A stretch of 64,000 nucleotides of DNA, taken from contig NZ_JAPJZI010000001.1 of NCBI RefSeq assembly GCF_027944115.1, positions 3,410,001 through 3,474,000 on the forward strand, written 5' to 3'. Positions within the stretch are counted from its first letter, which is position 1; the number at the start of each line of letters is the position of its first letter. Origin of the DNA: Hoeflea prorocentri. Lineage in GTDB: Bacteria; Pseudomonadota; Alphaproteobacteria; Rhizobiales; Rhizobiaceae. The notes beneath the pieces are model-generated. The model searched no databases. It was not told the origin of the DNA and saw nothing but the letters and a program-made list of their open reading frames with translations. Made by a program: the position numbers and the translations under genes. This document shows, in pieces, positions 1 to 64,000 of this stretch.

Positions 1-876
1 CGGCTCTTGCTTGGCGAAGGCCGCAAGGATGAGAGCGGCGATTTTACCAAGGGCGCGGGCCTCGATGACGCCTCGGTCGAACGGGTGATCGGTTTTGTCT
101 CAGCGGGTGGCGCAAACGGCGCGCAAACCATCGACAATCTGCGTGATGTCGTTGCGGTGGACAGCGCCAGCGGTTCAGGCGGTATTGGTGAACTCGAGCA
201 GATCGCAAATCTCGTTGCTGCCGCCGGCTATGACGATGGGCGCGTCAAGATCGACCCGTCCGTGGTGCGCGGTCTCGAATATTACACTGGCCCTGTCTAC
301 GAGGCCGAGTTGCTTTTTGATGTTACCAACGAAAAGGGCCAGACGGTGCAGTTCGGCTCCGTCGGCGGCGGCGGACGTTATGACGGGCTGGTGTCGCGCT
401 TCATGGGACAGCCGGTTCCGGCGACAGGGTTTTCCATCGGCGTATCTCGGCTGATGACGGCCCTGAAAAATCTTGGCAAGCTCGGCCGCGACGAGATCGC
501 AGCGCCTGTCGTCGTGTGCGTGATGGATCGGGATGCGGAGAGCATGAGCCGCTATCAGCGCTTTGTCTCTGAACTGCGCAGCGCAGGTGTCCGGGCCGAG
601 ATGTTCCAGGGCAATCCGAAGAATTTCGGCAAGCAATTGCAGTATGCGGACCGGCGCGGCAGCCCGGTCGCCATCATCCAGGGCTCGCAGGAGCGCGATG
701 AGGGTACGGTTCAGATCAAGGATCTGATCGAGGGCAAGCGGCTGTCCGGCGAGATCGAGGACAATGCCGCATGGCGGGCTTCCAGACCGGCACAGTACTC
801 GGTCAAGGAAACGGACTTCGTCACGGAAGTCAAAAAGCTTCTTGCCGCCCAGGCCGAGGACCGCAAGGCGGGCTGA
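1..876 (+). CDS. hisS: Histidyl-tRNA synthetase, C-terminal part (5' truncated by window)
   Basis: The reading frame is open from the first base, so the true start lies upstream of the window. The protein charges tRNA-His in the cytoplasm. The visible part holds the HisRS signature RGLEYYTG, then class II motif 3 ([13 protein letters not shown] followed by GFSIGVSRL). The C-terminal anticodon-binding domain begins near VVVCVMD and includes the AIIQG segment. It ends 2 bases before the hisZ start, so hisS, hisZ and hisG probably form one operon. This arrangement is familiar in Rhizobiales. Nothing in the visible part is missing or broken. Confidence 0.95.
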
Positions 877-878
877 CC

Positions 879-1997
879 ATGCTGAAAAGTCCGCAGTTCA
901 AAGAAGAAGTCCTGGCTCTTTTCGCCGAGCGTGGCGCCGAGGCCGTCGATATTCCGGTCATCCAGCCTGCGGACCCGTTTCTCGATATGGCGGGCGAGGA
1001 TCTGCGGCGGCGTATCTTCCTGACGGAAAGCGAGACGGGCAAGAGCCTTTGCTTGCGGCCCGAATTCACCATTCCCGTCTGCCTGCGACATATCGAACTG
1101 CAGCCGGGCACGCCGCGCCGCTACGCCTATCACGGTCAGGTCTTCCGCCAGCGCCGCGACGGCGGCAACGAATTCTATCAGGCCGGGATCGAAGACCTCG
1201 GCAATATGGATATGGCGGCTGCGGACGCCGCAGCGGTCAAGGATGCCGCCGATACGCTGGCAGCGCTTTTGCCGGGTGCGCAGCTTATAACGACGCTGGG
1301 CGATCAAACCGTGTTCGAGGCCGTCGTGGAATCGCTGGGGCTTCCCGATGGGTGGCAGACGCGGCTTATCCGGGCTTTCGGCGACGCCGGTCAGCTTGAC
1401 GCATTGCTCGGCAGTCTTTCAAAACCCTCGGCTCCCCTGCCCGGGCTTGATGGTGAGGTAGCGGCGCTGCTTTCTGCGGGCGATGAGGACGGTCTGGCAG
1501 CACTGCTTGATAAACGCATGCGGGCGAGCGGTTTGATGAGCAATGCGAGCCGTACGCCGGCGGAGATTGCAGCACGAGTATTTGAGAAGGCGCGGCTTTC
1601 GAGTGTCCATCTCGATGCCAAGGCGCTGGATGTTCTCAAAACCTTTCTGGCGCTCGATACGCCGCTCGCCGATGCACCGGACGCCCTTGCGGCCTTTGCA
1701 CGTATCGCGGGGCTTGATATCGCAGCCGCGCTGACAGCATTTGACGACCGCGTTTCCGCGTTGAAAAAGAGCGGCTTCAGTCTTGACCAATCGCACTACC
1801 GCGCAGCGTTCGGCAGACCCCTCGATTATTATACCGGGCTCGTCTTCGAGCACAGCACCAATGGCGCCGTGCTCGCCGGTGGCGGCCGTTTCGACCGCCT
1901 GCTGACGCTGCTCGGCGCTCAAACAACAATTCCCGCCGTCGGCTTTTCCCTCTGGCTCGACCGTATCGAAGCCGCACAGGGAGGACGTTCGATATGA
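879..1997 (+). CDS. hisZ: ATP phosphoribosyltransferase regulatory subunit HisZ
   Basis: HisZ is a catalytically inactive HisRS paralogue of 372 residues. It forms a hetero-octamer with short-form HisG and confers histidine feedback on the first step of histidine synthesis. The class II core is visible: [13 protein letters not shown], then [18 protein letters not shown], and the late [11 protein letters not shown] and GGGRFDRLL segments. I chose the ATG at 879, just after the hisS stop, although the frame is open further upstream, because the protein then begins [11 protein letters not shown] as in the family. The stop overlaps the hisG start as ATGA. Confidence 0.93.
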
Positions 1998-2707
1998 GTG
2001 TGACTTTGGCACTTCCTTCAAAGGGGCGCATAAAGGACGATGCAACCGGCGTATTTGAGCGCGCGGGCCTGGACATTGTTTCCGTCGGCAATGACCGATC
2101 CTATCGCGGTGTGCTGAAGGATATGCCAGAGGTCGAGGTCGCTTTTCTCTCAGCGTCCGAGATCGCGAGAGAGCTCGGCAACGGCACGGTCGATCTCGGC
2201 GTAACCGGCGAAGATCTGGTGCGGGAAGACCTGAGCGCGGTTGAAGAGACCGTGGAATTTTGCGCCCGGCTCGGCTTCGGCCACGCCGATGTGGTGGTCG
2301 CGGTGCCGGATGTGTGGATCGATGTCGACACGATGGCCGATCTCGGCGATGTCGCCTCGCATTTCCGCTCCGGACACGGGCGCAGGCTGCGCATTGCGAC
2401 AAAATTCTGGCGGCTGACCCAGCAATTCTTCTCCAACCGCCACGGCATACAGGTCTACCGTATTGTCGAAAGCCTCGGCGCCACGGAAGGCGCGCCCGCC
2501 TCCGGCCAGGCCGATATTATTGTCGATATCACCTCGACCGGCTCGACCCTTCGCGCCAATAGCCTGAAAGTGCTGACGGATGGTGTGATCCTTAATTCCG
2601 AAGCCTGTCTTGTGCGGTCGCTGGCGGAGCGCAACGCATCGGACGAGGCGTTGATCAATACTGTCGTGGAGCGAGTCGCCTCCGCCGCTGGTTCCGGTAC
2701 AGGTTAA
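1994..2707 (+). CDS. hisG: ATP phosphoribosyltransferase, short form (HisG-S)
   Basis: This enzyme condenses ATP and PRPP to phosphoribosyl-ATP, the first committed step of histidine synthesis. At 237 residues it lacks the C-terminal ACT-like regulatory domain of long HisG, so it depends on HisZ, whose gene overlaps it by 4 bases (ATGA). Visible motifs are the N-terminal LALPSKGRI, the GVTGEDL segment, and the PRPP loop around [16 protein letters not shown]. Its TAA stop (2705-2707) overlaps the stop of the convergent glcF by two bases, so no transcription terminator fits between the coding regions. Confidence 0.95.
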
Positions 2708-4011
2708 CCTTCGGCGAGTTCACGCGGCTTCGGTCCGCCATAGACCCAATCGAGCAGTTTAACCGTGTGGATGACGGGCATTTTTGTGCCCATGCCGATC
2801 TGCGTGATGCAGCCGACATTGCCGGTTGCAACGAGGTCGGCACCCGTCGCCTCAATATTGCCGACCTTACGGTCGCGCAGCTGGCCGGCGATTTCGGGTT
2901 GCATAATGTTGTAGGTGCCGGCCGAACCGCAGCACAGATGCCCTTCGGCCGGTTCGCGCAGCTCAAAGCCGGCAGCCCTCAAAAGATCCTTCGGCTGGCG
3001 GATGATCTTCTGGCCATGCTGCATGGAGCAGGCCGAATGATAGGCGACGATCAGACCCGGCTCGATCTCGGGCTCGGGCATTTCGCACTCGGCAAGGAAC
3101 TCGGTGACGTCGCGGGCCAGTGCCGACACCTTTTCAGCCTTCTGCGCATAGTGCGGGTCCTCGCGCAGCATGTAACCGTAGTCCTTGATGGTCGTGCCGC
3201 AGCCGGAGGCCGTAATGATAATGGCATCAAGACCGCCATTGTCGATCTCCCGCATCCAGGCATCGACATTGACACGGGCGGCATCCAACGCCTCTTCCTC
3301 ACGCCCCATGTGGTGCACCAGCGACCCGCAGCATCCCTCTCCTTTCGGTACAACGACCTCGATGCCGAGCCGGTTGAGCAGCCGCGCGGCCGCAGCATTG
3401 GTATCCGGTTCAAGAACCGACTGGGCGCATCCGGTCAAAATGGCGACCCGCCCTGCCCACTCCCCCTTTGGTGTATGGGCGCCCGCGCCAAGCAGTTGCG
3501 AACTTGGCGGAATCCTCTTCGGCGCCAGTTCAAGCATGGCGCCGACCGGCTTCAGACCGGGGATAGCTTTGAATAACGGCGCCAGCGGACGGGCAAGGCG
3601 GGCAAAGCTCAGCGATGCGCGAAAACGGGCCGGATAGGGCAGCACAAAGGCCAGTACCGCCCGATTGAGGCGGTTGAGCAACGGCCTTTTGTATGTCTTT
3701 TCAATATGGGCCCGTGCGTGGTCGACGAGATGCATGTAGTGGACACCCGAGGGGCAGGTTGTCATGCAGGCAAGGCAAGACAGGCATCGGTCGATATGTT
3801 TGACCACCTTTTCATCCGCCGGCCGGTCATTCTCCAGCATGTCCTTGATCAGGTAGATCCGGCCGCGCGGACTGTCGAGCTCGTTGCCGAGCGTCACATA
3901 GGTTGGGCAGGTCGCGGTACAGAAACCGCAATGGACGCATTTGCGCAGAATTTTTTCCGCTTCGGCCACACCGCTGTCGGTAAGCTGTTCGGCCGAGAAA
4001 TTTGTCTGCAT
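2704..4011 (-). CDS. glcF: Glycolate oxidase iron-sulfur subunit GlcF
   Basis: GlcF is the electron-transfer subunit of the membrane-associated glycolate oxidase GlcDEF, which oxidises glycolate to glyoxylate. The N-terminus carries two 4Fe-4S binding motifs, [12 protein letters not shown] (Cys25, 28, 31, 35) and [12 protein letters not shown] (Cys76, 79, 82, 86). Two CCG domains follow, with GCCGSLVHH and the later CCGSAGTY. The 435-residue length is normal. It is the last gene of the operon, 24 bases after a small membrane-protein gene that separates it from glcE. Its stop overlaps that of convergent hisG. Confidence 0.95.
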
Positions 4012-4035
4012 GCGAATGCGCCCCTTGTGATTGCG

Positions 4036-4413
4036 TTAGACCAGCCAGGTCTCGACGTTCTTGACCGGCTCACTGCGTGTGATCGCCTGCAACCCGATGA
4101 CACAGCGGACGATGAACCAGACAGCTGCGGCGATCCCCAACAGAAATCCGATAAGAATGAAGGCCGTCAGGAAGCTGATGAAGGCATAGAGGATACCGAT
4201 CCAGAACGTACGAATGGCGTAGGTGTAGTGGCTGTCGATCCACTCTTCCGAATTGCCTCGATTCATATAGGCCAACACTATGCCCACAATGGTCGTGACC
4301 GGAAGCATCAATCCGACCAAATAGAGGATGTAAATCAGCTGGGCGTTTTTCTGTCCGGGTCCGATCCAGCTCTCGGCTTCCGTCTGCAAATCATTGGGCT
4401 GCTGATCGCTCAT
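4036..4413 (-). CDS. Small DUF4870-like membrane protein inside the glc operon
   Basis: This is a 125-residue protein with about three hydrophobic segments (around LIYILYLVGLMLPVTTIVG, then TFWIGILYAFISF and AFILIGFLLGIAAAVWFIV) and a short polar N-terminus. The arrangement and the motif HYTYAIRTFWIG resemble DUF4870/Tic20-type small membrane proteins. The start at 4413 was chosen over an upstream codon because AGGAGA lies seven bases ahead of it. It sits between glcE (40-base gap) and glcF (24-base gap), so it is co-transcribed with glycolate oxidase. A role in membrane attachment of the complex is only a guess from position. Confidence 0.75.
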   Translation of the reverse strand: MSDQQPNDLQTEAESWIGPGQKNAQLIYILYLVGLMLPVTTIVGIVLAYMNRGNSEEWIDSHYTYAIRTFWIGILYAFISFLTAFILIGFLLGIAAAVWFIVRCVIGLQAITRSEPVKNVETWLV

Positions 4414-4453
4414 AGTCGTCTCTCCTGCACTTGTGCGTTGCACAAGCAGCGTA

Positions 4454-5686
4454 TCACAGCTCCGCCCACATGCGACCGGGATTGAGAACAGCCTGTGGAT
4501 CGAACTGTTCCTTCAGCCGCCGGGTCAGCGCGGCAAGAGCCGGCTCCTGCGGCTCGAAGACCGGTACATGATTGCGCAGATCGCCCGATCCACGCACCAG
4601 CGTGGCATGGCCACCGCCGAGCGCCCGGATGGCATCGCGTACCGGGCCCGCCTCATCGTCGCCTTCCATGCGCAACCACACCAATCCGCCCTGCCAGTCG
4701 TAAAAGGCATCGACGCCGGTTTGCAGGCGCAGGCCCGCGACAAGCTGGTGGCCGGCGCCGGGTGCAACCGACACCCGCCAGACCGGACGCGTCGTCCCGT
4801 CGCAAAACGGTTTAACATCGCGGATTTCGCGCCAGAGCGCCCGCGAAGCGTCAGCATCGAGCCGCGAACATGAGCCATGTTGCGCAAACATCGCCTCGAG
4901 CTTGCCGAGCCGGTAGGCAACGGAGGACGGAAAACCCTCAAGCCGCAAGACCGTGGCCGCTGATCCCGGCAGCGCACCGTTGATGAAGCGCCCGCGCACG
5001 CTTTCGGGAAGGTGGGCGGCACTCGAGACCTCAGCATCCGAACCCATAGCCTGCGCCATGATATCGGCAGCATCGGCATCGTTCAGTCCGCTGACGACGA
5101 GCGTTTCTTCGGTTTCGGCGCGCGGCAGGACCTTGAAGGTCACCTCGGTTAGAACTGCCAGCGTGCCCCAGGAGCCTGAAAGGCCGCGCGGAAGATCGTA
5201 ACCGGTAACGTTCTTGACCACCCGGCCGCCCGATTTGATCAGATCACCCCGGCCGGTGACCGCGCGAATACCAAGCACATGATCGCGTGCTGCGCCCGCC
5301 TTCAGCCGCCGCGGTCCTGAAAGATTGGTGGCGAGCACCGCACCGGCCGTGCCGCGCGGGCGATCTTGACTGCCCAAAAGCGCGCGATAGTCCATCGGTT
5401 CGAAGGCGAATTCCTGGTTATGCTCGGCAAGCCGCGCTTCGATCTCTTCGAGAGACGTGCCGGCGCGGGCCGTCAGGACCAGTTCTTCCGGCTCATAAAG
5501 CGTGATGCCGGTCAGGCCGGAGATATCCAGTCCATTGGCAACCTGAAGCGGGCGTCCGATACCGCGCTTGGTGCCGTGGCCAAGGACTTCAAGCGGCGCT
5601 TGTTCGGAGACGGCCCAACTGACCGCCTCAAGCACCTGATCTTCCGTTTCCGGCCGAAACATTTCGCCGCCGAGGGTCTGTGCCAT
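4454..5686 (-). CDS. glcE: Glycolate oxidase FAD-binding subunit GlcE
   Basis: GlcE is the second flavin-type subunit of glycolate oxidase. It has an N-terminal FAD-binding type 4 (PCMH) domain, with PLEVLGHGTKRGIG for the FAD pyrophosphate and GAVLATNLSGPRR downstream. The domain continues through RAVTGRGDLIKSGGRVVKN and TGYDLPRGLSGSWGTLAVLTEVTFKV. The C-terminus ends NPGRMWAEL, as in the family. The glcD stop abuts the start: TAG is followed directly by GTG and then ATG, so translation is coupled. I chose the ATG at 5686, but GTG at 5689 is equally possible. Length is 410 residues. Confidence 0.93.
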   Translation of the reverse strand: MAQTLGGEMFRPETEDQVLEAVSWAVSEQAPLEVLGHGTKRGIGRPLQVANGLDISGLTGITLYEPEELVLTARAGTSLEEIEARLAEHNQEFAFEPMDYRALLGSQDRPRGTAGAVLATNLSGPRRLKAGAARDHVLGIRAVTGRGDLIKSGGRVVKNVTGYDLPRGLSGSWGTLAVLTEVTFKVLPRAETEETLVVSGLNDADAADIMAQAMGSDAEVSSAAHLPESVRGRFINGALPGSAATVLRLEGFPSSVAYRLGKLEAMFAQHGSCSRLDADASRALWREIRDVKPFCDGTTRPVWRVSVAPGAGHQLVAGLRLQTGVDAFYDWQGGLVWLRMEGDDEAGPVRDAIRALGGGHATLVRGSGDLRNHVPVFEPQEPALAALTRRLKEQFDPQAVLNPGRMWAEL

Positions 5687-5689
5687 CAC

Positions 5690-7186
5690 CTAGAACCTCG
5701 GAATATCGGGAAAGGGAAGCTGGCCGCGCGAGATATGCATGCGTCCCATTTCGGCGCAGCGGCGCAGCTCGGGAAACACCTTGCCGGGATTAAGCAGATG
5801 CTGTTCGTCGAAGGCGCATTTGATGCGGATCTGCTGGTCGAGATCGTCCTTGTTGAACATGGCCGGCATAAGGTCGCGTTTTTCGACACCGACACCGTGT
5901 TCGCCGGTCAAAACACCGCCGACCTCGACGCACAGGCGCAGTATGTCGTTGCCAAACTCCTCGGCCCGTTCCAGTTCGCCGGGATTGTTTGCATCGTAAA
6001 GGATCAGCGGGTGCAGATTTCCGTCGCCCGCGTGAAAGACATTGGCGACGGCCAGCTCGTGTTTTTCCGACAGTTCCCGCATTCCGGCCAGAACCTCCGG
6101 CAAGCGCTTGCGCGGGATCGTGCCGTCCATGCAGTAATAATCCGGCGAGATACGCCCGACTGCCGGAAACGCGGCCTTGCGGCCGGCCCAGAAGGTCTGA
6201 CGCTCCTCCTCGCTGGTCGAAACGCGGGACATGGTCGCACCGTTGTTGCCCGCGATTGCCTCGACTTTGCCGATCAGGTGGTCGACCTCGGCTTCAGGCC
6301 CGTCGAGCTCAACGATCAGCAATGCCTCCACATCCAGCGGATAGCCGGCCTGGACAAAATCCTCCGCCGCCTTGATGGCCAGACGGTCCATCATCTCAAT
6401 GCCGCCGGGAATAATCCCCGCGCCGATGATATCGGCGACGCACTGGCCGGCGGCCTCGTTGGAAGGGAAACCGACAAGCATGGCGCGCGCCGTCTCGGGC
6501 TTTTGCAATATGCGCACGGTGATCTCGGTGACCACGGCGAGCAGGCCTTCCGAACCGGTCATCAGGCCGAGGATGTCATAGCCCTCGCTGTCGAGATGAC
6601 GGCCGCCCAGACGGATCACCTCGCCGTCGATCGTCACCATCTGCAAGCCAAGGACATTGTTGGTTGTCAGGCCGTATTTCAGGCAATGCACACCGCCGGC
6701 ATTCTCGGCGACATTGCCGCCGATGGAGCAGGCAATCTGCGAGGACGGGTCAGGTGCGTAGTAGAAGCCCCGCTCTGCCACGGCATTGCTGACGCCAAGA
6801 TTGGTGACACCCGGCTGCACGACCGCAACGCGGTTGTCGTAATCGATTTCCAGCACCTTGTTGAAGCGCGACATGACCAGCAGTACGGCATCCTCAAGCG
6901 GCAGCGCTCCACCGGAAAGGGAAGTGCCCGAGCCGCGCGGCACGACGCGGATGCCGTATTTTTGGCAGTACTTCAGAACACGGGAGACCTGAGCGACGGT
7001 TTCCGGCAGCACCACGACCAGCGGCAGTTGCCGGTATGCCGTCAGCCCGTCTGTCTCGAAGGCACGCATCTGGTTTGTAGCATCCACCACGCCTTCACCG
7101 GGCACGATATCGCGCAAATCCTCGACAATGCGATCGCGGTTGGCGAGCACGTCCGTCTTCGGATCGGGCATATTCGGCGATGTCAT
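5690..7186 (-). CDS. glcD: Glycolate oxidase catalytic subunit GlcD
   Basis: GlcD is the FAD-linked catalytic subunit oxidising glycolate (and probably other 2-hydroxyacids) to glyoxylate. Visible are the PCMH FAD domain (VVPRGSGTSLSGGALP, then CSIGGNVAENAGGVH and LTGSEGLLAVVTE) and the FAD-oxidase C domain. The latter has the metal or substrate segment NVFHAGDGNLHP, then GEHGVGVEKRD and the terminal LLNPGKVFPE. The start at 7186 was chosen over an upstream ATG because GGGAG lies six bases before it. It is the first gene of glcD-glcE-membrane protein-glcF and is divergent from a LysR gene that probably controls it. Confidence 0.95.
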   Translation of the reverse strand: MTSPNMPDPKTDVLANRDRIVEDLRDIVPGEGVVDATNQMRAFETDGLTAYRQLPLVVVLPETVAQVSRVLKYCQKYGIRVVPRGSGTSLSGGALPLEDAVLLVMSRFNKVLEIDYDNRVAVVQPGVTNLGVSNAVAERGFYYAPDPSSQIACSIGGNVAENAGGVHCLKYGLTTNNVLGLQMVTIDGEVIRLGGRHLDSEGYDILGLMTGSEGLLAVVTEITVRILQKPETARAMLVGFPSNEAAGQCVADIIGAGIIPGGIEMMDRLAIKAAEDFVQAGYPLDVEALLIVELDGPEAEVDHLIGKVEAIAGNNGATMSRVSTSEEERQTFWAGRKAAFPAVGRISPDYYCMDGTIPRKRLPEVLAGMRELSEKHELAVANVFHAGDGNLHPLILYDANNPGELERAEEFGNDILRLCVEVGGVLTGEHGVGVEKRDLMPAMFNKDDLDQQIRIKCAFDEQHLLNPGKVFPELRRCAEMGRMHISRGQLPFPDIPRF

Positions 7187-7216
7187 GGGCTTCTCCCGTT
7201 TCCTCATTTTCAGTAA

Positions 7217-7235
7217 TGGTCAAATTTATTTACCA
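7217..7235. promoter_or_regulatory. Candidate LysR-type operator in the glcD/lysR intergenic region
   Basis: The 19-base element has TGGT and ACCA arms separated by 11 bases, with additional inner AA/TT symmetry. This matches the T-N11-A form of LysR-type boxes. It lies about 30 bases upstream of the glcD start and 68 bases upstream of the divergent LysR start. A TTGACA hexamer on the plus strand lies at 7248-7253. Binding is inferred, not shown. Confidence 0.4.
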
Positions 7236-7302
7236 GTCAAGGGGCGATTGACATTTTCCGCCGCTTGCGATGCTTAGACCGATACATAAAGTCTGAGGCA
7301 AC

Positions 7303-8199
7303 ATGAACAAGTTCGATGATCTCGAAGTCTTTGCACAAGTGGTTTCCGCCGGCAGCCTGTCGGCTGCCGGACGCGAGCTTGGCCTGTCGCCCGCCGTCGT
7401 CTCAAAACGTTTGCGGCGGCTGGAGGAGCGGATCGGCACGCGGCTGATCCAGCGTACGACACGGCAGATTTCTTTAACGGAGGCCGGACAGGGCTACTAC
7501 GAGCGCATCGTCGCCGTACTTGCCGGAATCGAAGAGGCTGAAGCCTTTGTAACACGACGCTCACAGCAGGCGCGCGGACTGCTCAAGGTCTCGGCGCCAA
7601 GCACTTTCGGGCGGCTGCACATCGCGCCGCATCTGAAAACCTTCATGGGCGCAAACCCCGATCTTTCGGTCAGCCTCTCGCTGACCGACAGCTATGTGGA
7701 TATTGTCGCAGAGGGTTTCGATATCGCCATCCGCATTGGCGAACTATCCGATTCAAGCCTGGTGGCGCGACAGCTCGCGCCGGTGCGGCGCATCCTGTGC
7801 GCGGCACCGTCCTATGTCGCCGAAAACGGCATGCCGGAGAGCATCGAAGACCTCGAACGGCATATCTGCCTGCCACCGCACAACAATGAGCCATGGAAAC
7901 TGGAAGGTCCGGACGGCCCTCTTCTCTACCGGCCAAGCGGCCCGCTGATGACCGATTCCAGCGAGGTGATCCGCGAAACGCTGATATCAGGCCTTGGCAT
8001 TGCGCTGCGCTCGACCTGGGATGTCTCGCAGGAACTCAAGGACGGCAAACTGGTGCAGGTGCTTCCGGACTATCGCGGCTCGCGCAACGTCGCCGTCTAT
8101 GCCATTTACGCCAGCAGGCGCTTCCTGCCGACCAAGGTGCGTGTTTTTGTCGACTATCTGGCCGAGCTCTACGGCCCCCGCCCCTATTGGGAAGCCTGA
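7303..8199 (+). CDS. LysR-family transcriptional regulator (likely glc regulator)
   Basis: This is a 298-residue LysR regulator. The N-terminal winged HTH is visible at about residues 1-60 (FAQVVSAGSLSAAGRELGLS, then PAVVSKRLRRLEERIGTRL), followed by the type 2 periplasmic-binding-like effector domain (LLKVSAPSTFGRLHIAPHL onward). It belongs to the DsdA/AaeR-like group in which the effector domain recognises small acids, but the ligand cannot be read from sequence. It is divergent from glcDEF across about 115 bases that contain a TGGT-N11-ACCA box, so control of glycolate oxidase, perhaps by glycolate, is the simplest reading. Confidence 0.88.
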   Translation: MNKFDDLEVFAQVVSAGSLSAAGRELGLSPAVVSKRLRRLEERIGTRLIQRTTRQISLTEAGQGYYERIVAVLAGIEEAEAFVTRRSQQARGLLKVSAPSTFGRLHIAPHLKTFMGANPDLSVSLSLTDSYVDIVAEGFDIAIRIGELSDSSLVARQLAPVRRILCAAPSYVAENGMPESIEDLERHICLPPHNNEPWKLEGPDGPLLYRPSGPLMTDSSEVIRETLISGLGIALRSTWDVSQELKDGKLVQVLPDYRGSRNVAVYAIYASRRFLPTKVRVFVDYLAELYGPRPYWEA

Positions 8200-8276
8200 A
8201 ACGGGCGATTGCTGGCGGCATAAGGCCTTCTGGAGCTGAATTCACATCCCGCAATACATTTTTCGTTTAAAGTGAG

Positions 8277-8305
8277 TTGACTCCTTTGGAACGTTCCAAT
8301 ATCTC
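8277..8305 (+). promoter_or_regulatory. Predicted promoter of the 14-gene catabolic operon
   Basis: A TTGACT hexamer (8277-8282) is followed by exactly 17 bases and TATCTC (8300-8305), which is compatible with a sigma-70-type promoter. The spacer is almost entirely filled by the first operator palindrome (8286-8299). Repressor binding there would block RNA polymerase directly. Confidence 0.5.
8286..8299. promoter_or_regulatory. Operator O1, LacI-type palindrome
   Basis: TTGGAACGTTCCAA is a perfect 14-base palindrome with the central CG typical of LacI/GalR-family operators. It sits in the -35/-10 spacer. An identical copy lies 34 bases downstream. The LacI-family gene at 22994, last in the same operon, is the obvious candidate to bind it. 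Confidence 0.75.
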
Positions 8306-8318
8306 AAAGTCAACAATT

Positions 8319-8334
8319 ATTGGAACGTTCCAAT
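8319..8334. promoter_or_regulatory. Operator O2, second copy of the LacI-type palindrome
   Basis: ATTGGAACGTTCCAAT is a perfect 16-base palindrome repeating O1, with centres 34 bases apart (about three helical turns). It ends 17 bases before the first start codon of the operon. Two sites this close suggest cooperative binding rather than long-range looping. Confidence 0.75.
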
Positions 8335-8351
8335 TACGCTTGGAGAAATGG

Positions 8352-9353
8352 ATGCGTTGGGCCCTTATTGGCGCAAGCCGTATTGCATCGAGCTACATGA
8401 TTGACGCTATTCGTGCGCAGGAGGACTCGGACATTGTTTCGGTGTTGAGTTCCGATACCGATCGCGGCAAGGCCTTTGCCGAAGCAAACAACATCCCCCG
8501 AAGCTACACCAACCTGGCCGAGCAACTCAACGACGCAAGCGTCGACGCGGTCTATATCTCCACCACCAATGAAAAACATCATTCACAGGCCCTGGCGGCG
8601 ATTGCGGCAGGTAAGCATGTCCTGTGCGAGAAACCGCTTGCCATGGCTGTCACCGACGCGGTGGAGATGGTTCGGGCCGCGGCGCAAAGGGGTGTGGTAT
8701 TCGCTACCAATCACCATCTGCGCAATGCTGGCTCGCATCTAGCCATTCATGACCTGATCACATCCGGCCGTATCGGCCGGGTTCTGAGTGCCCGTGTCTT
8801 TCATGCCGTCAGCTTGCCGGAACATCTTCAGGGCTGGCGCATCAACGATGCGTCCGCAGGTGGCGGCGTCATACCCGATATAACGGTCCATGACGCCGAT
8901 ACGATCCGCTTCCATCTTGAGGAGGACCCACAGGAGGTCGTCGCGAAATCGGCTGTCTCCGGGATGGGCGACGGTGTCGAGGACAGCGTTATGTCCGTGT
9001 GGTCCATGCCCTCGGGCGCAACGGTTCAGACCCATGAGAGTTTCACCCATCGTTTTGCCGGCAGCGGCATCGAGTTCCACGGCACGGACGGTTCCATCTT
9101 CGCAAGAAACGTGATGACGCAAGAACCGGTCGGAGAGATTCGCCTCGTTGATCCCGATGGCGAAACCATCATTCCCTTCCAAAATCACAATCTATATGTG
9201 CGGTCGCTGGGGCTGTTTGACGACGCTGTCCGCGGGACCGGACGCCCGTCGGCAGACGGTGTCGACGGCGTGAAATCACTGGCAGTCGCGCTGGCGGTGC
9301 GGGAAGCGGCGCAAACCGGAAAAGCGGTTCGCGTCGACTATGGAGACGTTTGA
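8352..9353 (+). CDS. afr: Gfo/Idh/MocA oxidoreductase resembling 1,5-anhydro-D-fructose reductase
   Basis: This 333-residue protein has an N-terminal NAD(P)-binding Rossmann fold (LIGASRIASSYM) and the Gfo/Idh CEKPLAM motif. From memory it matches the 1,5-anhydro-D-fructose reductase of Sinorhizobium morelense closely, through TNHHLRNA, FHAVSLPEHLQGWR and GGGVIPDITVHDADT. The catalytic set Lys94, Asp176 and His180 is present at the same positions. Afr reduces 1,5-anhydro-D-fructose with NADPH to 1,5-anhydro-D-mannitol. The start at 8352 follows GGAG. An upstream in-frame TTG at 8277 is rejected because it is the predicted -35 box. It is the first gene of the operon and ends one base before the CoA-transferase start. 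The substrate here may be a related anhydro- or ketosugar. Confidence 0.75.
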   Translation: MRWALIGASRIASSYMIDAIRAQEDSDIVSVLSSDTDRGKAFAEANNIPRSYTNLAEQLNDASVDAVYISTTNEKHHSQALAAIAAGKHVLCEKPLAMAVTDAVEMVRAAAQRGVVFATNHHLRNAGSHLAIHDLITSGRIGRVLSARVFHAVSLPEHLQGWRINDASAGGGVIPDITVHDADTIRFHLEEDPQEVVAKSAVSGMGDGVEDSVMSVWSMPSGATVQTHESFTHRFAGSGIEFHGTDGSIFARNVMTQEPVGEIRLVDPDGETIIPFQNHNLYVRSLGLFDDAVRGTGRPSADGVDGVKSLAVALAVREAAQTGKAVRVDYGDV

Positions 9354-9354
9354 G

Positions 9355-10929
9355 ATGTCCTCAAAACTTGTCCCTATGGACGAAGCCGCCAAGAGGATCG
9401 CGGACGGATCGGTTGTAACCGTCTCCTCATCCTCCGGTCTCGGCTGCCCCGACAGGATGCTTGAAGCAATCGGTGCCCGGTTCGACCGCGAGGGCCATCC
9501 AAGGGACCTGACAACGCTGCACCCGATCGCCGCCGGCGACATGTACGGCATCAAGGGCATCGATCACATTGCCAAGGACGGCCTTCTCTCCACGATCATC
9601 GCCGGGTCCTATCCGTCAGGCCCCTCTTCTCTGCCGATGCCCGCGATCTGGCGGATGGTGGTTGAAAACCGGGTTGCCGCCTACAACGTCCCGTCGGGCA
9701 TCCTTTTCGACATGCACCGTGACGCCGCCGCCAAACGCCCCGGCGTCCTGACCAAGATCGGTCTCGATACCTTTGTCGACCCGTCCCGTCAGGGATGCGC
9801 CATGAACGAAGAAGCCGCCGCGCGCCCGATCGTGTCGCGTATGGAGCTTGCCGGTGACACATGGCTGCATTTTCCCAACATTGTGCCCGATGTCGCGCTC
9901 ATCCGCGCGACAACCGCCGATGAGCGCGGCAATCTGACCTACGAACATGAAGGGGCCTATCTCGGTGGCCTTGAACAGGCGATCGCCGTTCGCAACCACG
10001 GCGGACTGGTCATCGCGCAGGTCAAACGGATAACCGCATCCGGCTCGTTGCGTCCGCACGACGTTCGGGTCCCCGGACACCTTGTCGATCTGATTGTCGT
10101 CGATCCCGATCAGCGCCAGACAACCGAAACCCTCTACGACCCCGCCATATCCGGCGAGATCATGCGACCCTGGTCGAGTTTCTCCATGGCCGAATACGGG
10201 GTTGAAAAAATTGTCGCCCGTCGCGCGGCCATGGAGTTGAAATCCGGTCAAACCGCCAATCTGGGATTTGGCATCTCCGCGATGGTTCCCCGGATACTGC
10301 TTGAGGCAGGCCAGGAGCAGGCAGTGACGTGGGCCATAGAACAGGGCGCGACCGGCGGCATGCCGCTCACCGGCTTTGCCTTCGGCTGCGCATCCAATGC
10401 CGATGCCTATATGCCCTCCCCGGACCAGTTCATCTACTTCCAGGGCGGCGGCTTCGATGTCTCTTTCCTGTCCTTCCTGGAAATCGACGTCGAGGGAAAC
10501 GTCAATGTCTCTAAACTCGGCAAAAAACCTTACCTGACAGCCGGTTGCGGGGGTTTTGTCGATATCACGGCGAATGCGAGAAAAATCGTCTTTTCGGGCC
10601 TTTTCGAGGCCGGTGCGGATCTCGATCTGAGCGACCATGCGCTCACGGTGAGATCGCCGGGCAAGTTCACCAAGATGGTCGACGAAGTTGAACACGTGAC
10701 CTTTTCAGGCCGGCGCGCGCGTGCGCTCAGCCAGGATGTTCTCTACATCACTGAACGCTGCGTTATGCGGCTGACCGAGACAGGTCTGACCGCGACCGAA
10801 ATCATGCCGGGCATCGATCCGGGCAGAGACATCGTCGATGCCTCGCAAGGGCGGGTGCGGTTGGCGGACAATCTTGCCGAGATGCCCGGTGCCTTGCTCC
10901 GCGAAGAACCGATGGAGCTGAGCCTTTGA
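9355..10929 (+). CDS. Fused-subunit acyl-CoA:acetate/3-ketoacid CoA-transferase
   Basis: This family I CoA-transferase of 524 residues has alpha and beta halves fused, the same architecture as acetate CoA-transferase YdiF and propionate CoA-transferase. The N-terminal half includes SGLGCPDRMLEAIG. The catalytic glutamate lies in EQGATGGMP (Glu329), and the second half carries FQGGGFDVSFLSF. It would transfer CoA from acetyl- or succinyl-CoA to a carboxylic acid. The next gene is an enoyl-CoA hydratase and the one after an aldehyde dehydrogenase, so it probably activates an acid made in the pathway. Its stop overlaps the next start. Confidence 0.85.
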   Translation: MSSKLVPMDEAAKRIADGSVVTVSSSSGLGCPDRMLEAIGARFDREGHPRDLTTLHPIAAGDMYGIKGIDHIAKDGLLSTIIAGSYPSGPSSLPMPAIWRMVVENRVAAYNVPSGILFDMHRDAAAKRPGVLTKIGLDTFVDPSRQGCAMNEEAAARPIVSRMELAGDTWLHFPNIVPDVALIRATTADERGNLTYEHEGAYLGGLEQAIAVRNHGGLVIAQVKRITASGSLRPHDVRVPGHLVDLIVVDPDQRQTTETLYDPAISGEIMRPWSSFSMAEYGVEKIVARRAAMELKSGQTANLGFGISAMVPRILLEAGQEQAVTWAIEQGATGGMPLTGFAFGCASNADAYMPSPDQFIYFQGGGFDVSFLSFLEIDVEGNVNVSKLGKKPYLTAGCGGFVDITANARKIVFSGLFEAGADLDLSDHALTVRSPGKFTKMVDEVEHVTFSGRRARALSQDVLYITERCVMRLTETGLTATEIMPGIDPGRDIVDASQGRVRLADNLAEMPGALLREEPMELSL

Positions 10930-11693
10930 GTGCCGTGCATCTGAGACGCAGCGGCGCAACCGCCGAACTGCGTCTGGACAACCCAACCAAGCTCAATGCT
11001 TTGACCGCCGGGATGCTGGCGGAAATCGAGCGTCATTGCGGAGCGCTTGAAATGGACGCGTCCGTTCGGGCCGTTGTCATATCGGCCGAGGAAAGCCGGG
11101 CATTTTGTGCCGGCGCCGACATTCTGGCCTGGTCGGCGCTCAGCCCCCGCGATTTTGCCCGCCATTGGGTGCGTGACGGCCATCGCATCTTTGACCGGCT
11201 GGCGCGTCTGTCCAAGCCGACGATCGCCGCGATCAACGGACACGCCTTTGGCGGCGGGCTGGAGTTTGCGGCAGTGGCCGATCTACGGGTGATGTCACCC
11301 GAGGCAACGCTTGCGCTTCCCGAAGCCGATGTGGGCATTGTCCCCGGCTGGTCCGGCACGCAGCGCCTCATCCGCCTGCTTGGCGAACCGTTGGTCAAGG
11401 AAATGGCGCTTTTCGGCAGGCGCATCACCCCCGAACGTGCCTTGTCGGCGGGATTCATCGCCGAGATATCCGACGATCCGTTGGCGCGTGCACGCGAGAT
11501 CGCCGAAGCACTCTCGAGCCGATCGAGCCAGGCGACAGAAGTCGCAAAATATATGATTCACGCGGCAGTCGGAGAAGACCGCGATGCCATGATCGAAGCA
11601 CTCGGCGCCGGCATGATCGGACCGACACAAGACCGTGCCGAAGGTGTCGCCGCGTTTCGCGAAAAGCGCAAACCGAATTTTTCCGGAACATAG
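10926..11693 (+). CDS. Enoyl-CoA hydratase/isomerase family protein
   Basis: This is a 255-residue crotonase-fold enzyme. It has the oxyanion-hole segment AFCAGAD and the second one NGHAFGGGLEFA. Both catalytic glutamates of classical hydratases are present: Glu113 in GGGLEF and Glu133 in LPEADVG. The usual PGAGGTQ is PGWSGTQ here. Classical members hydrate trans-2-enoyl-CoA; some family members instead cleave side chains by a hydratase-lyase reaction. The start is a TTG at 10926 that overlaps the CoA-transferase stop as TTGA, giving the family N-terminus. Paired with the CoA-transferase and the aldehyde dehydrogenase, it could act on a CoA ester to release an aldehyde, which is inference. 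Confidence 0.85.
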   Translation: MSAVHLRRSGATAELRLDNPTKLNALTAGMLAEIERHCGALEMDASVRAVVISAEESRAFCAGADILAWSALSPRDFARHWVRDGHRIFDRLARLSKPTIAAINGHAFGGGLEFAAVADLRVMSPEATLALPEADVGIVPGWSGTQRLIRLLGEPLVKEMALFGRRITPERALSAGFIAEISDDPLARAREIAEALSSRSSQATEVAKYMIHAAVGEDRDAMIEALGAGMIGPTQDRAEGVAAFREKRKPNFSGT

Positions 11694-11695
11694 AT

Positions 11696-13228
11696 ATGAA
11701 CGATTTGACTGTTGTCTCAAAAAGCAGAGCAGATATTCCGGCGGATCCTTTCCTCGCCCGTCATCTGATTGGCGGCGATTGGCGCGAAAGTCACGACGGG
11801 CAGACCTTCGAACGGCTTTCCCCGTCTCATGGAACGGTTGTCACCCGTGCCAGCATGGGGGGGACAAATGACGTCGATGCCGCAATCGACGCTGCACGCA
11901 AGGCATTCGACGCAGGAAGCTGGTCGAGGATCAGCGGTCAGAAACGCGCCACGTTTCTTTTGAAGATCGCCGATCTGATCGACCGGGACCGGCAGCGCAT
12001 CGCGCTGATGGAAACACTCGAGTCCGGCAAGCCGATCAGTCAGGCGGAGGCGGAGATCGAAGGCGCGTCCGACCTGTGGCGCTATGCGGCTTCGCTGGCT
12101 CGTACGGTGCACGGTGACAGCCACAACAGTCTGGGGAGCGAGTTTCTTGGTCTCGTCCTGAAGGAACCCGTCGGCGTCGTCTCAATCATCACGCCGTGGA
12201 ATTTTCCGTTCCTGATCGTTTCGCAGAAACTGCCCTTTGCGCTCGCTGCCGGGTGTACGGCGGTGATCAAACCTTCGGAACTGACGCCTGCGACCACCAC
12301 GATCCTGGGGGAGCTTTGCATAGAGGCCGGAATCCCTTCAGGCGTGGTAAATATTGTCCTCGGCTATGGCGACCCGGTGGGAACACGCATGACGACGGAC
12401 AGCCGTGTGAACATGGTGACATTCACCGGATCGACCGCTGTCGGCAAATCCATCGTCTCCGCAGCCTCCGGAACATTGAAAAAGGTCTCACTGGAGCTCG
12501 GGGGCAAGAACCCGCAGGTCATCTTCCCGGATGCGGATGTCGAAAGCGCGGTCGATGCCGTTGTTTTCGGCGTCTATTTCAATGCCGGCGAATGCTGCAA
12601 CTCCGGATCCCGGATCATCGTGCACGAAGATATTGCCGAGGCGTTCATTGCGCAGACCGTTGCCCTGTCGCGGCAGGTTCCCTTCGGAGATCCTCTCGAT
12701 CCGTCCACCCAGGTCGGCGCGATCATAACGCCGGAACATCAGAACAAAATCGACACCTATGTCCGCGATGCCGCGAATGCCGGGGCAGACATCCGCTTGG
12801 GCGGCGGCGGTCTGACGGTGCCGGGCCTTGACGGGCAATTCTACCAGCCGACTGTCATTGCGAATGTAGAAAGCAGCCAGCCGATCGCACGCGAGGAAGT
12901 GTTTGGACCGGTTCTTTCCGTTTTGACTTTCAGAACGATCGACGAGGCCATCGCTCTGGTCAATGACGCCGAATACGGCCTTTCGGCAGGTGTCTGGAGC
13001 GAAAATGTCCATACCTGCCTTGAATTCGCGCGCCGCGCGGAAGCCGGAACCGTCTGGACCAACACATGGATGGACGGTTTTGCCGAACTGCCGTTTGGCG
13101 GTGTCAAGGAGAGCGGACAAGGCCGGGAGCTTGGCAAATACGGACTGGAGGAGTTTCTCGAGGCGAAGACCGTGACAATGAGGATTGGGAAATCGCGCAA
13201 GCCTTGGGTTGAGCCGCGGGCAAGTTAG
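11696..13228 (+). CDS. NAD(P)+-dependent aldehyde dehydrogenase
   Basis: This is a 510-residue ALDH-superfamily enzyme with ITPWNFP (Asn169 oxyanion), KPSELTP for the cofactor, FTGSTAVG, the general base in LELGGK (Glu267) and the nucleophile in NAGECCNSG (Cys301). The C-terminal EVFGPVLSV and GGVKESGQGRELG are complete. It begins two bases after the enoyl-CoA hydratase stop, so the two are translated together. It probably oxidises an aldehyde formed in the pathway to an acid. The substrate cannot be read from sequence. Confidence 0.9.
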   Translation: MNDLTVVSKSRADIPADPFLARHLIGGDWRESHDGQTFERLSPSHGTVVTRASMGGTNDVDAAIDAARKAFDAGSWSRISGQKRATFLLKIADLIDRDRQRIALMETLESGKPISQAEAEIEGASDLWRYAASLARTVHGDSHNSLGSEFLGLVLKEPVGVVSIITPWNFPFLIVSQKLPFALAAGCTAVIKPSELTPATTTILGELCIEAGIPSGVVNIVLGYGDPVGTRMTTDSRVNMVTFTGSTAVGKSIVSAASGTLKKVSLELGGKNPQVIFPDADVESAVDAVVFGVYFNAGECCNSGSRIIVHEDIAEAFIAQTVALSRQVPFGDPLDPSTQVGAIITPEHQNKIDTYVRDAANAGADIRLGGGGLTVPGLDGQFYQPTVIANVESSQPIAREEVFGPVLSVLTFRTIDEAIALVNDAEYGLSAGVWSENVHTCLEFARRAEAGTVWTNTWMDGFAELPFGGVKESGQGRELGKYGLEEFLEAKTVTMRIGKSRKPWVEPRAS

Positions 13229-13275
13229 CGCCTCGCGGATAAGACTGAGCGATACGCAAATAAGGGAGGTAATCC

Positions 13276-14523
13276 ATGCGTAAATTTTTAACAATGATGA
13301 CAGCCGCAAGTGCGTTGATGGCAGCAAGCACCAGCCTTCACGCAGAAGATGTGGAGGTACTTCACTGGTGGACTTCGGGCGGTGAAGCCGCCGCACTCAA
13401 CGTCCTGAAGCAAGACCTCGAGCAGCAGGGCATCGGATGGCAGGACATGCCGGTTGCCGGCGGGGGCGGCTCACAGGCCATGACGGTTCTGCGTGCCCGT
13501 GTCACATCGGGCAACCCGCCGACCGCTGTCCAGATGCTTGGCTTCGACATTCTCGACTGGGCGAAGGAAGGCGCGCTTGCCGATCTGAATGTTCAGGCGA
13601 GCCAGGAAGGCTGGGATAATGTCGTCCCGGCAGCCCTGCAGGAATTTGCAAAACACGACGGCAAGTGGGTTTCAGCACCTGTCAACGTTCACTCCACCAA
13701 CTGGGTGTGGGCGAACAAGGCGATCCTGGACGAACTCGGCATCGCTGTTCCGACAAGCTGGGACGAGTTCGTGGCCGCGCTTGAAAAGGTCAAGGCATCC
13801 GGCAAGACCGCCATTGCACACGGCGGTCAGCCCTGGCAGGACGCCACCGTTTTCGACGCGGTGGCCATGTCGACGGGCGGCCCGGATTTCTACAAAAAGG
13901 CCTTTATCGACCTTGATGAAGAGGCTCTGGGCTCGGACACGATGAAAGAGACGTTCGACCGCATGGCCGTGATCCGCTCCCATGTGGATGACAACTTCTC
14001 CGGCCGCGACTGGAACCTGGCAACCGCCATGGTCATCAACGGAGATGCTGCGTTTCAGATGATGGGCGACTGGGCGAAGGGCGAATTCCTGAATGCGGGC
14101 AAAACACCCGATCAGGACTTTCTCTGTTTCCGTTTCCCCGGCACGCAGGATCAGGTGACATTCAATGCGGACCAGTTCGCAATGTTTGCGCAAGGCTCCG
14201 AAGTCGGCAAGGAACAGGCCGCCCTTGCGACCGCAATCCTGTCGCCGAGCTTCCAGTCCGCGTTCAACGTGGTCAAGGGCTCCGTGCCGGCACGTACGGA
14301 TGTTTCCGATGAGGCGTTCGATGCCTGCGGCAAGAAAGGCATGGCTGACTTGAAGAGCGCTGCGGCAAGCGGCAATCTCTATGGCTCGATGGCGCATGGA
14401 CATGCCAATCCGGCTGCTATCAAGAATGCCATGTATGATGTGATTACTGCCCATTTCAACGGCGAATATGACAGTGAAACCGCTGTCGAGGAGCTTGTGA
14501 CGGCAGTTCAGATCAACCGGTAG
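13276..14523 (+). CDS. ABC transporter sugar-binding protein (CUT1 family)
   Basis: This is the periplasmic substrate-binding protein of a carbohydrate ABC importer, 415 residues. It has a cleavable signal peptide (basic MRKF, hydrophobic core, [10 protein letters not shown] processing region). The mature N-terminus, [15 protein letters not shown], is typical of family 1 glucose/mannose-like binding proteins. A good ribosome-binding site (GGGAGG) precedes the ATG. It follows the aldehyde dehydrogenase by 47 bases and is followed by a strong hairpin before the permease genes, which is the usual way to keep the binding protein in excess. Likely ligands are a mono- or disaccharide or a glycoside. 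Confidence 0.9.
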
Positions 14524-14530
14524 AAACCCT

Positions 14531-14559
14531 GGAAGAGCGGTGGAATACACCGCTCTTCC
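14531..14559 (+). other. Intercistronic hairpin after the sugar-binding-protein gene
   Basis: A perfect 12-base-pair stem (GGAAGAGCGGTG paired with CACCGCTCTTCC) closes a 5-base loop, seven bases after the stop of the binding-protein gene. No T-tract follows, so it is more likely an mRNA-stabilising or attenuating structure than a full terminator. The 154-base gap to the first permease gene otherwise holds nothing I can identify. Confidence 0.7.
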
Positions 14560-14677
14560 CTTGAAATGACAGCTGCAATGGCCCGAAACGGCATACGGGC
14601 TCACCTTGCAGCAGGCACGGGTTGGAGCGTGCGCCAGTTGGGTGCACAACACCATGCTCCAGGTCAGGAATTGAGAT

Positions 14678-15583
14678 ATGTCTTATTCAGAGACGGCAAA
14701 CCCGCGCGGGTCTGTTCTTGACAGATTGCGCGACGCGCTGCCCAAACTTGTGTTGAGCCCGACCGTCGCAATTGTTGCGATCTTTGTTTACGGCTTTATC
14801 GCATTCACCCTTTATCTGTCCTTCACGAACAGCCGGATCCTGCCGACCTTCGACTGGGTCGGATGGAAGAACTACGAAAACCTGTTCAAAATCCGCGCCT
14901 GGGACACAGCCGTCTCGAACCTTGTAATATTCGGCCTGCTCTACATCGCGATCTGTTGCATATTGGGGCTGTTGCTGGCGATCCTGCTTGACCAGAAAAT
15001 TCGCGCGGAAGGCTTCATCCGCACCATTTACCTCTATCCCATGGCCCTGAGCTTCATCGTGACCGGTGTTGCCTGGAAGTGGTTCCTGGACCCGGGCATC
15101 GGCCTTGAAGCCGTTGTTCAGGGGTGGGGATGGGAGAGTTTCCGCTTCAACTGGATCAAGGACCGAAACATGGCGATCTATACGATCGTCATCGCCGCGG
15201 TCTGGCAGACGTCGGGCTTTGTCATGGCGATGTTTCTGGCAGGTCTGCGCGGCATTGACAGCGAGATGCTGAAGGCGGCCCAGATCGACGGGGCTTCAAC
15301 ATTTGCCCTTTACCGGCGCATTGTGATCCCGCAGCTGCGCCCGGCCTTCATGTCGGCCTTTGTCGTGCTCGCCCATATGGCGATCAAATCCTACGACCTC
15401 GTTATCGCCCTGACGGGCGGCGGCCCGGGAACGGCAACAGAGCTGCCGGCGACATTCATGTATTCCTACACTTTCACCCGAAACCAGATGGGAATTGGCG
15501 CGGCATCCGCCGTCATGATGCTCATGACGATCGCAGCAATCATCGTTCCCTATCTTTGGTCCGAACTGAGGGAGAAAAAGTGA
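14678..15583 (+). CDS. Sugar ABC transporter permease 1 (MalF/UgpA type)
   Basis: This integral membrane subunit of a CUT1 importer has 301 residues and about six membrane spans. The cytoplasmic EAA loop that docks to the ATPase is visible around EMLKAAQIDGASTFALYRR. A short N-terminal cytoplasmic tail (SYSETANPRGSVLDRL) precedes the first span. Its TGA overlaps the ATG of the second permease. It pairs with that protein and the downstream ATPase. Confidence 0.92.
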   Translation: MSYSETANPRGSVLDRLRDALPKLVLSPTVAIVAIFVYGFIAFTLYLSFTNSRILPTFDWVGWKNYENLFKIRAWDTAVSNLVIFGLLYIAICCILGLLLAILLDQKIRAEGFIRTIYLYPMALSFIVTGVAWKWFLDPGIGLEAVVQGWGWESFRFNWIKDRNMAIYTIVIAAVWQTSGFVMAMFLAGLRGIDSEMLKAAQIDGASTFALYRRIVIPQLRPAFMSAFVVLAHMAIKSYDLVIALTGGGPGTATELPATFMYSYTFTRNQMGIGAASAVMMLMTIAAIIVPYLWSELREKK

Positions 15584-16509
15584 TGAGCGCCACTCCCAAC
15601 GCCGAGACCGCGACAAACGCTGCTGCAGATCTGACCGGCACCTACAAGAAGACCGGGACCGCGTTAAAGCCGGCCCGCATCATCCTCTATCTGATCCTGG
15701 TCTTCTTCTGCATCTACTATTTGCTGCCGCTCTACGTGATGCTTGTGAACTCGCTGAAGCCGCTTTCCGAGATCACCGCGGGGGGCATGATGGCCCTGCC
15801 CGGAGAGTGGACAATCGCGCCCTGGGCCAGCGCCTGGTCGAGTGCGCAGGTGGGCGTAGAAGCGACGGGGCTTCGCCCCTATTTCATCAACTCCATTGTC
15901 ATGGTGGTGCCTGCCGTTGCCCTGTCCACCCTTGTCGGTGCGCTGAACGGCTATGTGCTGACCAAGTGGACCTTCCGCGGCGCCACGGTGCTGTTCGGCC
16001 TGCTTCTTTTCGGCTGTTTCATTCCGTTTCAGATGGTGTTGATCCCGATGGCCCGCATGCTCGGCCTTATGGGGCTCGCCGGGTCCGTACCGGGGCTGAT
16101 CTTCGTTCACTTCGTTTACGGCATCGGTTTTTCGACACTCTACTTCCGCAACTATTATGCCGCCTTTCCAACCGAACTGGTCAAGGCGGCCCAGATTGAC
16201 GGCGCCGGGTTCTTCCGCATCTTCTGGCGCATCCTCCTGCCCTCCTCCGGCCCCATCGCAGTTGTCTGCATCATCTGGCAGTTCACCAACATCTGGAATG
16301 ATTTTCTTTTCGGCGCTTCCTTCTCCGATTTCGACAGCCAGCCAATGACCGTCGCGCTGAACAATCTCGTTCAGTCATCGACCGGTGTGAAAGAATACAA
16401 CGTCCATTTCGCAGGGGCGATCATGGCGGCGCTGCCCACGCTTGTCGTCTACATCGTTGCCGGCCGGTATTTCGTCCGCGGCCTGATGGCAGGCTCAGTC
16501 AAAGGATAG
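15583..16509 (+). CDS. Sugar ABC transporter permease 2 (MalG/UgpE type)
   Basis: This second CUT1 membrane subunit has 308 residues. It has about six spans and the EAA loop at ELVKAAQIDGAGFFRIFWR. The ATG at 15583 was chosen because it overlaps the previous stop (TGATG) and follows GGGAG. A longer in-frame extension would run back into the upstream gene. It ends four bases before the ATPase gene, so the importer genes are tightly coupled. Confidence 0.92.
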   Translation: MSATPNAETATNAAADLTGTYKKTGTALKPARIILYLILVFFCIYYLLPLYVMLVNSLKPLSEITAGGMMALPGEWTIAPWASAWSSAQVGVEATGLRPYFINSIVMVVPAVALSTLVGALNGYVLTKWTFRGATVLFGLLLFGCFIPFQMVLIPMARMLGLMGLAGSVPGLIFVHFVYGIGFSTLYFRNYYAAFPTELVKAAQIDGAGFFRIFWRILLPSSGPIAVVCIIWQFTNIWNDFLFGASFSDFDSQPMTVALNNLVQSSTGVKEYNVHFAGAIMAALPTLVVYIVAGRYFVRGLMAGSVKG

Positions 16510-16513
16510 GATC

Positions 16514-17623
16514 ATGGGTTTTCTCGACATCAAACAGGCGACCAAGTTCTACGGATCCGTGCAGGTCCTTCATGAAACCGACATTTCGGTGGAGGAAGGC
16601 GAGTTCCTGGTGCTGGTCGGTCCGTCCGGCTGCGGCAAGTCCACGCTGCTCAACATGATCGCCGGACTTGAGGATATCACAACCGGCGAGATCGCCATTC
16701 GTGGCCGCAGCATGAACGGGGTCAAACCGGCGGACCGGAATATCGCCATGGTGTTCCAGTCCTACGCGCTCTACCCGAACATGACGGTCTCGGGAAACAT
16801 CTCCTTCGGCATGGAGATGCACGGCATCCCAAAAGCCGAGCGGGCGAGGCGGATCGCACAGGTTGCGGATCTTCTGCAGATCAGCCACCTGCTGGAGCGC
16901 AAGCCGGGTCAGCTCTCCGGCGGCCAGCGCCAGCGCGTCGCCATGGGCCGGGCGCTGGTGCGTGAACCGGATGTGTTCCTGTTCGACGAACCGCTCTCGA
17001 ACCTTGACGCAAAGCTGCGCGTCGACATGCGCACCGAGATCAAGAAGCTCCATCAGAAACTGGGCACCACGATCGTCTATGTCACCCATGATCAGATCGA
17101 GGCACTGACGCTCTCCACCCGTATCGCGGTCATGTATGGCGGCTATGTCCAGCAATTGGGCACGCCGAAGGAAATCTACGACAATCCGGCCAACATGTTC
17201 GTGGCCGGCTTCATGGGATCGCCCTCGATGAATCTGTTCCCTGCAAAGGTTGTCGATTCCAGCGGCAAACCGGCCGCCGAGGTTCGCCTTTCGGACGGCA
17301 AGACGGCGGCCATTCCTTTCGCCGACGGCGCCTTGTCGTCGAACGTCGGCCGCGACATCATTCTGGGCATCCGGCCGGAAGCGATTACGGACCGGGACGG
17401 TGCGGACAGGAACTCCCAGTCGGTTCACATGGTCGATGCGCCGGTCGAGGTGACGGAGCCGGCCGGGTCCGACACATTCGTCGTCAGCCAGATCGGCGGC
17501 AAGGACGTGACGGGCCGCTTCCGCGCGGATGTGTCCGTCAACGCCGGCGATATCTTCCCCTTCGCATTCAATATGGAGAAGGCCGTGGTCTTCGATCCGC
17601 AAAGCGAGAACAGGATCGCCTGA
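16514..17623 (+). CDS. Sugar ABC transporter ATPase (MalK/UgpC/MsmK type)
   Basis: This is a 369-residue ABC ATPase. It has Walker A GPSGCGKST, Q-loop VFQSYALYPNMTV, signature LSGGQRQRVAMGRAL, Walker B VFLFDEPLSNLD and H-loop VTHDQ. A C-terminal MalK-like OB/TOBE domain follows (GIRPEAI and later). It powers the importer formed with the two permeases directly upstream. Because the operon has its own ATPase, the transport system is self-contained. Confidence 0.95.
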   Translation: MGFLDIKQATKFYGSVQVLHETDISVEEGEFLVLVGPSGCGKSTLLNMIAGLEDITTGEIAIRGRSMNGVKPADRNIAMVFQSYALYPNMTVSGNISFGMEMHGIPKAERARRIAQVADLLQISHLLERKPGQLSGGQRQRVAMGRALVREPDVFLFDEPLSNLDAKLRVDMRTEIKKLHQKLGTTIVYVTHDQIEALTLSTRIAVMYGGYVQQLGTPKEIYDNPANMFVAGFMGSPSMNLFPAKVVDSSGKPAAEVRLSDGKTAAIPFADGALSSNVGRDIILGIRPEAITDRDGADRNSQSVHMVDAPVEVTEPAGSDTFVVSQIGGKDVTGRFRADVSVNAGDIFPFAFNMEKAVVFDPQSENRIA

Positions 17624-17626
17624 GAC

Positions 17627-19111
17627 ATGGGTGCCGCGCCGGACATCGTGATCATCGGAAGCGGGATGGGCGGTGCGAGCCTCGCCGCCGGTCTTGCGCC
17701 CTCGGGCGCCAAGATTACGATCCTCGAGCGCGGATATCAGATACCCGACGACGCCCCTGCCCGCGACCCGTGGCGCATCTACACAAACAGTGCGTTCCGC
17801 TCCCGCGAAACATGGCTCGATGAACACGGGACGCCTTTCGAGCCAGGCAACTACTACAATGTCGGCGGAAATTCGAAACTCTACGGCGCAGTGCTGATCC
17901 GTTACCGGCAGGAAGACTTTGACGAACTGGAACATCATGACGGGATTTCTCCCGCCTGGCCTCTCGGCTATGAGGAGATCGCCCCATGGTATGACGCCGC
18001 CGAACGGCTCTATCAGGTGCGGGGAGATGCTGCTTCCGATACAACCGAACCGCCGCACTCGGCATCCTATCCCTTTCCTCCTGTCCCCGATGAAGAGGCC
18101 ATCGGAATTGCGCGGCAGCGGCTTGAGAAGGCCGGTGTCAGACCCTTCAGCCTGCCGCTCGGTATCGACATTGATCGCTGGCTTTGCAGCGGAAGCACCG
18201 GCTGGGACGGCTACCCGGACTTGAGATGCGGAAAGATGGATGCGGAGACCTGCGGTCTTTCAGAAGCCCTTGCCCACGACAATGTCGAGCTCGTCACCGG
18301 CGCGGAAGTCACCGCTCTCAAGGCGGGACCGCAAAGCGGGCGGATCGACGAGGTCGTCTATCTGAAAAACGGCGTTGAAACGCGCCTGCGCCCAAACGTG
18401 GTCGCGCTGTGCGCCGGAGCCGTACAATCGGCCGCCCTGCTCCTCAAATCCGGCATCGCCAACAGCTCGGACTATGTCGGCCGGTGTTTCATGAACCACA
18501 ATGCAACGGCAATGATCGCGCTCGATCCACGCTTCCGCAATGATGCGGTCTACCAGAAGACATTCGGCATCAATGACTGGTACCTTTCGGACGGAAATGG
18601 CGGCAAACCGTTGGGGAACGTTCAGCTCCTCGGACGCGTGACGCCGGATATCCTGAAAATTCAGGTTCCGCAGCTTCCCATGTTCGCAGCCCGCTGGGTT
18701 TCGGGACACGCGCTGGACCTTTATCTCATCTCCGAAGACCTGCCCGATCCTGAGAGCCGCGTCGTCCTGAAGAACCACAGGGTGCAACTGATCTGGCGGC
18801 GGAGCAATTTGACCGCCCACCGGCAGCTTGTGGCAAAGACCCGAAAGACGCTGCGGAAAGCCGGCTTTCCGGTCATCCTCACACGGCTGTTCGACGGCCG
18901 GGTGCCGTCGCATCAATGCGGCACGGTTCGCATGGGCAACGATCCGGCCACCTCCGTGCTCGATCCGCAATGCCGGTCCTGGGATCATCCGAATTTGTAC
19001 GTCACCGATGCGTCGGCGCTGCCGACCTCCGCCGCCGTCAATCCCGCCCTCACCGTTGCCGCCCTGTCGCTTCGTGCGGCGGAAACCATCAAACAGGATT
19101 TTTTGCAATGA
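17627..19111 (+). CDS. GMC-family FAD oxidoreductase, first copy
   Basis: This is a 494-residue glucose-methanol-choline type flavoenzyme. It has the FAD Rossmann motif IIGSGMGGASLA at the N-terminus, the NVGGNSKLYGAVL flavin segment, and the C-terminal catalytic block with SHQCGTVRMG (active-site His) and AAVNPALT. No signal peptide is visible, so it acts in the cytoplasm or with a partner. It is only distantly related to the second GMC gene of this operon at 19884 and looks closer to sugar dehydrogenases. It probably oxidises a hydroxyl of the imported sugar. Its stop overlaps the SDR start as ATGA. Confidence 0.85.
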   Translation: MGAAPDIVIIGSGMGGASLAAGLAPSGAKITILERGYQIPDDAPARDPWRIYTNSAFRSRETWLDEHGTPFEPGNYYNVGGNSKLYGAVLIRYRQEDFDELEHHDGISPAWPLGYEEIAPWYDAAERLYQVRGDAASDTTEPPHSASYPFPPVPDEEAIGIARQRLEKAGVRPFSLPLGIDIDRWLCSGSTGWDGYPDLRCGKMDAETCGLSEALAHDNVELVTGAEVTALKAGPQSGRIDEVVYLKNGVETRLRPNVVALCAGAVQSAALLLKSGIANSSDYVGRCFMNHNATAMIALDPRFRNDAVYQKTFGINDWYLSDGNGGKPLGNVQLLGRVTPDILKIQVPQLPMFAARWVSGHALDLYLISEDLPDPESRVVLKNHRVQLIWRRSNLTAHRQLVAKTRKTLRKAGFPVILTRLFDGRVPSHQCGTVRMGNDPATSVLDPQCRSWDHPNLYVTDASALPTSAAVNPALTVAALSLRAAETIKQDFLQ

Positions 19112-19866
19112 GCAGAATTGCACTTGTGACCGGCGGCCAAAGGGGTATCGGGCTCGGCATCGCGGATGCTTTGGTGACAGCCGGATACAAGGTCGCGCTT
19201 GCGTCCCGCAGCAGGCCGGACTCGCCTGACGTTGTCGCAGCGCTTCAGCAGCTGGGTTCCGACGCGGCCTATTTCACCCATGACTTGCAGGACATTGAAG
19301 GCCATGCATCCTTGTTTGAGAAGGTCGAACGACAATTTGGACAGGTCTCAACGCTTGTCTCAAACGCCGGTGTTCCGGCAAGGGTTCGCGGTGACATGCT
19401 CGACATTCAGCCGGACAATTTCGACTTTGTTCTCGGCATCAATCTGAGGGGCGCGTTCTTCCTGGCGCAGGAGGCGGCGCGGCGCATGCTGGAGATGTCC
19501 GGCGACGCCTATCGTTCAATCACCTTCGTGACATCGGTCAGCGCATCAATGGTCTCGGTCGAACGCGCCGAATACTGTGTCTCCAAGGCCGGTGCCGCGA
19601 TGATGGCAGAGCTGTTCGCCGTTCGCCTGGCGCCGCATGGCGTCGGCGTCTTCGAACTAAGGCCCGGCATCATCGAAACCGGCATGACCGAAGGTGTCAA
19701 AGACAAATACACGGCCCGTATCGAAGGCGGTCTCGTTCCGGCTCAAAGGTGGGGACAGCCGGAAGATATCGGGTCCATCGTGGTGCCGATCGCAGATGGT
19801 CGGATGGCTTTTGCGACAGGGTCAGCCATTAACGTCGATGGCGGCCTGGCAATTCCGCGCCTTTAG
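19108..19866 (+). CDS. Short-chain dehydrogenase/reductase (SDR)
   Basis: This is a classical SDR of 252 residues with nucleotide motif TGGQRGIGLGIA, SNAGV, a catalytic serine in VTSVSA, and YCVSK. The C-terminal NVDGGLAIPRL is typical of 3-oxoacyl reductase-like members. The start at 19108 overlaps the GMC stop. An in-frame extension to 18916 is rejected because it runs inside the GMC gene. It likely interconverts a keto and a hydroxyl group of a pathway intermediate. Confidence 0.88.
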   Translation: MSRIALVTGGQRGIGLGIADALVTAGYKVALASRSRPDSPDVVAALQQLGSDAAYFTHDLQDIEGHASLFEKVERQFGQVSTLVSNAGVPARVRGDMLDIQPDNFDFVLGINLRGAFFLAQEAARRMLEMSGDAYRSITFVTSVSASMVSVERAEYCVSKAGAAMMAELFAVRLAPHGVGVFELRPGIIETGMTEGVKDKYTARIEGGLVPAQRWGQPEDIGSIVVPIADGRMAFATGSAINVDGGLAIPRL

Positions 19867-19883
19867 GTTACCCGAGAGATATT

Positions 19884-21476
19884 ATGAACAAAGGATACGA
19901 CTTCATCATCATCGGCGGTGGCAGTGCTGGCTCCGTGGTTGCCACCAGACTATCGGAAAATCCGGACGTTCAGGTGCTGCTGCTTGAGGCGGGCGGTCGC
20001 GATTGGCACCCCTTTTACCATCTGCCGGCCGGCTTTGCGAAAATGACCAAGGGGATCGGCTCCTGGGGCTGGCACACTGTTCCTCAAAGGAACATGAAGG
20101 ACCGGGTGTTCAGATACACCCAGGCGAAGGTGATCGGCGGTGGCTCGTCGATCAATGCGCAAATCTACACGCGCGGCAATGCGCTCGACTATGACGAATG
20201 GCGTCAGATGGGGTGCGAGGGCTGGGGCTATGACGATGTCCTGCCCTACTTCAAGAAGGCCGAGGACAACGACACGTTCGAGGACAAATATCATGGCAAG
20301 GGCGGCCCACTCGGTGTGTCGCAACCGCGCGCACCCCTGGCGATCTGCGAAGCCTATTTTGCCGCAGCCGCGGAACGCGGCATACCGCGCAATCAAGACG
20401 TTACCGGCGAAAAGCAGGACGGCGTCGCCTACTACCAGCTGACCCAGAGAAATGCGCGCAGATCATCCGCCGCCATGGCCTATCTCGCCCCCAATCGCGG
20501 CAGGCAGAACCTTCGCGTCAAAACCGGAGTTCAAGTCCGCAGAATTGTTGTTGAAAACGGTGTTGCCAAGGGTGTCGAACTCATGGATGGCTCGCGGCTC
20601 ACCGCTGCGTGTGAGGTCATCCTGTCTTCCGGATCGATCGGTTCGCCCAGACTGCTGCAGCTTTCCGGCATCGGTCCGGCAGATCATCTGGAAAGCCTCG
20701 GCATTTCCGTGGTGTGCGACCAGCCGGAGGTCGGCTCAAACCTTCAGGATCATCTCGATCTTTATTGCATCTGCGAGGTCAGCGGCCCGCACACCTATGA
20801 CCGCTACGCCAAGCCTCTCTGGTCGGCCCTTGCAGGCTTGCAGTATCTTTTGACCAAGCGCGGCCCCGTCTCTTCCAGCCTGTTTGAAACCGGCGGGTTC
20901 TGGTACGCCGATCCCGAAGCCCGCTCACCCGACCTTCAATTCCATCTTGGTCTTGGAACGGGGATTGAATCGGGTGTTGCCGCCATGCCCGATGGCGGCG
21001 TGACGCTCAACTCCTGCTATCTGCGCCCCAGATCACGCGGAAGCGTGCGCCTGCAAAGCGGCAATCCTGAAGATGCTCCACTCATCGACCCGAACTATCT
21101 CGATGATCCGCAGGACCGTGAAATGTCCATCCGCGGGCTCAAGCTGACCCAGGAAATCCTGGCGCAAGCAGCGCTGAAACCGTTCATCAAAGCCGAGCGC
21201 CTTCCAGGACCGGCAGTGAAAACGGATGACGACTATTTTGGATTCATCTGCGAACACTCCAAAACGTCGCACCATGCGGCCGGAACCTGCCGCATGGGAC
21301 CGGGCGACGGCGCCGTTGTCGACCCGCGTTTGCGCTTCAACGGTCTTGAGCATCTGAGAGTGGTCGACGCCTCCATTATGCCAACAGTGATTTCTTCCAA
21401 TACCAACGCTGCGGCCATCATGATCGGCGAAAAGGCCGCCGATATGATCCGCCAAGATAACGGTGCCCTGTCATGA
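19884..21476 (+). CDS. GMC-family FAD oxidoreductase, second copy (choline-dehydrogenase-like)
   Basis: This is a 530-residue GMC enzyme with full signatures. The N-terminal FAD motif is GGGSAGSVVATRLSE followed by LLEAGG; signature 1 is GGGSSINAQIYTRG; signature 2 is SSGSIGSPRLLQLSGIGP. The catalytic SHHAAGTCRMG precedes SNTNAAAIMIGEKAAD. This architecture fits BetA/alcohol-dehydrogenase members. Together with the first GMC gene 770 bases upstream it suggests two successive flavin-dependent alcohol oxidations. Its stop overlaps the next start as ATGA. Confidence 0.9.
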   Translation: MNKGYDFIIIGGGSAGSVVATRLSENPDVQVLLLEAGGRDWHPFYHLPAGFAKMTKGIGSWGWHTVPQRNMKDRVFRYTQAKVIGGGSSINAQIYTRGNALDYDEWRQMGCEGWGYDDVLPYFKKAEDNDTFEDKYHGKGGPLGVSQPRAPLAICEAYFAAAAERGIPRNQDVTGEKQDGVAYYQLTQRNARRSSAAMAYLAPNRGRQNLRVKTGVQVRRIVVENGVAKGVELMDGSRLTAACEVILSSGSIGSPRLLQLSGIGPADHLESLGISVVCDQPEVGSNLQDHLDLYCICEVSGPHTYDRYAKPLWSALAGLQYLLTKRGPVSSSLFETGGFWYADPEARSPDLQFHLGLGTGIESGVAAMPDGGVTLNSCYLRPRSRGSVRLQSGNPEDAPLIDPNYLDDPQDREMSIRGLKLTQEILAQAALKPFIKAERLPGPAVKTDDDYFGFICEHSKTSHHAAGTCRMGPGDGAVVDPRLRFNGLEHLRVVDASIMPTVISSNTNAAAIMIGEKAADMIRQDNGALS

Positions 21477-21787
21477 TCCGTCACATTGTCCTGATCAAAT
21501 TCCAGCCGGACTTCCCGGAGGAGAAAATCCGCGAACTCTTTGCGGAGCTGCTTGTTATCCGGTCTCAGGTACCCGGAATCCTGGGCATCACGTCGGGCCG
21601 AAGCGAGAGCCCGGAAAAGATCGAACGCGGTTACATGCACGGCTTTGTTGTCGACTTCGAAGACTGGGGTGCTCTGGAAAACTATCAGAACCACCCCGAT
21701 CACAAGGCACTGGGCGCAAAGCTCGTGGCAAATGCCACAGGCGGCCTTGACGGAATCCTTGTTGTCGACATTCCAGTCGAGGCCTGA
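21473..21787 (+). CDS. Dabb-family (stress-responsive alpha/beta barrel) protein
   Basis: This is a 104-residue Dabb-domain protein with IRHIVLIKFQPDFPEEKIREL at the N-terminus and HGFVVDFEDWGALENYQNHPDHKAL in the middle, ending in IDIP-like VVDIPVE. Dabb proteins are dimeric ferredoxin-like barrels; some bind or cyclise small hydrophobic ligands, but most are uncharacterised. It overlaps the upstream GMC stop by 4 bases, so it is made with that enzyme and may act with it or on its product. Confidence 0.88.
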   Translation: MIRHIVLIKFQPDFPEEKIRELFAELLVIRSQVPGILGITSGRSESPEKIERGYMHGFVVDFEDWGALENYQNHPDHKALGAKLVANATGGLDGILVVDIPVEA

Positions 21788-21818
21788 ACGGCAATCCGAC
21801 CCGCTGTGGGAGTAACTG

Positions 21819-22988
21819 ATGCTGAGCCTGTCCCTTCCAACCTATAACAATCGACTGGAGGACTATCGTCTGTCCGGTGATGCATTGACGCCGCGCGCAC
21901 CGCGGATTCCCCTGACGCGAACGGCCTTTGCTGCCGCCCATGTCGTTTCAGACCCAAGGGCTGAACGCGATCCCTGGTTGGGCTCTCCGGCTGTCGATTG
22001 GGACAATACGCTTGGCTTCAGAAACTGGCTTTGGGATCAGGGTCTCGGACTGGCGGAAGCCATGGACACAGCCCAGCGCGGCATGGGGGTCGACTGGCCG
22101 ACGGCCAAAGAGCTGATCGAGCGGACCATGCGCGAGGCGAGGGCCCATCCCCTGAGGCCCCGCGTTGCATGCGGCGCCGGCACGGACCAGAAAGACCTCA
22201 GTGAACTCCGGAACGCGGACGACATCACCGCCGCTTATGGCGAACAGATGGAGGCCATCGAGGCTGCCGGCGGTCAGATCATCCTCATGGCATCGCGTGC
22301 GTTTCCGGCGATCAAAGCCGGGCCGGACGAATACGCCAAAGTCTACGGAAAACTGCTCGATCAGGCCTCGGAACCGGTTATCCTGCATTGGCTCGGCGAT
22401 ATGTTCGATCCCGCCCTGACAGGATATTGGGGTTCCAATGATGTTGGCGCGGCCTCGGACGCGGTCCTTTCAATCATCAACGCGCATGAGAAAAAAGTCG
22501 ACGGCATCAAGATTTCCCTGCTTGATCGGACCCATGAAGAAGCCTTTCGAGCGCGCTTGCCAGACGGCGTACGCCTCTATACCGGCGACGATTTCAACTA
22601 TGCCGATCTAATTGAAGGCGATGGAACCAGGTTTTCCCACGCCTTGCTCGGCGCATTTGCGGCAATCGCCCCGGCGGCCAGCCAAGCACTGGAAGCCCTG
22701 GCGGAGGGCGACACGCAAGCCTATCGCCAACTGTTTGACCCGACTGTCCCGCTCAGCCGGGAGATATTCAAGACGCCCACGCAGTTTTACAAGGCCGGCA
22801 TTGCGTTTCTTGCCTGGCTAAACGATGCGCAAAGCCACTTCATCATGCCAGGCGGTTTTCAGTCTTCAAGAGAGATTACCCACTATGCAGAGGTCTTTCG
22901 GCTTGCAGACAAAGCGCGCTTGCTGTCAAAACCCGATGTCGCAGCCCAACGGATGACGCTGCTGCTGAAACTGCATGGTATCGAATAG
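21819..22988 (+). CDS. DUF993 family protein (dihydrodipicolinate-synthase-like)
   Basis: This 389-residue protein is recognised as DUF993, a family related to the DapA/N-acetylneuraminate lyase TIM barrels. The N-terminus (LPTYNNRLEDYRL), the FRNWLWDQGLGLAEAMDTAQ segment and the late HYAEVFRLADKARLL are characteristic. The likely Schiff-base lysine is Lys231 in VDGIKISLLD, matching the GIK of DapA-like aldolases. A retro-aldol cleavage of a keto-sugar-acid is plausible, but the reaction of the family is not established to my knowledge. It is the last enzyme gene before the regulator. Confidence 0.85.
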   Translation: MLSLSLPTYNNRLEDYRLSGDALTPRAPRIPLTRTAFAAAHVVSDPRAERDPWLGSPAVDWDNTLGFRNWLWDQGLGLAEAMDTAQRGMGVDWPTAKELIERTMREARAHPLRPRVACGAGTDQKDLSELRNADDITAAYGEQMEAIEAAGGQIILMASRAFPAIKAGPDEYAKVYGKLLDQASEPVILHWLGDMFDPALTGYWGSNDVGAASDAVLSIINAHEKKVDGIKISLLDRTHEEAFRARLPDGVRLYTGDDFNYADLIEGDGTRFSHALLGAFAAIAPAASQALEALAEGDTQAYRQLFDPTVPLSREIFKTPTQFYKAGIAFLAWLNDAQSHFIMPGGFQSSREITHYAEVFRLADKARLLSKPDVAAQRMTLLLKLHGIE

Positions 22989-22993
22989 GCAAT

Positions 22994-24004
22994 ATGAAGA
23001 AACGACCGACAATTCTGGATGTCGCACGGCACGCGGGTGTATCAAAATCGACCGTGTCGCTGGTTCTGCAGAACTCCACTTTGGTCAAGGAAACAACGCG
23101 CGAGGACGTTGCGAAGGCAATTGCCGACCTCGGCTATGTCTATAACAGATCCGCCGCCGGGCTGCGCGGCGCGGCGTCCGGGCTGATCGGCCTGATCATC
23201 AACGATCTGCGAAACCCTTTCTTTACGGAGTTTGCCGCGAGCGCCCAGATGACGTTTGCGCAAAAAGGGTATTCGACCGTCATCGCCAATACCGACGAGG
23301 ACCCGGACATACAGGCGCAGGTGATCGACTCGATGATCGAGCATGATGTGTCGGCCTTTGTCATCTCTCCGTCTTACGGCGGAGACGAGCAGCCGTTCGA
23401 CCGCATCCGCAGGGCCGGCATTCCAACGATGCAGGTCTTGCGGCAGGTCGATGAAAGAACCGATCTTTTTCCGTTCGCATCGCACGACTATAAGGCCGGC
23501 GGCGTGCTGGCGACCGAGCACCTTATTGATCTGGGCTGTCGCAACATTGTATTTGTGGGGGGCCTGGAAGACAGGCCGATCACGCTCGAAAGAATGTCCG
23601 GATATGTCGAAACGATGGGTGCCCACGCCCTTGTGCCCAGTGTATTCCACGGCCGACCGTCTCGGGTCTTCGGGCGGGAAATCGCCTTGAAATTCCTCGA
23701 CTCGCACAGACAAATCGACGCGGCCATTTGTTTCAGCGATCTTGTCGCGCTCGGCATGCTGAGCGGATTAGCCGAAGTCGGCATCCGGGTTGGCGAGGAC
23801 TTCAAAATCGTCGGCTTCGACGATATCGAGGAAAGCTCGCTGGCCTATCCTCGCTTGAGCTCCGTGCGCTGCGATACGGCTCTGTTCGGAAAAAATGCCG
23901 CCGAAGCGATGCTGGCCTGGATCGTCGACGGCGAGCGCCCCCCCGACACAAAACGTTATGGTGTCGAACTGACAAAGCGGCAGTCCAGTCTGGGGGCCGG
24001 ATGA
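22994..24004 (+). CDS. LacI-family transcriptional repressor of the catabolic operon
   Basis: This is a 336-residue LacI/GalR regulator. The N-terminal HTH (PTILDVARHAGVSKSTVSLVL) is followed by the hinge region NRSAAGLRGAASG and a periplasmic-binding-protein-like sugar domain (LIGLIINDLRNPFFTEF onward). It lies five bases after DUF993, as the last gene of the operon. It therefore most likely represses its own operon through the twin palindromes at 8286-8334, which have the CG-centred form the family uses. The inducer would be the imported sugar or an early intermediate. Confidence 0.92.
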   Translation: MKKRPTILDVARHAGVSKSTVSLVLQNSTLVKETTREDVAKAIADLGYVYNRSAAGLRGAASGLIGLIINDLRNPFFTEFAASAQMTFAQKGYSTVIANTDEDPDIQAQVIDSMIEHDVSAFVISPSYGGDEQPFDRIRRAGIPTMQVLRQVDERTDLFPFASHDYKAGGVLATEHLIDLGCRNIVFVGGLEDRPITLERMSGYVETMGAHALVPSVFHGRPSRVFGREIALKFLDSHRQIDAAICFSDLVALGMLSGLAEVGIRVGEDFKIVGFDDIEESSLAYPRLSSVRCDTALFGKNAAEAMLAWIVDGERPPDTKRYGVELTKRQSSLGAG

Positions 24005-24016
24005 GTACGCCAAGTG

Positions 24017-24050
24017 CCCACTCCCCACGCTGTACCTGGCGGGGAGCGGG
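24017..24050. terminator. Weak hairpin between convergent genes
   Basis: CTCCCC (24021-24026) can pair with GGGGAG (24041-24046), extended by CCC/GGG beyond one mismatch. It lies between the LacI gene and the convergent TRAP gene. There is no T-tract on either side, so terminator function is uncertain. Confidence 0.3.
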
Positions 24051-24065
24051 ATGGTAGCGGTCGGT

Positions 24066-25040
24066 TTACAGCGCGCCGGCTTCCTCATAGTAGCGGCGTG
24101 CGCCGGGATGAAGCGGCATATCACCAAGCTTCTGGACGGAGTCCTTCATGTTGAGTGCCTTGGCCCAGGGCGCGTTGGATGTGACCTGGTCAAGGTTCTC
24201 CCAGAATGCGCGTGTCACTTCATAGACGGTGTCTTCGTCCATGTCCGTGCGTACGCCGATGCCGACCCAGGTATCGTTCGAGGGTACCGGGCCGTCATTG
24301 GTCTGGTTCTCATACATGCCGGCGGGCACGTCGGCGCGGAAACGGAAGCTCCCGAGGAACTTGTCAACTGCTTCACCCTGATCACTCTCGGGGCCGATGA
24401 AACGAACCTTTTCCGTTTCGGTGAACTGGATGAACTGCTGACAGGGATCGAGACAACCGTTGACATACATGTCTATCGAGCCATCCAGGAAGGCCTGAAA
24501 CCCGGTCTGCCAGTTGGCCGAGATGGCCTCATAGTCCTCTCCCGCTACCAGGCCGGTGGTTGCAGCGATCCAGCCCTTTGCAGCATTGAATGCACCGCCA
24601 CCCTGCGGACCAAGGAACACGGTTGCGCCCTCGATATCATCGAGGACAGTGATGTCGCTGTCGTCACGGACGGCGAAATGGTACGGACCCCAGGGAAACC
24701 ACATCAAGAGGCTGACATTCTTGCTGAGTTCGGGGGCTTCGGGCTGCTTGGCATACATGGCCTTGCCGTTCTTCATGAAGGCATAGATCGTCGGAGAAAC
24801 CATGGAGAAATCCAGGTTGCCACGCGCCACTTCCATCATGTGGAGTGTCGCAGCGCCACCGCCGGCCACCTCGATCTCCACCTTGTCCTGATTGTCGTTC
24901 ACGATATTGGCGAGTGTGGACATGGTGATGGCCTGGCCGAGCGACGGCGCGATGGTCGCCATTTTCAGCTTTTCTTCGGCGTTGGCGCTGGTTGCACCGA
25001 CCGCCGTGGCCAGAACGGCCGAAAGAATGAGATTCCTCAT
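24066..25040 (-). CDS. TAXI-family TRAP transporter solute-binding protein
   Basis: This 324-residue periplasmic binding protein has a signal peptide (MRNLILSAVLATAVG..SANA) and a TAXI-type mature start, KLKMATIAPSLGQAITMSTLA. The ligand-binding regions GGGAATLHMMEVARGNLDF and FLGPQGGGAF follow. TAXI proteins deliver ligand to fused 4TM/12TM TRAP permeases, and that gene overlaps its start by 4 bases (ATGA). It is third in the transcript after the hydrolase and permease, an unusual order since binding proteins are normally first. The known ligand of some TAXI proteins is glutamate or 2-oxoglutarate-like acids; here a sulfate or phosphate ester is suggested by the hydrolase. Confidence 0.9.
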   Translation of the reverse strand: MRNLILSAVLATAVGATSANAEEKLKMATIAPSLGQAITMSTLANIVNDNQDKVEIEVAGGGAATLHMMEVARGNLDFSMVSPTIYAFMKNGKAMYAKQPEAPELSKNVSLLMWFPWGPYHFAVRDDSDITVLDDIEGATVFLGPQGGGAFNAAKGWIAATTGLVAGEDYEAISANWQTGFQAFLDGSIDMYVNGCLDPCQQFIQFTETEKVRFIGPESDQGEAVDKFLGSFRFRADVPAGMYENQTNDGPVPSNDTWVGIGVRTDMDEDTVYEVTRAFWENLDQVTSNAPWAKALNMKDSVQKLGDMPLHPGARRYYEEAGAL

Positions 25041-27169
25041 GTATTTTCCTCCTGTTGATTTGCATTTTCGATCATCGGTGCCCTGCCTTGCAGCTGATGA
25101 AACGCGAGCAAGGCGAGCGTCAGTACGAGCGCCGGCAGGGCGATCTGCAGATTGGGCGCCAACATCGCGAGGCCGGCGGCCATGCGTAAACCGCGTTCAA
25201 GCACGCTCAGCGGCCGTTTCTCGAAACCGGCCAGTGCTGTCGATATGATCCACATCGCCAGAATGAAGACGGCGATGATCCAGAAAAACGAGACCCAGCT
25301 GATGGTTGCCGGATCGATCATCGCCGCCGAGCGGCCGAGTTCAGAGCCGAAGAGCGGGAACAGAAGCTGGGGCTTGTAAAGAATGGCCGGGTGATAGGCG
25401 AAGACGAAGGGGATCAGGAAACCGGCGACCCCGATGCGGGCGGCAGAAAATCCTGTGCGAATGGGGTTTGCTCCCGCGATCGGCGCAGCGGCAAAGGCCG
25501 CGAGCGCCACGGGCGGAGTTACGGTCGACATCACCGCAAAAAACACGACGAAGAGATGCAGCGTCAGTTCGGGTATGCCAACCGCCTCAATGCCGGAACT
25601 CAGCGCGATCACGATGATGAAATAGGTAGCGCCCGGCGGCAGGCCCATGCCAAGCACGATCGAGCCGAGCGCCACGACGGTGAGCACCATGAACAAGGGT
25701 CCGCCGGCGAGTTGCGCCAGCAAAAGGGAGAGCCGGCCGGCAAAACCCGATAGCTGGATCAGCCCGACGATGAGGCCGATCAGGGCAACAATCACGACAA
25801 TGGATGCGGCCTTCTGACCGGCGTCGACAAACGCGTCCCAGATCCGCTTGCGGTTGCGGAACTCGGGAAAGAGAACCAGGGCCGAGACAAGAGCCGCCAT
25901 GAAGCCATAAAACCCCGCCTTCTGCACGGATGGCTGTGCAAACAGAAAGGTGGAAAGAACCGCCAGCGGAATGATGAAAACCAGGCACTGCACTCTTTCG
26001 GAGCGTGTCAGAGCGGGCCGCGCCTCCTTGGGCAACTTGCCGACACCCTGTCTCAGCGCTTCGAGATAGACGGCCATGAAGGTGCCGATATAGAAAAACA
26101 GGGCCGGCAGGATCGCGGCGACCACGATATAGCGGTATTCGAGTCCGATCTGACCGGCGACAAAAAAGGCGACGACGCCCATGACCGGCGGCATGATCTG
26201 ACCTCCGGTCGACGCCGCGGCCTCGACGGCCCCGGCAAAAGCAGGCTTGAACCCGGCGCGCTTGATGACCGGTATCGTCATGGCACCGGTTGAAACGACA
26301 TTCGAGATTGCTGCGCCGGACAACGTGCCGAAAAGCGCCGACGAGGCGACGGACGCATGCGCAGCCCCGCCGATAAAGCCGCCGGTCAACCGGTTGGCGA
26401 CCTTCATGAGCAGCTCTCCGGCGCCGGAGGCCATCAGTACGGCGCCGAAGACAATAAAAATCAGAACATTGCCGGAGACGACCTGAAGCGGCTGACCAAA
26501 AAGACCACCTGTCTGCGACCAGAAGTTCTGAACCATGGCGCGCATGCTTTGTTCCGGCGTCGCGGCAGCGCCCTGCAGGATCCCCGTCCAGTCCGGCAGA
26601 TAGCCGCGCACAAACAGGTAGACGATCCAGAAGATGCAGAACCAGGCAATGAACGCGCCGAACATGCGCCAGGTCAGGTAAAGACCGATCAGCGCCGCAA
26701 CGGGGAAAAGGATGAAATCGATCCTGTCGGCGGATGGCAGCAAACCTGCATCGGTGGCCGAAATCTCGATGATCCAGAAAGAGAACACCGCAACCGAACC
26801 GAGCGCGAGCAGGCGGTTCAGCCAAGGCGGGCCGGATGTGGGGAAGAGGCCGAGCGCGGCGATGGCGAAGCCGAAGAGGACAGGCAGTCCGAGAATGAAG
26901 CCGGTGGGCTGCAGGAAACTGCGTTCCACGCTGCGCCAGCCGGCGCCCAGCCAGTGTTCGCGCATGAGGAGGCGCTGTTCTCGGCGCGAGAGATCTTCAA
27001 AGCCTTGCGTGGTGTTCTCGATGACCCAGCGGACGAGGTCGCCGATCGGGCCGCCAGCGGCATAGAAGAGGATGACAAGCGCAAAGACGAACGCCATGGC
27101 GTTTCGGACCCGTCGGTCGAGTTGGAGACCAGCCGGCGGCACGGCGTCTTTGGCCTGCGCCTCCGTCAC
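25037..27169 (-). CDS. TRAP transporter fused permease (DctQ-DctM type)
   Basis: This 710-residue multi-spanning membrane protein joins the 4TM small subunit and 12TM large subunit of a TRAP transporter. The DctM-like core is visible in GTLSGAAISNVVSTGAMTIP, the MPPVMGVVAFFVAGQI region and VLGMGLPPGATYFI. It couples substrate entry to an ion gradient and works with the TAXI binding protein encoded just downstream. Both its start and its stop overlap neighbouring genes by four bases, so sulfatase, permease and binding protein are tightly coupled. Confidence 0.93.
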   Translation of the reverse strand: MTEAQAKDAVPPAGLQLDRRVRNAMAFVFALVILFYAAGGPIGDLVRWVIENTTQGFEDLSRREQRLLMREHWLGAGWRSVERSFLQPTGFILGLPVLFGFAIAALGLFPTSGPPWLNRLLALGSVAVFSFWIIEISATDAGLLPSADRIDFILFPVAALIGLYLTWRMFGAFIAWFCIFWIVYLFVRGYLPDWTGILQGAAATPEQSMRAMVQNFWSQTGGLFGQPLQVVSGNVLIFIVFGAVLMASGAGELLMKVANRLTGGFIGGAAHASVASSALFGTLSGAAISNVVSTGAMTIPVIKRAGFKPAFAGAVEAAASTGGQIMPPVMGVVAFFVAGQIGLEYRYIVVAAILPALFFYIGTFMAVYLEALRQGVGKLPKEARPALTRSERVQCLVFIIPLAVLSTFLFAQPSVQKAGFYGFMAALVSALVLFPEFRNRKRIWDAFVDAGQKAASIVVIVALIGLIVGLIQLSGFAGRLSLLLAQLAGGPLFMVLTVVALGSIVLGMGLPPGATYFIIVIALSSGIEAVGIPELTLHLFVVFFAVMSTVTPPVALAAFAAAPIAGANPIRTGFSAARIGVAGFLIPFVFAYHPAILYKPQLLFPLFGSELGRSAAMIDPATISWVSFFWIIAVFILAMWIISTALAGFEKRPLSVLERGLRMAAGLAMLAPNLQIALPALVLTLALLAFHQLQGRAPMIENANQQEENT

Positions 27170-28815
27170 TTTTTTTCCTCTTGCGCGCGCATCGGCGCCG
27201 CGCCGCGATAATGCAGCGTCATTTCCTCGGGCACCTCCGATCCGTCGACAAGAAACGGCAAAATGCCGCGCCGTATGGATTTGCCACGGCTTTCAATGAT
27301 GTCGACATCCGATTTTGTGACGCGCTGCGACATGCGCCGTCCCCATTCGGCAAGACAATCGTAAAGACGGTCGATCTCGGCCTGATGCGTCCCGGTCTTG
27401 GCCAGATCGTGGAACTCCTCGGGGTCTGTCTGAAGATCGAACAGCATCGGCCGGAAACCACCCTCGGCGTGCATCATCTTCCAGCGGCCGTCAAACACCA
27501 TGAAAAGGCGCGCATCGCGCGGTGAAAGGCCAAGCTGCACGCATTGCGGCGTCGAGGAATAGTCGAACTCGCTGATCACGTAGGAACGCCAGTCGGACGG
27601 CTTTTCGCCATGCAGCCACGGCATCAATGAACGGCCTTCTATGATGTGGTCAGGAACGTCTCCGCCGGCAGCCTCGACAAAGGTCGCCGCCAGATCGATG
27701 GATTCGACCAGAGCGTCGCAGGTCGTGCCGCGCGTTGCGCCGGCCTCCTTGCGCGGGTCATAGACGATCATCGGTATCTTGACCGACGGTTCGTGGAACA
27801 GGTCCTTTTCGCCCAGCCAGTGATCGCCCAGATAGTCGCCGTGGTCCGACGTCAGTACGATCATGGTATCATCCATGCGTCCCGTCACTTCCAGATGATC
27901 AAGCAGCCGGCCAAGCTGATCATCGGCCTGTTTGATGAGCCCCATATAGGCCGGGATCACCTTCTGCCTGACGTCCTCGCGCTGGAAGGCCGTTGCGATG
28001 CGATTGCCCATATAGGCTTCATAGACGGGGTGCGGGTCCTCGCGCTCAATACTGTGCCTGAGTGCGGCTGGTACGTGATTGAGCGAATACATGTCGTGAT
28101 AGGGCGCCGGCACGATATAAGGCCAATGGGGCTTGATGAACGAAAGATGCGCGCACCAAGGACCCTCGACCTTTTCCAGAAAACGGATCGCCTCCCCGGT
28201 CAACCAAGGGGTTTCGCTGTCTGCCTCGTCGACATTGGCTGGCTTGTCGGCATTTTCGAACATCCAGCCGGACGCCTTTTCGCCATTCACCGCGGCAGAA
28301 TTGGCAAAGTCGGCCCACGGATTGACACTGTCATAGCCTTTGGACTTCAGATATTCATTGTAGGGGCTGCGCTTCTCATCATAAAAGCCGTCGGGTCCGG
28401 CACCCCAAAGACCATCGTCACGCACCCAGACATCGAAGCCGCATTCGGCCTGGCGCGCGCCGATCATGCTGTCGGGGCTGAGGCCCAGCCGCGCCATGCC
28501 CTCCGCATCGACCTTCATATGGGTCTTGCCAAGCAACCAGCAGTCCATCCCAAGCTTGCGCAGATGGTCGCCCATGGTCATCTCGCCGACCCTGATGGGG
28601 AAACCGTTCCATGCCGCGCCGTGCGAGGACACATAGCGCCCGGTATAGAAGGACATGCGTGACGCGCCGCAGATGGGAGACTGCACATAGGCATTGGTAA
28701 AGCGCACGCCCTTAGCGGCAACCCGGTCGAAATTCGGTGTTTCGAGATGCGGATGACCGGCGCAGCTGAGATAATCGAACCTCAGCTGGTCATACATGAT
28801 GAAAAGAATGTTCAT
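27166..28815 (-). CDS. Cytoplasmic sulfatase / phosphonate monoester hydrolase-like enzyme
   Basis: This is a 549-residue alkaline-phosphatase-superfamily hydrolase. Metal ligands appear at YDQLR (Asp9, Gln10) and TSDHGDYLGDH. The nucleophile motif is CGASR (Cys49 to Arg53) followed by MSFYTGR. In type I sulfatases and phosphonate monoester hydrolases this Cys becomes formylglycine within CxPxR; here the proline is alanine, a variant also known in the family. The overall layout, including the C-terminal DWRSYV and LFDLQTDPEEFHDLA, recalls rhizobial phosphonate monoester hydrolase. There is no signal peptide, so it acts on imported substrate. It is the first gene of the TRAP operon. Confidence 0.85.
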   Translation of the reverse strand: MNILFIMYDQLRFDYLSCAGHPHLETPNFDRVAAKGVRFTNAYVQSPICGASRMSFYTGRYVSSHGAAWNGFPIRVGEMTMGDHLRKLGMDCWLLGKTHMKVDAEGMARLGLSPDSMIGARQAECGFDVWVRDDGLWGAGPDGFYDEKRSPYNEYLKSKGYDSVNPWADFANSAAVNGEKASGWMFENADKPANVDEADSETPWLTGEAIRFLEKVEGPWCAHLSFIKPHWPYIVPAPYHDMYSLNHVPAALRHSIEREDPHPVYEAYMGNRIATAFQREDVRQKVIPAYMGLIKQADDQLGRLLDHLEVTGRMDDTMIVLTSDHGDYLGDHWLGEKDLFHEPSVKIPMIVYDPRKEAGATRGTTCDALVESIDLAATFVEAAGGDVPDHIIEGRSLMPWLHGEKPSDWRSYVISEFDYSSTPQCVQLGLSPRDARLFMVFDGRWKMMHAEGGFRPMLFDLQTDPEEFHDLAKTGTHQAEIDRLYDCLAEWGRRMSQRVTKSDVDIIESRGKSIRRGILPFLVDGSEVPEEMTLHYRGAAPMRAQEEKK

Positions 28816-28888
28816 GCGCGGCCTCCCGTCCGCCGGCCCGAGATTTTGAGCCTGCCTTATCCTAGGATGCGCGACATCATGGGAGCAG

Positions 28889-28924
28889 TATCATTTTTTG
28901 ATATGATATAACTCTGAGTTATAT
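28889..28924. promoter_or_regulatory. Two adjacent palindromes upstream of the sulfatase operon
   Basis: TATCA-N5-TGATA (28889-28903) lies next to a 19-base element with nine-base arms around a central T (28906-28924: ATATAACTC and GAGTTATAT). Both lie in the 125-base gap between the end of the LysR gene and the sulfatase start. They are the best candidates for binding sites of that LysR protein and for the operon promoter. Confidence 0.45.
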
Positions 28925-28940
28925 GAAAGAGAGGCTGGTA

Positions 28941-29849
28941 CTAGGGCCGCAAAACGCCGTCCAACTGGCCGGCAGCATTGCACATACAATCGTGAAAGAA
29001 CTGGGCCGCCGGTGTCAAAGGCCGCAGCGACGCGGTGCTGATCGCGATCGGCAAAGGCTTGATTTCCTCATCAAGGGCGATCTTGGAAATCCGCCATCGC
29101 GCTTCCAGCCCCTTGATGGAAGGTGTCGGAAACGTCGCGCATAAATCGCTGTCCTCGATCATCGACAAAAGAGCAATAACCGAATCGGACGTTGTCAGGG
29201 GAACCGGCGCCTCAATACCCATCGCCGCAAAATGCTGCGCAAAGACGGGGCGGCGGTCCCTCGGTCCGATCAGCAGCCAGTCCGCATCTTTCAGTTCTTC
29301 AAGGGAGCGCGCGGCAGCGTAACGGGAATTGCGTCCGGTGATTACGGAAATCGGAGCCCGAAACAGCCTGGTGACTGTCAGGCCATTGGCCTCATCGGCC
29401 TGCGGTGCAGGGCCGATGACGATATCGCACTGTCCCTCTCTCAGCGGGCGGAAGGCAGATGGCGCATTGCCGGCATTGACCTGCACATGGACGGCCGGAA
29501 AACGGGTGCGAAACCGCCGCATGACAGGCGGAATGAGCCGTGTCGCCGTCAAGGGCGACACGATCACCGTGAGATCGCCCGTCAGCTCACCGCGCAACTG
29601 CGACATCTCGTCTTGCAACCGGCGCATTTCGTCCTTGATGACATGGGCCCGACGAAGGACAACCTGTCCGTGTCGCGTCGGCACGACACCGCGCGGCCCC
29701 CTTTCAAAGATCGCGACACCCAGATCCGCTTCGGCCTGACGCAGCGCCTTTGAGACGGCCGGCTGGGACTTGCCAAGGATCACCGCGGCCCCGCGAATGC
29801 TGCTGGCCGTCTCGATAGCCAGAATAAGGTTGATATACTGTAGCTGCAT
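28941..29849 (-). CDS. LysR-family regulator of the sulfatase/TRAP operon
   Basis: This is a 302-residue LysR regulator with an N-terminal HTH (ASSIRGAAVILGKSQPAVSK, then RQAEADLGVAIFERG) and an effector domain (DLTVIVSPLTATRLIPPVM onward). I chose the ATG at 29849 because it gives the family N-terminus QLQYINLILAIE; the longer frame upstream has no family similarity. It lies directly upstream of, and on the same strand as, the sulfatase, permease and TAXI genes. Two palindromes lie between, so it probably controls that operon. Confidence 0.88.
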   Translation of the reverse strand: MQLQYINLILAIETASSIRGAAVILGKSQPAVSKALRQAEADLGVAIFERGPRGVVPTRHGQVVLRRAHVIKDEMRRLQDEMSQLRGELTGDLTVIVSPLTATRLIPPVMRRFRTRFPAVHVQVNAGNAPSAFRPLREGQCDIVIGPAPQADEANGLTVTRLFRAPISVITGRNSRYAAARSLEELKDADWLLIGPRDRRPVFAQHFAAMGIEAPVPLTTSDSVIALLSMIEDSDLCATFPTPSIKGLEARWRISKIALDEEIKPLPIAISTASLRPLTPAAQFFHDCMCNAAGQLDGVLRP

Positions 29850-29996
29850 GGTCGTGCGATTAGACCCGACCGGGCCGAAGAAGGAAAGCCGCGACAGGTC
29901 TTTCGAAGACCACAAAACACCAAAATCCCGGTCAAAAGCGTGCGATCGGGCGGTTGCCAACCTATATCAAGGGAACCCAATTTCCAGGAGGCCTCC

Positions 29997-30974
29997 ATGT
30001 CCGTTTCAGATCAGGTTCCGACACAATCCGGTTTCCACGCCAAGAGCAGCGGCGCGGAGGTCCTTGCCGATATCGATCTTGCCGGCAAGACGGCAATCGT
30101 CACAGGCGGCTATAGCGGGATCGGACTTGAGACCGTCCGCGGGCTTGCCGGCAAGGGCGCATCCGTCATAGTGCCTGTCCGCACGCCGGAAAAGGCGAAA
30201 GATGCGCTCGCGGGCGTGGATGGCAACGTCACCACGGCTCCGATGGACCTGGCGGATCTCGCCTCGGTCAGCAGCTTTGTCGGCGATGTGCTGAACGCAC
30301 ATATGAGGCTCGACCTTCTCATAAACAATGCCGGGATCATGGCGTGCCCCGAGGCCCGGGTCGGCCCCGGCTGGGAATCCCAGTTCGGCGTCAACCATAT
30401 GGGACATTTTGCGCTGACGACCGGCCTGATGCCGCTTCTGCGGAAGACGCAGGGGGCGCGGGTCGTAGCGCTCTCGTCGACCGCACACAAGGTCTCCGAT
30501 ATCCTTTGGGACGACATCAACTACGAGAACAGCCCCTATGACAAATGGCAGGCTTACGGTCAGGCGAAGACCGCCAATGCGCTGTTCGCCAATGCGTTGT
30601 CGCTGCGGCTGAAAGATGCGGGCGGTCTCGCCTTCTCGGTCCATCCGGGCGGCATATTCACGCCCTTGCAACGGCACCTGCCCCAGGAGGAAATGATCGC
30701 CCTTGGCTGGCTGGAGGAGAACGGCGAGCCATCCGAACTGGCCAAACAGGGGTTCAAGACGCCGGAACAGGGATGTTCCACGACCCTTTGGGCTGCAACA
30801 TCCGCCAAGCTTGAAGGCAAGCCGGGCGTTTATTGCGAGGACGCCGACATTGCAGCGCCGACCGACCCCGAAAGCCCAACGGCCCGCTATTTCGGAGTCG
30901 ACGCACATGCCTGCAGCGATGAGAACGCCGAGCGGCTGTGGGAGATCAGCGAACGCTTTCTCAAGGCGGCCTGA
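29997..30974 (+). CDS. SDR-family oxidoreductase (retinol-dehydrogenase-like)
   Basis: This 325-residue short-chain dehydrogenase has nucleotide motif TGGYSGIGLETVRGL, then NNAGIMACPE, a serine in ALSSTAHKV and the active-site YGQAK. It belongs to the longer WWOX/RDH-like SDR group. AGGAG six bases before the ATG at 29997 decides the start; an upstream in-frame ATG at 29940 lies in the LysR leader region. It is divergent from the LysR gene at 28941-29849 across about 147 bases, so that regulator might also act on it. The substrate is unknown. Confidence 0.87.
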   Translation: MSVSDQVPTQSGFHAKSSGAEVLADIDLAGKTAIVTGGYSGIGLETVRGLAGKGASVIVPVRTPEKAKDALAGVDGNVTTAPMDLADLASVSSFVGDVLNAHMRLDLLINNAGIMACPEARVGPGWESQFGVNHMGHFALTTGLMPLLRKTQGARVVALSSTAHKVSDILWDDINYENSPYDKWQAYGQAKTANALFANALSLRLKDAGGLAFSVHPGGIFTPLQRHLPQEEMIALGWLEENGEPSELAKQGFKTPEQGCSTTLWAATSAKLEGKPGVYCEDADIAAPTDPESPTARYFGVDAHACSDENAERLWEISERFLKAA

Positions 30975-30988
30975 ACGCAGGTGGCCCG

Positions 30989-31008
30989 GCCTCGCCTGAG
31001 GCTTCATT
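30989..31008. terminator. Short hairpin between convergent SDR and rhodanese genes
   Basis: GCCTC-GCCT-GAGGC (30989-31002) followed by TTCATTT could act as a weak terminator for the SDR gene. The stem is only five base pairs. Confidence 0.35.
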
Positions 31009-31013
31009 TCGCC

Positions 31014-31415
31014 CTAGCCGTCATCCCCGACGCGCTCGACCGGCCCGCCCTGTTCTTCCCAGGTGGAGAAACCTTCTCTTAAATGCGCCGCTTCAAAGCC
31101 CATATCCTTCAGCGTTGAAACCGTGAGGGCCGAGCGCCACCCGCTCGCGCAGTGAATGATGAAGGTCTTGTCTTTGCCGAATATGTCCTTGAAATAGGGA
31201 CTGTCCGGGTCCACCCAGAATTCAATCATGCCGCGCGGGGCGTGGAAGCTGCCAGGTATGTAGCCGGTGCGCTGCCTTTCGCGTATATCGCGTATGTCGA
31301 CGACGACGATATCCGGATCACCGAGTTTGCAGATCAGGTCCTTCGTTTCGATTTCCTCGATACGCGCACGCGCCGCGGCCACCATTTCCGCTGAGGATAT
31401 TTTTAGCTTCTTCAT
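31014..31415 (-). CDS. Single-domain rhodanese-like protein
   Basis: This is a 133-residue rhodanese-homology protein. The domain runs from about residue 25 to the end, with DIVVVDIRDIRERQRTGYIPG, then HAPRGMIEFW and the active-site loop CASGWR (Cys89). The loop is six residues long with a terminal Arg, the sulfurtransferase form rather than the seven-residue phosphatase-like form. It may take part in sulfur transfer or cyanide or sulfide handling. No signal peptide is seen. The 146 bases upstream of its start contain nothing else I recognise. Confidence 0.88.
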   Translation of the reverse strand: MKKLKISSAEMVAAARARIEEIETKDLICKLGDPDIVVVDIRDIRERQRTGYIPGSFHAPRGMIEFWVDPDSPYFKDIFGKDKTFIIHCASGWRSALTVSTLKDMGFEAAHLREGFSTWEEQGGPVERVGDDG

Positions 31416-31561
31416 CGATCCCCCGTCATCTTGAGCGGTTATATTGCAAGTGGCGAAATATGGCGGATAGCCTTGGCCAGATCAATTGCCGGCTGGCTTC
31501 GGCGGTGACATGAGCGACACCCGCATGTCAGCTTCCAACGGTTGACTGAGAGTGCCACCTG

Positions 31562-32002
31562 TCAGCCCTCATCGAACGCGCCATCCCAGCCGAAATAGAC
31601 GCCTTTCAGTTCGTCTCCACGCAGCTTTCGATAAAGCGCAAGAGCGGGGCCGTTATCGGCTTCCGTGCCAAGCCAGATGCCCTGACAACCGCGTGCACGT
31701 GCTATTTCAAACAGTTTTTCCGTCACCGCCCGGCCGATGCCCTGGCGCAGATGGCTGTCCCTTACGCCGACTTCATTGACAAACATCGACGGCTTTTTGT
31801 CAGGATGGAGAAGGATACAGCCAGAGGCCATGCCAACGGCGAGATCGCCATCAAAGGCCAAGACAAGTTCATGCAGCGGATCGGACAGAAATGCCGCAGC
31901 CTGCGCCGGATCAATGGGGTTGTCGAACAACCCTTCCTCCACTTTCAAAAGCAGCGGCAAATCGTCGGCCTGCAAGTGGCGAAGCGTTACGTGTCTGGTC
32001 AT
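31562..32002 (-). CDS. GNAT-family N-acetyltransferase
   Basis: This 146-residue GNAT protein has the acetyl-CoA binding motif A, visible as VRDSHLRQGIGRAVTEKLFEIA, followed by GIWLGTEADNGPALALYRKL. The acceptor is unknown; this subgroup includes aminoglycoside-acetyltransferase-like proteins such as AAC(3)-I relatives, but sequence alone does not justify a resistance call. ATG at 32002 is preferred; GTG at 32008 in the same frame is an alternative. Confidence 0.82.
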   Translation of the reverse strand: MTRHVTLRHLQADDLPLLLKVEEGLFDNPIDPAQAAAFLSDPLHELVLAFDGDLAVGMASGCILLHPDKKPSMFVNEVGVRDSHLRQGIGRAVTEKLFEIARARGCQGIWLGTEADNGPALALYRKLRGDELKGVYFGWDGAFDEG

Positions 32003-32028
32003 TCTCACCGTATGTTTCTAATTAAGAC

Positions 32029-32427
32029 CTAAGTTGGCTCCGGATGCCCTTCGGATTGTGGGGCGTTATCGCAGATTTCATACCACGCCGGCTTTTCCGA
32101 GACGAACTCGTGAAACTGATTTTTCAGGCTGATTTGCGTATCGAGAGCATTTGCCGCGACGGGGAAACTCTCGTCTTCCGAGAGGATTTCGCCAAGTGAT
32201 GTTCCGCAAATCCCGCAAAAGCACCGGCCATATTTATAGGGGGTCTCCGGCTTGTACAAAACCACGTTCTCCTTGCCCTCAATCCAGGTCAGACTTTCCT
32301 TCTTTACAAAGACAATGGTGCTTGCGCCGGCCTTTCGGCACCGCGAGCAATGGCATGTGCCCATGACCGACGGTTCGCACGACAGTTGAAATTTGACTGC
32401 TTTGCAGCAGCAGCTCCCTTCAATCAT
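32029..32427 (-). CDS. GFA-family (CENP-V/GFA) zinc protein
   Basis: This 132-residue protein has the GFA fold. The zinc-binding set is CCCKAVKF near the N-terminus, CHCSRCRKAG for the structural site and CFCGICGTSLG toward the C-terminus. The family includes glutathione-dependent formaldehyde-activating enzyme, but most members are of unknown function. ATG at 32427 was preferred because it gives MIEGSCCCKAV, the family start, and GGGAG lies ten bases upstream. Confidence 0.88.
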   Translation of the reverse strand: MIEGSCCCKAVKFQLSCEPSVMGTCHCSRCRKAGASTIVFVKKESLTWIEGKENVVLYKPETPYKYGRCFCGICGTSLGEILSEDESFPVAANALDTQISLKNQFHEFVSEKPAWYEICDNAPQSEGHPEPT

Positions 32428-32530
32428 TTGACCACATCTCCCGGTTCGAGCTCCATATGAATGAGAACAATACAAGAACATTTGACGCAGGACAATATCG
32501 GGAACAGGCGCTAACAGGCTTCGAGAACAG

Positions 32531-33283
32531 TCAGGTCTTGTTTATCGAGTTTCCGCCATCGGCGATCAGAGCGCTCCCGGTAACGAAGGACGACCGGTCA
32601 GAAATGAGGAAAAGCGCGGCCTGAGCGATTTCCGATGGATCGGCCATCCGTTTCAGCGCGTGAAGGCTGCTGACCCATTCATGCGTTTGCGGGTCATCGC
32701 CGGCCATTTCAGTTCTGGTGCCGCCGGGCAACAATGCATTGACGCGGATATTGTCGGCACCATGTTCAGCCGCCAGGACCTGTGTCATGCCGATGAGACC
32801 GGCCTTGCTGGCGGCGTAGGCCCCCATTCCGGGAAGTCCGATCGTGTGCCCCACGAATGACGACGTAAAAACGATAGACCCGCCGCCGCGTTTGGCGATT
32901 GGCGGAATCTGATGCTTCGCAGCATAAAACCCGCTGGTCAGGTTTGTGCTGATGACCTTTTGCCAATTGTCTTCGTCCATATCGGGCACAGGTCCCATCT
33001 CGCCCACGATCCCGGCATTGTTGAACGCGCCATCGAGGCCGCCAAATCTTTCGGTAGCCAGTGCTACCAGATCGGCCGCGTATTGCCCGTCACCCACATC
33101 GCCGGCAAGACAGGCGGCCTGCCCGCCGATCCGGCCGATTTCACCGGCGAGCCCTTCCAGCAGTGCCGCGCGTCTTGCGCCGAGGACGACATTCGCGCCC
33201 TCGGTCGCAAAACATCTTGCAGCCTCGGCGCCGATGCCGCTGCTTGCGCCCGTTACGATGATTGTCTTTCCGTCCAACACCAT
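32531..33283 (-). CDS. SDR-family oxidoreductase (glucose-1-dehydrogenase-like)
   Basis: This is a classical SDR of 250 residues with TGASSGIGAEAARCF for the nucleotide, FNNAGIVGEMG, a catalytic serine in VFTSSFVGH and YAASK. The C-terminus reads LIADGGNSINKT. ATG at 33283 follows GGAGA at proper distance; an ATG four codons upstream has a poorer site. It stands alone between a GFA gene and the divergent yciB, so no pathway can be proposed. Confidence 0.88.
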   Translation of the reverse strand: MVLDGKTIIVTGASSGIGAEAARCFATEGANVVLGARRAALLEGLAGEIGRIGGQAACLAGDVGDGQYAADLVALATERFGGLDGAFNNAGIVGEMGPVPDMDEDNWQKVISTNLTSGFYAAKHQIPPIAKRGGGSIVFTSSFVGHTIGLPGMGAYAASKAGLIGMTQVLAAEHGADNIRVNALLPGGTRTEMAGDDPQTHEWVSSLHALKRMADPSEIAQAALFLISDRSSFVTGSALIADGGNSINKT

Positions 33284-33440
33284 GTGTCTCTCCATTCTTC
33301 AGGCTTTGAGAGACGTTTAGGTTTTCTACAGTGCTCCGGGCATCCCGGTTCTTGCGGGAGTATTTGCGTGGCTGCATGTTCGGGTCTGCCAATGCCACAT
33401 AGGCAATCCCAATTTCAATTCGCCGCCCTATATCGGCTTC

Positions 33441-34004
33441 ATGCTTTGGTTATTCAGCGCCGTTGAAGAGCTGCTGCCGGTTCTGGCTTTCTTCGTCGTG
33501 CAACAGTCTTACAGTTTTGAAGCCGGCCTCGTGGTCATGGTGCTGCTGGTACTCGCGCTGCTGGCCGTGTCATACGGGTTCGGGCGGGCGGCGCCGCGCT
33601 TTGCCGTGGCAAGCACAATCGCGCTCCTGATCTTTTCCGTGCCCAGTATCGTGACGGGCAACAGCACCTTTTTTCAGATCTCGGACACGATCCTCGACGG
33701 TCTGTTCGCGTTTCTCCTTCTGGGGAGCCGGGCGCTCGATTTTCCGGTTCTGAAATATCTTTTCGGACGGGTGTTTGCGATCACGGACGAGGCGTGGCGG
33801 ATTCTGTCGCTGCGCTGGGGCCTTTTGTTCGTGGTGCTGGCGGTGCTGAACGAATTTTTCCGGCTCGGCTATTCGGAAGAGGTCTGGGCTTACTTCAAGC
33901 TTTTCTCCACCATCTTCATTCTGCTTTTCGGCTGCTACCAGTTCACGCTGTCGGCCAGGATGCGCATTCCGGGCGAATCGAACCGGCTCGGGCTGCGGGT
34001 CTGA
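33441..34004 (+). CDS. yciB: YciB/IspZ family inner-membrane protein
   Basis: This 187-residue protein has five or so membrane spans. It matches YciB (intracellular septation protein A family), with GNSTFFQISDTILDGLFAFLLL in the middle and TDEAWRILSLRWGLLFV, then LNEFFRLGYSEEVWAYFKLF toward the C-terminus. In other bacteria YciB influences cell-envelope synthesis and division. No convincing ribosome-binding site precedes the ATG at 33441, so the true start might differ slightly. Its stop lies nine bases from the end of the convergent LysR gene. Confidence 0.88.
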   Translation: MLWLFSAVEELLPVLAFFVVQQSYSFEAGLVVMVLLVLALLAVSYGFGRAAPRFAVASTIALLIFSVPSIVTGNSTFFQISDTILDGLFAFLLLGSRALDFPVLKYLFGRVFAITDEAWRILSLRWGLLFVVLAVLNEFFRLGYSEEVWAYFKLFSTIFILLFGCYQFTLSARMRIPGESNRLGLRV

Positions 34005-34012
34005 CGCAGAAC

Positions 34013-34933
34013 TCAGTTACGCATGTTTCTGTCTGTCTGAGGCTCTGTTTTCGATATCGCACCGACAAAATCCACATAGGCGCTCCTGAGGCGGTTTGTC
34101 CCCGAGTTCGGCGGCCAGACGGCATAAATTCCGTAGGACGGCGCGCGCCAGTCAGGCAGGAGTTCCATCAGATGACCTTCTGCAATGCGTTCACGCACAA
34201 AGAAATCCGGCATGACAACGATGCCGCAGCCTTCCTCGGCCATGCGCCGTGCGGCAAATCCGGAATCGACCGTGATGCGGTATGGCATGTGTACGCTGTG
34301 TTGTTTGCGCTCGCGGCCTGATTTCGTCAGGATGACGGGCCGCGATACGCCGGCAAGATCGATCGCTTCCAGCTTCTCCAGATCCCGCGGCTGCCGTATC
34401 GGGCTCTTCGAGCGCAGATAATCTGGCGACGCACACAGGTGCAGCCGGCCCTCAGCCAGCTTCTTTGACATCAGCGAGGAATCTTCAAGCCGCCCGACCC
34501 GCAGACCCAGATCGAAACCCTCCTCCACGAGGTTGATCCGCCGGTCGGTGAAGCTCATCGAGATCTCGGCGTTCGGATTGTGTTTCATGAAAGTCGATGT
34601 GCGGGTGACGAAGCGGGCATATTGCATGATCGCCGGCGCCGTGACCGTTAAAAGACCGGTCGGATTGCTGGTCTGGTGACCGACTTCACTGAACCCCTCC
34701 TCTGCCGACCTCAGCATGGCGCGCGCCGAGCCGGCCAATTGTTCGCCGGCTGCCGTCAGGCTGAGCTTACGTGTCGTGCGGTAGATCAGCGGGGTGTCGA
34801 GATAGCGTTCAAGCGACGTCACATGGTGGCTGACGACCGAGGCGGAGAGGCCAAGCTTCTTCGCAGCGGCGCGGAATGAACCGGCATCGGCCACGCTTGA
34901 AAAGACCGCAAGCGCGCGCAGGTGATCGATCAT
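34013..34933 (-). CDS. LysR-family regulator divergent from a secreted SnoaL-like protein
   Basis: This is a 306-residue LysR regulator with HTH at the N-terminus (FSSVADAGSFRAAAKKLGLS, then ASVVSHHVTSLERYLDTPL) and an effector domain starting near LLTVTAPAIMQYARFV. It belongs to the AaeR/DsdC-like group. The divergent neighbour encodes an exported tandem SnoaL-like protein. The 121-base gap holds an inverted repeat of CATCATAA with TTATGATG, so this regulator probably controls that gene. Confidence 0.87.
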   Translation of the reverse strand: MIDHLRALAVFSSVADAGSFRAAAKKLGLSASVVSHHVTSLERYLDTPLIYRTTRKLSLTAAGEQLAGSARAMLRSAEEGFSEVGHQTSNPTGLLTVTAPAIMQYARFVTRTSTFMKHNPNAEISMSFTDRRINLVEEGFDLGLRVGRLEDSSLMSKKLAEGRLHLCASPDYLRSKSPIRQPRDLEKLEAIDLAGVSRPVILTKSGRERKQHSVHMPYRITVDSGFAARRMAEEGCGIVVMPDFFVRERIAEGHLMELLPDWRAPSYGIYAVWPPNSGTNRLRSAYVDFVGAISKTEPQTDRNMRN

Positions 34934-34940
34934 CTTATTC

Positions 34941-34986
34941 CATCATAAAATCGAACAATGAAATCAATCTATATCATCTTATGATG
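34941..34986. promoter_or_regulatory. Inverted repeat between divergent LysR and SnoaL-like genes
   Basis: CATCATAA (34941-34948) and its exact reverse complement TTATGATG (34979-34986) are separated by 30 bases. The second arm overlaps a smaller palindrome CATC-TTAT-GATG. The spacing of the two half-sites fits a LysR recognition and activation site pair. Function is inferred. Confidence 0.4.
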
Positions 34987-35054
34987 CTTATCTGAATACT
35001 CCATGTTCTTCACGAGCCAGCCAATGACAGCTGGGACAGATGGAGACGATTGAA

Positions 35055-35897
35055 ATGAATACACTTGCTCTCGCAGCCGCCGCTGCACTTACAATGGCAG
35101 CCTCAGCCAGCCCCTCGCTGGCCGCCGACACCAAGGACATCGTGACGTCAGCGATGACGGAGCTGATGATCAACAAGAATGTCAACGCCATCGACACCTA
35201 TTTTGCCGAACCTTATATCCAGCACAACCAATCCGTTCCGACCGGTCTTGATGCGCTGAAAGGCTTGGCAGGCCAGGTTATCGCCGACAATCCGGCCTTC
35301 AAATACAGCATGGTCCGCATTCTGGCGGACGGCGATGTCGGCATCGCCCACGGAGTTTACGAGGGTTTCGGCGAGATGCCGCTTGTCGCCTTCGATGTCT
35401 TCCGCGTCGAAAACGGCAAGATCGTCGAACACTGGGACAATCTTTCGCCGATCGCCGCCGACAATCCGTCCGGACGGTCCCAGACCGATGGCCCGGTCGA
35501 GGTGACCGATCTCGACAAGACCGATGCCAACAAGACGCTCGTGAGGGAGTTTGTCGAAACGGTCCTGATCGGCGGAGCATTTGACCGGCTGCCGGACTAT
35601 TTCGACGGCAACAATTACATCCAGCACAATTCCAACATCGCCGATGGTCTGGACGGTCTGCAGGAAGGCTTACAGGCACTCGCAAAGGCAGGTGTGACCA
35701 TGAGGATCGCCAAGGTCCACGAGGTCTATGGCGAGGGCAATTTCGTGCTGGTCATGTCCGAGGGCGATATCAGCGGCAAACCGATGGCCTTCTATGACCT
35801 CTTCCGGGTTGAGGGCGGCAAGATCGCCGAGCACTGGGACGTTATCGCACCGATCCTGCCGGCCGCCGAGGCGGCAAACAGCAACGGGAAGTTCTAG
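35055..35897 (+). CDS. Exported protein with two SnoaL-like (NTF2-fold) domains
   Basis: This 280-residue protein begins with a signal peptide (MNTLALAAAAALTMAASASPSLAAD). Two homologous SnoaL-like domains follow, each carrying YIQHN near its start (YFAEPYIQHNQSV and YFDGNNYIQHNSN). Each ends in a similar block (FDVFRVENGKIVEHWDNLSPI and YDLFRVEGGKIAEHWDVIAPI). The pattern is an internal duplication of one NTF2-like unit. Such proteins often bind small ligands or act as isomerases. ATG at 35055 is chosen because it opens the signal peptide; ATG at 35040 is in frame. Confidence 0.85.
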   Translation: MNTLALAAAAALTMAASASPSLAADTKDIVTSAMTELMINKNVNAIDTYFAEPYIQHNQSVPTGLDALKGLAGQVIADNPAFKYSMVRILADGDVGIAHGVYEGFGEMPLVAFDVFRVENGKIVEHWDNLSPIAADNPSGRSQTDGPVEVTDLDKTDANKTLVREFVETVLIGGAFDRLPDYFDGNNYIQHNSNIADGLDGLQEGLQALAKAGVTMRIAKVHEVYGEGNFVLVMSEGDISGKPMAFYDLFRVEGGKIAEHWDVIAPILPAAEAANSNGKF

Positions 35898-35961
35898 GTT
35901 CCTTCATGGTTCGCAGCGCTCCGGTGGCTTCGTCCATCGGGGCGTTTTTGTCGGCAAACCC

Positions 35962-36603
35962 TTACGTCTCAAACCATTTCGACCAGGCTGGCCAGTCATT
36001 GATCAGATCGGCGGTGATCGCATAGCCCGATCCGTCGCAGTGCATCCGGTCGCCCTTCGTCAGGCTTTCCATATAGTCGCCATTCGCCAGAAGCGGCGTT
36101 TGGATGTCGAGATAGGGCACGCCGAGTTTTTCGGCCATCGCGATATAGCGGTGATTGAGGGCGATGGCCGTATCCTGTGAAAAATCGATTTCCATGCCCT
36201 CGCTCGGATGCATGGGCGAGCAGGCGACATTTGCCGGCGGCACGCCGACCCAGAGCGTCGGATAAAGGCCTGCGCAGGCGCTGACAATTGCTTCGGCATT
36301 GGCGACGGACGCGTCTTCCTCCACACGCCTGCCGGCGCCGGTGATCACGGCGACATCATTGATGCCGAACTGCAGGACGACACGATTGTCGGCGCCGTCC
36401 GGAAACCGGGCCTTGCATTCCTGCTCCCAGCGGCCGCGTATCTCATCGGTGGTCGCACCGCGAATGCCGAGGTCATAGAAGGTCAGGCGAAACTCTCGCG
36501 TGAAACGATGTTTGCACAACCGGCCGATCCAGCCGAGGCAGTCTTCATCTCCGGAGCCGTTGATATAGCTGTCGCCCATAAAGCAGATGCGCAAGTCCCG
36601 CAT
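35962..36603 (-). CDS. SGNH/GDSL-family hydrolase
   Basis: This 213-residue protein has the SGNH hydrolase blocks: ICFMGDSYINGSG (block I serine, GDS), LGIRGATTDEI (block II Gly region), LQFGINDVA (block III Asn) and the catalytic pair DRMHCDGSGY (block V Asp and His). It is an esterase or acyl hydrolase; the substrate is unknown. No signal peptide, so it is cytoplasmic. ATG at 36603 follows a GGGGGA site; a longer upstream frame has no family similarity. It stands alone, convergent with the SnoaL-like gene. Confidence 0.87.
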   Translation of the reverse strand: MRDLRICFMGDSYINGSGDEDCLGWIGRLCKHRFTREFRLTFYDLGIRGATTDEIRGRWEQECKARFPDGADNRVVLQFGINDVAVITGAGRRVEEDASVANAEAIVSACAGLYPTLWVGVPPANVACSPMHPSEGMEIDFSQDTAIALNHRYIAMAEKLGVPYLDIQTPLLANGDYMESLTKGDRMHCDGSGYAITADLINDWPAWSKWFET

Positions 36604-36697
36604 GATGTCCCCCGAATCGGTGCGTGCCGTCCGGGGTAGTCTGACCGTGCGGGGTTGCATTGTCCACGAGCGGGAACAACGCCGGCAGACGGGTGGG

Positions 36698-37843
36698 CTA
36701 GAGAAGAGCCTCAAAGAGCGCGCGCGTATTTTCCTTTGTCATCTTGACCGGATTGCCGCCAGTGCTCGGATCGCGAAGCGCAGCGTCCGTAAGAGCATCA
36801 ACATCCGGATCCTTCACGCCCAGTTCGGTCAAGGTCCCGGGAATGGCGAAGGAGGCGTTGAACGTATCGACAAAATCGCAAAAGCCGTCAAAGCCGCCTT
36901 CGATGTCGAGATAGGCGGCCGCCCGGTCAAAGACTCCGCGGATGGCATCGGCGTTGAACTTCAGGACCGCCGGCATGCAGACAGCATTGGTGGTGCCGTG
37001 ATGCGTGTGATAGATCGCGCCGATCGGGTGACTGAGGGCATGGATCGCACCGAGGCCCTTTTGAAACGCCGTTGATCCCATCGCAGCGGCGCTCATCATA
37101 TGGGCCCGGGCCTCAAGGTTGCTTCCGTCTTCATAGGCGCGCGGCAGATAGTCCTTCACAAGACGCATGCCTTCGAGCGCGATCCCCTGGCTCATCGGAT
37201 GATAGTGCGGCGAGGAATAGGCCTCCACGCAGTGCGCAAAGGCATCGAGCCCGGTTCCGGCAGTGATGAATTTCGGCATGCCGACCGTCAGCTCGGGATC
37301 GGCGATGACGATGGCGGGAAGCATCTTCGGATGGAAGATGATTTTCTTTTCATGGCTTTGCGAATTGGTGATGACACCGGCGCGGCCAACCTCCGAACCG
37401 GTTCCGGCCGTTGTCGGCACAGCCACAATCGGAGCAATGGCGTCGGGAGCGGCCCGTGTCCACCAGTCACCGATATCTTCAAAATCCCATAGCGGGCGGG
37501 TCTGCCCGGCCATGAAGGCAACGGTCTTCGCCAGATCGAGCCCCGACCCGCCGCCAAAAGCAATTACACCGTCGAACCCGCCATCGCGGAAGAAACGGAC
37601 GCCCTCTTCGACATTTGCATCCGTCGGGTTCGGATCGACCTCGGCGAAAATCGCCGACCCAAGACCGGCCTCGTCCATCAGCGCCAGCGTACGCTTTGTG
37701 ATGTCCATCTGCGCCAATCCACGATCGGTGATCAGCAGGGGCTTGTTCAAACCGGCCGCCGCACAGGCATCGCCGATTTCAGCGATGCGCCCGGCGCCGA
37801 AACGGATGGATGTCGGGTAGGTCCAGTTGGCGGAAAGGTTCAT
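36698..37843 (-). CDS. Iron-containing alcohol dehydrogenase
   Basis: This is a 381-residue group III alcohol dehydrogenase. It has FGAGRIAEIGDA at the N-terminus, the nucleotide motif FGGGSGLDLAKTVAF, TAGTGSEVGRAGVIT, and the metal-binding histidine region GTGLDAFAHCVEAY, then AIHALSHPIGAIYHTHHG. It interconverts an alcohol and an aldehyde with NAD(P). Its start overlaps the aldehyde dehydrogenase stop as ATGA, so the two oxidise a substrate in sequence. In this operon a glutamine-synthetase-like ligase precedes them, which suggests that the alcohol may be a gamma-glutamyl-amino-alcohol. Confidence 0.9.
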   Translation of the reverse strand: MNLSANWTYPTSIRFGAGRIAEIGDACAAAGLNKPLLITDRGLAQMDITKRTLALMDEAGLGSAIFAEVDPNPTDANVEEGVRFFRDGGFDGVIAFGGGSGLDLAKTVAFMAGQTRPLWDFEDIGDWWTRAAPDAIAPIVAVPTTAGTGSEVGRAGVITNSQSHEKKIIFHPKMLPAIVIADPELTVGMPKFITAGTGLDAFAHCVEAYSSPHYHPMSQGIALEGMRLVKDYLPRAYEDGSNLEARAHMMSAAAMGSTAFQKGLGAIHALSHPIGAIYHTHHGTTNAVCMPAVLKFNADAIRGVFDRAAAYLDIEGGFDGFCDFVDTFNASFAIPGTLTELGVKDPDVDALTDAALRDPSTGGNPVKMTKENTRALFEALL

Positions 37844-39222
37844 GGGTCGATCTTCTTCAAATGGTAGGATTTGGGTCTTGTCAGATTGTGGAAACCGATA
37901 ATGGACAGGCCGCCGCCGCTGCCTGTGTCCTTGCAGCCGGTCCAGCACAGGGCCGGATCGAGATAATCGCACCGGTTCATGAAGACCGTGCCGGTTTCAA
38001 GCCGCCGGCCAATCTCCAGCGCCTTGTCCGTGTCATTGGTCCAGAGCGAGCAGGTCAAGCCGAACGGACTGTCATTCATCAGTCTGACCGCTTCGTCATC
38101 ATCCCTGACCGGCATGATGCCGACAGCCGGGCCGAAGGTTTCATCGCGCATAATGCGCATGGAATGGTCGACATTGGTGAGGATTTGCGGGGTCAGATAG
38201 GTGCCGCCGTCATCCCCCGCCATTTTTTCGATATGGGTGACCGCACCCGCCGCCACGGCCTCTTTGATCTGCGCCCTCACTTCATCGGCAAAGCGTCGAT
38301 TGGCCATCGGGCCGATGGTCGTGTCCTTCTCCAGCGGATTTCCAAGACGGTAGGTTTGAACAAGGGCCACTGCCTTTTCGACAAAGGCGTCGTAAAGGCT
38401 CTCATGAACATAGATGCGCTCGATCCCGCAGCAGCACTGGCCGGAATTGAACATCGCGCCGTCGATCAGCGTGTCCACGGCGGCGTCGAGATCGGCATCG
38501 GCGCGCACATAGCCGGGGTCCTTGCCGCCCAACTCGGTCGAGACAACGGTGAACGTGCCGGCGGCCGCTTTCTCCATCGCCTTGCCGCCGCCGACCGATC
38601 CGGTGAAATTGACAAAGCCGAAACTGCGCTCGGCAATCAGCATCGACGTTGTCTCATGGTCGAGCACAACATTGGTGAAGACGCCGTCGGGAACGCCAGC
38701 CGCTCTAAAAGCGTCGGCAAGATGTTCACCGACCAATATGGTCTGGGACGCGTGTTTGAGAACCACCGTGTTGCCGGCAATCAGCGCCGGGGCGACGGTA
38801 TTGATCGCCGTCATATAGGGGTAGTTCCATGGGGCGACGACGAGCACCGTGCCATGCGGCTCACGCTCGATCTTGCGCAGGAAGGCCTCCGAACCCTCGA
38901 TGACAATCGGGGCGAGCGCGTCTTCGGCGATGGACGCCATGTAGTGGGCGCGCTCTTCAAAACCGCCGAACTCACCGCCATAGCGCACGGGCCGTCCCAT
39001 CTGGCGGGCAAGCTCATCAACCATGCGGTCCGTCGTCTCACCGATAAAGGCAACGGCCTTCATCACACAGTCGATGCGCTCGGCGAGCGGACGTGAGGCC
39101 CACTCAGCCTGCGCCGCCTTTGCTTTCCCAACGACGGCGCGCGCTTCTTCAGGCGTCAGGGGTGTTCTTTCGGCATAAACGGTACCGTCAATCGGCGAGA
39201 TACACTGGATCGTCTTTGACAT
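37840..39222 (-). CDS. NAD(P)+-dependent aldehyde dehydrogenase
   Basis: This is a 460-residue ALDH with VVAPWNYPYMTAIN (oxyanion Asn), KHASQT for the cofactor, FTGSVGGGKAM, the general base in STELGGKDPGYV and the nucleophile in NSGQCCCGIERI. It is at the short end for the superfamily but complete, and ends ITGFHNLT-like IIGFHNLTRPKSYHLKK, typical of succinate-semialdehyde or gamma-glutamyl-aldehyde type enzymes. It lies five bases after the ligase gene and overlaps the alcohol dehydrogenase start. It probably oxidises the aldehyde formed by that enzyme. Confidence 0.9.
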   Translation of the reverse strand: MSKTIQCISPIDGTVYAERTPLTPEEARAVVGKAKAAQAEWASRPLAERIDCVMKAVAFIGETTDRMVDELARQMGRPVRYGGEFGGFEERAHYMASIAEDALAPIVIEGSEAFLRKIEREPHGTVLVVAPWNYPYMTAINTVAPALIAGNTVVLKHASQTILVGEHLADAFRAAGVPDGVFTNVVLDHETTSMLIAERSFGFVNFTGSVGGGKAMEKAAAGTFTVVSTELGGKDPGYVRADADLDAAVDTLIDGAMFNSGQCCCGIERIYVHESLYDAFVEKAVALVQTYRLGNPLEKDTTIGPMANRRFADEVRAQIKEAVAAGAVTHIEKMAGDDGGTYLTPQILTNVDHSMRIMRDETFGPAVGIMPVRDDDEAVRLMNDSPFGLTCSLWTNDTDKALEIGRRLETGTVFMNRCDYLDPALCWTGCKDTGSGGGLSIIGFHNLTRPKSYHLKKIDP

Positions 39223-39227
39223 TGCGG

Positions 39228-40592
39228 TTACGCCTTTTCAAAACCGCGGGCGATTTCCCAATCGGTCACGATGCGGTCGAACTCTTCCTGCTCCCACTCG
39301 GCGCAGCGTGTATAGTGTTCGACCACGTAATCGCCCATCGCCTCACGCAGCATCTTGGAATCGCGCAGGCTTTGTGTCGCCGCGCGCAGCGTGCTTGGGA
39401 TATCCGGAACGGACTCATTGCCATACATGTCGCCCGTCGCGGCAGGCACAAGCTCAAGCTTTTCCTCAATACCTCTCAGACCCGCCGCAATCAGCGCGGC
39501 CTGGGCAAGATAGGGGTTCATGTCCGATCCCGGAATACGGCACTCGACGCGCACAGCCGAGGTATCGGCGCCGCACAGGCGAAAGCCGGCTGTGCGATTG
39601 TCGACGGACCAGGCGGATTTCGTCGGCGCGAAGGTGCCTTTGGCAAAGCGCTTGTAGGAATTGATATAGGGCGCGAAAAACCAGGTGCAGTCGGACGCAT
39701 AGGCGATGAGACCGGCGAGGAAGTTTTTCATCGTTGCGGACATACCATGCTCGCCGTCGGCGTCGTGAAACACATTGCGGCCATCAGCCCATAGGGACAT
39801 GTGCACATGGCTGGCGCTGCCGACGCGGTCGTGGTGCCATTTCGGCAGGAAGGTTGCCGAACGGCCCTGCTGCCAGGCAATTTCCTTGGTGGCATGTTTG
39901 GCGATCGTGTGGTGATCGGCGCAGGCGAGCGCGTTTGAATACCGGATATTCAACTCTTCCTGCCCCGCTTCGGCTTCCCCCTTGGAATTTTCGACCGGAA
40001 TGCCCGCCGCCGCCAGGTGATTGCGCAGCGGACGCATGACATGCTCTTCCTTGGTCGTCTGGAGGATATGATAATCCTCGTTGTAGCCGCTGATCGGTGT
40101 CAGGTCGCGGTAGCCCTCGCGACGCAATTCGTCGAGCGGTTTTTCAAACAGGAAGAATTCCAGCTCCGTCGCCATCATCGGTGTCAGGCCAGCGTCTTCG
40201 GCGCGTTTGATCTGTTCCTTCAGGATCTGTCTTGGCGCATGCGGCACCGGCTCATGGGTGTGATGGTCGAGAACGTCACACAGCACCATGGCTGTGCCTT
40301 CGAGCCACGGCATCAGCCGCAAGGTGGAAAGGTCCGGCTTCATGACATAGTCGCCATAGCCCTCGCGCCAGCTTGCCGCGGCGTAACCTTCGGGCGTTGC
40401 CATTTCGAGGTCCGTTGCCAGCAAATAGTTGCAACAATGGGTTTCCTCAAAACCGTTTTCGAGAAAGCTCGATATGTGGAAACGCTTGCCCATCAGCCGG
40501 CCCTGCATATCCACCAGACACACGAGCACGGTGTCGATGGACCCGTTTGCCGCCAGTTCTTTCAATTCTTCAAAGCTCAATGGGCCTGACAT
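39228..40592 (-). CDS. Glutamine-synthetase-family ligase (gamma-glutamyl-amine synthetase type)
   Basis: This is a 454-residue GS-family ligase. The beta-grasp N-domain ends with RLMPWLEGTAMVLCD. The catalytic domain carries ATELEFFLFE, then GEAEAGQEELNIRY and HHDRVGSASHVHMSL, and the late APTKSAWSVDNRTAGFR and RVECRIPGSDMNPYLA. These fit the PuuA/IpuC/GlnA-like group, which joins glutamate to amines rather than ammonia. It stands among TRAP transport, alcohol and aldehyde dehydrogenase and amidohydrolase genes, so it likely gamma-glutamylates an imported amine or amino-alcohol using ATP. Assimilatory GlnA is unlikely because the locus is catabolic. Confidence 0.87.
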   Translation of the reverse strand: MSGPLSFEELKELAANGSIDTVLVCLVDMQGRLMGKRFHISSFLENGFEETHCCNYLLATDLEMATPEGYAAASWREGYGDYVMKPDLSTLRLMPWLEGTAMVLCDVLDHHTHEPVPHAPRQILKEQIKRAEDAGLTPMMATELEFFLFEKPLDELRREGYRDLTPISGYNEDYHILQTTKEEHVMRPLRNHLAAAGIPVENSKGEAEAGQEELNIRYSNALACADHHTIAKHATKEIAWQQGRSATFLPKWHHDRVGSASHVHMSLWADGRNVFHDADGEHGMSATMKNFLAGLIAYASDCTWFFAPYINSYKRFAKGTFAPTKSAWSVDNRTAGFRLCGADTSAVRVECRIPGSDMNPYLAQAALIAAGLRGIEEKLELVPAATGDMYGNESVPDIPSTLRAATQSLRDSKMLREAMGDYVVEHYTRCAEWEQEEFDRIVTDWEIARGFEKA

Positions 40593-40625
40593 GGGTCGAT
40601 CTTTCTCAATTCTTCAAACATGGCA

Positions 40626-40649
40626 GCGGGGCACGGATAGGTGCCCCGC
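40626..40649 (-). other. Hairpin downstream of the TRAP binding-protein gene
   Basis: A perfect nine-base-pair stem, GCGGGGCAC with GTGCCCCGC, closes a six-base loop. It lies in the 79-base gap between dctP and the ligase gene. There is no T-tract, so an mRNA-stabilising or partial-termination role is likely. It mirrors the hairpin after the sugar-binding-protein gene at 14531. Confidence 0.65.
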
Positions 40650-40671
40650 CATTTCTCGAACTCACCGCAGA

Positions 40672-41706
40672 TCAGCTGTAGCGATAGGGACGCCCGGCCT
40701 TCTGCATGTCGGCATTATACTGGCGGAAGATCTCGACGATCTTGGCCTTGGTTTCGGATTCGGCCGCGATTTCATCCCAGAACGTCACGGCTGCCGCTTC
40801 GACCTGAGCCCACTCGGCATCCGGAATGGAGGTCAGCTTCATCTTCGTGCCGTTGACGCGCAGATTGGCTTCACCGCCCCAGTACCACCACTGACGATAG
40901 TAGTGGCTCTGCTCCATGCAAACCATCATCAGCGCCTGCAGGTCTTCCGGCAGTTCGTTCCAACGCTCCATATTGGCGAAGAAGTGCCCGATCCAGGCAC
41001 CGGAGATGTTGTTGGTCAGGAAGTAATCGGTCACATCGGCCCATCCGACCGTGTAGTCCTCGGTGATGCCCGACCAGGCAATGCCATCGAGTTCACCGGT
41101 CTGGACGGCGACCTCGATATCTTCCCAGGGAAGCGTCACGGGGATGACACCGAACTGCGACAGGAAGCGGCCGGCTGTCGGGAAGGTGAAGACCCTCTTG
41201 CCCTTAAGGTCGGCCAGCGAGTTGATCGGGTCCTTGGTAGCGAAGTGGCACGGATCCCAGGCGCCGGCCGAGATATGCTTGACGCCGACCTTGGCATATT
41301 CGCCGTCCCAGATTTCCTTCAGACCATACTGGTTGAAGAGCACCGGCACATCCAGCGAATAACGGCATCCAAACGGGAAATAGCCGCCGAAAACGGTCAC
41401 CTCGGTGGGCGATGCCATGGAATCGTCATCGGACTGCACGGCATCGATCGTGCCGCGCTGCATGGCCTGAAAAAGCTCGCCGGTCGGGACGAGCTGGTCG
41501 GCGAAGAACAGTTCGATCTGCATCCGCTCGCCGGCAATCTTGTTGAATGTGTCGATGGCCGGCTTCACGACATGTTCGGCAAGCGCCGCTCCGGCATAGG
41601 TCTGCATGCGCCACTTGATGGTCGACTGGGCGAGCGCGGGCGTTGCCAGCGCGGCGGCAGGCGCGGCAACGGCGGCGCCCTTGATAAAGTTGCGTCTTGT
41701 GGTCAT
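40672..41706 (-). CDS. TRAP transporter solute-binding protein (DctP family), Tat-exported
   Basis: This is a 344-residue DctP-type binding protein. The leader has a twin-arginine motif (TTRRNFIKGAAVAA) and AxA processing (TPALAQS). The mature start STIKWRMQTYAGAAL and the GELDGIAWSGI, then FFANMERWNELPEDLQ blocks match DctP proteins of the FcbT1/TakP-like group. It passes ligand to the DctQ and DctM proteins encoded upstream. A hairpin follows the gene. The ligand is not evident; the adjacent ligase suggests an amine. Confidence 0.92.
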   Translation of the reverse strand: MTTRRNFIKGAAVAAPAAALATPALAQSTIKWRMQTYAGAALAEHVVKPAIDTFNKIAGERMQIELFFADQLVPTGELFQAMQRGTIDAVQSDDDSMASPTEVTVFGGYFPFGCRYSLDVPVLFNQYGLKEIWDGEYAKVGVKHISAGAWDPCHFATKDPINSLADLKGKRVFTFPTAGRFLSQFGVIPVTLPWEDIEVAVQTGELDGIAWSGITEDYTVGWADVTDYFLTNNISGAWIGHFFANMERWNELPEDLQALMMVCMEQSHYYRQWWYWGGEANLRVNGTKMKLTSIPDAEWAQVEAAAVTFWDEIAAESETKAKIVEIFRQYNADMQKAGRPYRYS

Positions 41707-41760
41707 CTATTGTGCTCCTTGTTCCTACACTTCGTTTATTTGCAGCGCTCTTGCCGGCGC

Positions 41761-43086
41761 CTAGTTTCCGTAGACCGTTTGCGGCAGCCACAGTGCGATC
41801 TGCGGGAAGACCATGACGGTCACCAGCGCCAGCACCATGACGGCAACAAACGGAATGATGGATCGGTAGATATCGCCCAGGCTGATCTCCGGTGGAGACA
41901 TGGCCCGCATGAGAAAGAGATTGTAGCCGAAGGGCGGCGTCATATAGGCGATCTGCGTGGTGATGGTGTAAAGCACGCCATACCAGATGAGATCGAATTC
42001 GAGCGCGCCGACCAGCGGAATGTACAGCGGGGCGACAATGACGAGCATCGCCGTATCATCGAGAAAGGTGCCCATCAGGATGAAGCTGAGCTGCATCAGG
42101 ATAAGGATCATCCAGGGCGAAAGGCCGAGCCTTTCTGTAAACAGGCTCTCGATGGCCTTCACCGCACCGAGCCCGTCAAAGACTGCGCCGAAGGCGAGCG
42201 CGGCCAGAATGATCCACATGAACATGCAGGTAATGCCGAGGGTCTTGCGCACCGATGTCTCGAAGACGTCCCAGGTCATCCGGCGCTTGAGAACAGCGGC
42301 GATGAATGCGGTGATCGCGCCGATGGCCGAACTTTCGACAAGCGACGTCCAGCCGTTGACAAACGGGATCATCATCGCAAAAAACACGCCGAGCGGAAGC
42401 AGGCCCGCCAGAAGCAGGGCGTATTTCTCGCGCAGGGGCAGATTGCGTTCTTCCTTCGACAGGACCGGCCCCAGCTCCGGGTTGATGCGGCAACGCACGG
42501 CGATGTAGACGATAAACATCGCGGCCATCATCAGACCGGGGATCACCCCGGCGAGCCAGAGTTGGCCGACCGGCTGGCGCGCGATCATCGCATAAAGAAC
42601 GAGCACCACGGATGGCGGAACCAGGATTCCGAGCGAACTGCCGGCCTGAACCACGCCGGTCACCATGCGCTTGTCATAACCGCGGCGCAAAAGCTCAGGC
42701 AGCGCGATTGTCGCGCCGATGGCCATTCCGGCCACCGAAAGCCCGTTCATGGCCGAGATGAGGACCATCAGGCCGATGGTTCCGATCGCGAGGCCGCCGC
42801 GCAACCCGCCCATCCAGACATGGAACATGCGATAAAGATCGTCCGCAATCCGGCTTTCGGACAGGATGTAGCCCATGAACACGAACATCGGGACGGTCAG
42901 CAGCGGATACCAGCGCATCAGCTTGATGCTCTGGGAGAAGGCGATGTCAAAGCCGCCACGTTCGCCCCAAAGGACAAGTGCGGCAATGACCGCGACAAAA
43001 CCGATGGCGCCGAACACACGCTGGCCGCTGAACAGGAGCAGCATCATCGCGGCAAACATGAGCAGGGCAATCATCTCATAGGACAT
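41761..43086 (-). CDS. TRAP transporter large permease (DctM)
   Basis: This 441-residue membrane protein has about twelve spans. The DctM signatures are visible: SGQRVFGAIGF at the N-terminus, NGLSVAGMAIGATIALPELLRRGYD, IPVL-like LGILVPPSVVLVLYA, and the C-terminal TTQIAYMTPPFGYNLFLM. GAGGAGG precedes the ATG at 43086, which follows the dctQ stop by two bases. It is the ion-coupled translocation subunit. Confidence 0.94.
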   Translation of the reverse strand: MSYEMIALLMFAAMMLLLFSGQRVFGAIGFVAVIAALVLWGERGGFDIAFSQSIKLMRWYPLLTVPMFVFMGYILSESRIADDLYRMFHVWMGGLRGGLAIGTIGLMVLISAMNGLSVAGMAIGATIALPELLRRGYDKRMVTGVVQAGSSLGILVPPSVVLVLYAMIARQPVGQLWLAGVIPGLMMAAMFIVYIAVRCRINPELGPVLSKEERNLPLREKYALLLAGLLPLGVFFAMMIPFVNGWTSLVESSAIGAITAFIAAVLKRRMTWDVFETSVRKTLGITCMFMWIILAALAFGAVFDGLGAVKAIESLFTERLGLSPWMILILMQLSFILMGTFLDDTAMLVIVAPLYIPLVGALEFDLIWYGVLYTITTQIAYMTPPFGYNLFLMRAMSPPEISLGDIYRSIIPFVAVMVLALVTVMVFPQIALWLPQTVYGN

Positions 43087-43088
43087 GG

Positions 43089-43655
43089 TCAGACCTCCTC
43101 ACCGCGAAGGCGCAGGATGTCCTTGCATAATTCGGACATGGCCTGAAGGAGCATGAGAAGAATGCCGAGACACATGAGCGTCTTGATCGGCCACAGATAG
43201 GGCCGCCAGATGGTGCGGCTTCGCTCCATCGTTCCGACCTGCCCATCTCCGAACATCAGATCGGCAAAAAAGCCGAGCGGTTCTGACCCAAAATATCCAA
43301 GCGAATAGGCGGTGGAGCTGATGCCGCCCCATAACAGCACAACGAGATAGACCATGAGGCAGAAGACGGTCAGTGCGTCGGTGATCGCTTTGCGCCTGAC
43401 GGACCAGTTGTCATAAAAAAGATCCATGCGGACATGGGAGCCCATCTGGATTGCATAGGGACCGCCGATAAAGAAATAAGCGATCATGCAGAACTGGGCG
43501 ACTTCCAGTGTCCACAGGGAGGGCTGGCTCGAGGCCTTGCTGATCGTGGACCAGAGCAGCACCGCCATCATGACGAAGATGATATACATCGCCGCCCGCC
43601 CGAGGCGCCGGTTGACGGCATCGACGGCCGCTATGAAACCACGCATCGCCTTCAC
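43089..43655 (-). CDS. TRAP transporter small permease (DctQ)
   Basis: This 188-residue protein has four membrane spans and the DctQ-like region YFFIGGPYAIQMGSHVRMDLFYD. The GTG at 43655 overlaps the upstream amidohydrolase stop as GTGA and has GGAGG nine bases ahead, so it is preferred over the in-frame ATG at 43646. It forms the membrane complex with DctM encoded two bases downstream. Confidence 0.9.
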   Translation of the reverse strand: MKAMRGFIAAVDAVNRRLGRAAMYIIFVMMAVLLWSTISKASSQPSLWTLEVAQFCMIAYFFIGGPYAIQMGSHVRMDLFYDNWSVRRKAITDALTVFCLMVYLVVLLWGGISSTAYSLGYFGSEPLGFFADLMFGDGQVGTMERSRTIWRPYLWPIKTLMCLGILLMLLQAMSELCKDILRLRGEEV

Positions 43656-44428
43656 CGCACAGCACCTCCGACTTGAGAAACCCCAAGTTCTGCAAGCGCG
43701 CGCTCAAGCCAGGACGACAAAGTCTGCGCCACGGCTGCACAATCCTCAGGCGTCGCAATCAGGTCGTTGCGGATCTCGATCATTACATTGAGCAGACCGC
43801 CCGGCAGCGCATGGCGCTGCAGCGTATGGGTCACACCATCGGCAGGTCCGTAGGGCTGGTTGCGCTGGACCTTATAGTTGATCGGCACGCTAAGCAGCGC
43901 GTCCGCCAGTCGGGTGTCAGCATCATGAAGAATGCCGATCTCCACCGATCTTTTCTTGCCGTCGAAAACCGGTGTGAAGCTGTGAATGGTCACGAGGACC
44001 GGTGTACCCGACCGCCCCTTCAGCGTCTCCTCGACCAGTTTTTCAAAGGGCCGGTAATAGGTTTCGACACGCCGGGCGCGCTCGGCCCCGTCAAGGCCGC
44101 GATTGCCGGGAATATCGTAAATCTCGCTTTTTTCCGGCATGGCCCCAGGCGCCTCGGGCGGCCTGTTGCAATCGTAGATCAGGCGCGAAACCTGACCATG
44201 CACAAGCGGCGCCTTGAGCAGCGCGGAGAGCCGTTCCGCTGTCTCCAAAGCCCCCGGATCCCAGGCGATGTGACTTGAAAGCGCCTCCCCGGAGAGCCCA
44301 AGCCCGCCGAAGGCGGCCGGAATATGGCTGCTTGCATGTTCGCAGATCAGAACAACCGGATGATCGCCCGTTGCATTCACAACCCGGGCCACCGGCTGAT
44401 CGGTTTCTTTGATAGCAAGCTGAACCAA
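43652..44428 (-). CDS. N-formylglutamate amidohydrolase family enzyme
   Basis: This 258-residue protein of the FGase (HutG-like) zinc hydrolase family has VVLICEHASSHIP, then HIAWDPGALETAERL and SRLIYDCNRPPEAPGAMPEKS, with later HSFTPVF. Classical members release formate from N-formylglutamate in histidine degradation, but no other hut genes are present here. It is the first gene of the TRAP/ligase operon, so hydrolysis of a gamma-glutamyl-amino acid at the end of the pathway, replacing PuuD, is an attractive reading. That is inference from context only. Confidence 0.88.
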   Translation of the reverse strand: MVQLAIKETDQPVARVVNATGDHPVVLICEHASSHIPAAFGGLGLSGEALSSHIAWDPGALETAERLSALLKAPLVHGQVSRLIYDCNRPPEAPGAMPEKSEIYDIPGNRGLDGAERARRVETYYRPFEKLVEETLKGRSGTPVLVTIHSFTPVFDGKKRSVEIGILHDADTRLADALLSVPINYKVQRNQPYGPADGVTHTLQRHALPGGLLNVMIEIRNDLIATPEDCAAVAQTLSSWLERALAELGVSQVGGAVR

Positions 44429-44442
44429 TGCGTTCTCCTATC

Positions 44443-44458
44443 TGAAGAACTTTCTTCA
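44443..44458. promoter_or_regulatory. Candidate RpiR-type operator upstream of the TRAP/ligase operon
   Basis: TGAAGAA-CT-TTCTTCA is a perfect 16-base palindrome, 14 bases upstream of the amidohydrolase start in the 165-base divergent region with the rpiR gene. Its TGAA..TTCA form is like known MurR/RpiR-family sites. Repression of the operon by the divergent regulator is the simplest model. A possible rpiR promoter, TTGACT (44525) with TAGTCT 18 bases later, lies further along. Confidence 0.6.
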
Positions 44459-44593
44459 TTGCGTGCGCTTGTGTCAATCAATTTTCGTTAAATTATTTTC
44501 AAAAGCGATGCCGTTGTACAAATTTTGACTTAGGCGGAAAAAACCGATTAGTCTTGCAAGGCTGTGCAAGAGGGATGCCGACGGGTGAATACC

Positions 44594-45448
44594 ATGACCA
44601 TTGCGGAAAGGCTGCGGGACCGCGCCGAGCAACTGACACGATCGGAGCGCCAGCTCAGCGATGTCGTCTTGCAGAACTACCCGGTCTCAGGTCTTGGGAC
44701 GATCACCTCGCTCGCAGAAGCGGCCGATGTATCGACGCCAACGGTGGCACGGCTTGTGCAGAAACTCGGATTCTCCGGCTTTCCCGACTTTCAGCGTTCA
44801 TTACGCGCCGAACTTGACGAAAAGATCTCCAGCCCGCTGACCAAGCGCGAGCGGTGGGTAGACGATGCGCCCGACGCCCATATCCTCAACCGCTTCACCA
44901 AGGCGGTGATCGACAATATCGGCCAGTCAATGGCGAAGGTCGACCCGGCGGATTTCGACAAGGCCTGCTCGCTCTTGAGTGATGAAAAACGCAGGGTCTT
45001 CGTGGTGGGCGGACGCATCACCCGAACCCTTGCGGACTATTTCTTCCTGCACCTTCAGGTCATACGCGACAAGGTCGTACATATCCCTTCCAACTCAAAT
45101 GCATGGCCGCACTATCTGCTCGACTTCGAGCCCGGCGACGTTGTCGTGATCTTCGATGTCAGGCGCTATGAAAACAGCACGTTGAGACTGGCGGAAATGG
45201 CCGGTGAGCGCGGTGTCGAGATCGTACTGTTCTCCGACCAGTGGGGTTCGCCCATCGCCCAGCATGCCAGCGTGTGTTTCACGAACCACATCGCAGCGCC
45301 CTCGGCCTGGGATTCAAACATCACCACCATGCTGATTGCGGAAATCGTCATCTCGGAAGTTCAGGAACGCAATTGGGATACGACGCGGCCGCGCATGGAA
45401 GCGCTTGAGGAGATGTTCGACCGTACCCGCTTTTTCCGCAAGTTCTGA
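44594..45448 (+). CDS. MurR/RpiR-family transcriptional regulator
   Basis: This is a 284-residue RpiR regulator. The N-terminal HTH domain (residues 1-77) includes ITSLAEAADVSTPTVARLVQKLGFSGFPDFQ. The SIS sugar- or ligand-binding domain follows (VFVVGGRITRTLADYF, then DFEPGDVVVIFDVRRYENST). It is divergent from the TRAP/ligase operon and probably its regulator via the palindrome at 44443. The start is uncertain: ATG at 44594 gives the family N-terminus, and GTG at 44585 in frame is possible. Confidence 0.9.
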   Translation: MTIAERLRDRAEQLTRSERQLSDVVLQNYPVSGLGTITSLAEAADVSTPTVARLVQKLGFSGFPDFQRSLRAELDEKISSPLTKRERWVDDAPDAHILNRFTKAVIDNIGQSMAKVDPADFDKACSLLSDEKRRVFVVGGRITRTLADYFFLHLQVIRDKVVHIPSNSNAWPHYLLDFEPGDVVVIFDVRRYENSTLRLAEMAGERGVEIVLFSDQWGSPIAQHASVCFTNHIAAPSAWDSNITTMLIAEIVISEVQERNWDTTRPRMEALEEMFDRTRFFRKF

Positions 45449-45450
45449 TC

Positions 45451-45480
45451 CATAGCCCATTTGGGCTATGCGCGTATTTT
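45451..45480 (+). terminator. Rho-independent-like terminator after the RpiR gene
   Basis: CATAGCCCA (45451-45459) pairs perfectly with TGGGCTATG (45462-45470) and is followed by CGCGTATTTT. The stem starts two bases after the stop codon. The loop of two bases is tight and would open by a pair or two. Confidence 0.6.
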
Positions 45481-45534
45481 CTCAATGCCTATCCTGACGG
45501 CACATGAAGGCACCATTGGGGGATAGGGACATTC

Positions 45535-46884
45535 ATGAACCGTTTGCTGGCACTCGCCATCGCCTTGATGCTTACCACACCGCTCAATGCGCAAGCCGAT
45601 CAGCTTGCCGCCGAGGCGCAACAGGCGCTTGCCGATCTCGGCTGCTCACCGGGGCCGGTCGACGGCCAATGGGGCGGACGCTCGGACGCCGCCCTACAGC
45701 GTTTCAATAAGGAGGCCAGCCTCGACCTTTCCCATCCGCTCAGTGCCGAGGACCTTGAGCAGATGCGCAATGCGGGCGCGAACTGCCCCGATCCGACGAG
45801 GGTGCCGCTTGCCGGCCTGCGCGGTGTCGGCATCAACAGCGCCGTGTTGTGGAGTGCCGCCTCCACCCAGGATTACCGAATTCCCGATCTGGTCATCAAT
45901 CATTTCAAGCCGATCGACGATTTCGGGTTTTCCCACGTCGCGATGGTCTCATGCGTCGACTGGATCATCGGAAAACCGTGCAAGAAGCCGTTTCAGGACG
46001 AACAGGGCATCATCGAAACGGTCCGGCTGATCCTCGACAATACGGACCTTCACGTCACGCTGTCCTTCAAGGGTTATGAGCAGGGCAAGCGAAACGGAAA
46101 GGATATCAGCACGTTCCAGAAAAGGCTTGAGGCTGAAAAAGGCGTTCAGGACGCTTTCGTCCAGCAATGGGGCAAATTCGCCAACGAATTCAAGGATGTG
46201 CCGCGCGAGCGCATGTCCTTTGCGCTGCTCAATGAGCCGGAGTTCCAGTTCCCCTCGCCGACCGCTGCCAAAAGGAAGAAGTGGGAGGCAATCGCCATGC
46301 GGGCCATTAAGGCGATCCGCGAGGTTACGCCAGACCGTGTTGTCATTTACGAGGGCATCGCCAAGTCGAAATTCAACGAACGCTACAAGAAAGGCGGCAA
46401 CTACAAATACAGCATATCGACCCTGATGCGACCCCTGCCCGCTTCTGATATCGTCTATGGCGTGCATGCCTATGAGCCAAAGAAGTTCCTCGATCAGGCC
46501 ACACGCAAAATAGGCTATTTCGGCAAGCCCTACACCAAACAGCATGCGCGCATGGTCAGAAATGACGGACGGCTGCTTGCCGACTGGTCAAAGAAATTCG
46601 GTGTGCCCGTGATGGTGACGGAAACCGGCTGCGTCAGTCACGTCAAGGGCATTGAAGGGCCTGCCAATCCGGATGATTGCGGCAAATTTGCCGCCGATGC
46701 CTACCGCCACTATGTCGAACAGGGGATTCCGGTCGTCTGGTGGGCGATCGAAAAGGAACGGACGATTTATGTCCGCGAAAAAAGCGATTGCCGAAGGACC
46801 GGCGGCTGCGACATCTGGATGCCGCGCAACCGCATACCCGATCCGCACCTGTTTGAAGCATTCCGGCTGAACGCAAATCCCTGA
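45535..46884 (+). CDS. Exported glycoside hydrolase, GH5-like, with N-terminal peptidoglycan-binding-like domain
   Basis: This 449-residue protein has a signal peptide (MNRLLALAIALMLTTPLNAQA). A peptidoglycan-binding-like helical domain follows at about residues 23-78 (AQQALADLGCSPGPVDGQWGGRSDAALQRFN). The clan A catalytic barrel has the acid/base in LLNEPEF (Glu234) and the nucleophile in VTETGC (Glu363), plus VVWWAIEKE. A cellulase-like beta-glucanase acting in the periplasm or outside is likely. Paired cysteines in the C-terminal part fit export. It stands alone after the rpiR terminator, so it probably has its own promoter in the 55 bases after that hairpin. Confidence 0.87.
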   Translation: MNRLLALAIALMLTTPLNAQADQLAAEAQQALADLGCSPGPVDGQWGGRSDAALQRFNKEASLDLSHPLSAEDLEQMRNAGANCPDPTRVPLAGLRGVGINSAVLWSAASTQDYRIPDLVINHFKPIDDFGFSHVAMVSCVDWIIGKPCKKPFQDEQGIIETVRLILDNTDLHVTLSFKGYEQGKRNGKDISTFQKRLEAEKGVQDAFVQQWGKFANEFKDVPRERMSFALLNEPEFQFPSPTAAKRKKWEAIAMRAIKAIREVTPDRVVIYEGIAKSKFNERYKKGGNYKYSISTLMRPLPASDIVYGVHAYEPKKFLDQATRKIGYFGKPYTKQHARMVRNDGRLLADWSKKFGVPVMVTETGCVSHVKGIEGPANPDDCGKFAADAYRHYVEQGIPVVWWAIEKERTIYVREKSDCRRTGGCDIWMPRNRIPDPHLFEAFRLNANP

Positions 46885-46948
46885 GACACATCTGGCCTTC
46901 TTCGCCGTTCGCGCTTATGTCAGTTGTAAAGACTGACGTGGAAACGCA

Positions 46949-47434
46949 ATGGCCGAACTCCTCATTGTCTATCACTCAAAAACAGGCGGCAGCCGGCAGA
47001 TGGCGGAGGCCGCGGCTGACGCGGCGCGCGAAGAGACGCCGACTGTCCTGAAGACGGCGGATCAAGCAGGCCCTGAGAATCTTCTGCGGGCCGACGGTTA
47101 TATATTCTGCGCGCCCGAAAACCTTGCCGCCATCGCCGGGATCATGAAGGATTTTTATGACCGCTGCTATTACCCGGTGCTGGGGCGCATCGAGGGCCGC
47201 CCTTACGCACAAATGATTTGCGCCGGCTCCGATGGCGAGAACGCGGCGCGCCAGACCGCGCGCATTGCGACCGGCTGGCGACTAAGGGAAACACAGCCGC
47301 CGCTGATCGTCTGCACCCATGCACAGACGCCTGAGGAGATCCTTGCGGAGAAAACCATTCCGGACGACCAGCTTGCCCTTTGCCGCGATCTTGGAAAAGG
47401 TTTTGCCGCGGGTCTGAGCATGGGTATCTTCTAG
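46949..47434 (+). CDS. Flavodoxin/NADPH-dependent FMN reductase-like protein
   Basis: This is a 161-residue flavodoxin-fold protein. The FMN phosphate loop is YHSKTGGSRQMAEAA at the N-terminus and a second flavin segment is FCAPENLAAIAGIMKDFYDR. No iron-sulfur or other domains are present. It could carry electrons or reduce quinones. It is followed after 45 bases by a GST gene, so the two may be transcribed together. Confidence 0.85.
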   Translation: MAELLIVYHSKTGGSRQMAEAAADAAREETPTVLKTADQAGPENLLRADGYIFCAPENLAAIAGIMKDFYDRCYYPVLGRIEGRPYAQMICAGSDGENAARQTARIATGWRLRETQPPLIVCTHAQTPEEILAEKTIPDDQLALCRDLGKGFAAGLSMGIF

Positions 47435-47479
47435 ACCTATCCGCCCCGAAATCGGCACCTCACCCCCGACAGGACAACG

Positions 47480-48184
47480 ATGATGCCCGACTATACGCTC
47501 TACTACTGGCCGATCGCCTTTCGCGGACAGTTCATTCGCGCTGTTCTTACGGCTGCCGGCTCGACATGGGACGAAGCGGATTTCGACACCATCGCGGCGC
47601 TTAAAAGCAAGCCACCGGCGGACCAGCCCGTCCCGCACATGGGACCCCCGGTTCTGATCGACCACGCAACCGGCTTTTCACTTTCACAAATGCCGGCGAT
47701 CCTTGCCTATCTCGGCGAAAAGCACGGGCTGACCCCCGATGAGCCCCAGGGCGTGGCCCTGACAAACAAAGTCGTCGCCGATGCCAATGATGTGCTTTAC
47801 GAGATGACGCTCTACAATGGCGCGCAGATGTGGACGCCGGACAGCTGGAGCGCCTTTCGTCCCCGCCTCAAGCGCTGGATGTCAATGTTTGAAGAGATCG
47901 GGCGACGCCACAAGATGACGGCCGAAGCCGGAACACTGCTTGGAACCTCGCACCCCGGCATAGCCGACCTGACGACCTATGTTCTGTGGCACACGATGAC
48001 CGAGAAGCTGCCGACACTGCTGCCACTCCTTGAGGAAACGGCACCGGCAACCGCAGGCCTTTGCCGACGCATTGCCGATATCCCCCAACAGGCGGCCTTG
48101 CGTGAAAAGAGCGATGCGCTCTACGGCGATACCTGGTGCGCCGGTCAGATTGAGGCATCGCTTCGCACGGTGCTGGACAACTAA
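47480..48184 (+). CDS. Glutathione S-transferase family protein
   Basis: This is a 234-residue GST. The thioredoxin-like domain has YYWPIAFRGQFIRAVL and the glutathione-binding SQMPAILAYLGEKHG; the helical domain fills the rest. The usual N-terminal catalytic Ser, Cys or Tyr position is not obvious because the segment reads WPIAFRGQ. Two adjacent ATGs (47480 and 47483) could start it, and AGGA suits either. The substrate is unknown. Confidence 0.85.
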   Translation: MMPDYTLYYWPIAFRGQFIRAVLTAAGSTWDEADFDTIAALKSKPPADQPVPHMGPPVLIDHATGFSLSQMPAILAYLGEKHGLTPDEPQGVALTNKVVADANDVLYEMTLYNGAQMWTPDSWSAFRPRLKRWMSMFEEIGRRHKMTAEAGTLLGTSHPGIADLTTYVLWHTMTEKLPTLLPLLEETAPATAGLCRRIADIPQQAALREKSDALYGDTWCAGQIEASLRTVLDN

Positions 48185-48249
48185 ACTCTTCCAAGCACGG
48201 CGTCGAGAACGAAAAGCCGTTCTGCGCACCATGCACTTGTGTATTGATT

Positions 48250-48275
48250 CATTCCATACAGTGATGTACGGAATG
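48250..48275. promoter_or_regulatory. TetR-type operator overlapping the ribosome-binding site
   Basis: CATTCC-A-TACA, a four-base spacer, and TGTA-C-GGAATG form a near-perfect inverted repeat with one mismatch. It ends four bases before the TetR start codon and covers its GGAATG ribosome-binding region. This is the expected position for autoregulation by a TetR-family protein. Confidence 0.6.
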
Positions 48276-48279
48276 GATT

Positions 48280-48843
48280 ATGAGCAATCGTCTGACAAAA
48301 CAGGACTGGGTCGCACACGGTTTCGAAGTGCTCAAGACGGAAGGGCACGGCGGCTTGAAGGCCGACAGGATGGTTAAAGCGCTGAAGGTCTCCCGCGGCA
48401 GCTTTTATTGGCATTTCAAAGACATCGATGACTTTGAAACCTGTATCCTGGAGGCCTGGCGCACCGACATCACTGAAGCCGTGATCGCCGAATTGAAAAC
48501 GCTGCCGGATGGGACAGAGCAGATCCGGGAACTGATCCAACGCGTTCTGACCATCCCACAGGGTCTGGAGGCAGCGATCCGTCTGTGGTCCGGCCAAAGT
48601 GAAAAGGTTGCCCGCGCTGTCGCAGAGGTCGACCGGCTGCGAATAGACTATCTGACGAACGTGCTGGAAGGCCTTGGTCTGCCGCCCGGCGTGGCCCGCC
48701 CAAGGGCTGCGATATTGGCCTGGGCCTATATCGGCCGATCCCTGTCGCCCGCGTTCGCCGACGGTGTCACTGAACATGCGGCACGGGATTTGAGCTTTGC
48801 GCTCACCACCCCGGAAATTGCTAGAAAGGACAGCGCGCCATGA
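48280..48843 (+). CDS. TetR/AcrR-family transcriptional regulator
   Basis: This is a 187-residue TetR-family regulator. The N-terminal HTH includes GGLKADRMVKALKVSRGSFYWHFKDIDDF. The C-terminal ligand domain is variable, as usual. Its stop overlaps the start of an SRPBCC gene as ATGA, so both are made together and the SRPBCC protein may relate to the ligand it senses. A palindrome overlaps its ribosome-binding site. Confidence 0.9.
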   Translation: MSNRLTKQDWVAHGFEVLKTEGHGGLKADRMVKALKVSRGSFYWHFKDIDDFETCILEAWRTDITEAVIAELKTLPDGTEQIRELIQRVLTIPQGLEAAIRLWSGQSEKVARAVAEVDRLRIDYLTNVLEGLGLPPGVARPRAAILAWAYIGRSLSPAFADGVTEHAARDLSFALTTPEIARKDSAP

Positions 48844-49289
48844 CACTGGTGACTGTTGTAAACGACTACCCCGTTGATGCTGACCGCCTCTGGGCAGTGG
48901 CTACGGATTACGACGCGCTGTGCGAAATCATGAAGGGCATTGTCGAATTCGAAGGCATTCCCTCAGGCCGCACCCATACCGGCCAGAAACTTGACGTCAT
49001 GGTGTCTCTGTTCGGCAAACTGCCCAAGCAGCCCTATCACATGGAAATACTGGAATGCGACGACGAGCGCCATGTGTTGCGTACCAGTGAAAAGGGCTCG
49101 GGCGTAAAAAGCTGGAAACACACGCTGACGGTCGAGAAAACGGCGAATGGCAGTCGGCTGACGGACAGTATCGAGATCGACGCGGGCCTCATCACACCGC
49201 TTGTCGCCTTGTGGGCGAAATATCTTTACAGCGCCCGCCACAAGCCGCGCATGAGGTTGCTGACAGCGGACGCGACTGAACCGACCTAA
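48840..49289 (+). CDS. SRPBCC (START-like) family protein
   Basis: This is a 149-residue SRPBCC-fold protein, with VVNDYPVDADRLWAVATDYDALCEIM at the N-terminus and a long hydrophobic cavity fold after it. Proteins of this fold bind lipids or other hydrophobic ligands; no enzyme activity can be read. It overlaps the TetR stop by 4 bases and the stop of the convergent mocR by four bases. Confidence 0.83.
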   Translation: MTLVTVVNDYPVDADRLWAVATDYDALCEIMKGIVEFEGIPSGRTHTGQKLDVMVSLFGKLPKQPYHMEILECDDERHVLRTSEKGSGVKSWKHTLTVEKTANGSRLTDSIEIDAGLITPLVALWAKYLYSARHKPRMRLLTADATEPT

Positions 49290-50758
49290 ACCTCTCCGCT
49301 GAGAACCGATCGCAGGGTTTTGAAGGCTTCTTCCATCTTGTCTTCGGGCACTGCCGCATACCCCATAACGAAGCCACTTTTTGCAGAACCCGCCAGCCCG
49401 TAGTAGGAGAGCGGAACAAGGCTCAGCCCCCTATCCGCTGCCTGTGCGGCGATCCCTAGATCGTCCATGGGAACAACGGCCTTGCATGCGATCTGGATGC
49501 CGGTCCTCTCATCCAGCGGCTTCAGCCATTCAGATACATAGGTGTCACAAAATTCCAAAAAGGCCTTTCTGCGTCTCGCATAGAGCCGGCGCATCCTGTT
49601 GAGATGGCGCGAGAAATGCCCTGCGGACATGAATTCCGCCAGCGTGGCCTGAAGCACGAGTGACGGATGCTGTCCGGTGAAACTCAGAACCGCCCGCGCC
49701 TTTTTTGCAAGGTCTGGCGGCACAACCGCATATCCGATCCGCAATGACGGGAACAGAACCTTTGAAAACGTACCGACATAAATGACCGGTGCGTCTTCGA
49801 CCAGTCCCTGCATGGCCGGTACCGGGTCGCCAAAAAAATTGTATTCCCCATCATAGTCGTCCTCGATGATCCATGCCTCGTCTCGCCGGGCGATTTCAAG
49901 GATTTCCAATCTCTGTTCCAGCGGCATCGTCATGCCGAGCGGATGTTGACAGGACGGCGTAAGGTAAATCAGCTTTGGATGGTTTGGCGGGCGCTGCACA
50001 GGATGCCAGCCGCACTCATCCACGGGCAGTTCCACCAACCTCGCGCCGGCAGCCAGAAATGCGCTCCTTGCGCCAAGGAAGCCCGGATTTTCCATCATGA
50101 CCGCATCCTGTTCATCAATCAGCATACGGGCGAGAAAGTCCAGCGCGGCCTGCGCTCCGGTTGTCGGGACAATCTGGTCGGCAACACAGTTCAAACCACG
50201 CGAGACAGTCAGATACTCAGCAATTGCGACCCGCAGATCGTACAATCCGGCTATCGTGTGATAGCCAAAGAGATCGTCACCGGAGGAGGCGGACTTTCTT
50301 TTCAGGATCCTCCCCCAAACCTTGAACGGAAAGCTTTCGGTTTCCGGTACGCCCGGATGAAACGCCGCCTGATGCGGCTGCCCCTGGATAAGTGCCTGAC
50401 GGCTCATCAAATCACCTCGAGTGGACAGGCTCGGCATGGATCCGCCGGCCCTTGCCCGTATGCCGACGGAGCTCAAGGCATGCGTATCGGTCACCCAGCA
50501 CCCGGCTCCGGGCCGGCTTTCCAGATAGCCTTCGGCGACAAGCTGATCGATCGCGGAGACAACCGTATTGCGTGACACCTGCAATGTCCGGGCAAGGTTC
50601 CTGATGGACGGCACACGTGTTCTGGACTTGAGCCTGCCGTCCAGAATCATGGCGCGCAGCCCATTTCTGATCTGCAGATGCAGTGGTTCGGCCGATGATT
50701 TGTCCAATCTGAGCAGATCCAGGGGATAGTTGGTATCAGCCAAAAGTGTACCCTCCAT
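49286..50758 (-). CDS. mocR: MocR-type GntR/aminotransferase-fold regulator
   Basis: This is a 490-residue MocR-family regulator. The GntR-type winged HTH (RVPSIRNLARTLQVSRNTVVSAI) is linked to a fold type I aminotransferase domain. The PLP lysine is Lys333 in GTFSKVLFPSLRIGY, and the domain carries YDGEYNF and ENPGFLGAR. It is divergent from MocA-like and MocC-like genes, the arrangement that gave the family its name. PdxR or another MocR role is the alternative. The start is uncertain: ATG at 50758, but GGAGG just after it is well placed for a TTG at 50743. Confidence 0.88.
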   Translation of the reverse strand: MEGTLLADTNYPLDLLRLDKSSAEPLHLQIRNGLRAMILDGRLKSRTRVPSIRNLARTLQVSRNTVVSAIDQLVAEGYLESRPGAGCWVTDTHALSSVGIRARAGGSMPSLSTRGDLMSRQALIQGQPHQAAFHPGVPETESFPFKVWGRILKRKSASSGDDLFGYHTIAGLYDLRVAIAEYLTVSRGLNCVADQIVPTTGAQAALDFLARMLIDEQDAVMMENPGFLGARSAFLAAGARLVELPVDECGWHPVQRPPNHPKLIYLTPSCQHPLGMTMPLEQRLEILEIARRDEAWIIEDDYDGEYNFFGDPVPAMQGLVEDAPVIYVGTFSKVLFPSLRIGYAVVPPDLAKKARAVLSFTGQHPSLVLQATLAEFMSAGHFSRHLNRMRRLYARRRKAFLEFCDTYVSEWLKPLDERTGIQIACKAVVPMDDLGIAAQAADRGLSLVPLSYYGLAGSAKSGFVMGYAAVPEDKMEEAFKTLRSVLSGEV

Positions 50759-50770
50759 TTTTACGCATAC

Positions 50771-50790
50771 TGTCACTTCTTAAGGTGACA
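50771..50790. promoter_or_regulatory. Candidate MocR operator in the mocR/mocA intergenic region
   Basis: TGTCAC and GTGACA arms separated by eight bases form a 20-base inverted repeat in the 78-base gap. It lies 13 bases from the mocR start and 46 from mocA, so a regulator bound here could act on both genes. Confidence 0.5.
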
Positions 50791-50836
50791 AAACTGCTGC
50801 ATCCTGATTTCGAATTCAAGTCAGCAGGAGCGGAGC

Positions 50837-51982
50837 GTGACACAAATCAAGGTGGGCCTGATCGGCGCCGGCTTTATCGGGCGCAGCCATGCCCTTGCCA
50901 TCAATGCGGTCAACAGGGTTTTCGGACAGGACCTTTTCGAGGCGATACCGCATGTCCTTGCCGAGGCCGATCAGGCGACGGCAGCCGCGCGCGCGAGGCA
51001 ATTCGGATTTGGCATCGCCACAACGGATTGGCGTCAGGCCATTGCCGAATGCGATGCGGTGATTATCGCGGTGCCAAGTTTTCTGCACCGGGATATGGCT
51101 CTATCCGCAGCCGAGAGCGGGACACATATCCTGTGCGAGAAGCCTGTTGGGCTTTCAAGCGCGGAAGCGGCTGAAATCGCCGCTGCGGCAGCGCGCGCCA
51201 ACATCTCCCATACGGTCGGCTTCACCTATATGCGCTCGCCCCTCATCCGGTATGCGGTGGACGTAATCGACCGGGGAGACCTCGGGAAACCGCTTCACTT
51301 CAAGGGCTGGCACTGCGAGGATTATCTTGCCGATCCCGACATTGCCTTCACCTGGCGCCAGGATGCGGCCCTGGCCGGTCGCTGTGGCGCAATCGGAGAT
51401 ATGGGCTGGCACATTATCGCCATCGCCCGCGCACTGTGCGGGCAGATCACATCGCTTAGCGGGGCCATCGAGACATTTCACAAGACGCGACCGCTTGCAT
51501 CCGATCAAAATGCTTCACGCGCGGTCGAAAACGAAGACTGGTCCAATGCGACGCTCCGCTTTGCATCGGGCGCCACGGGTTCGGTCGAAGTCAGCAGGAT
51601 TGCCCATGGACGCAAGATGGATATCGGTTTTGAACTGGTGTGCGAACACGGGACAATCGCATTCAAGGGCGAACAGTCCAATCAGATCGAAATCTATCGC
51701 AGCGGCGAGCCCGCTGCAGCTTCCGGGTTTCGGACAATCCACATCAACGCCGATCACCCGGACTATGGCGACTTCATTCCCGCACCGGGGCACGGGTTGG
51801 GTTTCAACGACTTGAAGACAATTGAATTGCGGGATTTCCTGACCGCCATTGCCAACGGCTCCCCCGCAGAGCCGGATCTGGACGAGGCCTTGAAGATATC
51901 GCGCCTTTGCGAGGCAATCCTGGCCTCATCCGACAGACGGTGCTGGATCGACGCGCCGGAAGAATTCTCCATTCAGAGCTAA
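50837..51982 (+). CDS. mocA: Gfo/Idh/MocA-family dehydrogenase (MocA-like)
   Basis: This 381-residue oxidoreductase has the Rossmann motif VGLIGAGFIGRSHA and the family CEKPVGL motif, with the catalytic region GAIGDMGWHII. It would oxidise or reduce a cyclitol or sugar hydroxyl with NAD(P). The GTG start at 50837 follows AGGAG by six bases. The MocA name is used because an inosose-dehydratase-like MocC gene follows and a MocR gene is divergent, as in rhizopine (scyllo-inosamine) catabolism. The family call is firm; the substrate is inference. Confidence 0.7.
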   Translation: MTQIKVGLIGAGFIGRSHALAINAVNRVFGQDLFEAIPHVLAEADQATAAARARQFGFGIATTDWRQAIAECDAVIIAVPSFLHRDMALSAAESGTHILCEKPVGLSSAEAAEIAAAAARANISHTVGFTYMRSPLIRYAVDVIDRGDLGKPLHFKGWHCEDYLADPDIAFTWRQDAALAGRCGAIGDMGWHIIAIARALCGQITSLSGAIETFHKTRPLASDQNASRAVENEDWSNATLRFASGATGSVEVSRIAHGRKMDIGFELVCEHGTIAFKGEQSNQIEIYRSGEPAAASGFRTIHINADHPDYGDFIPAPGHGLGFNDLKTIELRDFLTAIANGSPAEPDLDEALKISRLCEAILASSDRRCWIDAPEEFSIQS

Positions 51983-51999
51983 CGGAAAGATCAGACCAA

Positions 52000-52890
52000 A
52001 TGACGATACGCATAGCCACCAATCCGATCGCATGGACCAATGACGACGTGCCGGGCCTCGGAGGTGAGATTCCTGTCGAAACCTGCCTGAGTGAGGCAAA
52101 TTCCGCCGGTTATTCCGGCATTGAAATGGGCGGAAAATTTCCCCGCGACGCCGATGCGCTTGATGCGCTTTTGAGTACTCATGATCTGGTTCTTGCATCC
52201 GGATGGTGGGAGGGGCAACTGCTGGAACACGGTGCGGATGCCGAGTTCGAGGCAATGCACCCCTATCTGGACATGCTCAAACAGCTGGGTGTCGCACATT
52301 TCATCTACGGCGAAGGCTCGCTCGGTCGGACTGACGGCATCTGGAAACCGATATCCCAACGTCCGCGACTGCAGGACAGCGAGTGGCCTGCCTATGCCCA
52401 GGAGTTGACCGCGCTTGCGGACAAGACCGCAGCACTCGGCATCGGATTGGCATTGCACCCGCATATGGGAACGGTTGTCGAAACGGACCGGGAGGTCGAC
52501 CGGTTGATGGAGCTTGCCGGGCCATCGGTCAAACTTGCATTCGATACGGGGCATTGCCTTTTTGCCGGCGGTGATCCTGTTGCCCTTTGCCAGCGCCACG
52601 CGGCACGGATCGCTCATGTCCATTGCAAGGATGTGCGGTCCGATAAACTCCGCAAAGCACACAAACGGGACATGAGTTTCATGGACGCGGTGCTGGACGG
52701 CATCTTCACTGTTCCGGGCGATGGCGGCGTCGACTTTCCGGCAATCCTCGGCACCTTGAAGGAGGAAGGCTATTCAGGCTGGCTGGTGGTCGAAGCCGAA
52801 CAGAACCCCGAGAAGGCACCGCCGCTTTTCCACGCGAAGCTCGGACACGACTATTTGCTGCAAGAGGCATCGAGGGCCGGTCTGCGCTAA
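52000..52890 (+). CDS. mocC: IolE/MocC-like inosose dehydratase-family protein
   Basis: This 296-residue AP-endonuclease-2-fold TIM barrel opens ATNPIAWTNDDVPGLGGE and continues SGIEMGGKFPRD, which is the IolE/MocC signature. Metal or catalytic residues appear in LHPHMG, AFDTGHCLFAGGDP, HVHCKDVR and VVEAEQNP. IolE dehydrates myo-inosose; MocC is its relative in rhizopine catabolism. ATG at 52000 lies 17 bases after the mocA stop; a longer frame overlapping mocA is rejected. Together with the dehydrogenase and the following aminotransferase it points to an amino-inositol substrate. Confidence 0.75.
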   Translation: MTIRIATNPIAWTNDDVPGLGGEIPVETCLSEANSAGYSGIEMGGKFPRDADALDALLSTHDLVLASGWWEGQLLEHGADAEFEAMHPYLDMLKQLGVAHFIYGEGSLGRTDGIWKPISQRPRLQDSEWPAYAQELTALADKTAALGIGLALHPHMGTVVETDREVDRLMELAGPSVKLAFDTGHCLFAGGDPVALCQRHAARIAHVHCKDVRSDKLRKAHKRDMSFMDAVLDGIFTVPGDGGVDFPAILGTLKEEGYSGWLVVEAEQNPEKAPPLFHAKLGHDYLLQEASRAGLR

Positions 52891-52946
52891 CCGCCGCGAC
52901 GACCCGCGCCGCAACGCGCTGACAAGGATGAAGAGAGGACGAAGCC

Positions 52947-54197
52947 ATGTATATTGTGGGTGAAGAAGAAGCTCAGGCTCTGCAACGCGTGATCCGGGAG
53001 CGGGCGCTCTTTCGCTACGGTTTTGGGAAGGAGTGCGACCGGTTCGAACAGCGCTATGGCGAGCACCTCAATGTCAAGCATGTGGCGCTCACCGTCAGCG
53101 GAACCTTTGCGCTTTCCGCGGCACTGACCGCGATCGGCATCGGACCGGGGGATGAGGTTCTGGTGCCGGCTCATACCTATATGGCAACGGCGACAAGCGT
53201 CCTGACCACCGGTGCCATTCCCGTCATTGTCGATATAGATGAGAGTCTCACGATCAGCCCACGCGCGATCGAGGGAGCCATCGGCCCGCAGACCAAAGCC
53301 GTCATCGCGGTGCACATGTGGGGCGCCGCGTGCGACATGGATGCGATCATGGAGATTGCGGCAAAACACGATCTTCTGGTCGTCGAGGATGCATGTCAGG
53401 GCGTCGGCGGCAGTTATCGCGGGAAGAAATTCGGATCGATCGGACATATCGGCGCGTTCAGCTTCAACTACCACAAGAACATGACCTGCGGCGAAGGCGG
53501 AGCGGTCGCAACATCAAACGATATCTACGCAGGCCGTACACGCTGCGCGATCGACCCATGCCACTATTATTGGAAGGGCCGGCCGGATGGCGTAGACCTG
53601 TTTGCGGGAAATGGCGGCAGGGCCTCGGAGTTGCAAGGGGCCATGCTCAATGTGCAGCTCGACAGGATCGATGGTATTGTTGCGGCGATGCGGGATGAAC
53701 GACGGCGTATCCTGGACATCATTGCATCCAACACCATCTCCGGACTGTTTTGCGCCCCCATGCATTCTCCGGAACTCGATTGCGGCGCGCATTTGATGTT
53801 CCAACTGCCGACATCGGAGGCTGCCGAACGGTTTTCGCAGATCATGCCCGTGGTCATCGCCGGTAAGACGGGCAGGCACACCTATACGCAATGGGATCAG
53901 ATCCTGATGGAAAAAGGCGCCGCCCACCATCTCATGAACCCTTATGAACATCCGGCAAATGCGGCATGCCGGCGTCACACAGCAGTCGATCAGTGTCCGT
54001 CATCGCTCGATATTCTGATGAGAACGATCATGGTGCCTATGCGTCCTGAGCATCAAGCGGACGATATCGCCGCGATCGCGCATAACATTTTGGAAACGGC
54101 AAAGGTCGTCCTGGAAGGCAAACCGGCCGACGAAATATCCCTTATGCGGGCGGCAGCGATCGATGAGAGCAAGTTTGACATGGCGGACGATCGCTAG
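52947..54197 (+). CDS. DegT/DnrJ/EryC1/StrS-family aminotransferase
   Basis: This is a 416-residue PLP-dependent sugar aminotransferase-fold enzyme. It has ALTVSGTFALSAAL, then VVEDACQGVGGSY (the PLP aspartate) and FSFNYHKNMTCGEGG with the PLP lysine, Lys177. The family includes scyllo-inosose aminotransferase (StsC) and many sugar aminotransferases. It lies 56 bases after mocC, so it is probably in the moc operon, where it could remove or add the amine of a scyllo-inosamine-like compound. Whether it works forward or in reverse cannot be told. Confidence 0.87.
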   Translation: MYIVGEEEAQALQRVIRERALFRYGFGKECDRFEQRYGEHLNVKHVALTVSGTFALSAALTAIGIGPGDEVLVPAHTYMATATSVLTTGAIPVIVDIDESLTISPRAIEGAIGPQTKAVIAVHMWGAACDMDAIMEIAAKHDLLVVEDACQGVGGSYRGKKFGSIGHIGAFSFNYHKNMTCGEGGAVATSNDIYAGRTRCAIDPCHYYWKGRPDGVDLFAGNGGRASELQGAMLNVQLDRIDGIVAAMRDERRRILDIIASNTISGLFCAPMHSPELDCGAHLMFQLPTSEAAERFSQIMPVVIAGKTGRHTYTQWDQILMEKGAAHHLMNPYEHPANAACRRHTAVDQCPSSLDILMRTIMVPMRPEHQADDIAAIAHNILETAKVVLEGKPADEISLMRAAAIDESKFDMADDR

Positions 54198-54457
54198 CCG
54201 GACATGCGATCATCCACTGAAATGAGGGTTTCCCGCTTCCGGCGCCTGGAATTGAAAACGATTGAAATCGACTTGCAAACCTAATCGCTTATCAAATCGA
54301 TCAAGTGCAAATCACCCGCGCGGCATGAACGATGTGCGATACCGCTGATGCAATTACGGGTGGACAAAACGCACGGACCGGACAATCCTGTCCGCGCATA
54401 GCGGGCCTGTCAAAGGCCTTGGCAATGGTGGACCTCATTGCGGGGAGCGATCGGCAA

Positions 54458-54811
54458 ATGATTGGTGTGGCTCTGGTCAAGATCCCGGTTTCGGACGTGA
54501 ACCGCTCTGTTGCCTTCTACGAAAAGGCGTTGGACCTCACAGTCCTGTTTGTTGCAGAAGAATATGGCTGGGCCCAGTTTGAAGCGTCAGGAATGGGGCT
54601 TGCGCTTTATGTTCCCGGCAAAGGGGGCGGCGAGCGACCCATTGGCGGTTCGGTCGACTTTCATCTCCATCACAGCGATCTGGACGCTTTGCTGGACGGG
54701 ATGCCGGCAGAAGCTACAGACGCAGGCATTCATGAAAATGCCGATGGAAGCAGGTCGCTGGAGTTCAGCGACCCGGATGCCAATCTGATCAAGATTATGG
54801 AAAGCCGGTAG
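54458..54811 (+). CDS. VOC-family (glyoxalase/bleomycin-resistance fold) protein
   Basis: This 117-residue protein of one VOC domain opens VALVKIPVSDVNRSVAFYEKAL and ends SLEFSDPDANLIKIMES, the usual pair of metal-ligand strands. It has no recognisable substrate. ATG at 54458 gives the family start and GGGAG lies upstream; the longer frame from 54332 has no similarity. The 260 bases between the aminotransferase and this gene hold nothing I recognise. Confidence 0.82.
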   Translation: MIGVALVKIPVSDVNRSVAFYEKALDLTVLFVAEEYGWAQFEASGMGLALYVPGKGGGERPIGGSVDFHLHHSDLDALLDGMPAEATDAGIHENADGSRSLEFSDPDANLIKIMESR

Positions 54812-54952
54812 CGACGGTTCAAGGTCCGGTTGACGTCGGCCCGGTACGGTCCAGCCGAAGCGATGCTTACGGCTGTTGTCCGGAAAGTGCGGGACCGCAC
54901 TTTCCGAATCTTCAAAGTGCCAAGGGGATGGCCCCTGCTCCGATAGAAAGCC

Positions 54953-55285
54953 TCAGGTCAGGTCCTCGACCTTGGCATCCGGTGCATTCTTCTTCACCGA
55001 TTCGATGCCGTTTTCTCTGGACGACGAACTCTCGTAGGATTCGCTCGTGCCGATTACCTGGCCGTTGGATGCCTTCAGGTTGAAGCGGTATTTGCCGTTC
55101 TTGGTTTCAGTCCGGTCAAACCGTGCATCGTCAGCCGAGTTCTTTCGGACGGATTCGATGCCGTTGTCGGCACTTGCCCGCTGTTTATAGCCCTCGCTTG
55201 CCAGAATGATCTGGCCGTTGCCGGCCTTCAGGCGGAACCGGAATTCACCAGCCTTGTCCTTATAGAGCTCGAATTTGCCTGCCAT
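54953..55285 (-). CDS. Tandem DUF1508 (YegP-like) protein
   Basis: This 110-residue protein consists of two DUF1508 repeats. The first is KFELYKDKAGEFRFRLKAGN with GQIILASEGY; the second is RFNLKASNGQVIGTSESY followed by ENGIESVKKN. Each repeat carries NGIESV[KR]KN, a very regular duplication. YegP proteins are small and of unknown function. ATG at 55285 gives MAGKFELYK; the upstream extension is rejected. Confidence 0.9.
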   Translation of the reverse strand: MAGKFELYKDKAGEFRFRLKAGNGQIILASEGYKQRASADNGIESVRKNSADDARFDRTETKNGKYRFNLKASNGQVIGTSESYESSSSRENGIESVKKNAPDAKVEDLT

Positions 55286-55508
55286 GGTCCACTTTCTCCC
55301 TTTTGGACGCCTCGCAGCCGCAAACCTATCCAAGCGCCCGGTGCTGCGCAATTACAAACCGATGTTAATCGACAGGAAAGCGAACACCGGCGCAAATTGG
55401 GAAACACAGATCAGTTTCGCCGGCATTTCATCAAGTACAGCAGCGCGTAGCGGCAAATATTCGCCGATTTAATATTTATGCAGCCCCCACATCCCAGCCG
55501 ATAGGCCA

Positions 55509-55532
55509 GCGGACCGCGATTGCGCGGTCCGC
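55509..55532. terminator. Perfect hairpin downstream of the small membrane-protein gene
   Basis: GCGGACCGCG and CGCGGTCCGC form a perfect ten-base-pair stem around ATTG. It lies 14 bases past the end of the membrane-protein gene on the minus strand. No T-tract follows, so it may be a Rho-independent-like stop of low efficiency or a stability element. The surrounding 260-base gap otherwise holds nothing clear. Confidence 0.45.
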
Positions 55533-55545
55533 CGTGCGGATTCAG

Positions 55546-55908
55546 TTACGGCATTTCACTGCTCGAACTGTGCCGCATCAGCGACTGGACCGTGTAAACG
55601 AGGATGGCCATTCCGATCGCGCCCAGTATCGCGATCACCAGCATGATGATGGCATCGACGGGCCCGCCGACGTCTCGAAATCCCGAATGGGTAATGTACT
55701 GCACAAAGAGGACGGCAAGGATCGCACCCACCGGCATGGAAAGCTGCGCCAGCAGGAATTTGCGCCAACTGACCGCCCGGTCGCGGATCAGCACATAGAC
55801 ATAGGCAAGCGTGATCAGCGCCGCGACGGCCACAAGGGCCCAAAAGAGGCCGCGTCCCATCATTTCCTCAAAGACGGCGATCAGTGTTCCAAAGCTCAAT
55901 TCTTTCAT
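55546..55908 (-). CDS. Small membrane protein (DUF5368-like) paired with the sulfide-quinone reductase
   Basis: This 120-residue protein has three hydrophobic spans (LFWALVAVAALITLAYVYV, then MPVGAILAVLFVQYI and AIIMLVIAILGAIGMAILVY). The start KELSFGTLIAVFEEMMG resembles DUF5368 proteins as I remember them. It is 12 bases downstream of the flavoprotein gene on the same strand and probably in its operon. A role in anchoring that enzyme is a guess from position. Confidence 0.75.
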   Translation of the reverse strand: MKELSFGTLIAVFEEMMGRGLFWALVAVAALITLAYVYVLIRDRAVSWRKFLLAQLSMPVGAILAVLFVQYITHSGFRDVGGPVDAIIMLVIAILGAIGMAILVYTVQSLMRHSSSSEMP

Positions 55909-55920
55909 GATCCGGTCTCC

Positions 55921-57222
55921 TTATGCCCGCCCGCGCAGCATGGCGTTGTAGGTGGCCTTGAGCGCGATTTCCTTCATCAGCCAGCTGATCCACAACTCCT
56001 CGAGCGGCGCGATGACGCCCGGGAAGGACGGCACCAGATTGTTTCCGTAATCGAATTCGATCAGCATGGCGCGGCCAATACGCGTGATCAACGGACATGA
56101 GGTGTATCCGTTGTAAACCGCAGTGCCTTCACCGCCGCCTATCGCGGCGACCAGGTGGTCCTCGACCACCGGTACCTGCCATTTCACGCTGGCCGCGGTC
56201 TTGCCCTTGGGCACACCGGCGACGTCCCCGACGGCAAATATTTCGGGATAGCGCAGGTGACGCATGGTTTTCGCATCGGCTTCAACCCAGCCCTGGTCGG
56301 TCCATTTATCGGCCCAGCTGAGCCCGGAGTTGCGGACCACGTCAGGCGCGCGCTGCGGCGGGATGACATGGATATAGTCGTAATCCATCTCCGCCTGGCC
56401 GTCAGGCGTGTCGAACACCGCACGCCTGGCGCCCGGATCGATGGATTTGAGGACATGCGAATATACCGGGGCAATGCCGCGATGCTGGAACAGCATCCGC
56501 ACCTTCTCGGCCACGATCGGAACACCGAACAGGCTGTTGTTGTTGGCCATGTAGCGCATATCCGTCTTGCCGGCATTGCCGGCCCGCCGCGCGATGTCAT
56601 CGATCAGGAACGCGTGCTTCAAAGGCGCTCCGGCGCATTTCATCTCGGTTGCCGGGCGGGTAAAGAGGCCAACGCCGCCTTTCTCGCTAAACGCCTGCGC
56701 GGCACGCCAGGTCTTTTCAGCGTATTGCGGGCCGGCATAAAGCGCGCCAACACCATCGGTCCCGACAAGATCGAGCGAAAAGCCTTCAATCGCATCGTGG
56801 TCCAGAACCAGGCCGGTGGCGACGACCAGATAATCATATTCAAGTGTCGTGCCGCCTTCGGTGGTGACTTTTTTGGACTCCGGATCGATTTGCGCCGCCC
56901 GCTCCTCAACCCAGGCAACGTCGGAGGGCAGCCATTGCTTTGTCTGCGAGACGACATATCCGGGCGGCTTGAGGCCTGCGGCCACAAGAGACAGGCCCGG
57001 CTGATAGAGATGCTCCTTGCGTGCATCGACCAGCGTGATGCGGGCACCGTCCAGACGTTCCGACAAGCGATTGGCAAGTGCCGTTCCGGCTGCGCCTACC
57101 CCCAGAATGACAATGTTGGCCGATGTCTTGACGGCTTGCGCCTTCGCGGCGGAACCGCCCGCCTGCGATGCTATAAGGCCGCCACCGGTCAACGCCAGAA
57201 ATTGCCTGCGGTCCAGGTTCAT
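55921..57222 (-). CDS. sqr: Tat-exported sulfide:quinone oxidoreductase-like flavoprotein
   Basis: This 433-residue FAD protein of the SQR/FCSD group has a twin-arginine leader (MNLDRRQFLALTGGG) and so is exported folded. The FAD motif is VILGVGAAGTALA, followed by LYQPGLSLVAAG and VVATGLVLDHDAI. Two conserved redox cysteines are present: Cys196 in KCAGAP and Cys376 in TSCPL, the pair seen in type II SQR. A third cysteine found in some classes is absent. ATG at 57222 follows GGAGG. It may oxidise sulfide and pass electrons to quinone or cytochrome c. Confidence 0.83.
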   Translation of the reverse strand: MNLDRRQFLALTGGGLIASQAGGSAAKAQAVKTSANIVILGVGAAGTALANRLSERLDGARITLVDARKEHLYQPGLSLVAAGLKPPGYVVSQTKQWLPSDVAWVEERAAQIDPESKKVTTEGGTTLEYDYLVVATGLVLDHDAIEGFSLDLVGTDGVGALYAGPQYAEKTWRAAQAFSEKGGVGLFTRPATEMKCAGAPLKHAFLIDDIARRAGNAGKTDMRYMANNNSLFGVPIVAEKVRMLFQHRGIAPVYSHVLKSIDPGARRAVFDTPDGQAEMDYDYIHVIPPQRAPDVVRNSGLSWADKWTDQGWVEADAKTMRHLRYPEIFAVGDVAGVPKGKTAASVKWQVPVVEDHLVAAIGGGEGTAVYNGYTSCPLITRIGRAMLIEFDYGNNLVPSFPGVIAPLEELWISWLMKEIALKATYNAMLRGRA

Positions 57223-57412
57223 TGAGTCCTCCATCAATAGGGCCGGGCAATTTCAGCCCGACCGATCCTCCCCGGCTTGCGCCGGACAATCATTCAAGGA
57301 ACCATTGTGCCGTGTTCGCCGAATGATTGAATTGATCCGGATCAATGGAATGGAAGCAGAATGCGCCTGACGAACTCGAATCCGCGAGAAGCCGGCGAAG
57401 CCGATTGAGGCC

Positions 57413-58690
57413 CTACGCTTCGTCTTTGTCGCCGTGTCGTTTGCGGATACGACGGACCACACCCCAGATGGCCAGCACAATCACCGGAACGGAAAGACCG
57501 GTCGCAAGCGTCGGGCTGATCGGCAGCCCGGCTTCATTTGCAGCCTTTGCCAAATATCCGAACAGACCGACGACATAGTAAGAGACAGCTGCAACCGAAA
57601 GACCTTCGACGGTTTGCTGCAACCGGAGCTGGAGCTTGGCGCGCCGGTTCATCGACTGCAGCAATTCGGAATTCTGGCGTTCAAGCTGCAGATCGACCCA
57701 GCTTCGCAGCAGCGCGGTGGCGCGGGCAAGCTTGCGGGAAAGGTTTGCCTGACGTTCCTCGATCGAGCGGCAGGTGCGCATCGCTGGCGCCATGCGCCGC
57801 TGCAGGAACGCGCCCCAGGTCTCGTAACCGGCAATCGGATTTTCATTGAGAGTGGCGATGCGCTCCGCCACGATACCGTCATAAGCGCGGCTTGCGCCGA
57901 AACGGTAGAGACTTGATGCAGCGCCCGCCTCGAGTTCGGCGGCAAGCGCGGTAATCTCGCCGAGCATCGAATCGCTCTCCGTCTCCACCTCCTTGCGCAT
58001 GCGCTGCGTCACCATCGTCAAACCGTCCTCGATGCGGCGCATTTGCGGCGAAAGGCTATTGGCAAGCGGCAAGGCGAGCATGGCAAGCGTCCGATAGGTC
58101 TCGATTTCTATCAACCGCTGCGCCAGCGCGCCGACACGGGCCGGCGCCAGATCACGGTCGAGAAGCAGGATACGCGTCAGACCGTCCTTGTCCTGACGGA
58201 AATCGGTGACCGCGGCGGCCGCGCCGTTTTCAACTTCCGAAAAACACAGGCTCGCGGGATCAAAACTTTTCAGCACCTTTTGCGTATCGTCGGTCCATTT
58301 TCGCACCTCCAACCGCACACCGGAGATCAGGCTGCCGGGCGGACTGAAACCATCCCCGAACGGATGATCGGTGACCTCCCCGCCGAACTGTGTCGGCACC
58401 GGGCCTTCGTAGAAATAGGTCGAGAACTCGGTATGGCGTTCCCAGCGCAGGGACCCTGTTCCCCAACTCAGAACATAGTGGCGCGCATCGGCCTGCGGCG
58501 CGGCCACCCCCCTCGTCCTTGCCAGAGCGGCCAGAACGGCATTGTCCACCGAGGCTCCGCCATCGGTCATGAAGGCAAGTTGCAGGATTATCCGAGGCGA
58601 CTTGATAAGCGGATACGGTCTGGCGTGGACTTCGCCCAGCGCCAGCGGCCGATCTCTCGCGATCGGAAACCCGAAGCTTCCGTTGGCCAT
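57413..58690 (-). CDS. DUF3422 family membrane protein
   Basis: This is a 425-residue DUF3422 protein. The start GFPIARDRPLALGEVHARPYPLI is characteristic, and HYVLSWGTGSLRWERHTEF follows. The C-terminus has two predicted membrane spans (GLSVAAVSYYVVGLFGYLAK and ISPTLATGLSVPVIVLAIWG). A coiled or helical region lies before them. Function is unknown in the family. ATG at 58690 follows GGAGG; the long upstream extension is rejected because it crosses the divergent gene's promoter. Confidence 0.88.
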   Translation of the reverse strand: MANGSFGFPIARDRPLALGEVHARPYPLIKSPRIILQLAFMTDGGASVDNAVLAALARTRGVAAPQADARHYVLSWGTGSLRWERHTEFSTYFYEGPVPTQFGGEVTDHPFGDGFSPPGSLISGVRLEVRKWTDDTQKVLKSFDPASLCFSEVENGAAAAVTDFRQDKDGLTRILLLDRDLAPARVGALAQRLIEIETYRTLAMLALPLANSLSPQMRRIEDGLTMVTQRMRKEVETESDSMLGEITALAAELEAGAASSLYRFGASRAYDGIVAERIATLNENPIAGYETWGAFLQRRMAPAMRTCRSIEERQANLSRKLARATALLRSWVDLQLERQNSELLQSMNRRAKLQLRLQQTVEGLSVAAVSYYVVGLFGYLAKAANEAGLPISPTLATGLSVPVIVLAIWGVVRRIRKRHGDKDEA

Positions 58691-58898
58691 CCCCTGTCCT
58701 CCAAAAACAAGGCCGGAATTTAGTATCGATCCTATATCGCAGACAAGGCCACATTGGCTATTTCGATGCGTCCAAAGGCGCGGCGCATGCGCGCGGCCAA
58801 GCTCGCCACAAGTGGACATGTTTATTGACCAGTTTCGCGCCAAGTTGCTAGCATTGCCGCTGCGGCCTGTTCGGCCGGAGACCACAAGAGATGCAATA

Positions 58899-59717
58899 AT
58901 GGACGATATTTTCACCCGGGTCGCGCACGGGCGCACTGCTGACGAGGTTGTGCAGCAGGTCGAATCGCTGATCCTTGACGGCGTTCTTCGGGTCGGCGAC
59001 CGGCTGCCGGGCGAGCGGGAGCTGTCGCGCCAGCTTGATATTTCCCGTCCGATCCTACGTGAGGCGTTGAAAACTCTGGAACAACGCGGGCTCTTGACCA
59101 GCAGGCATGGCGGCGGAACGTTTATCGCGGACGTGATCGGCGAGATATTCAGCCAGCCCGTTATGGAACTTATCGCCCGTCACCGCCGGGCGACCTTCGA
59201 CTATCTGGAGTACCGCAGGGAGGTCGAAGGCATCACGGCGGCCTTTGCCGCACAACGAGCCACACAGGCCGACAGGGAGCTTCTCGCCGGCATTGTGCAG
59301 GCAATGAAACAGGCCCATGACGCTGCCGATCCCGATCGCGAGGCGGAACTTGACGTGGAGTTTCACAGCGCCATCGGTGAGGCCGCGCACAATATCATCC
59401 TGCTGCACACGCTGCGGTCATGCTACCGGCTCTTAAGCAACGGGGTCTTTTACAACCGAGCGGCGATTTACCAATATTCGGGTTCAAGCGAGCGGCTGCT
59501 TGAACAACACATCGCCATTTTCGACGCTATTGTTGCCGGCGATGCGGACGGCGCCAAAGGGGCGGCGGAACGGCACATGGAGTTTGTCGCGCATACGCTG
59601 CGGGAGGCAGAGCGCGCGAACGATTGGGCACGGGTCGCAAATCTGCGGCTGCAACAAAGGGCGAAAGGCGGCCACAGTGATGACAGCAAGCGGAAAACCG
59701 CCACGAAGCGCGCATAA
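58899..59717 (+). CDS. GntR-family regulator with FCD domain (FadR type)
   Basis: This is a 272-residue GntR/FadR regulator. The winged HTH covers about residues 12-78 (LPGERELSRQLDISRPILREAL, then GGGTFIADV). The FCD all-alpha ligand domain follows, with DAELDVEFH-like EAELDVEFHSAIGEAAHN, a likely metal-binding set. It shares 38 bases with the following amidotransferase gene and so is probably co-transcribed with it. ATG at 58899 is chosen; earlier in-frame starts lack family similarity. Confidence 0.88.
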   Translation: MDDIFTRVAHGRTADEVVQQVESLILDGVLRVGDRLPGERELSRQLDISRPILREALKTLEQRGLLTSRHGGGTFIADVIGEIFSQPVMELIARHRRATFDYLEYRREVEGITAAFAAQRATQADRELLAGIVQAMKQAHDAADPDREAELDVEFHSAIGEAAHNIILLHTLRSCYRLLSNGVFYNRAAIYQYSGSSERLLEQHIAIFDAIVAGDADGAKGAAERHMEFVAHTLREAERANDWARVANLRLQQRAKGGHSDDSKRKTATKRA

Positions 59718-60435
59718 TCCACGCCACATCATCGTCATCGAACACGAAGCGGCGAACGCTGCGGACAATGGCCTGAAACACCTGGCAATACGCGATGTCG
59801 CGGTACGGCTGGTGCGCCCATACCTTGGCGAAAAGCTGCCCATGCTGGATGAGCGTATTGCCGGGGTGATCATCAAGGGCGGCCCGCAATTCGTGACCGA
59901 TCTTGACCGGTTTCCCTATCTGCGCGACGAAATCGCTTTTGCGGACACCGTCATGAAACGCGGCGTGCCGCTGCTGGGCATTTGCCTTGGCGCACAAATG
60001 ATCGCCCATCACCTTGGGGCCGCGGTGGGTTTTCATCCGCAAGGTCATGTCGCGCTCGGCTACTACCCGCTTGAGATCACTGAAGCGGGAGAGCACTACT
60101 TTCCAGACGGTTTGATGACGCTTGCCGGCAATGCGCAGGGTTTTGCCTGCCCGCGGGATGCAACATTGCTTGCCAAGGGCCCTCTTTTTGCCAATCAGGC
60201 CTTCAGCCTTGGCGAAACGACCGTTGCTTTCCAGTTCCATCCGGAGGTCGACCGGACGATCCTCGATCAATGGCAGCGTGAGTTGGCGGACAATGTCGGC
60301 AAACCCGGAGCCCAGAGCTTTGAAGAACAGGACGCCGGCTTTGAGGCGCACAATCAAAGGCTCGCTGAATGGTACGGTCAATTTCTGGATCGCTTTTTTG
60401 ATCTGAATATGGCTTATTGGCGTGCCGATTTCTAA
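59680..60435 (+). CDS. Class I glutamine amidotransferase-like protein
   Basis: This is a 251-residue GATase type 1 protein. It has the nucleophile in GICLGAQM (Cys102) and the His/Glu of the triad in FQFHPEVD (His187, Glu189). It has no synthase domain attached, so it belongs to free-standing amidotransferases such as GuaA-like hydrolases of gamma-glutamyl compounds. It overlaps the FCD regulator gene by 38 bases. A LysE exporter gene follows 18 bases later, so an amino-acid-related process is likely. Confidence 0.85.
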   Translation: MTASGKPPRSAHNPRHIIVIEHEAANAADNGLKHLAIRDVAVRLVRPYLGEKLPMLDERIAGVIIKGGPQFVTDLDRFPYLRDEIAFADTVMKRGVPLLGICLGAQMIAHHLGAAVGFHPQGHVALGYYPLEITEAGEHYFPDGLMTLAGNAQGFACPRDATLLAKGPLFANQAFSLGETTVAFQFHPEVDRTILDQWQRELADNVGKPGAQSFEEQDAGFEAHNQRLAEWYGQFLDRFFDLNMAYWRADF

Positions 60436-60453
60436 CAGAGCGGAAGACCTGCC

Positions 60454-61086
60454 ATGCCCGTTTCAGCCGAAACACTGCTGACATTTTCCATTGCAACGAT
60501 GATCCTCCTGGTCATACCCGGCCCAACGATCATCATGGTGGTCTCGCAGGCGCTGGCTCATGGCCGGCGTGTCGCGCTTGCCAGTGTCTTGGGCGTCGGG
60601 CTCGGGGACCTTGCAGCCGCATCGCTTTCGATCATCGGTGTCGGCACTATCCTTGCCGCATCCGCGACGGTGTTCACGGTCATCAAATGGGCGGGCGCTG
60701 TCTATCTCATCTACATCGGTATCAAGATGTGGATCACCCCCGTGTCGATACCGCAGATCGATACATCGCCCGTCAGCGGTGGACGCCGCTCGGCATTTCG
60801 CGATGCGTTTCTGGTGACGCTGTTGAACCCGAAAGGCATTGTCTTCTTCATGGCCTTCGTGCCGCAGTTCATAACGCATAGGGAACCCTTCGCTCCGCAA
60901 GCGGCGCTCTTTGTTGCCGTTTTCGTCGCGCTGGGGATTTTCAACGCCTGGGCCTATGCGATGCTGGCGAGTGGAGCACGGCAGTTTATCCGCCGACCGG
61001 CGGTCCTGCGCGCGGCGACACGCACGGGCGCCGGCTTCCTGATCGGCGCCGGTCTTTTCTCTGCCTTCGCACGACGCGGCGCCTGA
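60454..61086 (+). CDS. LysE/RhtB-family amino acid exporter
   Basis: This is a 210-residue LysE-superfamily protein with about six membrane spans. The N-terminal signature is VIPGPTIIMVVSQALAHGRR, then GVGLGDLAAASLSIIG and GAVYLIYIGIKMW. The C-terminal half has FLVTLLNPKGIVFFMAFVPQF. It would export amino acids or related compounds. It lies 18 bases after the amidotransferase and eight before the next gene, so it is in one operon with them. Confidence 0.92.
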   Translation: MPVSAETLLTFSIATMILLVIPGPTIIMVVSQALAHGRRVALASVLGVGLGDLAAASLSIIGVGTILAASATVFTVIKWAGAVYLIYIGIKMWITPVSIPQIDTSPVSGGRRSAFRDAFLVTLLNPKGIVFFMAFVPQFITHREPFAPQAALFVAVFVALGIFNAWAYAMLASGARQFIRRPAVLRAATRTGAGFLIGAGLFSAFARRGA

Positions 61087-61094
61087 GCCGCGCC

Positions 61095-61736
61095 ATGCCG
61101 CTTCGAAACCGCGTAACGCCGCTGGGTGAGATCATCGCTGATGCGGCACGCGGAACGGTGATGGGCAATCGCGGCGGACGCATCCATGACGGCAAGACCA
61201 GAACACTGACCGGCCGCCGCTGGGCAAGCAGGCGCTGGATCGTCTGTGTCACCGATTTCCGGGGCAGACAACGCACGGTCATGTCGCCGGAAAGCTATAC
61301 TGAACTCTTTTTCCTGGATGAGGTCACCGCATTGGCGGCCGGGCACCGGCCCTGTTTCGAATGCCGCAACCGCGATGCCAAGGCCTTTGCCTCGGCGTTT
61401 TCTGCGGGCCGCAAGATCGGGTCAATGGGCGCGGATGAGATGGACCGGCATCTGCACCGTGAGCGCTGTATCAGCGGCGCCGGTCCGACAGGGATCAAGC
61501 CGGCGGAAATCGATTCACTGCCGGTTGGGGCCATGATCGAGGCCAACCAGGTCCTTATGGCGGCGACACCCTCCGGCTGGCTGGTCTGGACCATCTCGGG
61601 TTACCGCTCATCCACAAGCAGCGACATGCAACAAATGTTTCAGGCCCAATCCCTCAGGCTTTTGACACCCGGCTCTACGGTGGCTGCCTTAAGGGCCGGC
61701 TATACGCCTCAGTTCCATCCCTCGGCCACCGCTTGA
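61095..61736 (+). CDS. Conserved hypothetical protein with a CxxC-type motif
   Basis: This 213-residue protein is of unknown function. It opens [19 protein letters not shown], followed by GNRGGRIHD, and has a region with [15 protein letters not shown] near the middle. That motif has two cysteines separated by two residues and resembles the metal-binding motif of Ada-like domains, although this is only a visual likeness. It lies eight bases after LysE and 31 before rsmE. No signal peptide or membrane span is seen. Confidence 0.75.
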
Positions 61737-61767
61737 GTTTCCGCTAGGGTTAAGGCACACAGCATCC

Positions 61768-62502
61768 ATGCGCGCGAATTACAAGATGCAACGGCTCTTC
61801 CTTGATGCGGACCTTTTTTCCGACGCCGAAATCGCCACGGACAAGGACCAGTTCAATTACCTTGCTCATGTGTTGCGGATGACGGAAGGAGACCGAATCC
61901 TTGTCTTCAACGGACGTGACGGCGAGTGGTCGGCGCGCCTGCGGTTTGAGGGCAAAAGGAAGATTGTGCTGGTGATCGAGGAAGCCGAGCGTCCGCAACC
62001 GGATCCGTCCGATCTTGTCTATCTCTTCGCCCCGCTCAAACAGGCGCGGCTCGACTACCTGGTTCAAAAGGCGGTGGAAATGGGTGCAGGCGTGCTGCAG
62101 CCGGTTTTGACCCATCACACGCAATCGGGCCGCATCAACCTTCGAAGGCTTGAGCGAAACGTGATCGAAGCATGTGAGCAATGCGGTGTTCTCTCGCCGG
62201 CAGAGTGCCGCGAACCGGCCAAGCTGGAAAGACTGCTTGAAGGCTGGGACAGCGATCGCCGGCTGATCTATTGCGATGAAGCCGCCGACACCCACAACCC
62301 GATCGCCGTGCTTCAGGCACTGCCGAACAGTCCGCTCGCCGTTCTCATCGGTCCGGAGGGCGGGTTTTCCGAAGACGAACGGACACTGCTTCGCTCATGC
62401 GATTTCGTGACGGCTATCCCTCTTGGTCCGCGCATCCTCCGCGCCGACACGGCAGCAGTCGCAGCCCTTGCTCTTGTTCAGGCCACAATCGGCGACTGGT
62501 GA
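61768..62502 (+). CDS. rsmE: 16S rRNA m3U1498 methyltransferase RsmE
   Basis: RsmE methylates U1498 of 16S rRNA with S-adenosylmethionine. The 244-residue protein has the N-terminal PUA-like part ([18 protein letters not shown]) and the SPOUT trefoil knot with [12 protein letters not shown] and [15 protein letters not shown] at 61768 is the frame start; an internal ATG six codons later ([11 protein letters not shown]) is possible. The gene precedes gshA by 171 bases, an arrangement seen in Rhizobiales. Confidence 0.95.
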
Positions 62503-62673
62503 ACCGATATGCGCTCATCAACTATTTCTGAACGCTGCGATCAACGATTTTTGCTTGCATGCTGCGGCAAACCAGTCCAAGCAGCGCGAGCGCCAGACAA
62601 ATGGTGCTGCGCAGTGTATCAAGCCACGGGCGAGACCAGGCCTGCCCGACAGAATAAAGAGAAATAGTGCGAT

Positions 62674-64000
62674 ATGGCTCGCGACACGACCGACCAGACC
62701 CCCGTCACGACACACGACGAACTGATCTCCTATCTGGCTGACGGTTGCAAGCCGAAGGACGACTTCCGTATCGGCACCGAGCACGAAAAGTTCGCCTTCT
62801 TCTTGCAAGACAATACGCCGGTTCCCTACGAAGGACCGCGATCCATCTCGGCCTTGCTGACGGGCATGCGCGATGTGCTGGGCTGGGAGCCGATCCTCGA
62901 CGAGGGCAAGATCATCGGTCTTGTCGAGCCGACGGGCCATGGAGCCATTTCGCTTGAGCCCGGCGGCCAGTTCGAGCTTTCAGGCGCGCCGCTTGAAAAC
63001 ATTCACCAGACCTGCCGGGAATCCAATGCCCATCTGTCGCAGTTGCGGGAGATCGCCGAACCGCTCGGCATCGGCTTCCTGGGTCTCGGCGGCAGCCCGC
63101 TTTGGACGCGCGACGAGACACCGCGCATGCCGAAATCGCGCTACGATATCATGACGCGCTACATGCCCAAGGTCGGCAGCCAGGGCATCGACATGATGTA
63201 CCGGACCTGCACGATCCAGGTTAATCTCGATTTTTCCAGCGAGGCGGACATGCGCCGCAAGATGCAGGTGTCCATGCGTCTGCAACCGCTGGCGACCGCT
63301 CTTTTCGCCCTGTCTCCGTTTACCGAAGGAAAACCGAACGGACTTCTTTCATGGCGCTCCAATATCTGGCGCGATACCGACAAGGACCGCACGGGTATCC
63401 TTCCCTTCGTGTTCGCGGATGATTTCGGCTTTGCCGACTATGTCGAATGGGCGCTTGACGTGCCGATGTATTTTATCTTGCGCGAGGGCCGGTATCACGA
63501 CTGCACACATGTCACGTTCCGCCAGTTCATGAACGGTGCCCTGGAAGGACAGGTGCCCGAAGGGCATCCGACAATGGGTGACTGGACCAACCACCTTTCT
63601 ACCTTGTTTCCTGAAGTGCGCTTGAAGCAATTTCTGGAGATGCGCGGCGCCGATGGCGGCCCCTGGCGCAAGATCTGTGCGCTGCCGGCCTTCTGGGTGG
63701 GCCTGCTTTATGACGATGCGGCGCTTGATGCCGCAATGGAACTGACAAAGACCTGGGGCGTCGACGAGGTACAGGCACTGCGCGATTCGGTGCCGCAAAA
63801 GGGTTTCGATGCCGAAATCGCCGGCAAAAGCCTGCATGACATTTCGCGCGACGTGCTCGGTATCGCCAGGTCCGGCCTGCAGTCACGCGGCAGGCTGAGC
63901 GAGGACGACAATGACGAAGCGCATTTCCTGGCGCCGCTCGAAGAAGCCGTTGCGCGCGGCAAAACCGGTGCGCAGGAGCTGCTGGACCTTTATCACGGCC
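62674..64000 (+). CDS. gshA: Glutamate-cysteine ligase, class II type (3' truncated by window)
   Basis: GshA makes gamma-glutamylcysteine, the first step of glutathione synthesis. The visible 442 residues carry RIGTEHEKFAFFL, then GLVEPTGHGAISLEPGGQFE and ENIHQTCRESNAHL, typical of the plant/rhizobial form. They also show GLGGSPLWTRDE and RTCTIQVNLDFSSE. The reading frame is open to the last base, so the end lies beyond the window. The 171 bases between rsmE and this start hold no other gene I can support. Confidence 0.95.
   Translation, partial: MARDTTDQTPVTTHDELISYLADGCKPKDDFRIGTEHEKFAFFLQDNTPVPYEGPRSISALLTGMRDVLGWEPILDEGKIIGLVEPTGHGAISLEPGGQFELSGAPLENIHQTCRESNAHLSQLREIAEPLGIGFLGLGGSPLWTRDETPRMPKSRYDIMTRYMPKVGSQGIDMMYRTCTIQVNLDFSSEADMRRKMQVSMRLQPLATALFALSPFTEGKPNGLLSWRSNIWRDTDKDRTGILPFVFADDFGFADYVEWALDVPMYFILREGRYHDCTHVTFRQFMNGALEGQVPEGHPTMGDWTNHLSTLFPEVRLKQFLEMRGADGGPWRKICALPAFWVGLLYDDAALDAAMELTKTWGVDEVQALRDSVPQKGFDAEIAGKSLHDISRDVLGIARSGLQSRGRLSEDDNDEAHFLAPLEEAVARGKTGAQELLDLYHG

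Follow-up and report, generated by a model that had tools for sequence, protein, structure and literature searches.

A route by which Rhizobiaceae use anhydrofructose is outlined in a review that cites Kuhn 2006. There, Afr turns 1,5-anhydrofructose into 1,5-anhydromannitol, and hydroxylation at C1 then yields mannose; the review names only the first enzyme of 1,5-anhydro sugar use and gives the second (C1) enzyme without identity. Anhydrofructose originates from starch or glycogen and is made by red algae and fungi. This published route leaves most of the genes described below without a task, and in the literature searched, where AFR alone was studied, we found no pathway or substrate assignment for the whole gene set. 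The first-pass annotation had not recognised the set as a pathway. This remains true of the whole set in that literature, but AFR and the anhydrofructose route are known, and an orthologous operon exists in S. meliloti.

The window, a stretch of 64,000 nucleotides of Hoeflea prorocentri DNA, contains an operon that, judged from its proteins and gene order, is orthologous to the afr operon of S. meliloti. Therefore, it is not wholly unknown. Eleven proteins are 42.5-73.4% identical between the two, the gene order is kept, LacI adjoins and the operator is common to both. Afr is 56.5% identical to the S. meliloti Ak57 protein annotated as 1,5-anhydro-D-fructose reductase, and SMc04400 is presumably the S. 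meliloti / S. morelense afr locus. In Ak57, in contrast, the DUF993 gene is divergent and a glycerate kinase gene closes the operon.

Other described systems resemble the operon in part. The levoglucosan and 3-keto-glycoside pathways (LGDH, BT_2158, BT_2159) likewise use Gfo/Idh dehydrogenases on glucose-type sugars, but Afr is none of these, with scores of 79.4 (LGDH, NF052479), 39.5 and 58.8 bits against cut-offs of 650, 750 and 650, respectively. The L-sorbose/L-sorbosone dehydrogenase pair of Gluconobacter is approached by the aldehyde dehydrogenase of the operon, which matches 7w5l, and by its second GMC enzyme, a relative of GMC alcohol dehydrogenases/oxidases. Sorbose dehydrogenase is also a GMC enzyme; the Gluconobacter pair is not known to come with an importer, CoA genes or an aldolase. 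The oxidative deoxyribose/deoxyribonate pathway is a rare-sugar route with CoA chemistry and a glycerate end, in which the cleavage enzyme is BKACE (DUF849). Here the corresponding candidate is DUF993, which belongs to a different superfamily, and Pfam scans of ten operon proteins found no DUF849.

Fourteen open reading frames, all on the plus strand, fill positions 8352-24004 in the open-frame listing of the window. The features are as follows:

8286..8333, no strand: two perfect palindromic LacI-type operators TTGGAACGTTCCAA (8286-8299 and 8320-8333) upstream of afr, recurring in relatives; LacI binding inferred
8352..9353, +: afr, Gfo/Idh/MocA reductase of the predicted 1,5-anhydro-D-fructose reductase type (phmmer, 4koa 2e-112, 2glx 1.9e-111)
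9340..10929, +: CoAT, fused type I CoA-transferase, YdiF/FadX-like (PF01144; 2ahu 9.3e-93)
10926..11693, +: ECH, crotonase-family enoyl-CoA hydratase (PF00378)
11696..13228, +: ALDH, aldehyde dehydrogenase (3u4j 4.2e-157, 7w5l 4.5e-147)
13276..14523, +: SBP, CUT1 binding protein of the glucose-binding family
14531..14559, +: strong RNA hairpin in the gap between the SBP and first permease genes
14678..15583, +: sugar ABC permease 1 (annotated homologues, tblastn)
15583..16509, +: sugar ABC permease 2 (annotated homologues, tblastn)
16514..17623, +: UgpC/MalK-type ABC ATPase (NCBIfam NF008653, 450.7 against a cut-off of 432)
17627..19111, +: GMC1, FAD sugar dehydrogenase/oxidase-like (Pfam and homology)
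19108..19866, +: SDR of the PRK12745 '3-ketoacyl-ACP reductase' type (NF009386, 329.9 against a cut-off of 250)
19884..21476, +: GMC2, choline/alcohol-dehydrogenase-like GMC flavoenzyme (Pfam, profiles and homology)
21473..21787, +: Dabb, small A/B-barrel protein (PF07876; 3bb5, relatives of olivetolic acid cyclase)
21819..22988, +: DUF993, TIM barrel of the DHDPS superfamily and putative class I aldolase, Lys231 (PF06187; 4dnh, then DHDPS/KDGA/NAL folds)
22994..24004, +: LacI-family regulator (NCBIfam; operator co-occurrence)

The intergenic distances are, in order, -14, -4, 2, 47, 154, -1, 4, 3, -4, 17, -4, 31 and 5 bp, which confirms the one-directional arrangement with overlaps and small gaps (-14 to 154 bp). 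Pfam assigned ten of the proteins (Gfo/Idh for Afr, CoA_trans, ECH, Aldedh, SBP_bac_1, two GMC, SDR, Dabb and DUF993), NCBIfam identified LacI and the ATPase, and the two permeases were recognised from annotated homologues and tblastn matches rather than by a family scan. These assignments agree with the gene identities of the first-pass annotation. Homology set three starts downstream of those in the open-frame list: Afr at 8352 (not 8277), the second permease at 15583 (not 15556) and the SDR at 19108 (not 18916). No sugar kinase, glycosidase, esterase or thiolase was found among the fourteen genes by the open-frame list, Pfam and NCBIfam.

The conservation of the locus was examined in 116 relatives, from which 80 loci were kept, 73 of them with a DUF993 protein of at least 65% identity. 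The denominator for each gene counts only loci long enough to contain it. On the same strand as DUF993 we found GMC1 (67/68), SDR (70/71), GMC2 (71/71), Dabb (65/72) and LacI (66/68), as well as SBP (61/65), the permeases (63/67 each) and the ATPase (62/68). Such recurrence rules out an arrangement by chance. Afr (3/73), CoAT (8/73), ECH (13/73) and ALDH (58/73) lie at the edge of the 10-kb flank or outside it, which is why no locus was scored as long enough for them. The gene set occurs in Roseibium and its kin, Rhizobiaceae, Rhodobacterales, Granulosicoccus and Paraburkholderia; in Paraburkholderia, DUF993 stands with afr, CoAT and GMC2, and GMC1 was not detected. Roseibium porphyridii, which comes from the red alga Porphyridium, carries one such operon on a plasmid of 49 kb. 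The association of DUF993 with afr, CoAT and two GMC genes, for which a neighbourhood search had been proposed, is found in Rhizobiales and Rhodobacterales loci. But two further contexts of DUF993 lack GMC1, and the association is therefore strong in a single kind of neighbourhood and not across the whole family; the kind of neighbourhood follows the clades of the DUF993 tree.

Neither CoAT nor ECH was found in any of the 15 type-B loci that exceed 10 kb. An enolase-superfamily protein accompanies DUF993 in seven of them and was not found in eight, which only half supports the idea that it replaces CoAT and ECH. S. meliloti p_1 (L146) again has a core of GMC2, ALDH, CoAT, ECH, SDR, DUF993 and glycerate kinase, together with a different sugar importer and with an acyl-CoA dehydrogenase and ETF, which are added in some type-C clusters. 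Two Rhodobacterales variants (L077, L097) keep CoAT and ECH but have neither afr nor ALDH nor the importer in the vicinity.

The regulator of the LacI family presumably binds TTGGAACGTTCCAA. The two sites upstream of afr are the only perfect ones in the genome; one further site with one mismatch lies elsewhere, and the control gave 0. A site with at most one mismatch within 1.5 kb was found in 23 of the 32 loci with at least 300 bp ahead of the first operon gene. Eight of the remaining nine represent other CoAT neighbourhoods (L122-L126, L141, L146, L187), and L183 starts inside afr. In the Ensifer, Microvirga and Rhizobium types, the operator lies between lacI and the divergent DUF993 gene, and six loci (L108, L109, L129, L130, L131, L143) carry it close to both ends. 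Conserved neighbours and a common operator support the first-pass view of a single co-regulated operon uniting anhydrosugar-type redox enzymes, sugar import and CoA-ester chemistry. On the strength of these comparisons, the fourteen genes are one conserved, jointly controlled unit.

The importer is predicted to carry a glucose-like sugar. SBP is 67% identical to glucose-bound 4r2b, followed by the SAR11_0769 and ppGBP glucose binders (8hqq, 46%; ppGBP entries, 44-46%), and the ligand of its nearest solved relatives is free glucose or galactose. By locus numbering, smc04396 is presumably the S. meliloti SBP. Expression of smc04396 is reported to be induced by dextrin.

The redox enzymes have intact catalytic residues. 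The nearest Gfo/Idh structures to Afr are the solved AFRs 4koa and 2glx, the next phmmer match falling to 3.2e-24, and Lys94, Asp176 and His180 are invariant in all 19 distinct sequences. We therefore predict a reductase of the 1,5-anhydro-D-fructose type. The best solved match of ALDH, 3u4j, is an NAD-dependent aldehyde dehydrogenase with no specific function named; the second, 7w5l, is L-sorbosone dehydrogenase. The Cys and Glu of ALDH are invariant (59/59), as are His429 and Asn472 of GMC1 (74/74) and Ser-Tyr-Lys of the SDR (82/82); GMC2 retains His464 in 81/81 and Asn508 in 80/81 sequences. Relatives of GMC1 include FAD-glucose dehydrogenase, fructose dehydrogenase and, more weakly, pyranose oxidases; no small-subunit gene for it was found in the operon. 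The probable GMC2 orthologue of S. meliloti, SMc04390, is annotated as L-sorbose dehydrogenase.

The CoA enzymes are likewise intact. Glu334 of CoAT, the catalytic glutamate by the type I CoA-transferase motif, is invariant (30/30), as are Glu113 and Glu133 of ECH (31/31), its two catalytic glutamates by the positions of the rat enzyme. The Dabb protein matches the ABM monooxygenase family of Pfam below the cut-off (21.6 against 23.1 bits).

DUF993 is a putative DHDPS-type class I aldolase with Lys231 as the candidate Schiff-base residue. Its structural model (pLDDT 89.8) gave, among the matches listed after 4dnh, Foldseek E-values of 9e-9 to 9e-7 to DHDPS/NAL/KDGA entries. Target-normalised TM-scores were 0.65-0.85 among the matches listed for the DHDPS / KDG aldolase / N-acetylneuraminate lyase superfamily, than whose members DUF993 is ~95 residues longer. 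Lys231 is present in all 141 sequences, lies on predicted strand 6 and aligns with the DHDPS Schiff-base residue K161; hhalign of DUF993 with DHDPS is weak alone (probability 3.6%, E 0.012). The GTTGE motif of DHDPS is missing. By the order of the strands its place is taken by DTxQRGMGxxW, whose named residues are invariant in the 141 sequences except for Met, once Leu, and His190 stands where DHDPS has Tyr133. Without the GTTGE carboxylate motif and Tyr133, DUF993 departs from the 2-keto-acid aldolases of the superfamily and may not act on a 2-keto acid, which makes pyruvate release doubtful. The solved structure of the family, 4dnh, is titled hypothetical.

Glycerate kinase is encoded in 26 of the 65 type-A loci with at least 3 kb downstream (24 of the 65 within 300 bp after lacI) and also in L140, L142, L143 and L145; none was found nearby in the other 39 of the 65. 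In the window, which holds the H. prorocentri operon (C1:3418352), none was found either. The sole match lies far away at C1:336452, where no operator site with at most one mismatch was found.

We infer the substrate and the order of steps from these parts. The operon would serve the LacI-controlled catabolism of one glucose-like monosaccharide, possibly a 1,5-anhydrohexose, without early phosphorylation. The sugar would enter unphosphorylated, Afr, GMC1 and possibly the SDR would adjust secondary hydroxyls, and GMC2 followed by ALDH would convert CH2OH via CHO to COOH. CoAT would then form the acyl-CoA, acidifying the alpha-hydrogen, and ECH would remove or add water across C-alpha/C-beta. 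With a polyhydroxy acid, elimination would give an enol and hence a 2-keto-3-deoxy compound; with a 1,5-anhydro-hexuronate, ring opening would follow from the same elimination and rehydration. CoAT could hand CoA back to the next acid. DUF993 would form a Schiff base through Lys231 and cleave the carbon chain, the triose fragment reaching glycolysis as glycerate through glycerate kinase and the other C3 fragment leaving as pyruvate or acyl-CoA. Of all these assignments, those of the SDR and Dabb are the weakest.

The similarity of ALDH to L-sorbosone dehydrogenase and the SMc04390 annotation point to acid formation, the invariant glutamates of CoAT and ECH to the CoA step, the fold and invariant Lys231 of DUF993 to an aldolase, the glycerate kinase after lacI in relatives to the glycerate exit, and the identity of SBP to glucose-bound 4r2b to the substrate class. 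The scheme is also favoured by the operators of a single regulon, the fourteen genes among which no sugar kinase was found, the core that recurs in L146 and the enolase-superfamily protein of seven long type-B loci. Against this scheme, the acyl-CoA dehydrogenase and ETF of some type-C clusters would be more in keeping with ordinary beta-oxidation of a deoxy acid than with dehydrating a polyhydroxy acid. It is also weakened by the missing GTTGE motif and Tyr133 of DUF993, the weak hhalign score, the 39 type-A loci and the window with no glycerate kinase found nearby, the eight long type-B loci in which no enolase-superfamily protein was found, and the variants L077 and L097; the published route to mannose needs none of it. 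We give an even chance to a phosphate-free route in the general sense, with an acid made in the pathway, a CoA step, cleavage by DUF993 and exit through glycerate. More tentative is the full scheme of a CoA-thioester-dependent, phosphate-free breakdown of a hexose or 1,5-anhydrohexose, in which the crotonase dehydrates and rehydrates the CoA ester of the acid (opening the anhydro ring, if any), DUF993 represents a new class I aldolase family releasing a glycerate precursor together with another C3 unit, and CoAT recycles CoA between product and substrate acids. The exact 1,5-anhydro version of the general route is doubtful. If true, a sugar route of this kind through CoA esters and cleavage by DUF993 would extend carbohydrate metabolism by a new branch, would give the DUF993 family a function and could resolve the use of 1,5-anhydro sugars by aerobic bacteria. 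Since the operon is present in S. meliloti, the question can be tested in that standard laboratory species.

An unlikely alternative runs through osones: GMC1 and GMC2 would form 2-keto-aldoses of the glucosone type, ALDH would oxidise these to 2-keto-aldonates in the manner of sorbosone dehydrogenase, and DUF993 would split the 2-keto acid into hydroxypyruvate and glyceraldehyde, both leading to glycerate, with Afr as a side valve reducing surplus osone and the CoA genes serving a by-product. AFR reduces osones too. The sorbosone and sorbose dehydrogenase likenesses, the relatives of GMC1 and the recurring glycerate kinase would fit, as would a tartronate-semialdehyde-reductase-like stretch in L086, which is below the cut-off (235.8 against 340.75). 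But CoAT and ECH are retained in L077 and L097 and are thus unlikely to be accessory, and DUF993 lacks the carboxylate motif expected for 2-keto acids.

Still less probable is the published catabolism of anhydrofructose to mannose, with the remaining genes supporting it or doing something else. The review passage citing Kuhn 2006, the orthology and annotation of Afr, the red-algal and fungal source of anhydrofructose and the R. porphyridii plasmid operon speak for it, and the sub-cut-off ABM match would allow Dabb an oxygenase role. However, no P450 or oxygenase family scored above cut-off among the ten proteins scanned with Pfam, and mannose as product would leave the CoA-transferase, hydratase, DUF993 and glycerate kinase without purpose.

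The idea, raised in the first-pass annotation, that the substrate is a glycoside or anhydrosugar with an acid or acyl group attached is not needed and seems improbable. Redox enzymes would act on the sugar and CoA enzymes on the acyl part, and CoAT, ECH and SDR, with the type-C acyl-CoA dehydrogenase and ETF, do resemble beta-oxidation. But the nearest solved binding proteins carry free monosaccharides, the fourteen genes include no glycosidase, esterase or thiolase, and GMC2 with ALDH could derive the acid from the imported sugar.

That the genes are unrelated and only loosely grouped, as the lack of Dabb, Afr, ALDH, the importer or GMC1 in individual loci might suggest, is already contradicted by neighbours kept over 73 loci, one operator for both halves where the operon is split, and neighbourhoods that follow DUF993 clades, and has next to no probability left. 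Within the operon, the fold of 14520-14680, which contains the hairpin, gave z = -4.73, with 0 of 200 shuffles as stable.

The fourteen genes at 8352-24004 are all open and lie on the plus strand, in the order afr, CoA-transferase, enoyl-CoA hydratase, aldehyde dehydrogenase, binding protein, two permeases, ATPase, GMC1, SDR, GMC2, Dabb, DUF993, and lacI. Gene and family scans agree with the first-pass annotation, which had described this same-strand set and named its families correctly. The spacing between neighbors ranges from a 14-bp overlap to a 154-bp gap. This longest gap separates the binding protein gene from the first permease gene and holds a very stable hairpin, which possibly sets the ratio of binding protein to permease.

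The hairpin and the genes flanking the operon (window positions)
2704-7207, minus strand: FAD-oxidase and Fe-S/CCG domain genes, look-alikes of glycolate oxidase GlcD/GlcE/GlcF, just upstream
7303-8199, plus strand: LysR gene, upstream of the operon
14531-14559: perfect 12-bp hairpin (fold of the binding protein-permease gap, z = -4.73)
24066-28815, minus strand: genes for a TAXI-family TRAP receptor, a fused TRAP membrane protein, and a sulfatase/phosphoester hydrolase, downstream

The downstream TAXI/TRAP and sulfatase genes form a separate group, convergent with the operon. Sigma-70 promoter evidence was dropped, since the scan gave fewer sites than expected (1 vs 5.6).

The operon is real, conserved, and regulated. 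Species genomes were scanned with the DUF993 protein, and 80 of 116 relatives were kept, with record titles including Roseibium/Labrenzia, Nitratireductor, Hoeflea, Rhizobium, Ciceribacter, Ruegeria, Roseobacter, Paracoccus, and Granulosicoccus. In 73 of the 80 loci, DUF993 reaches 65% identity or more, and most operon neighbors are found again close by, on the same strand; in the remaining seven it is 54-57% identical. Six of these seven (L105, L107-L111) have DUF993 divergent from a lacI-afr-CoA-transferase-hydratase-aldehyde dehydrogenase-importer set; the seventh (L106, Bradyrhizobium) has a different neighborhood. Annotated records from Peteryoungia (L142), a Roseibium porphyridii plasmid (L140), Rhizobium daejeonense (L143), and S. 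meliloti Ak57 (L145) are consistent with this picture. In Paraburkholderia PGU19 (L144), afr, CoA-transferase, hydratase, aldehyde dehydrogenase, importer, SDR, GMC2, DUF993, and one lacI are present, and searches for GMC1 and Dabb gave no match. As judged from these sequence comparisons, the operon is one unit in evolution. The R. porphyridii plasmid (NZ_CP120864.1, 49 kb), whose host came from a red alga, bears the operon together with glycerate kinase and HAD phosphatase genes, and has an additional lacI between the aldehyde dehydrogenase and binding protein genes. Red algae are named as producers of 1,5-anhydrofructose.

The perfect palindrome TTGGAACGTTCCAA, a putative LacI-type operator, occurs in two perfect copies, whose ends lie 52 and 18 bp upstream of the afr start. 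When the window was shuffled 100 times, sites with at most two mismatches averaged 0.23 per shuffle, and two or more of them arose in 2 of the 100. The window's genome contains no further perfect copy and one site with a single mismatch, compared to none for the control pattern.

Operator-like site elsewhere in the window's genome
G000:C1:1105841-1105854 (contig of the window's genome): one mismatch

Across all loci compared, 49 sites with at most one mismatch were found vs 0, 3, 0, 0, 0, and 0 for six shuffled palindromes, a count that includes overlapping DNA more than once (L112/L155/L156; L028/L127; L113/L120). The sites of L040, L048, and L080 fall inside GMC1 and are not intergenic. The first operon gene is preceded by 300 bp or more in 32 loci. 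Of these, 23 carry a site within 1.5 kb; eight of the other nine belong to another kind of neighborhood, and one begins inside afr. In the loci with divergent DUF993 (L108, L109, L129, L130, L131, L143), sites lie near both starts, which links DUF993 with the sugar operon on grounds other than adjacency. The operon thus reads as one unit in regulation, with binding of TTGGAACGTTCCAA by LacI presumed. Between the ATPase and GMC1 genes of L039 (position 5779) and L051 (position 6126), an operator-like site suggests a second control point inside the operon. By locus numbering, SMc04401 is presumably the S. meliloti counterpart of the operon's LacI. A regulon for SMc04401 is already listed (PMC4560400), so control by LacI may in itself have been described before. 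The main-text passages of Ravcheev 2014 considered here do not name the operon's regulator.

DUF993 occurs in three kinds of neighborhood. Type A is the operon described here. In type B, DUF993 is found with a distinct Gfo/Idh protein and, in most cases, a xylose-isomerase-like barrel: among 30 short loci taken from the best-scoring order-level matches (L002-L031), the Gfo/Idh protein stands beside DUF993 in 29, with a CoA-transferase in its place in L028. The 15 type-B loci longer than 10 kb carry an enolase-superfamily protein (7/15) or a tripartite-tricarboxylate membrane protein (5/15), and CoA-transferase or hydratase in none. Four type-B loci (L134, L136, L137, L147) combine an unusual Gfo/Idh protein with an enolase-superfamily protein (∼470 aa) barely recognized by Pfam, some with tripartite tricarboxylate transporter genes as well. 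Type C (L124, L126, L139, L146, L187) contains an SDR, DUF993, and an isomerase-like protein; L126 and L187 were labeled type A by rule and belong to type C by gene content and tree position. CoA-transferase and hydratase accompany it in four of the five (divergent, 38-41% identical, in L187) and were not detected in the L139 stretch; acyl-CoA dehydrogenase is present in L124, L139, and L146, and ETF in L139 and L146. The S. meliloti RCAM1750 p_1 locus (L146) has a different, Peripla_BP_4-type sugar importer, alcohol dehydrogenase, aldehyde dehydrogenase, GMC2, and glycerate kinase; with its CoA-transferase, hydratase, acyl-CoA dehydrogenase, SDR, DUF993, isomerase-like barrel, and ETF, it is a second DUF993 system. 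GMC2, aldehyde dehydrogenase, CoA-transferase, hydratase, SDR, DUF993, and glycerate kinase seem to form a core supplied by varying importers and redox enzymes. The tree, built from 141 DUF993 proteins, splits type A into two clades, the larger on its own and the other, of the Ensifer-Microvirga kind, next to B and C; type B is spread over two or more groups, the branching between them poorly supported, and type C makes up one clade including one unlabeled locus as well as L126 and L187. The kind of neighborhood therefore follows the DUF993 clades, although type A does not form a single one.

The binding protein is 67% identical to Oant_3817, which was solved with bound glucose, and its next relatives, SAR11_0769 and ppGBP, bind glucose or galactose. 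For the aldehyde dehydrogenase, the best solved match is unnamed in function and the second-best is L-sorbosone dehydrogenase. GMC1 is nearest to the large subunits of FAD glucose dehydrogenase and fructose dehydrogenase, with no small-subunit gene among the operon genes; GMC2 is choline/alcohol-dehydrogenase-like, and the SDR exceeds the NCBIfam cut-off for a family named 3-ketoacyl-ACP reductase. Presumed catalytic residues, assigned by motif, never vary in CoA-transferase, hydratase, aldehyde dehydrogenase, GMC1, SDR, or Afr, and are almost invariant in GMC2. DUF993 has the fold of a DHDPS-superfamily barrel (model pLDDT 89.8), and its Lys231, present in 141 of 141 sequences, aligns with the Schiff-base lysine; since the profile score is weak, the fold is the stronger evidence.

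We propose a phosphate-free route in which an imported sugar would undergo redox adjustment, a primary alcohol would be oxidized to the acid, CoA would be transferred to this acid, and water would be removed or added by a hydratase-type reaction, followed by DUF993 cleavage and exit of glycerate. We infer both the step order and the substrate, and give the mechanism as a whole about an even chance. The operon contains no sugar kinase gene among its 14 genes, and glycerate kinase recurs, so phosphate is probably introduced at the glycerate stage, once the carbon chain has been split. A glycerate kinase gene is found in 26 of the 65 type-A loci with at least 3 kb downstream (39 are without), within 300 bp after lacI in 24 of these 26, and also ends the divergent-type operon in L143 and L145. 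The window's genome has a single match, away from the operon and with no operator there.

The enolase superfamily can eliminate water from free acids. An argument in favor of CoA-dependent elimination is that 7 of the 15 long type-B loci carry an enolase-superfamily protein where type A has CoA-transferase and hydratase; the 8 of 15 without one, the type-C acyl-CoA dehydrogenase, and the unusual DUF993 active site stand against it. A single scheme covering the type-C acyl-CoA dehydrogenase and the type-B enolase-like protein was attempted and not fully achieved, the latter occurring in only 7 of 15. An alternative osone route would lead through GMC1, GMC2, and the aldehyde dehydrogenase to a 2-keto acid; AFR also reduces osones. 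Against this route, DUF993 lacks the carboxylate motif typical of 2-keto-acid aldolases.

Compared with the S. meliloti Ak57 operon, eleven of the window's proteins match at 42.5-73.4% identity and keep the same order; the Ak57 Afr carries the annotation 1,5-anhydro-D-fructose reductase. The first-pass annotation had proposed a glycoside or anhydrosugar with an acid- or acyl-bearing part; this idea holds in part, with anhydrosugar-type redox supported and an acyl-bearing glycoside not required. A 2025 review cites Kuhn 2006 for the Rhizobiaceae anhydrofructose route. In the part of that review drawn on here, 1,5-anhydrofructose is reduced to 1,5-anhydromannitol, and C1 hydroxylation by a P450-like enzyme, not identified, then yields mannose (PMC12441222). 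This route gives CoA-transferase, hydratase, aldehyde dehydrogenase, the two GMC proteins, SDR, and DUF993 no task. Levoglucosan and 3-keto-glycoside pathways were rejected because Afr scores far below their family cut-offs, and the BKACE pathway because no DUF849 cleavage enzyme is among the ten operon proteins scanned. The literature searched on DUF993, the S. meliloti locus numbers, anhydrofructose catabolism, and the gene combination contained no pathway, and no assignment beyond the operon's first gene.

By names and locus numbering, SMc04390-04392 are presumably the orthologues of GMC2, SDR, and GMC1; SMc04132 is the DUF993 structure 4dnh, and the Ak57 locus matching it by gene content is L147, a type-B neighborhood. 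In the part of a published proteome considered, SMc04390 (L-sorbose dehydrogenase), SMc04391 (SDR), and SMc04392 (dehydrogenase), and likewise SMc04132 and SMc04133, are listed with negative log2 changes in a background where phaR is deleted (PMC12542648). Induction by dextrin is reported for smc04396 (PMC4960864), by locus numbering presumably the S. meliloti binding protein gene.

CoA-transferase homologues also occur elsewhere, in L122 next to what by eye are an SDR and a TRAP-like importer, and in an E. coli module, contexts that gave no defined substrate. No function was found for the E. coli module (L141:13721-20706, CP054241), in which a CoA-transferase-hydratase pair, 62% and 44% identical to the window's, accompanies a LacI gene, an Nramp-like transporter (by eye) in two reading frames, and a FAD_binding_2 flavoprotein. 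In CP054241, the only record used for its location, it lies between dnaB and a quinone oxidoreductase gene. The DNA of this pair is present at 99% identity or more in 825 of 5426 complete E. coli genomes.
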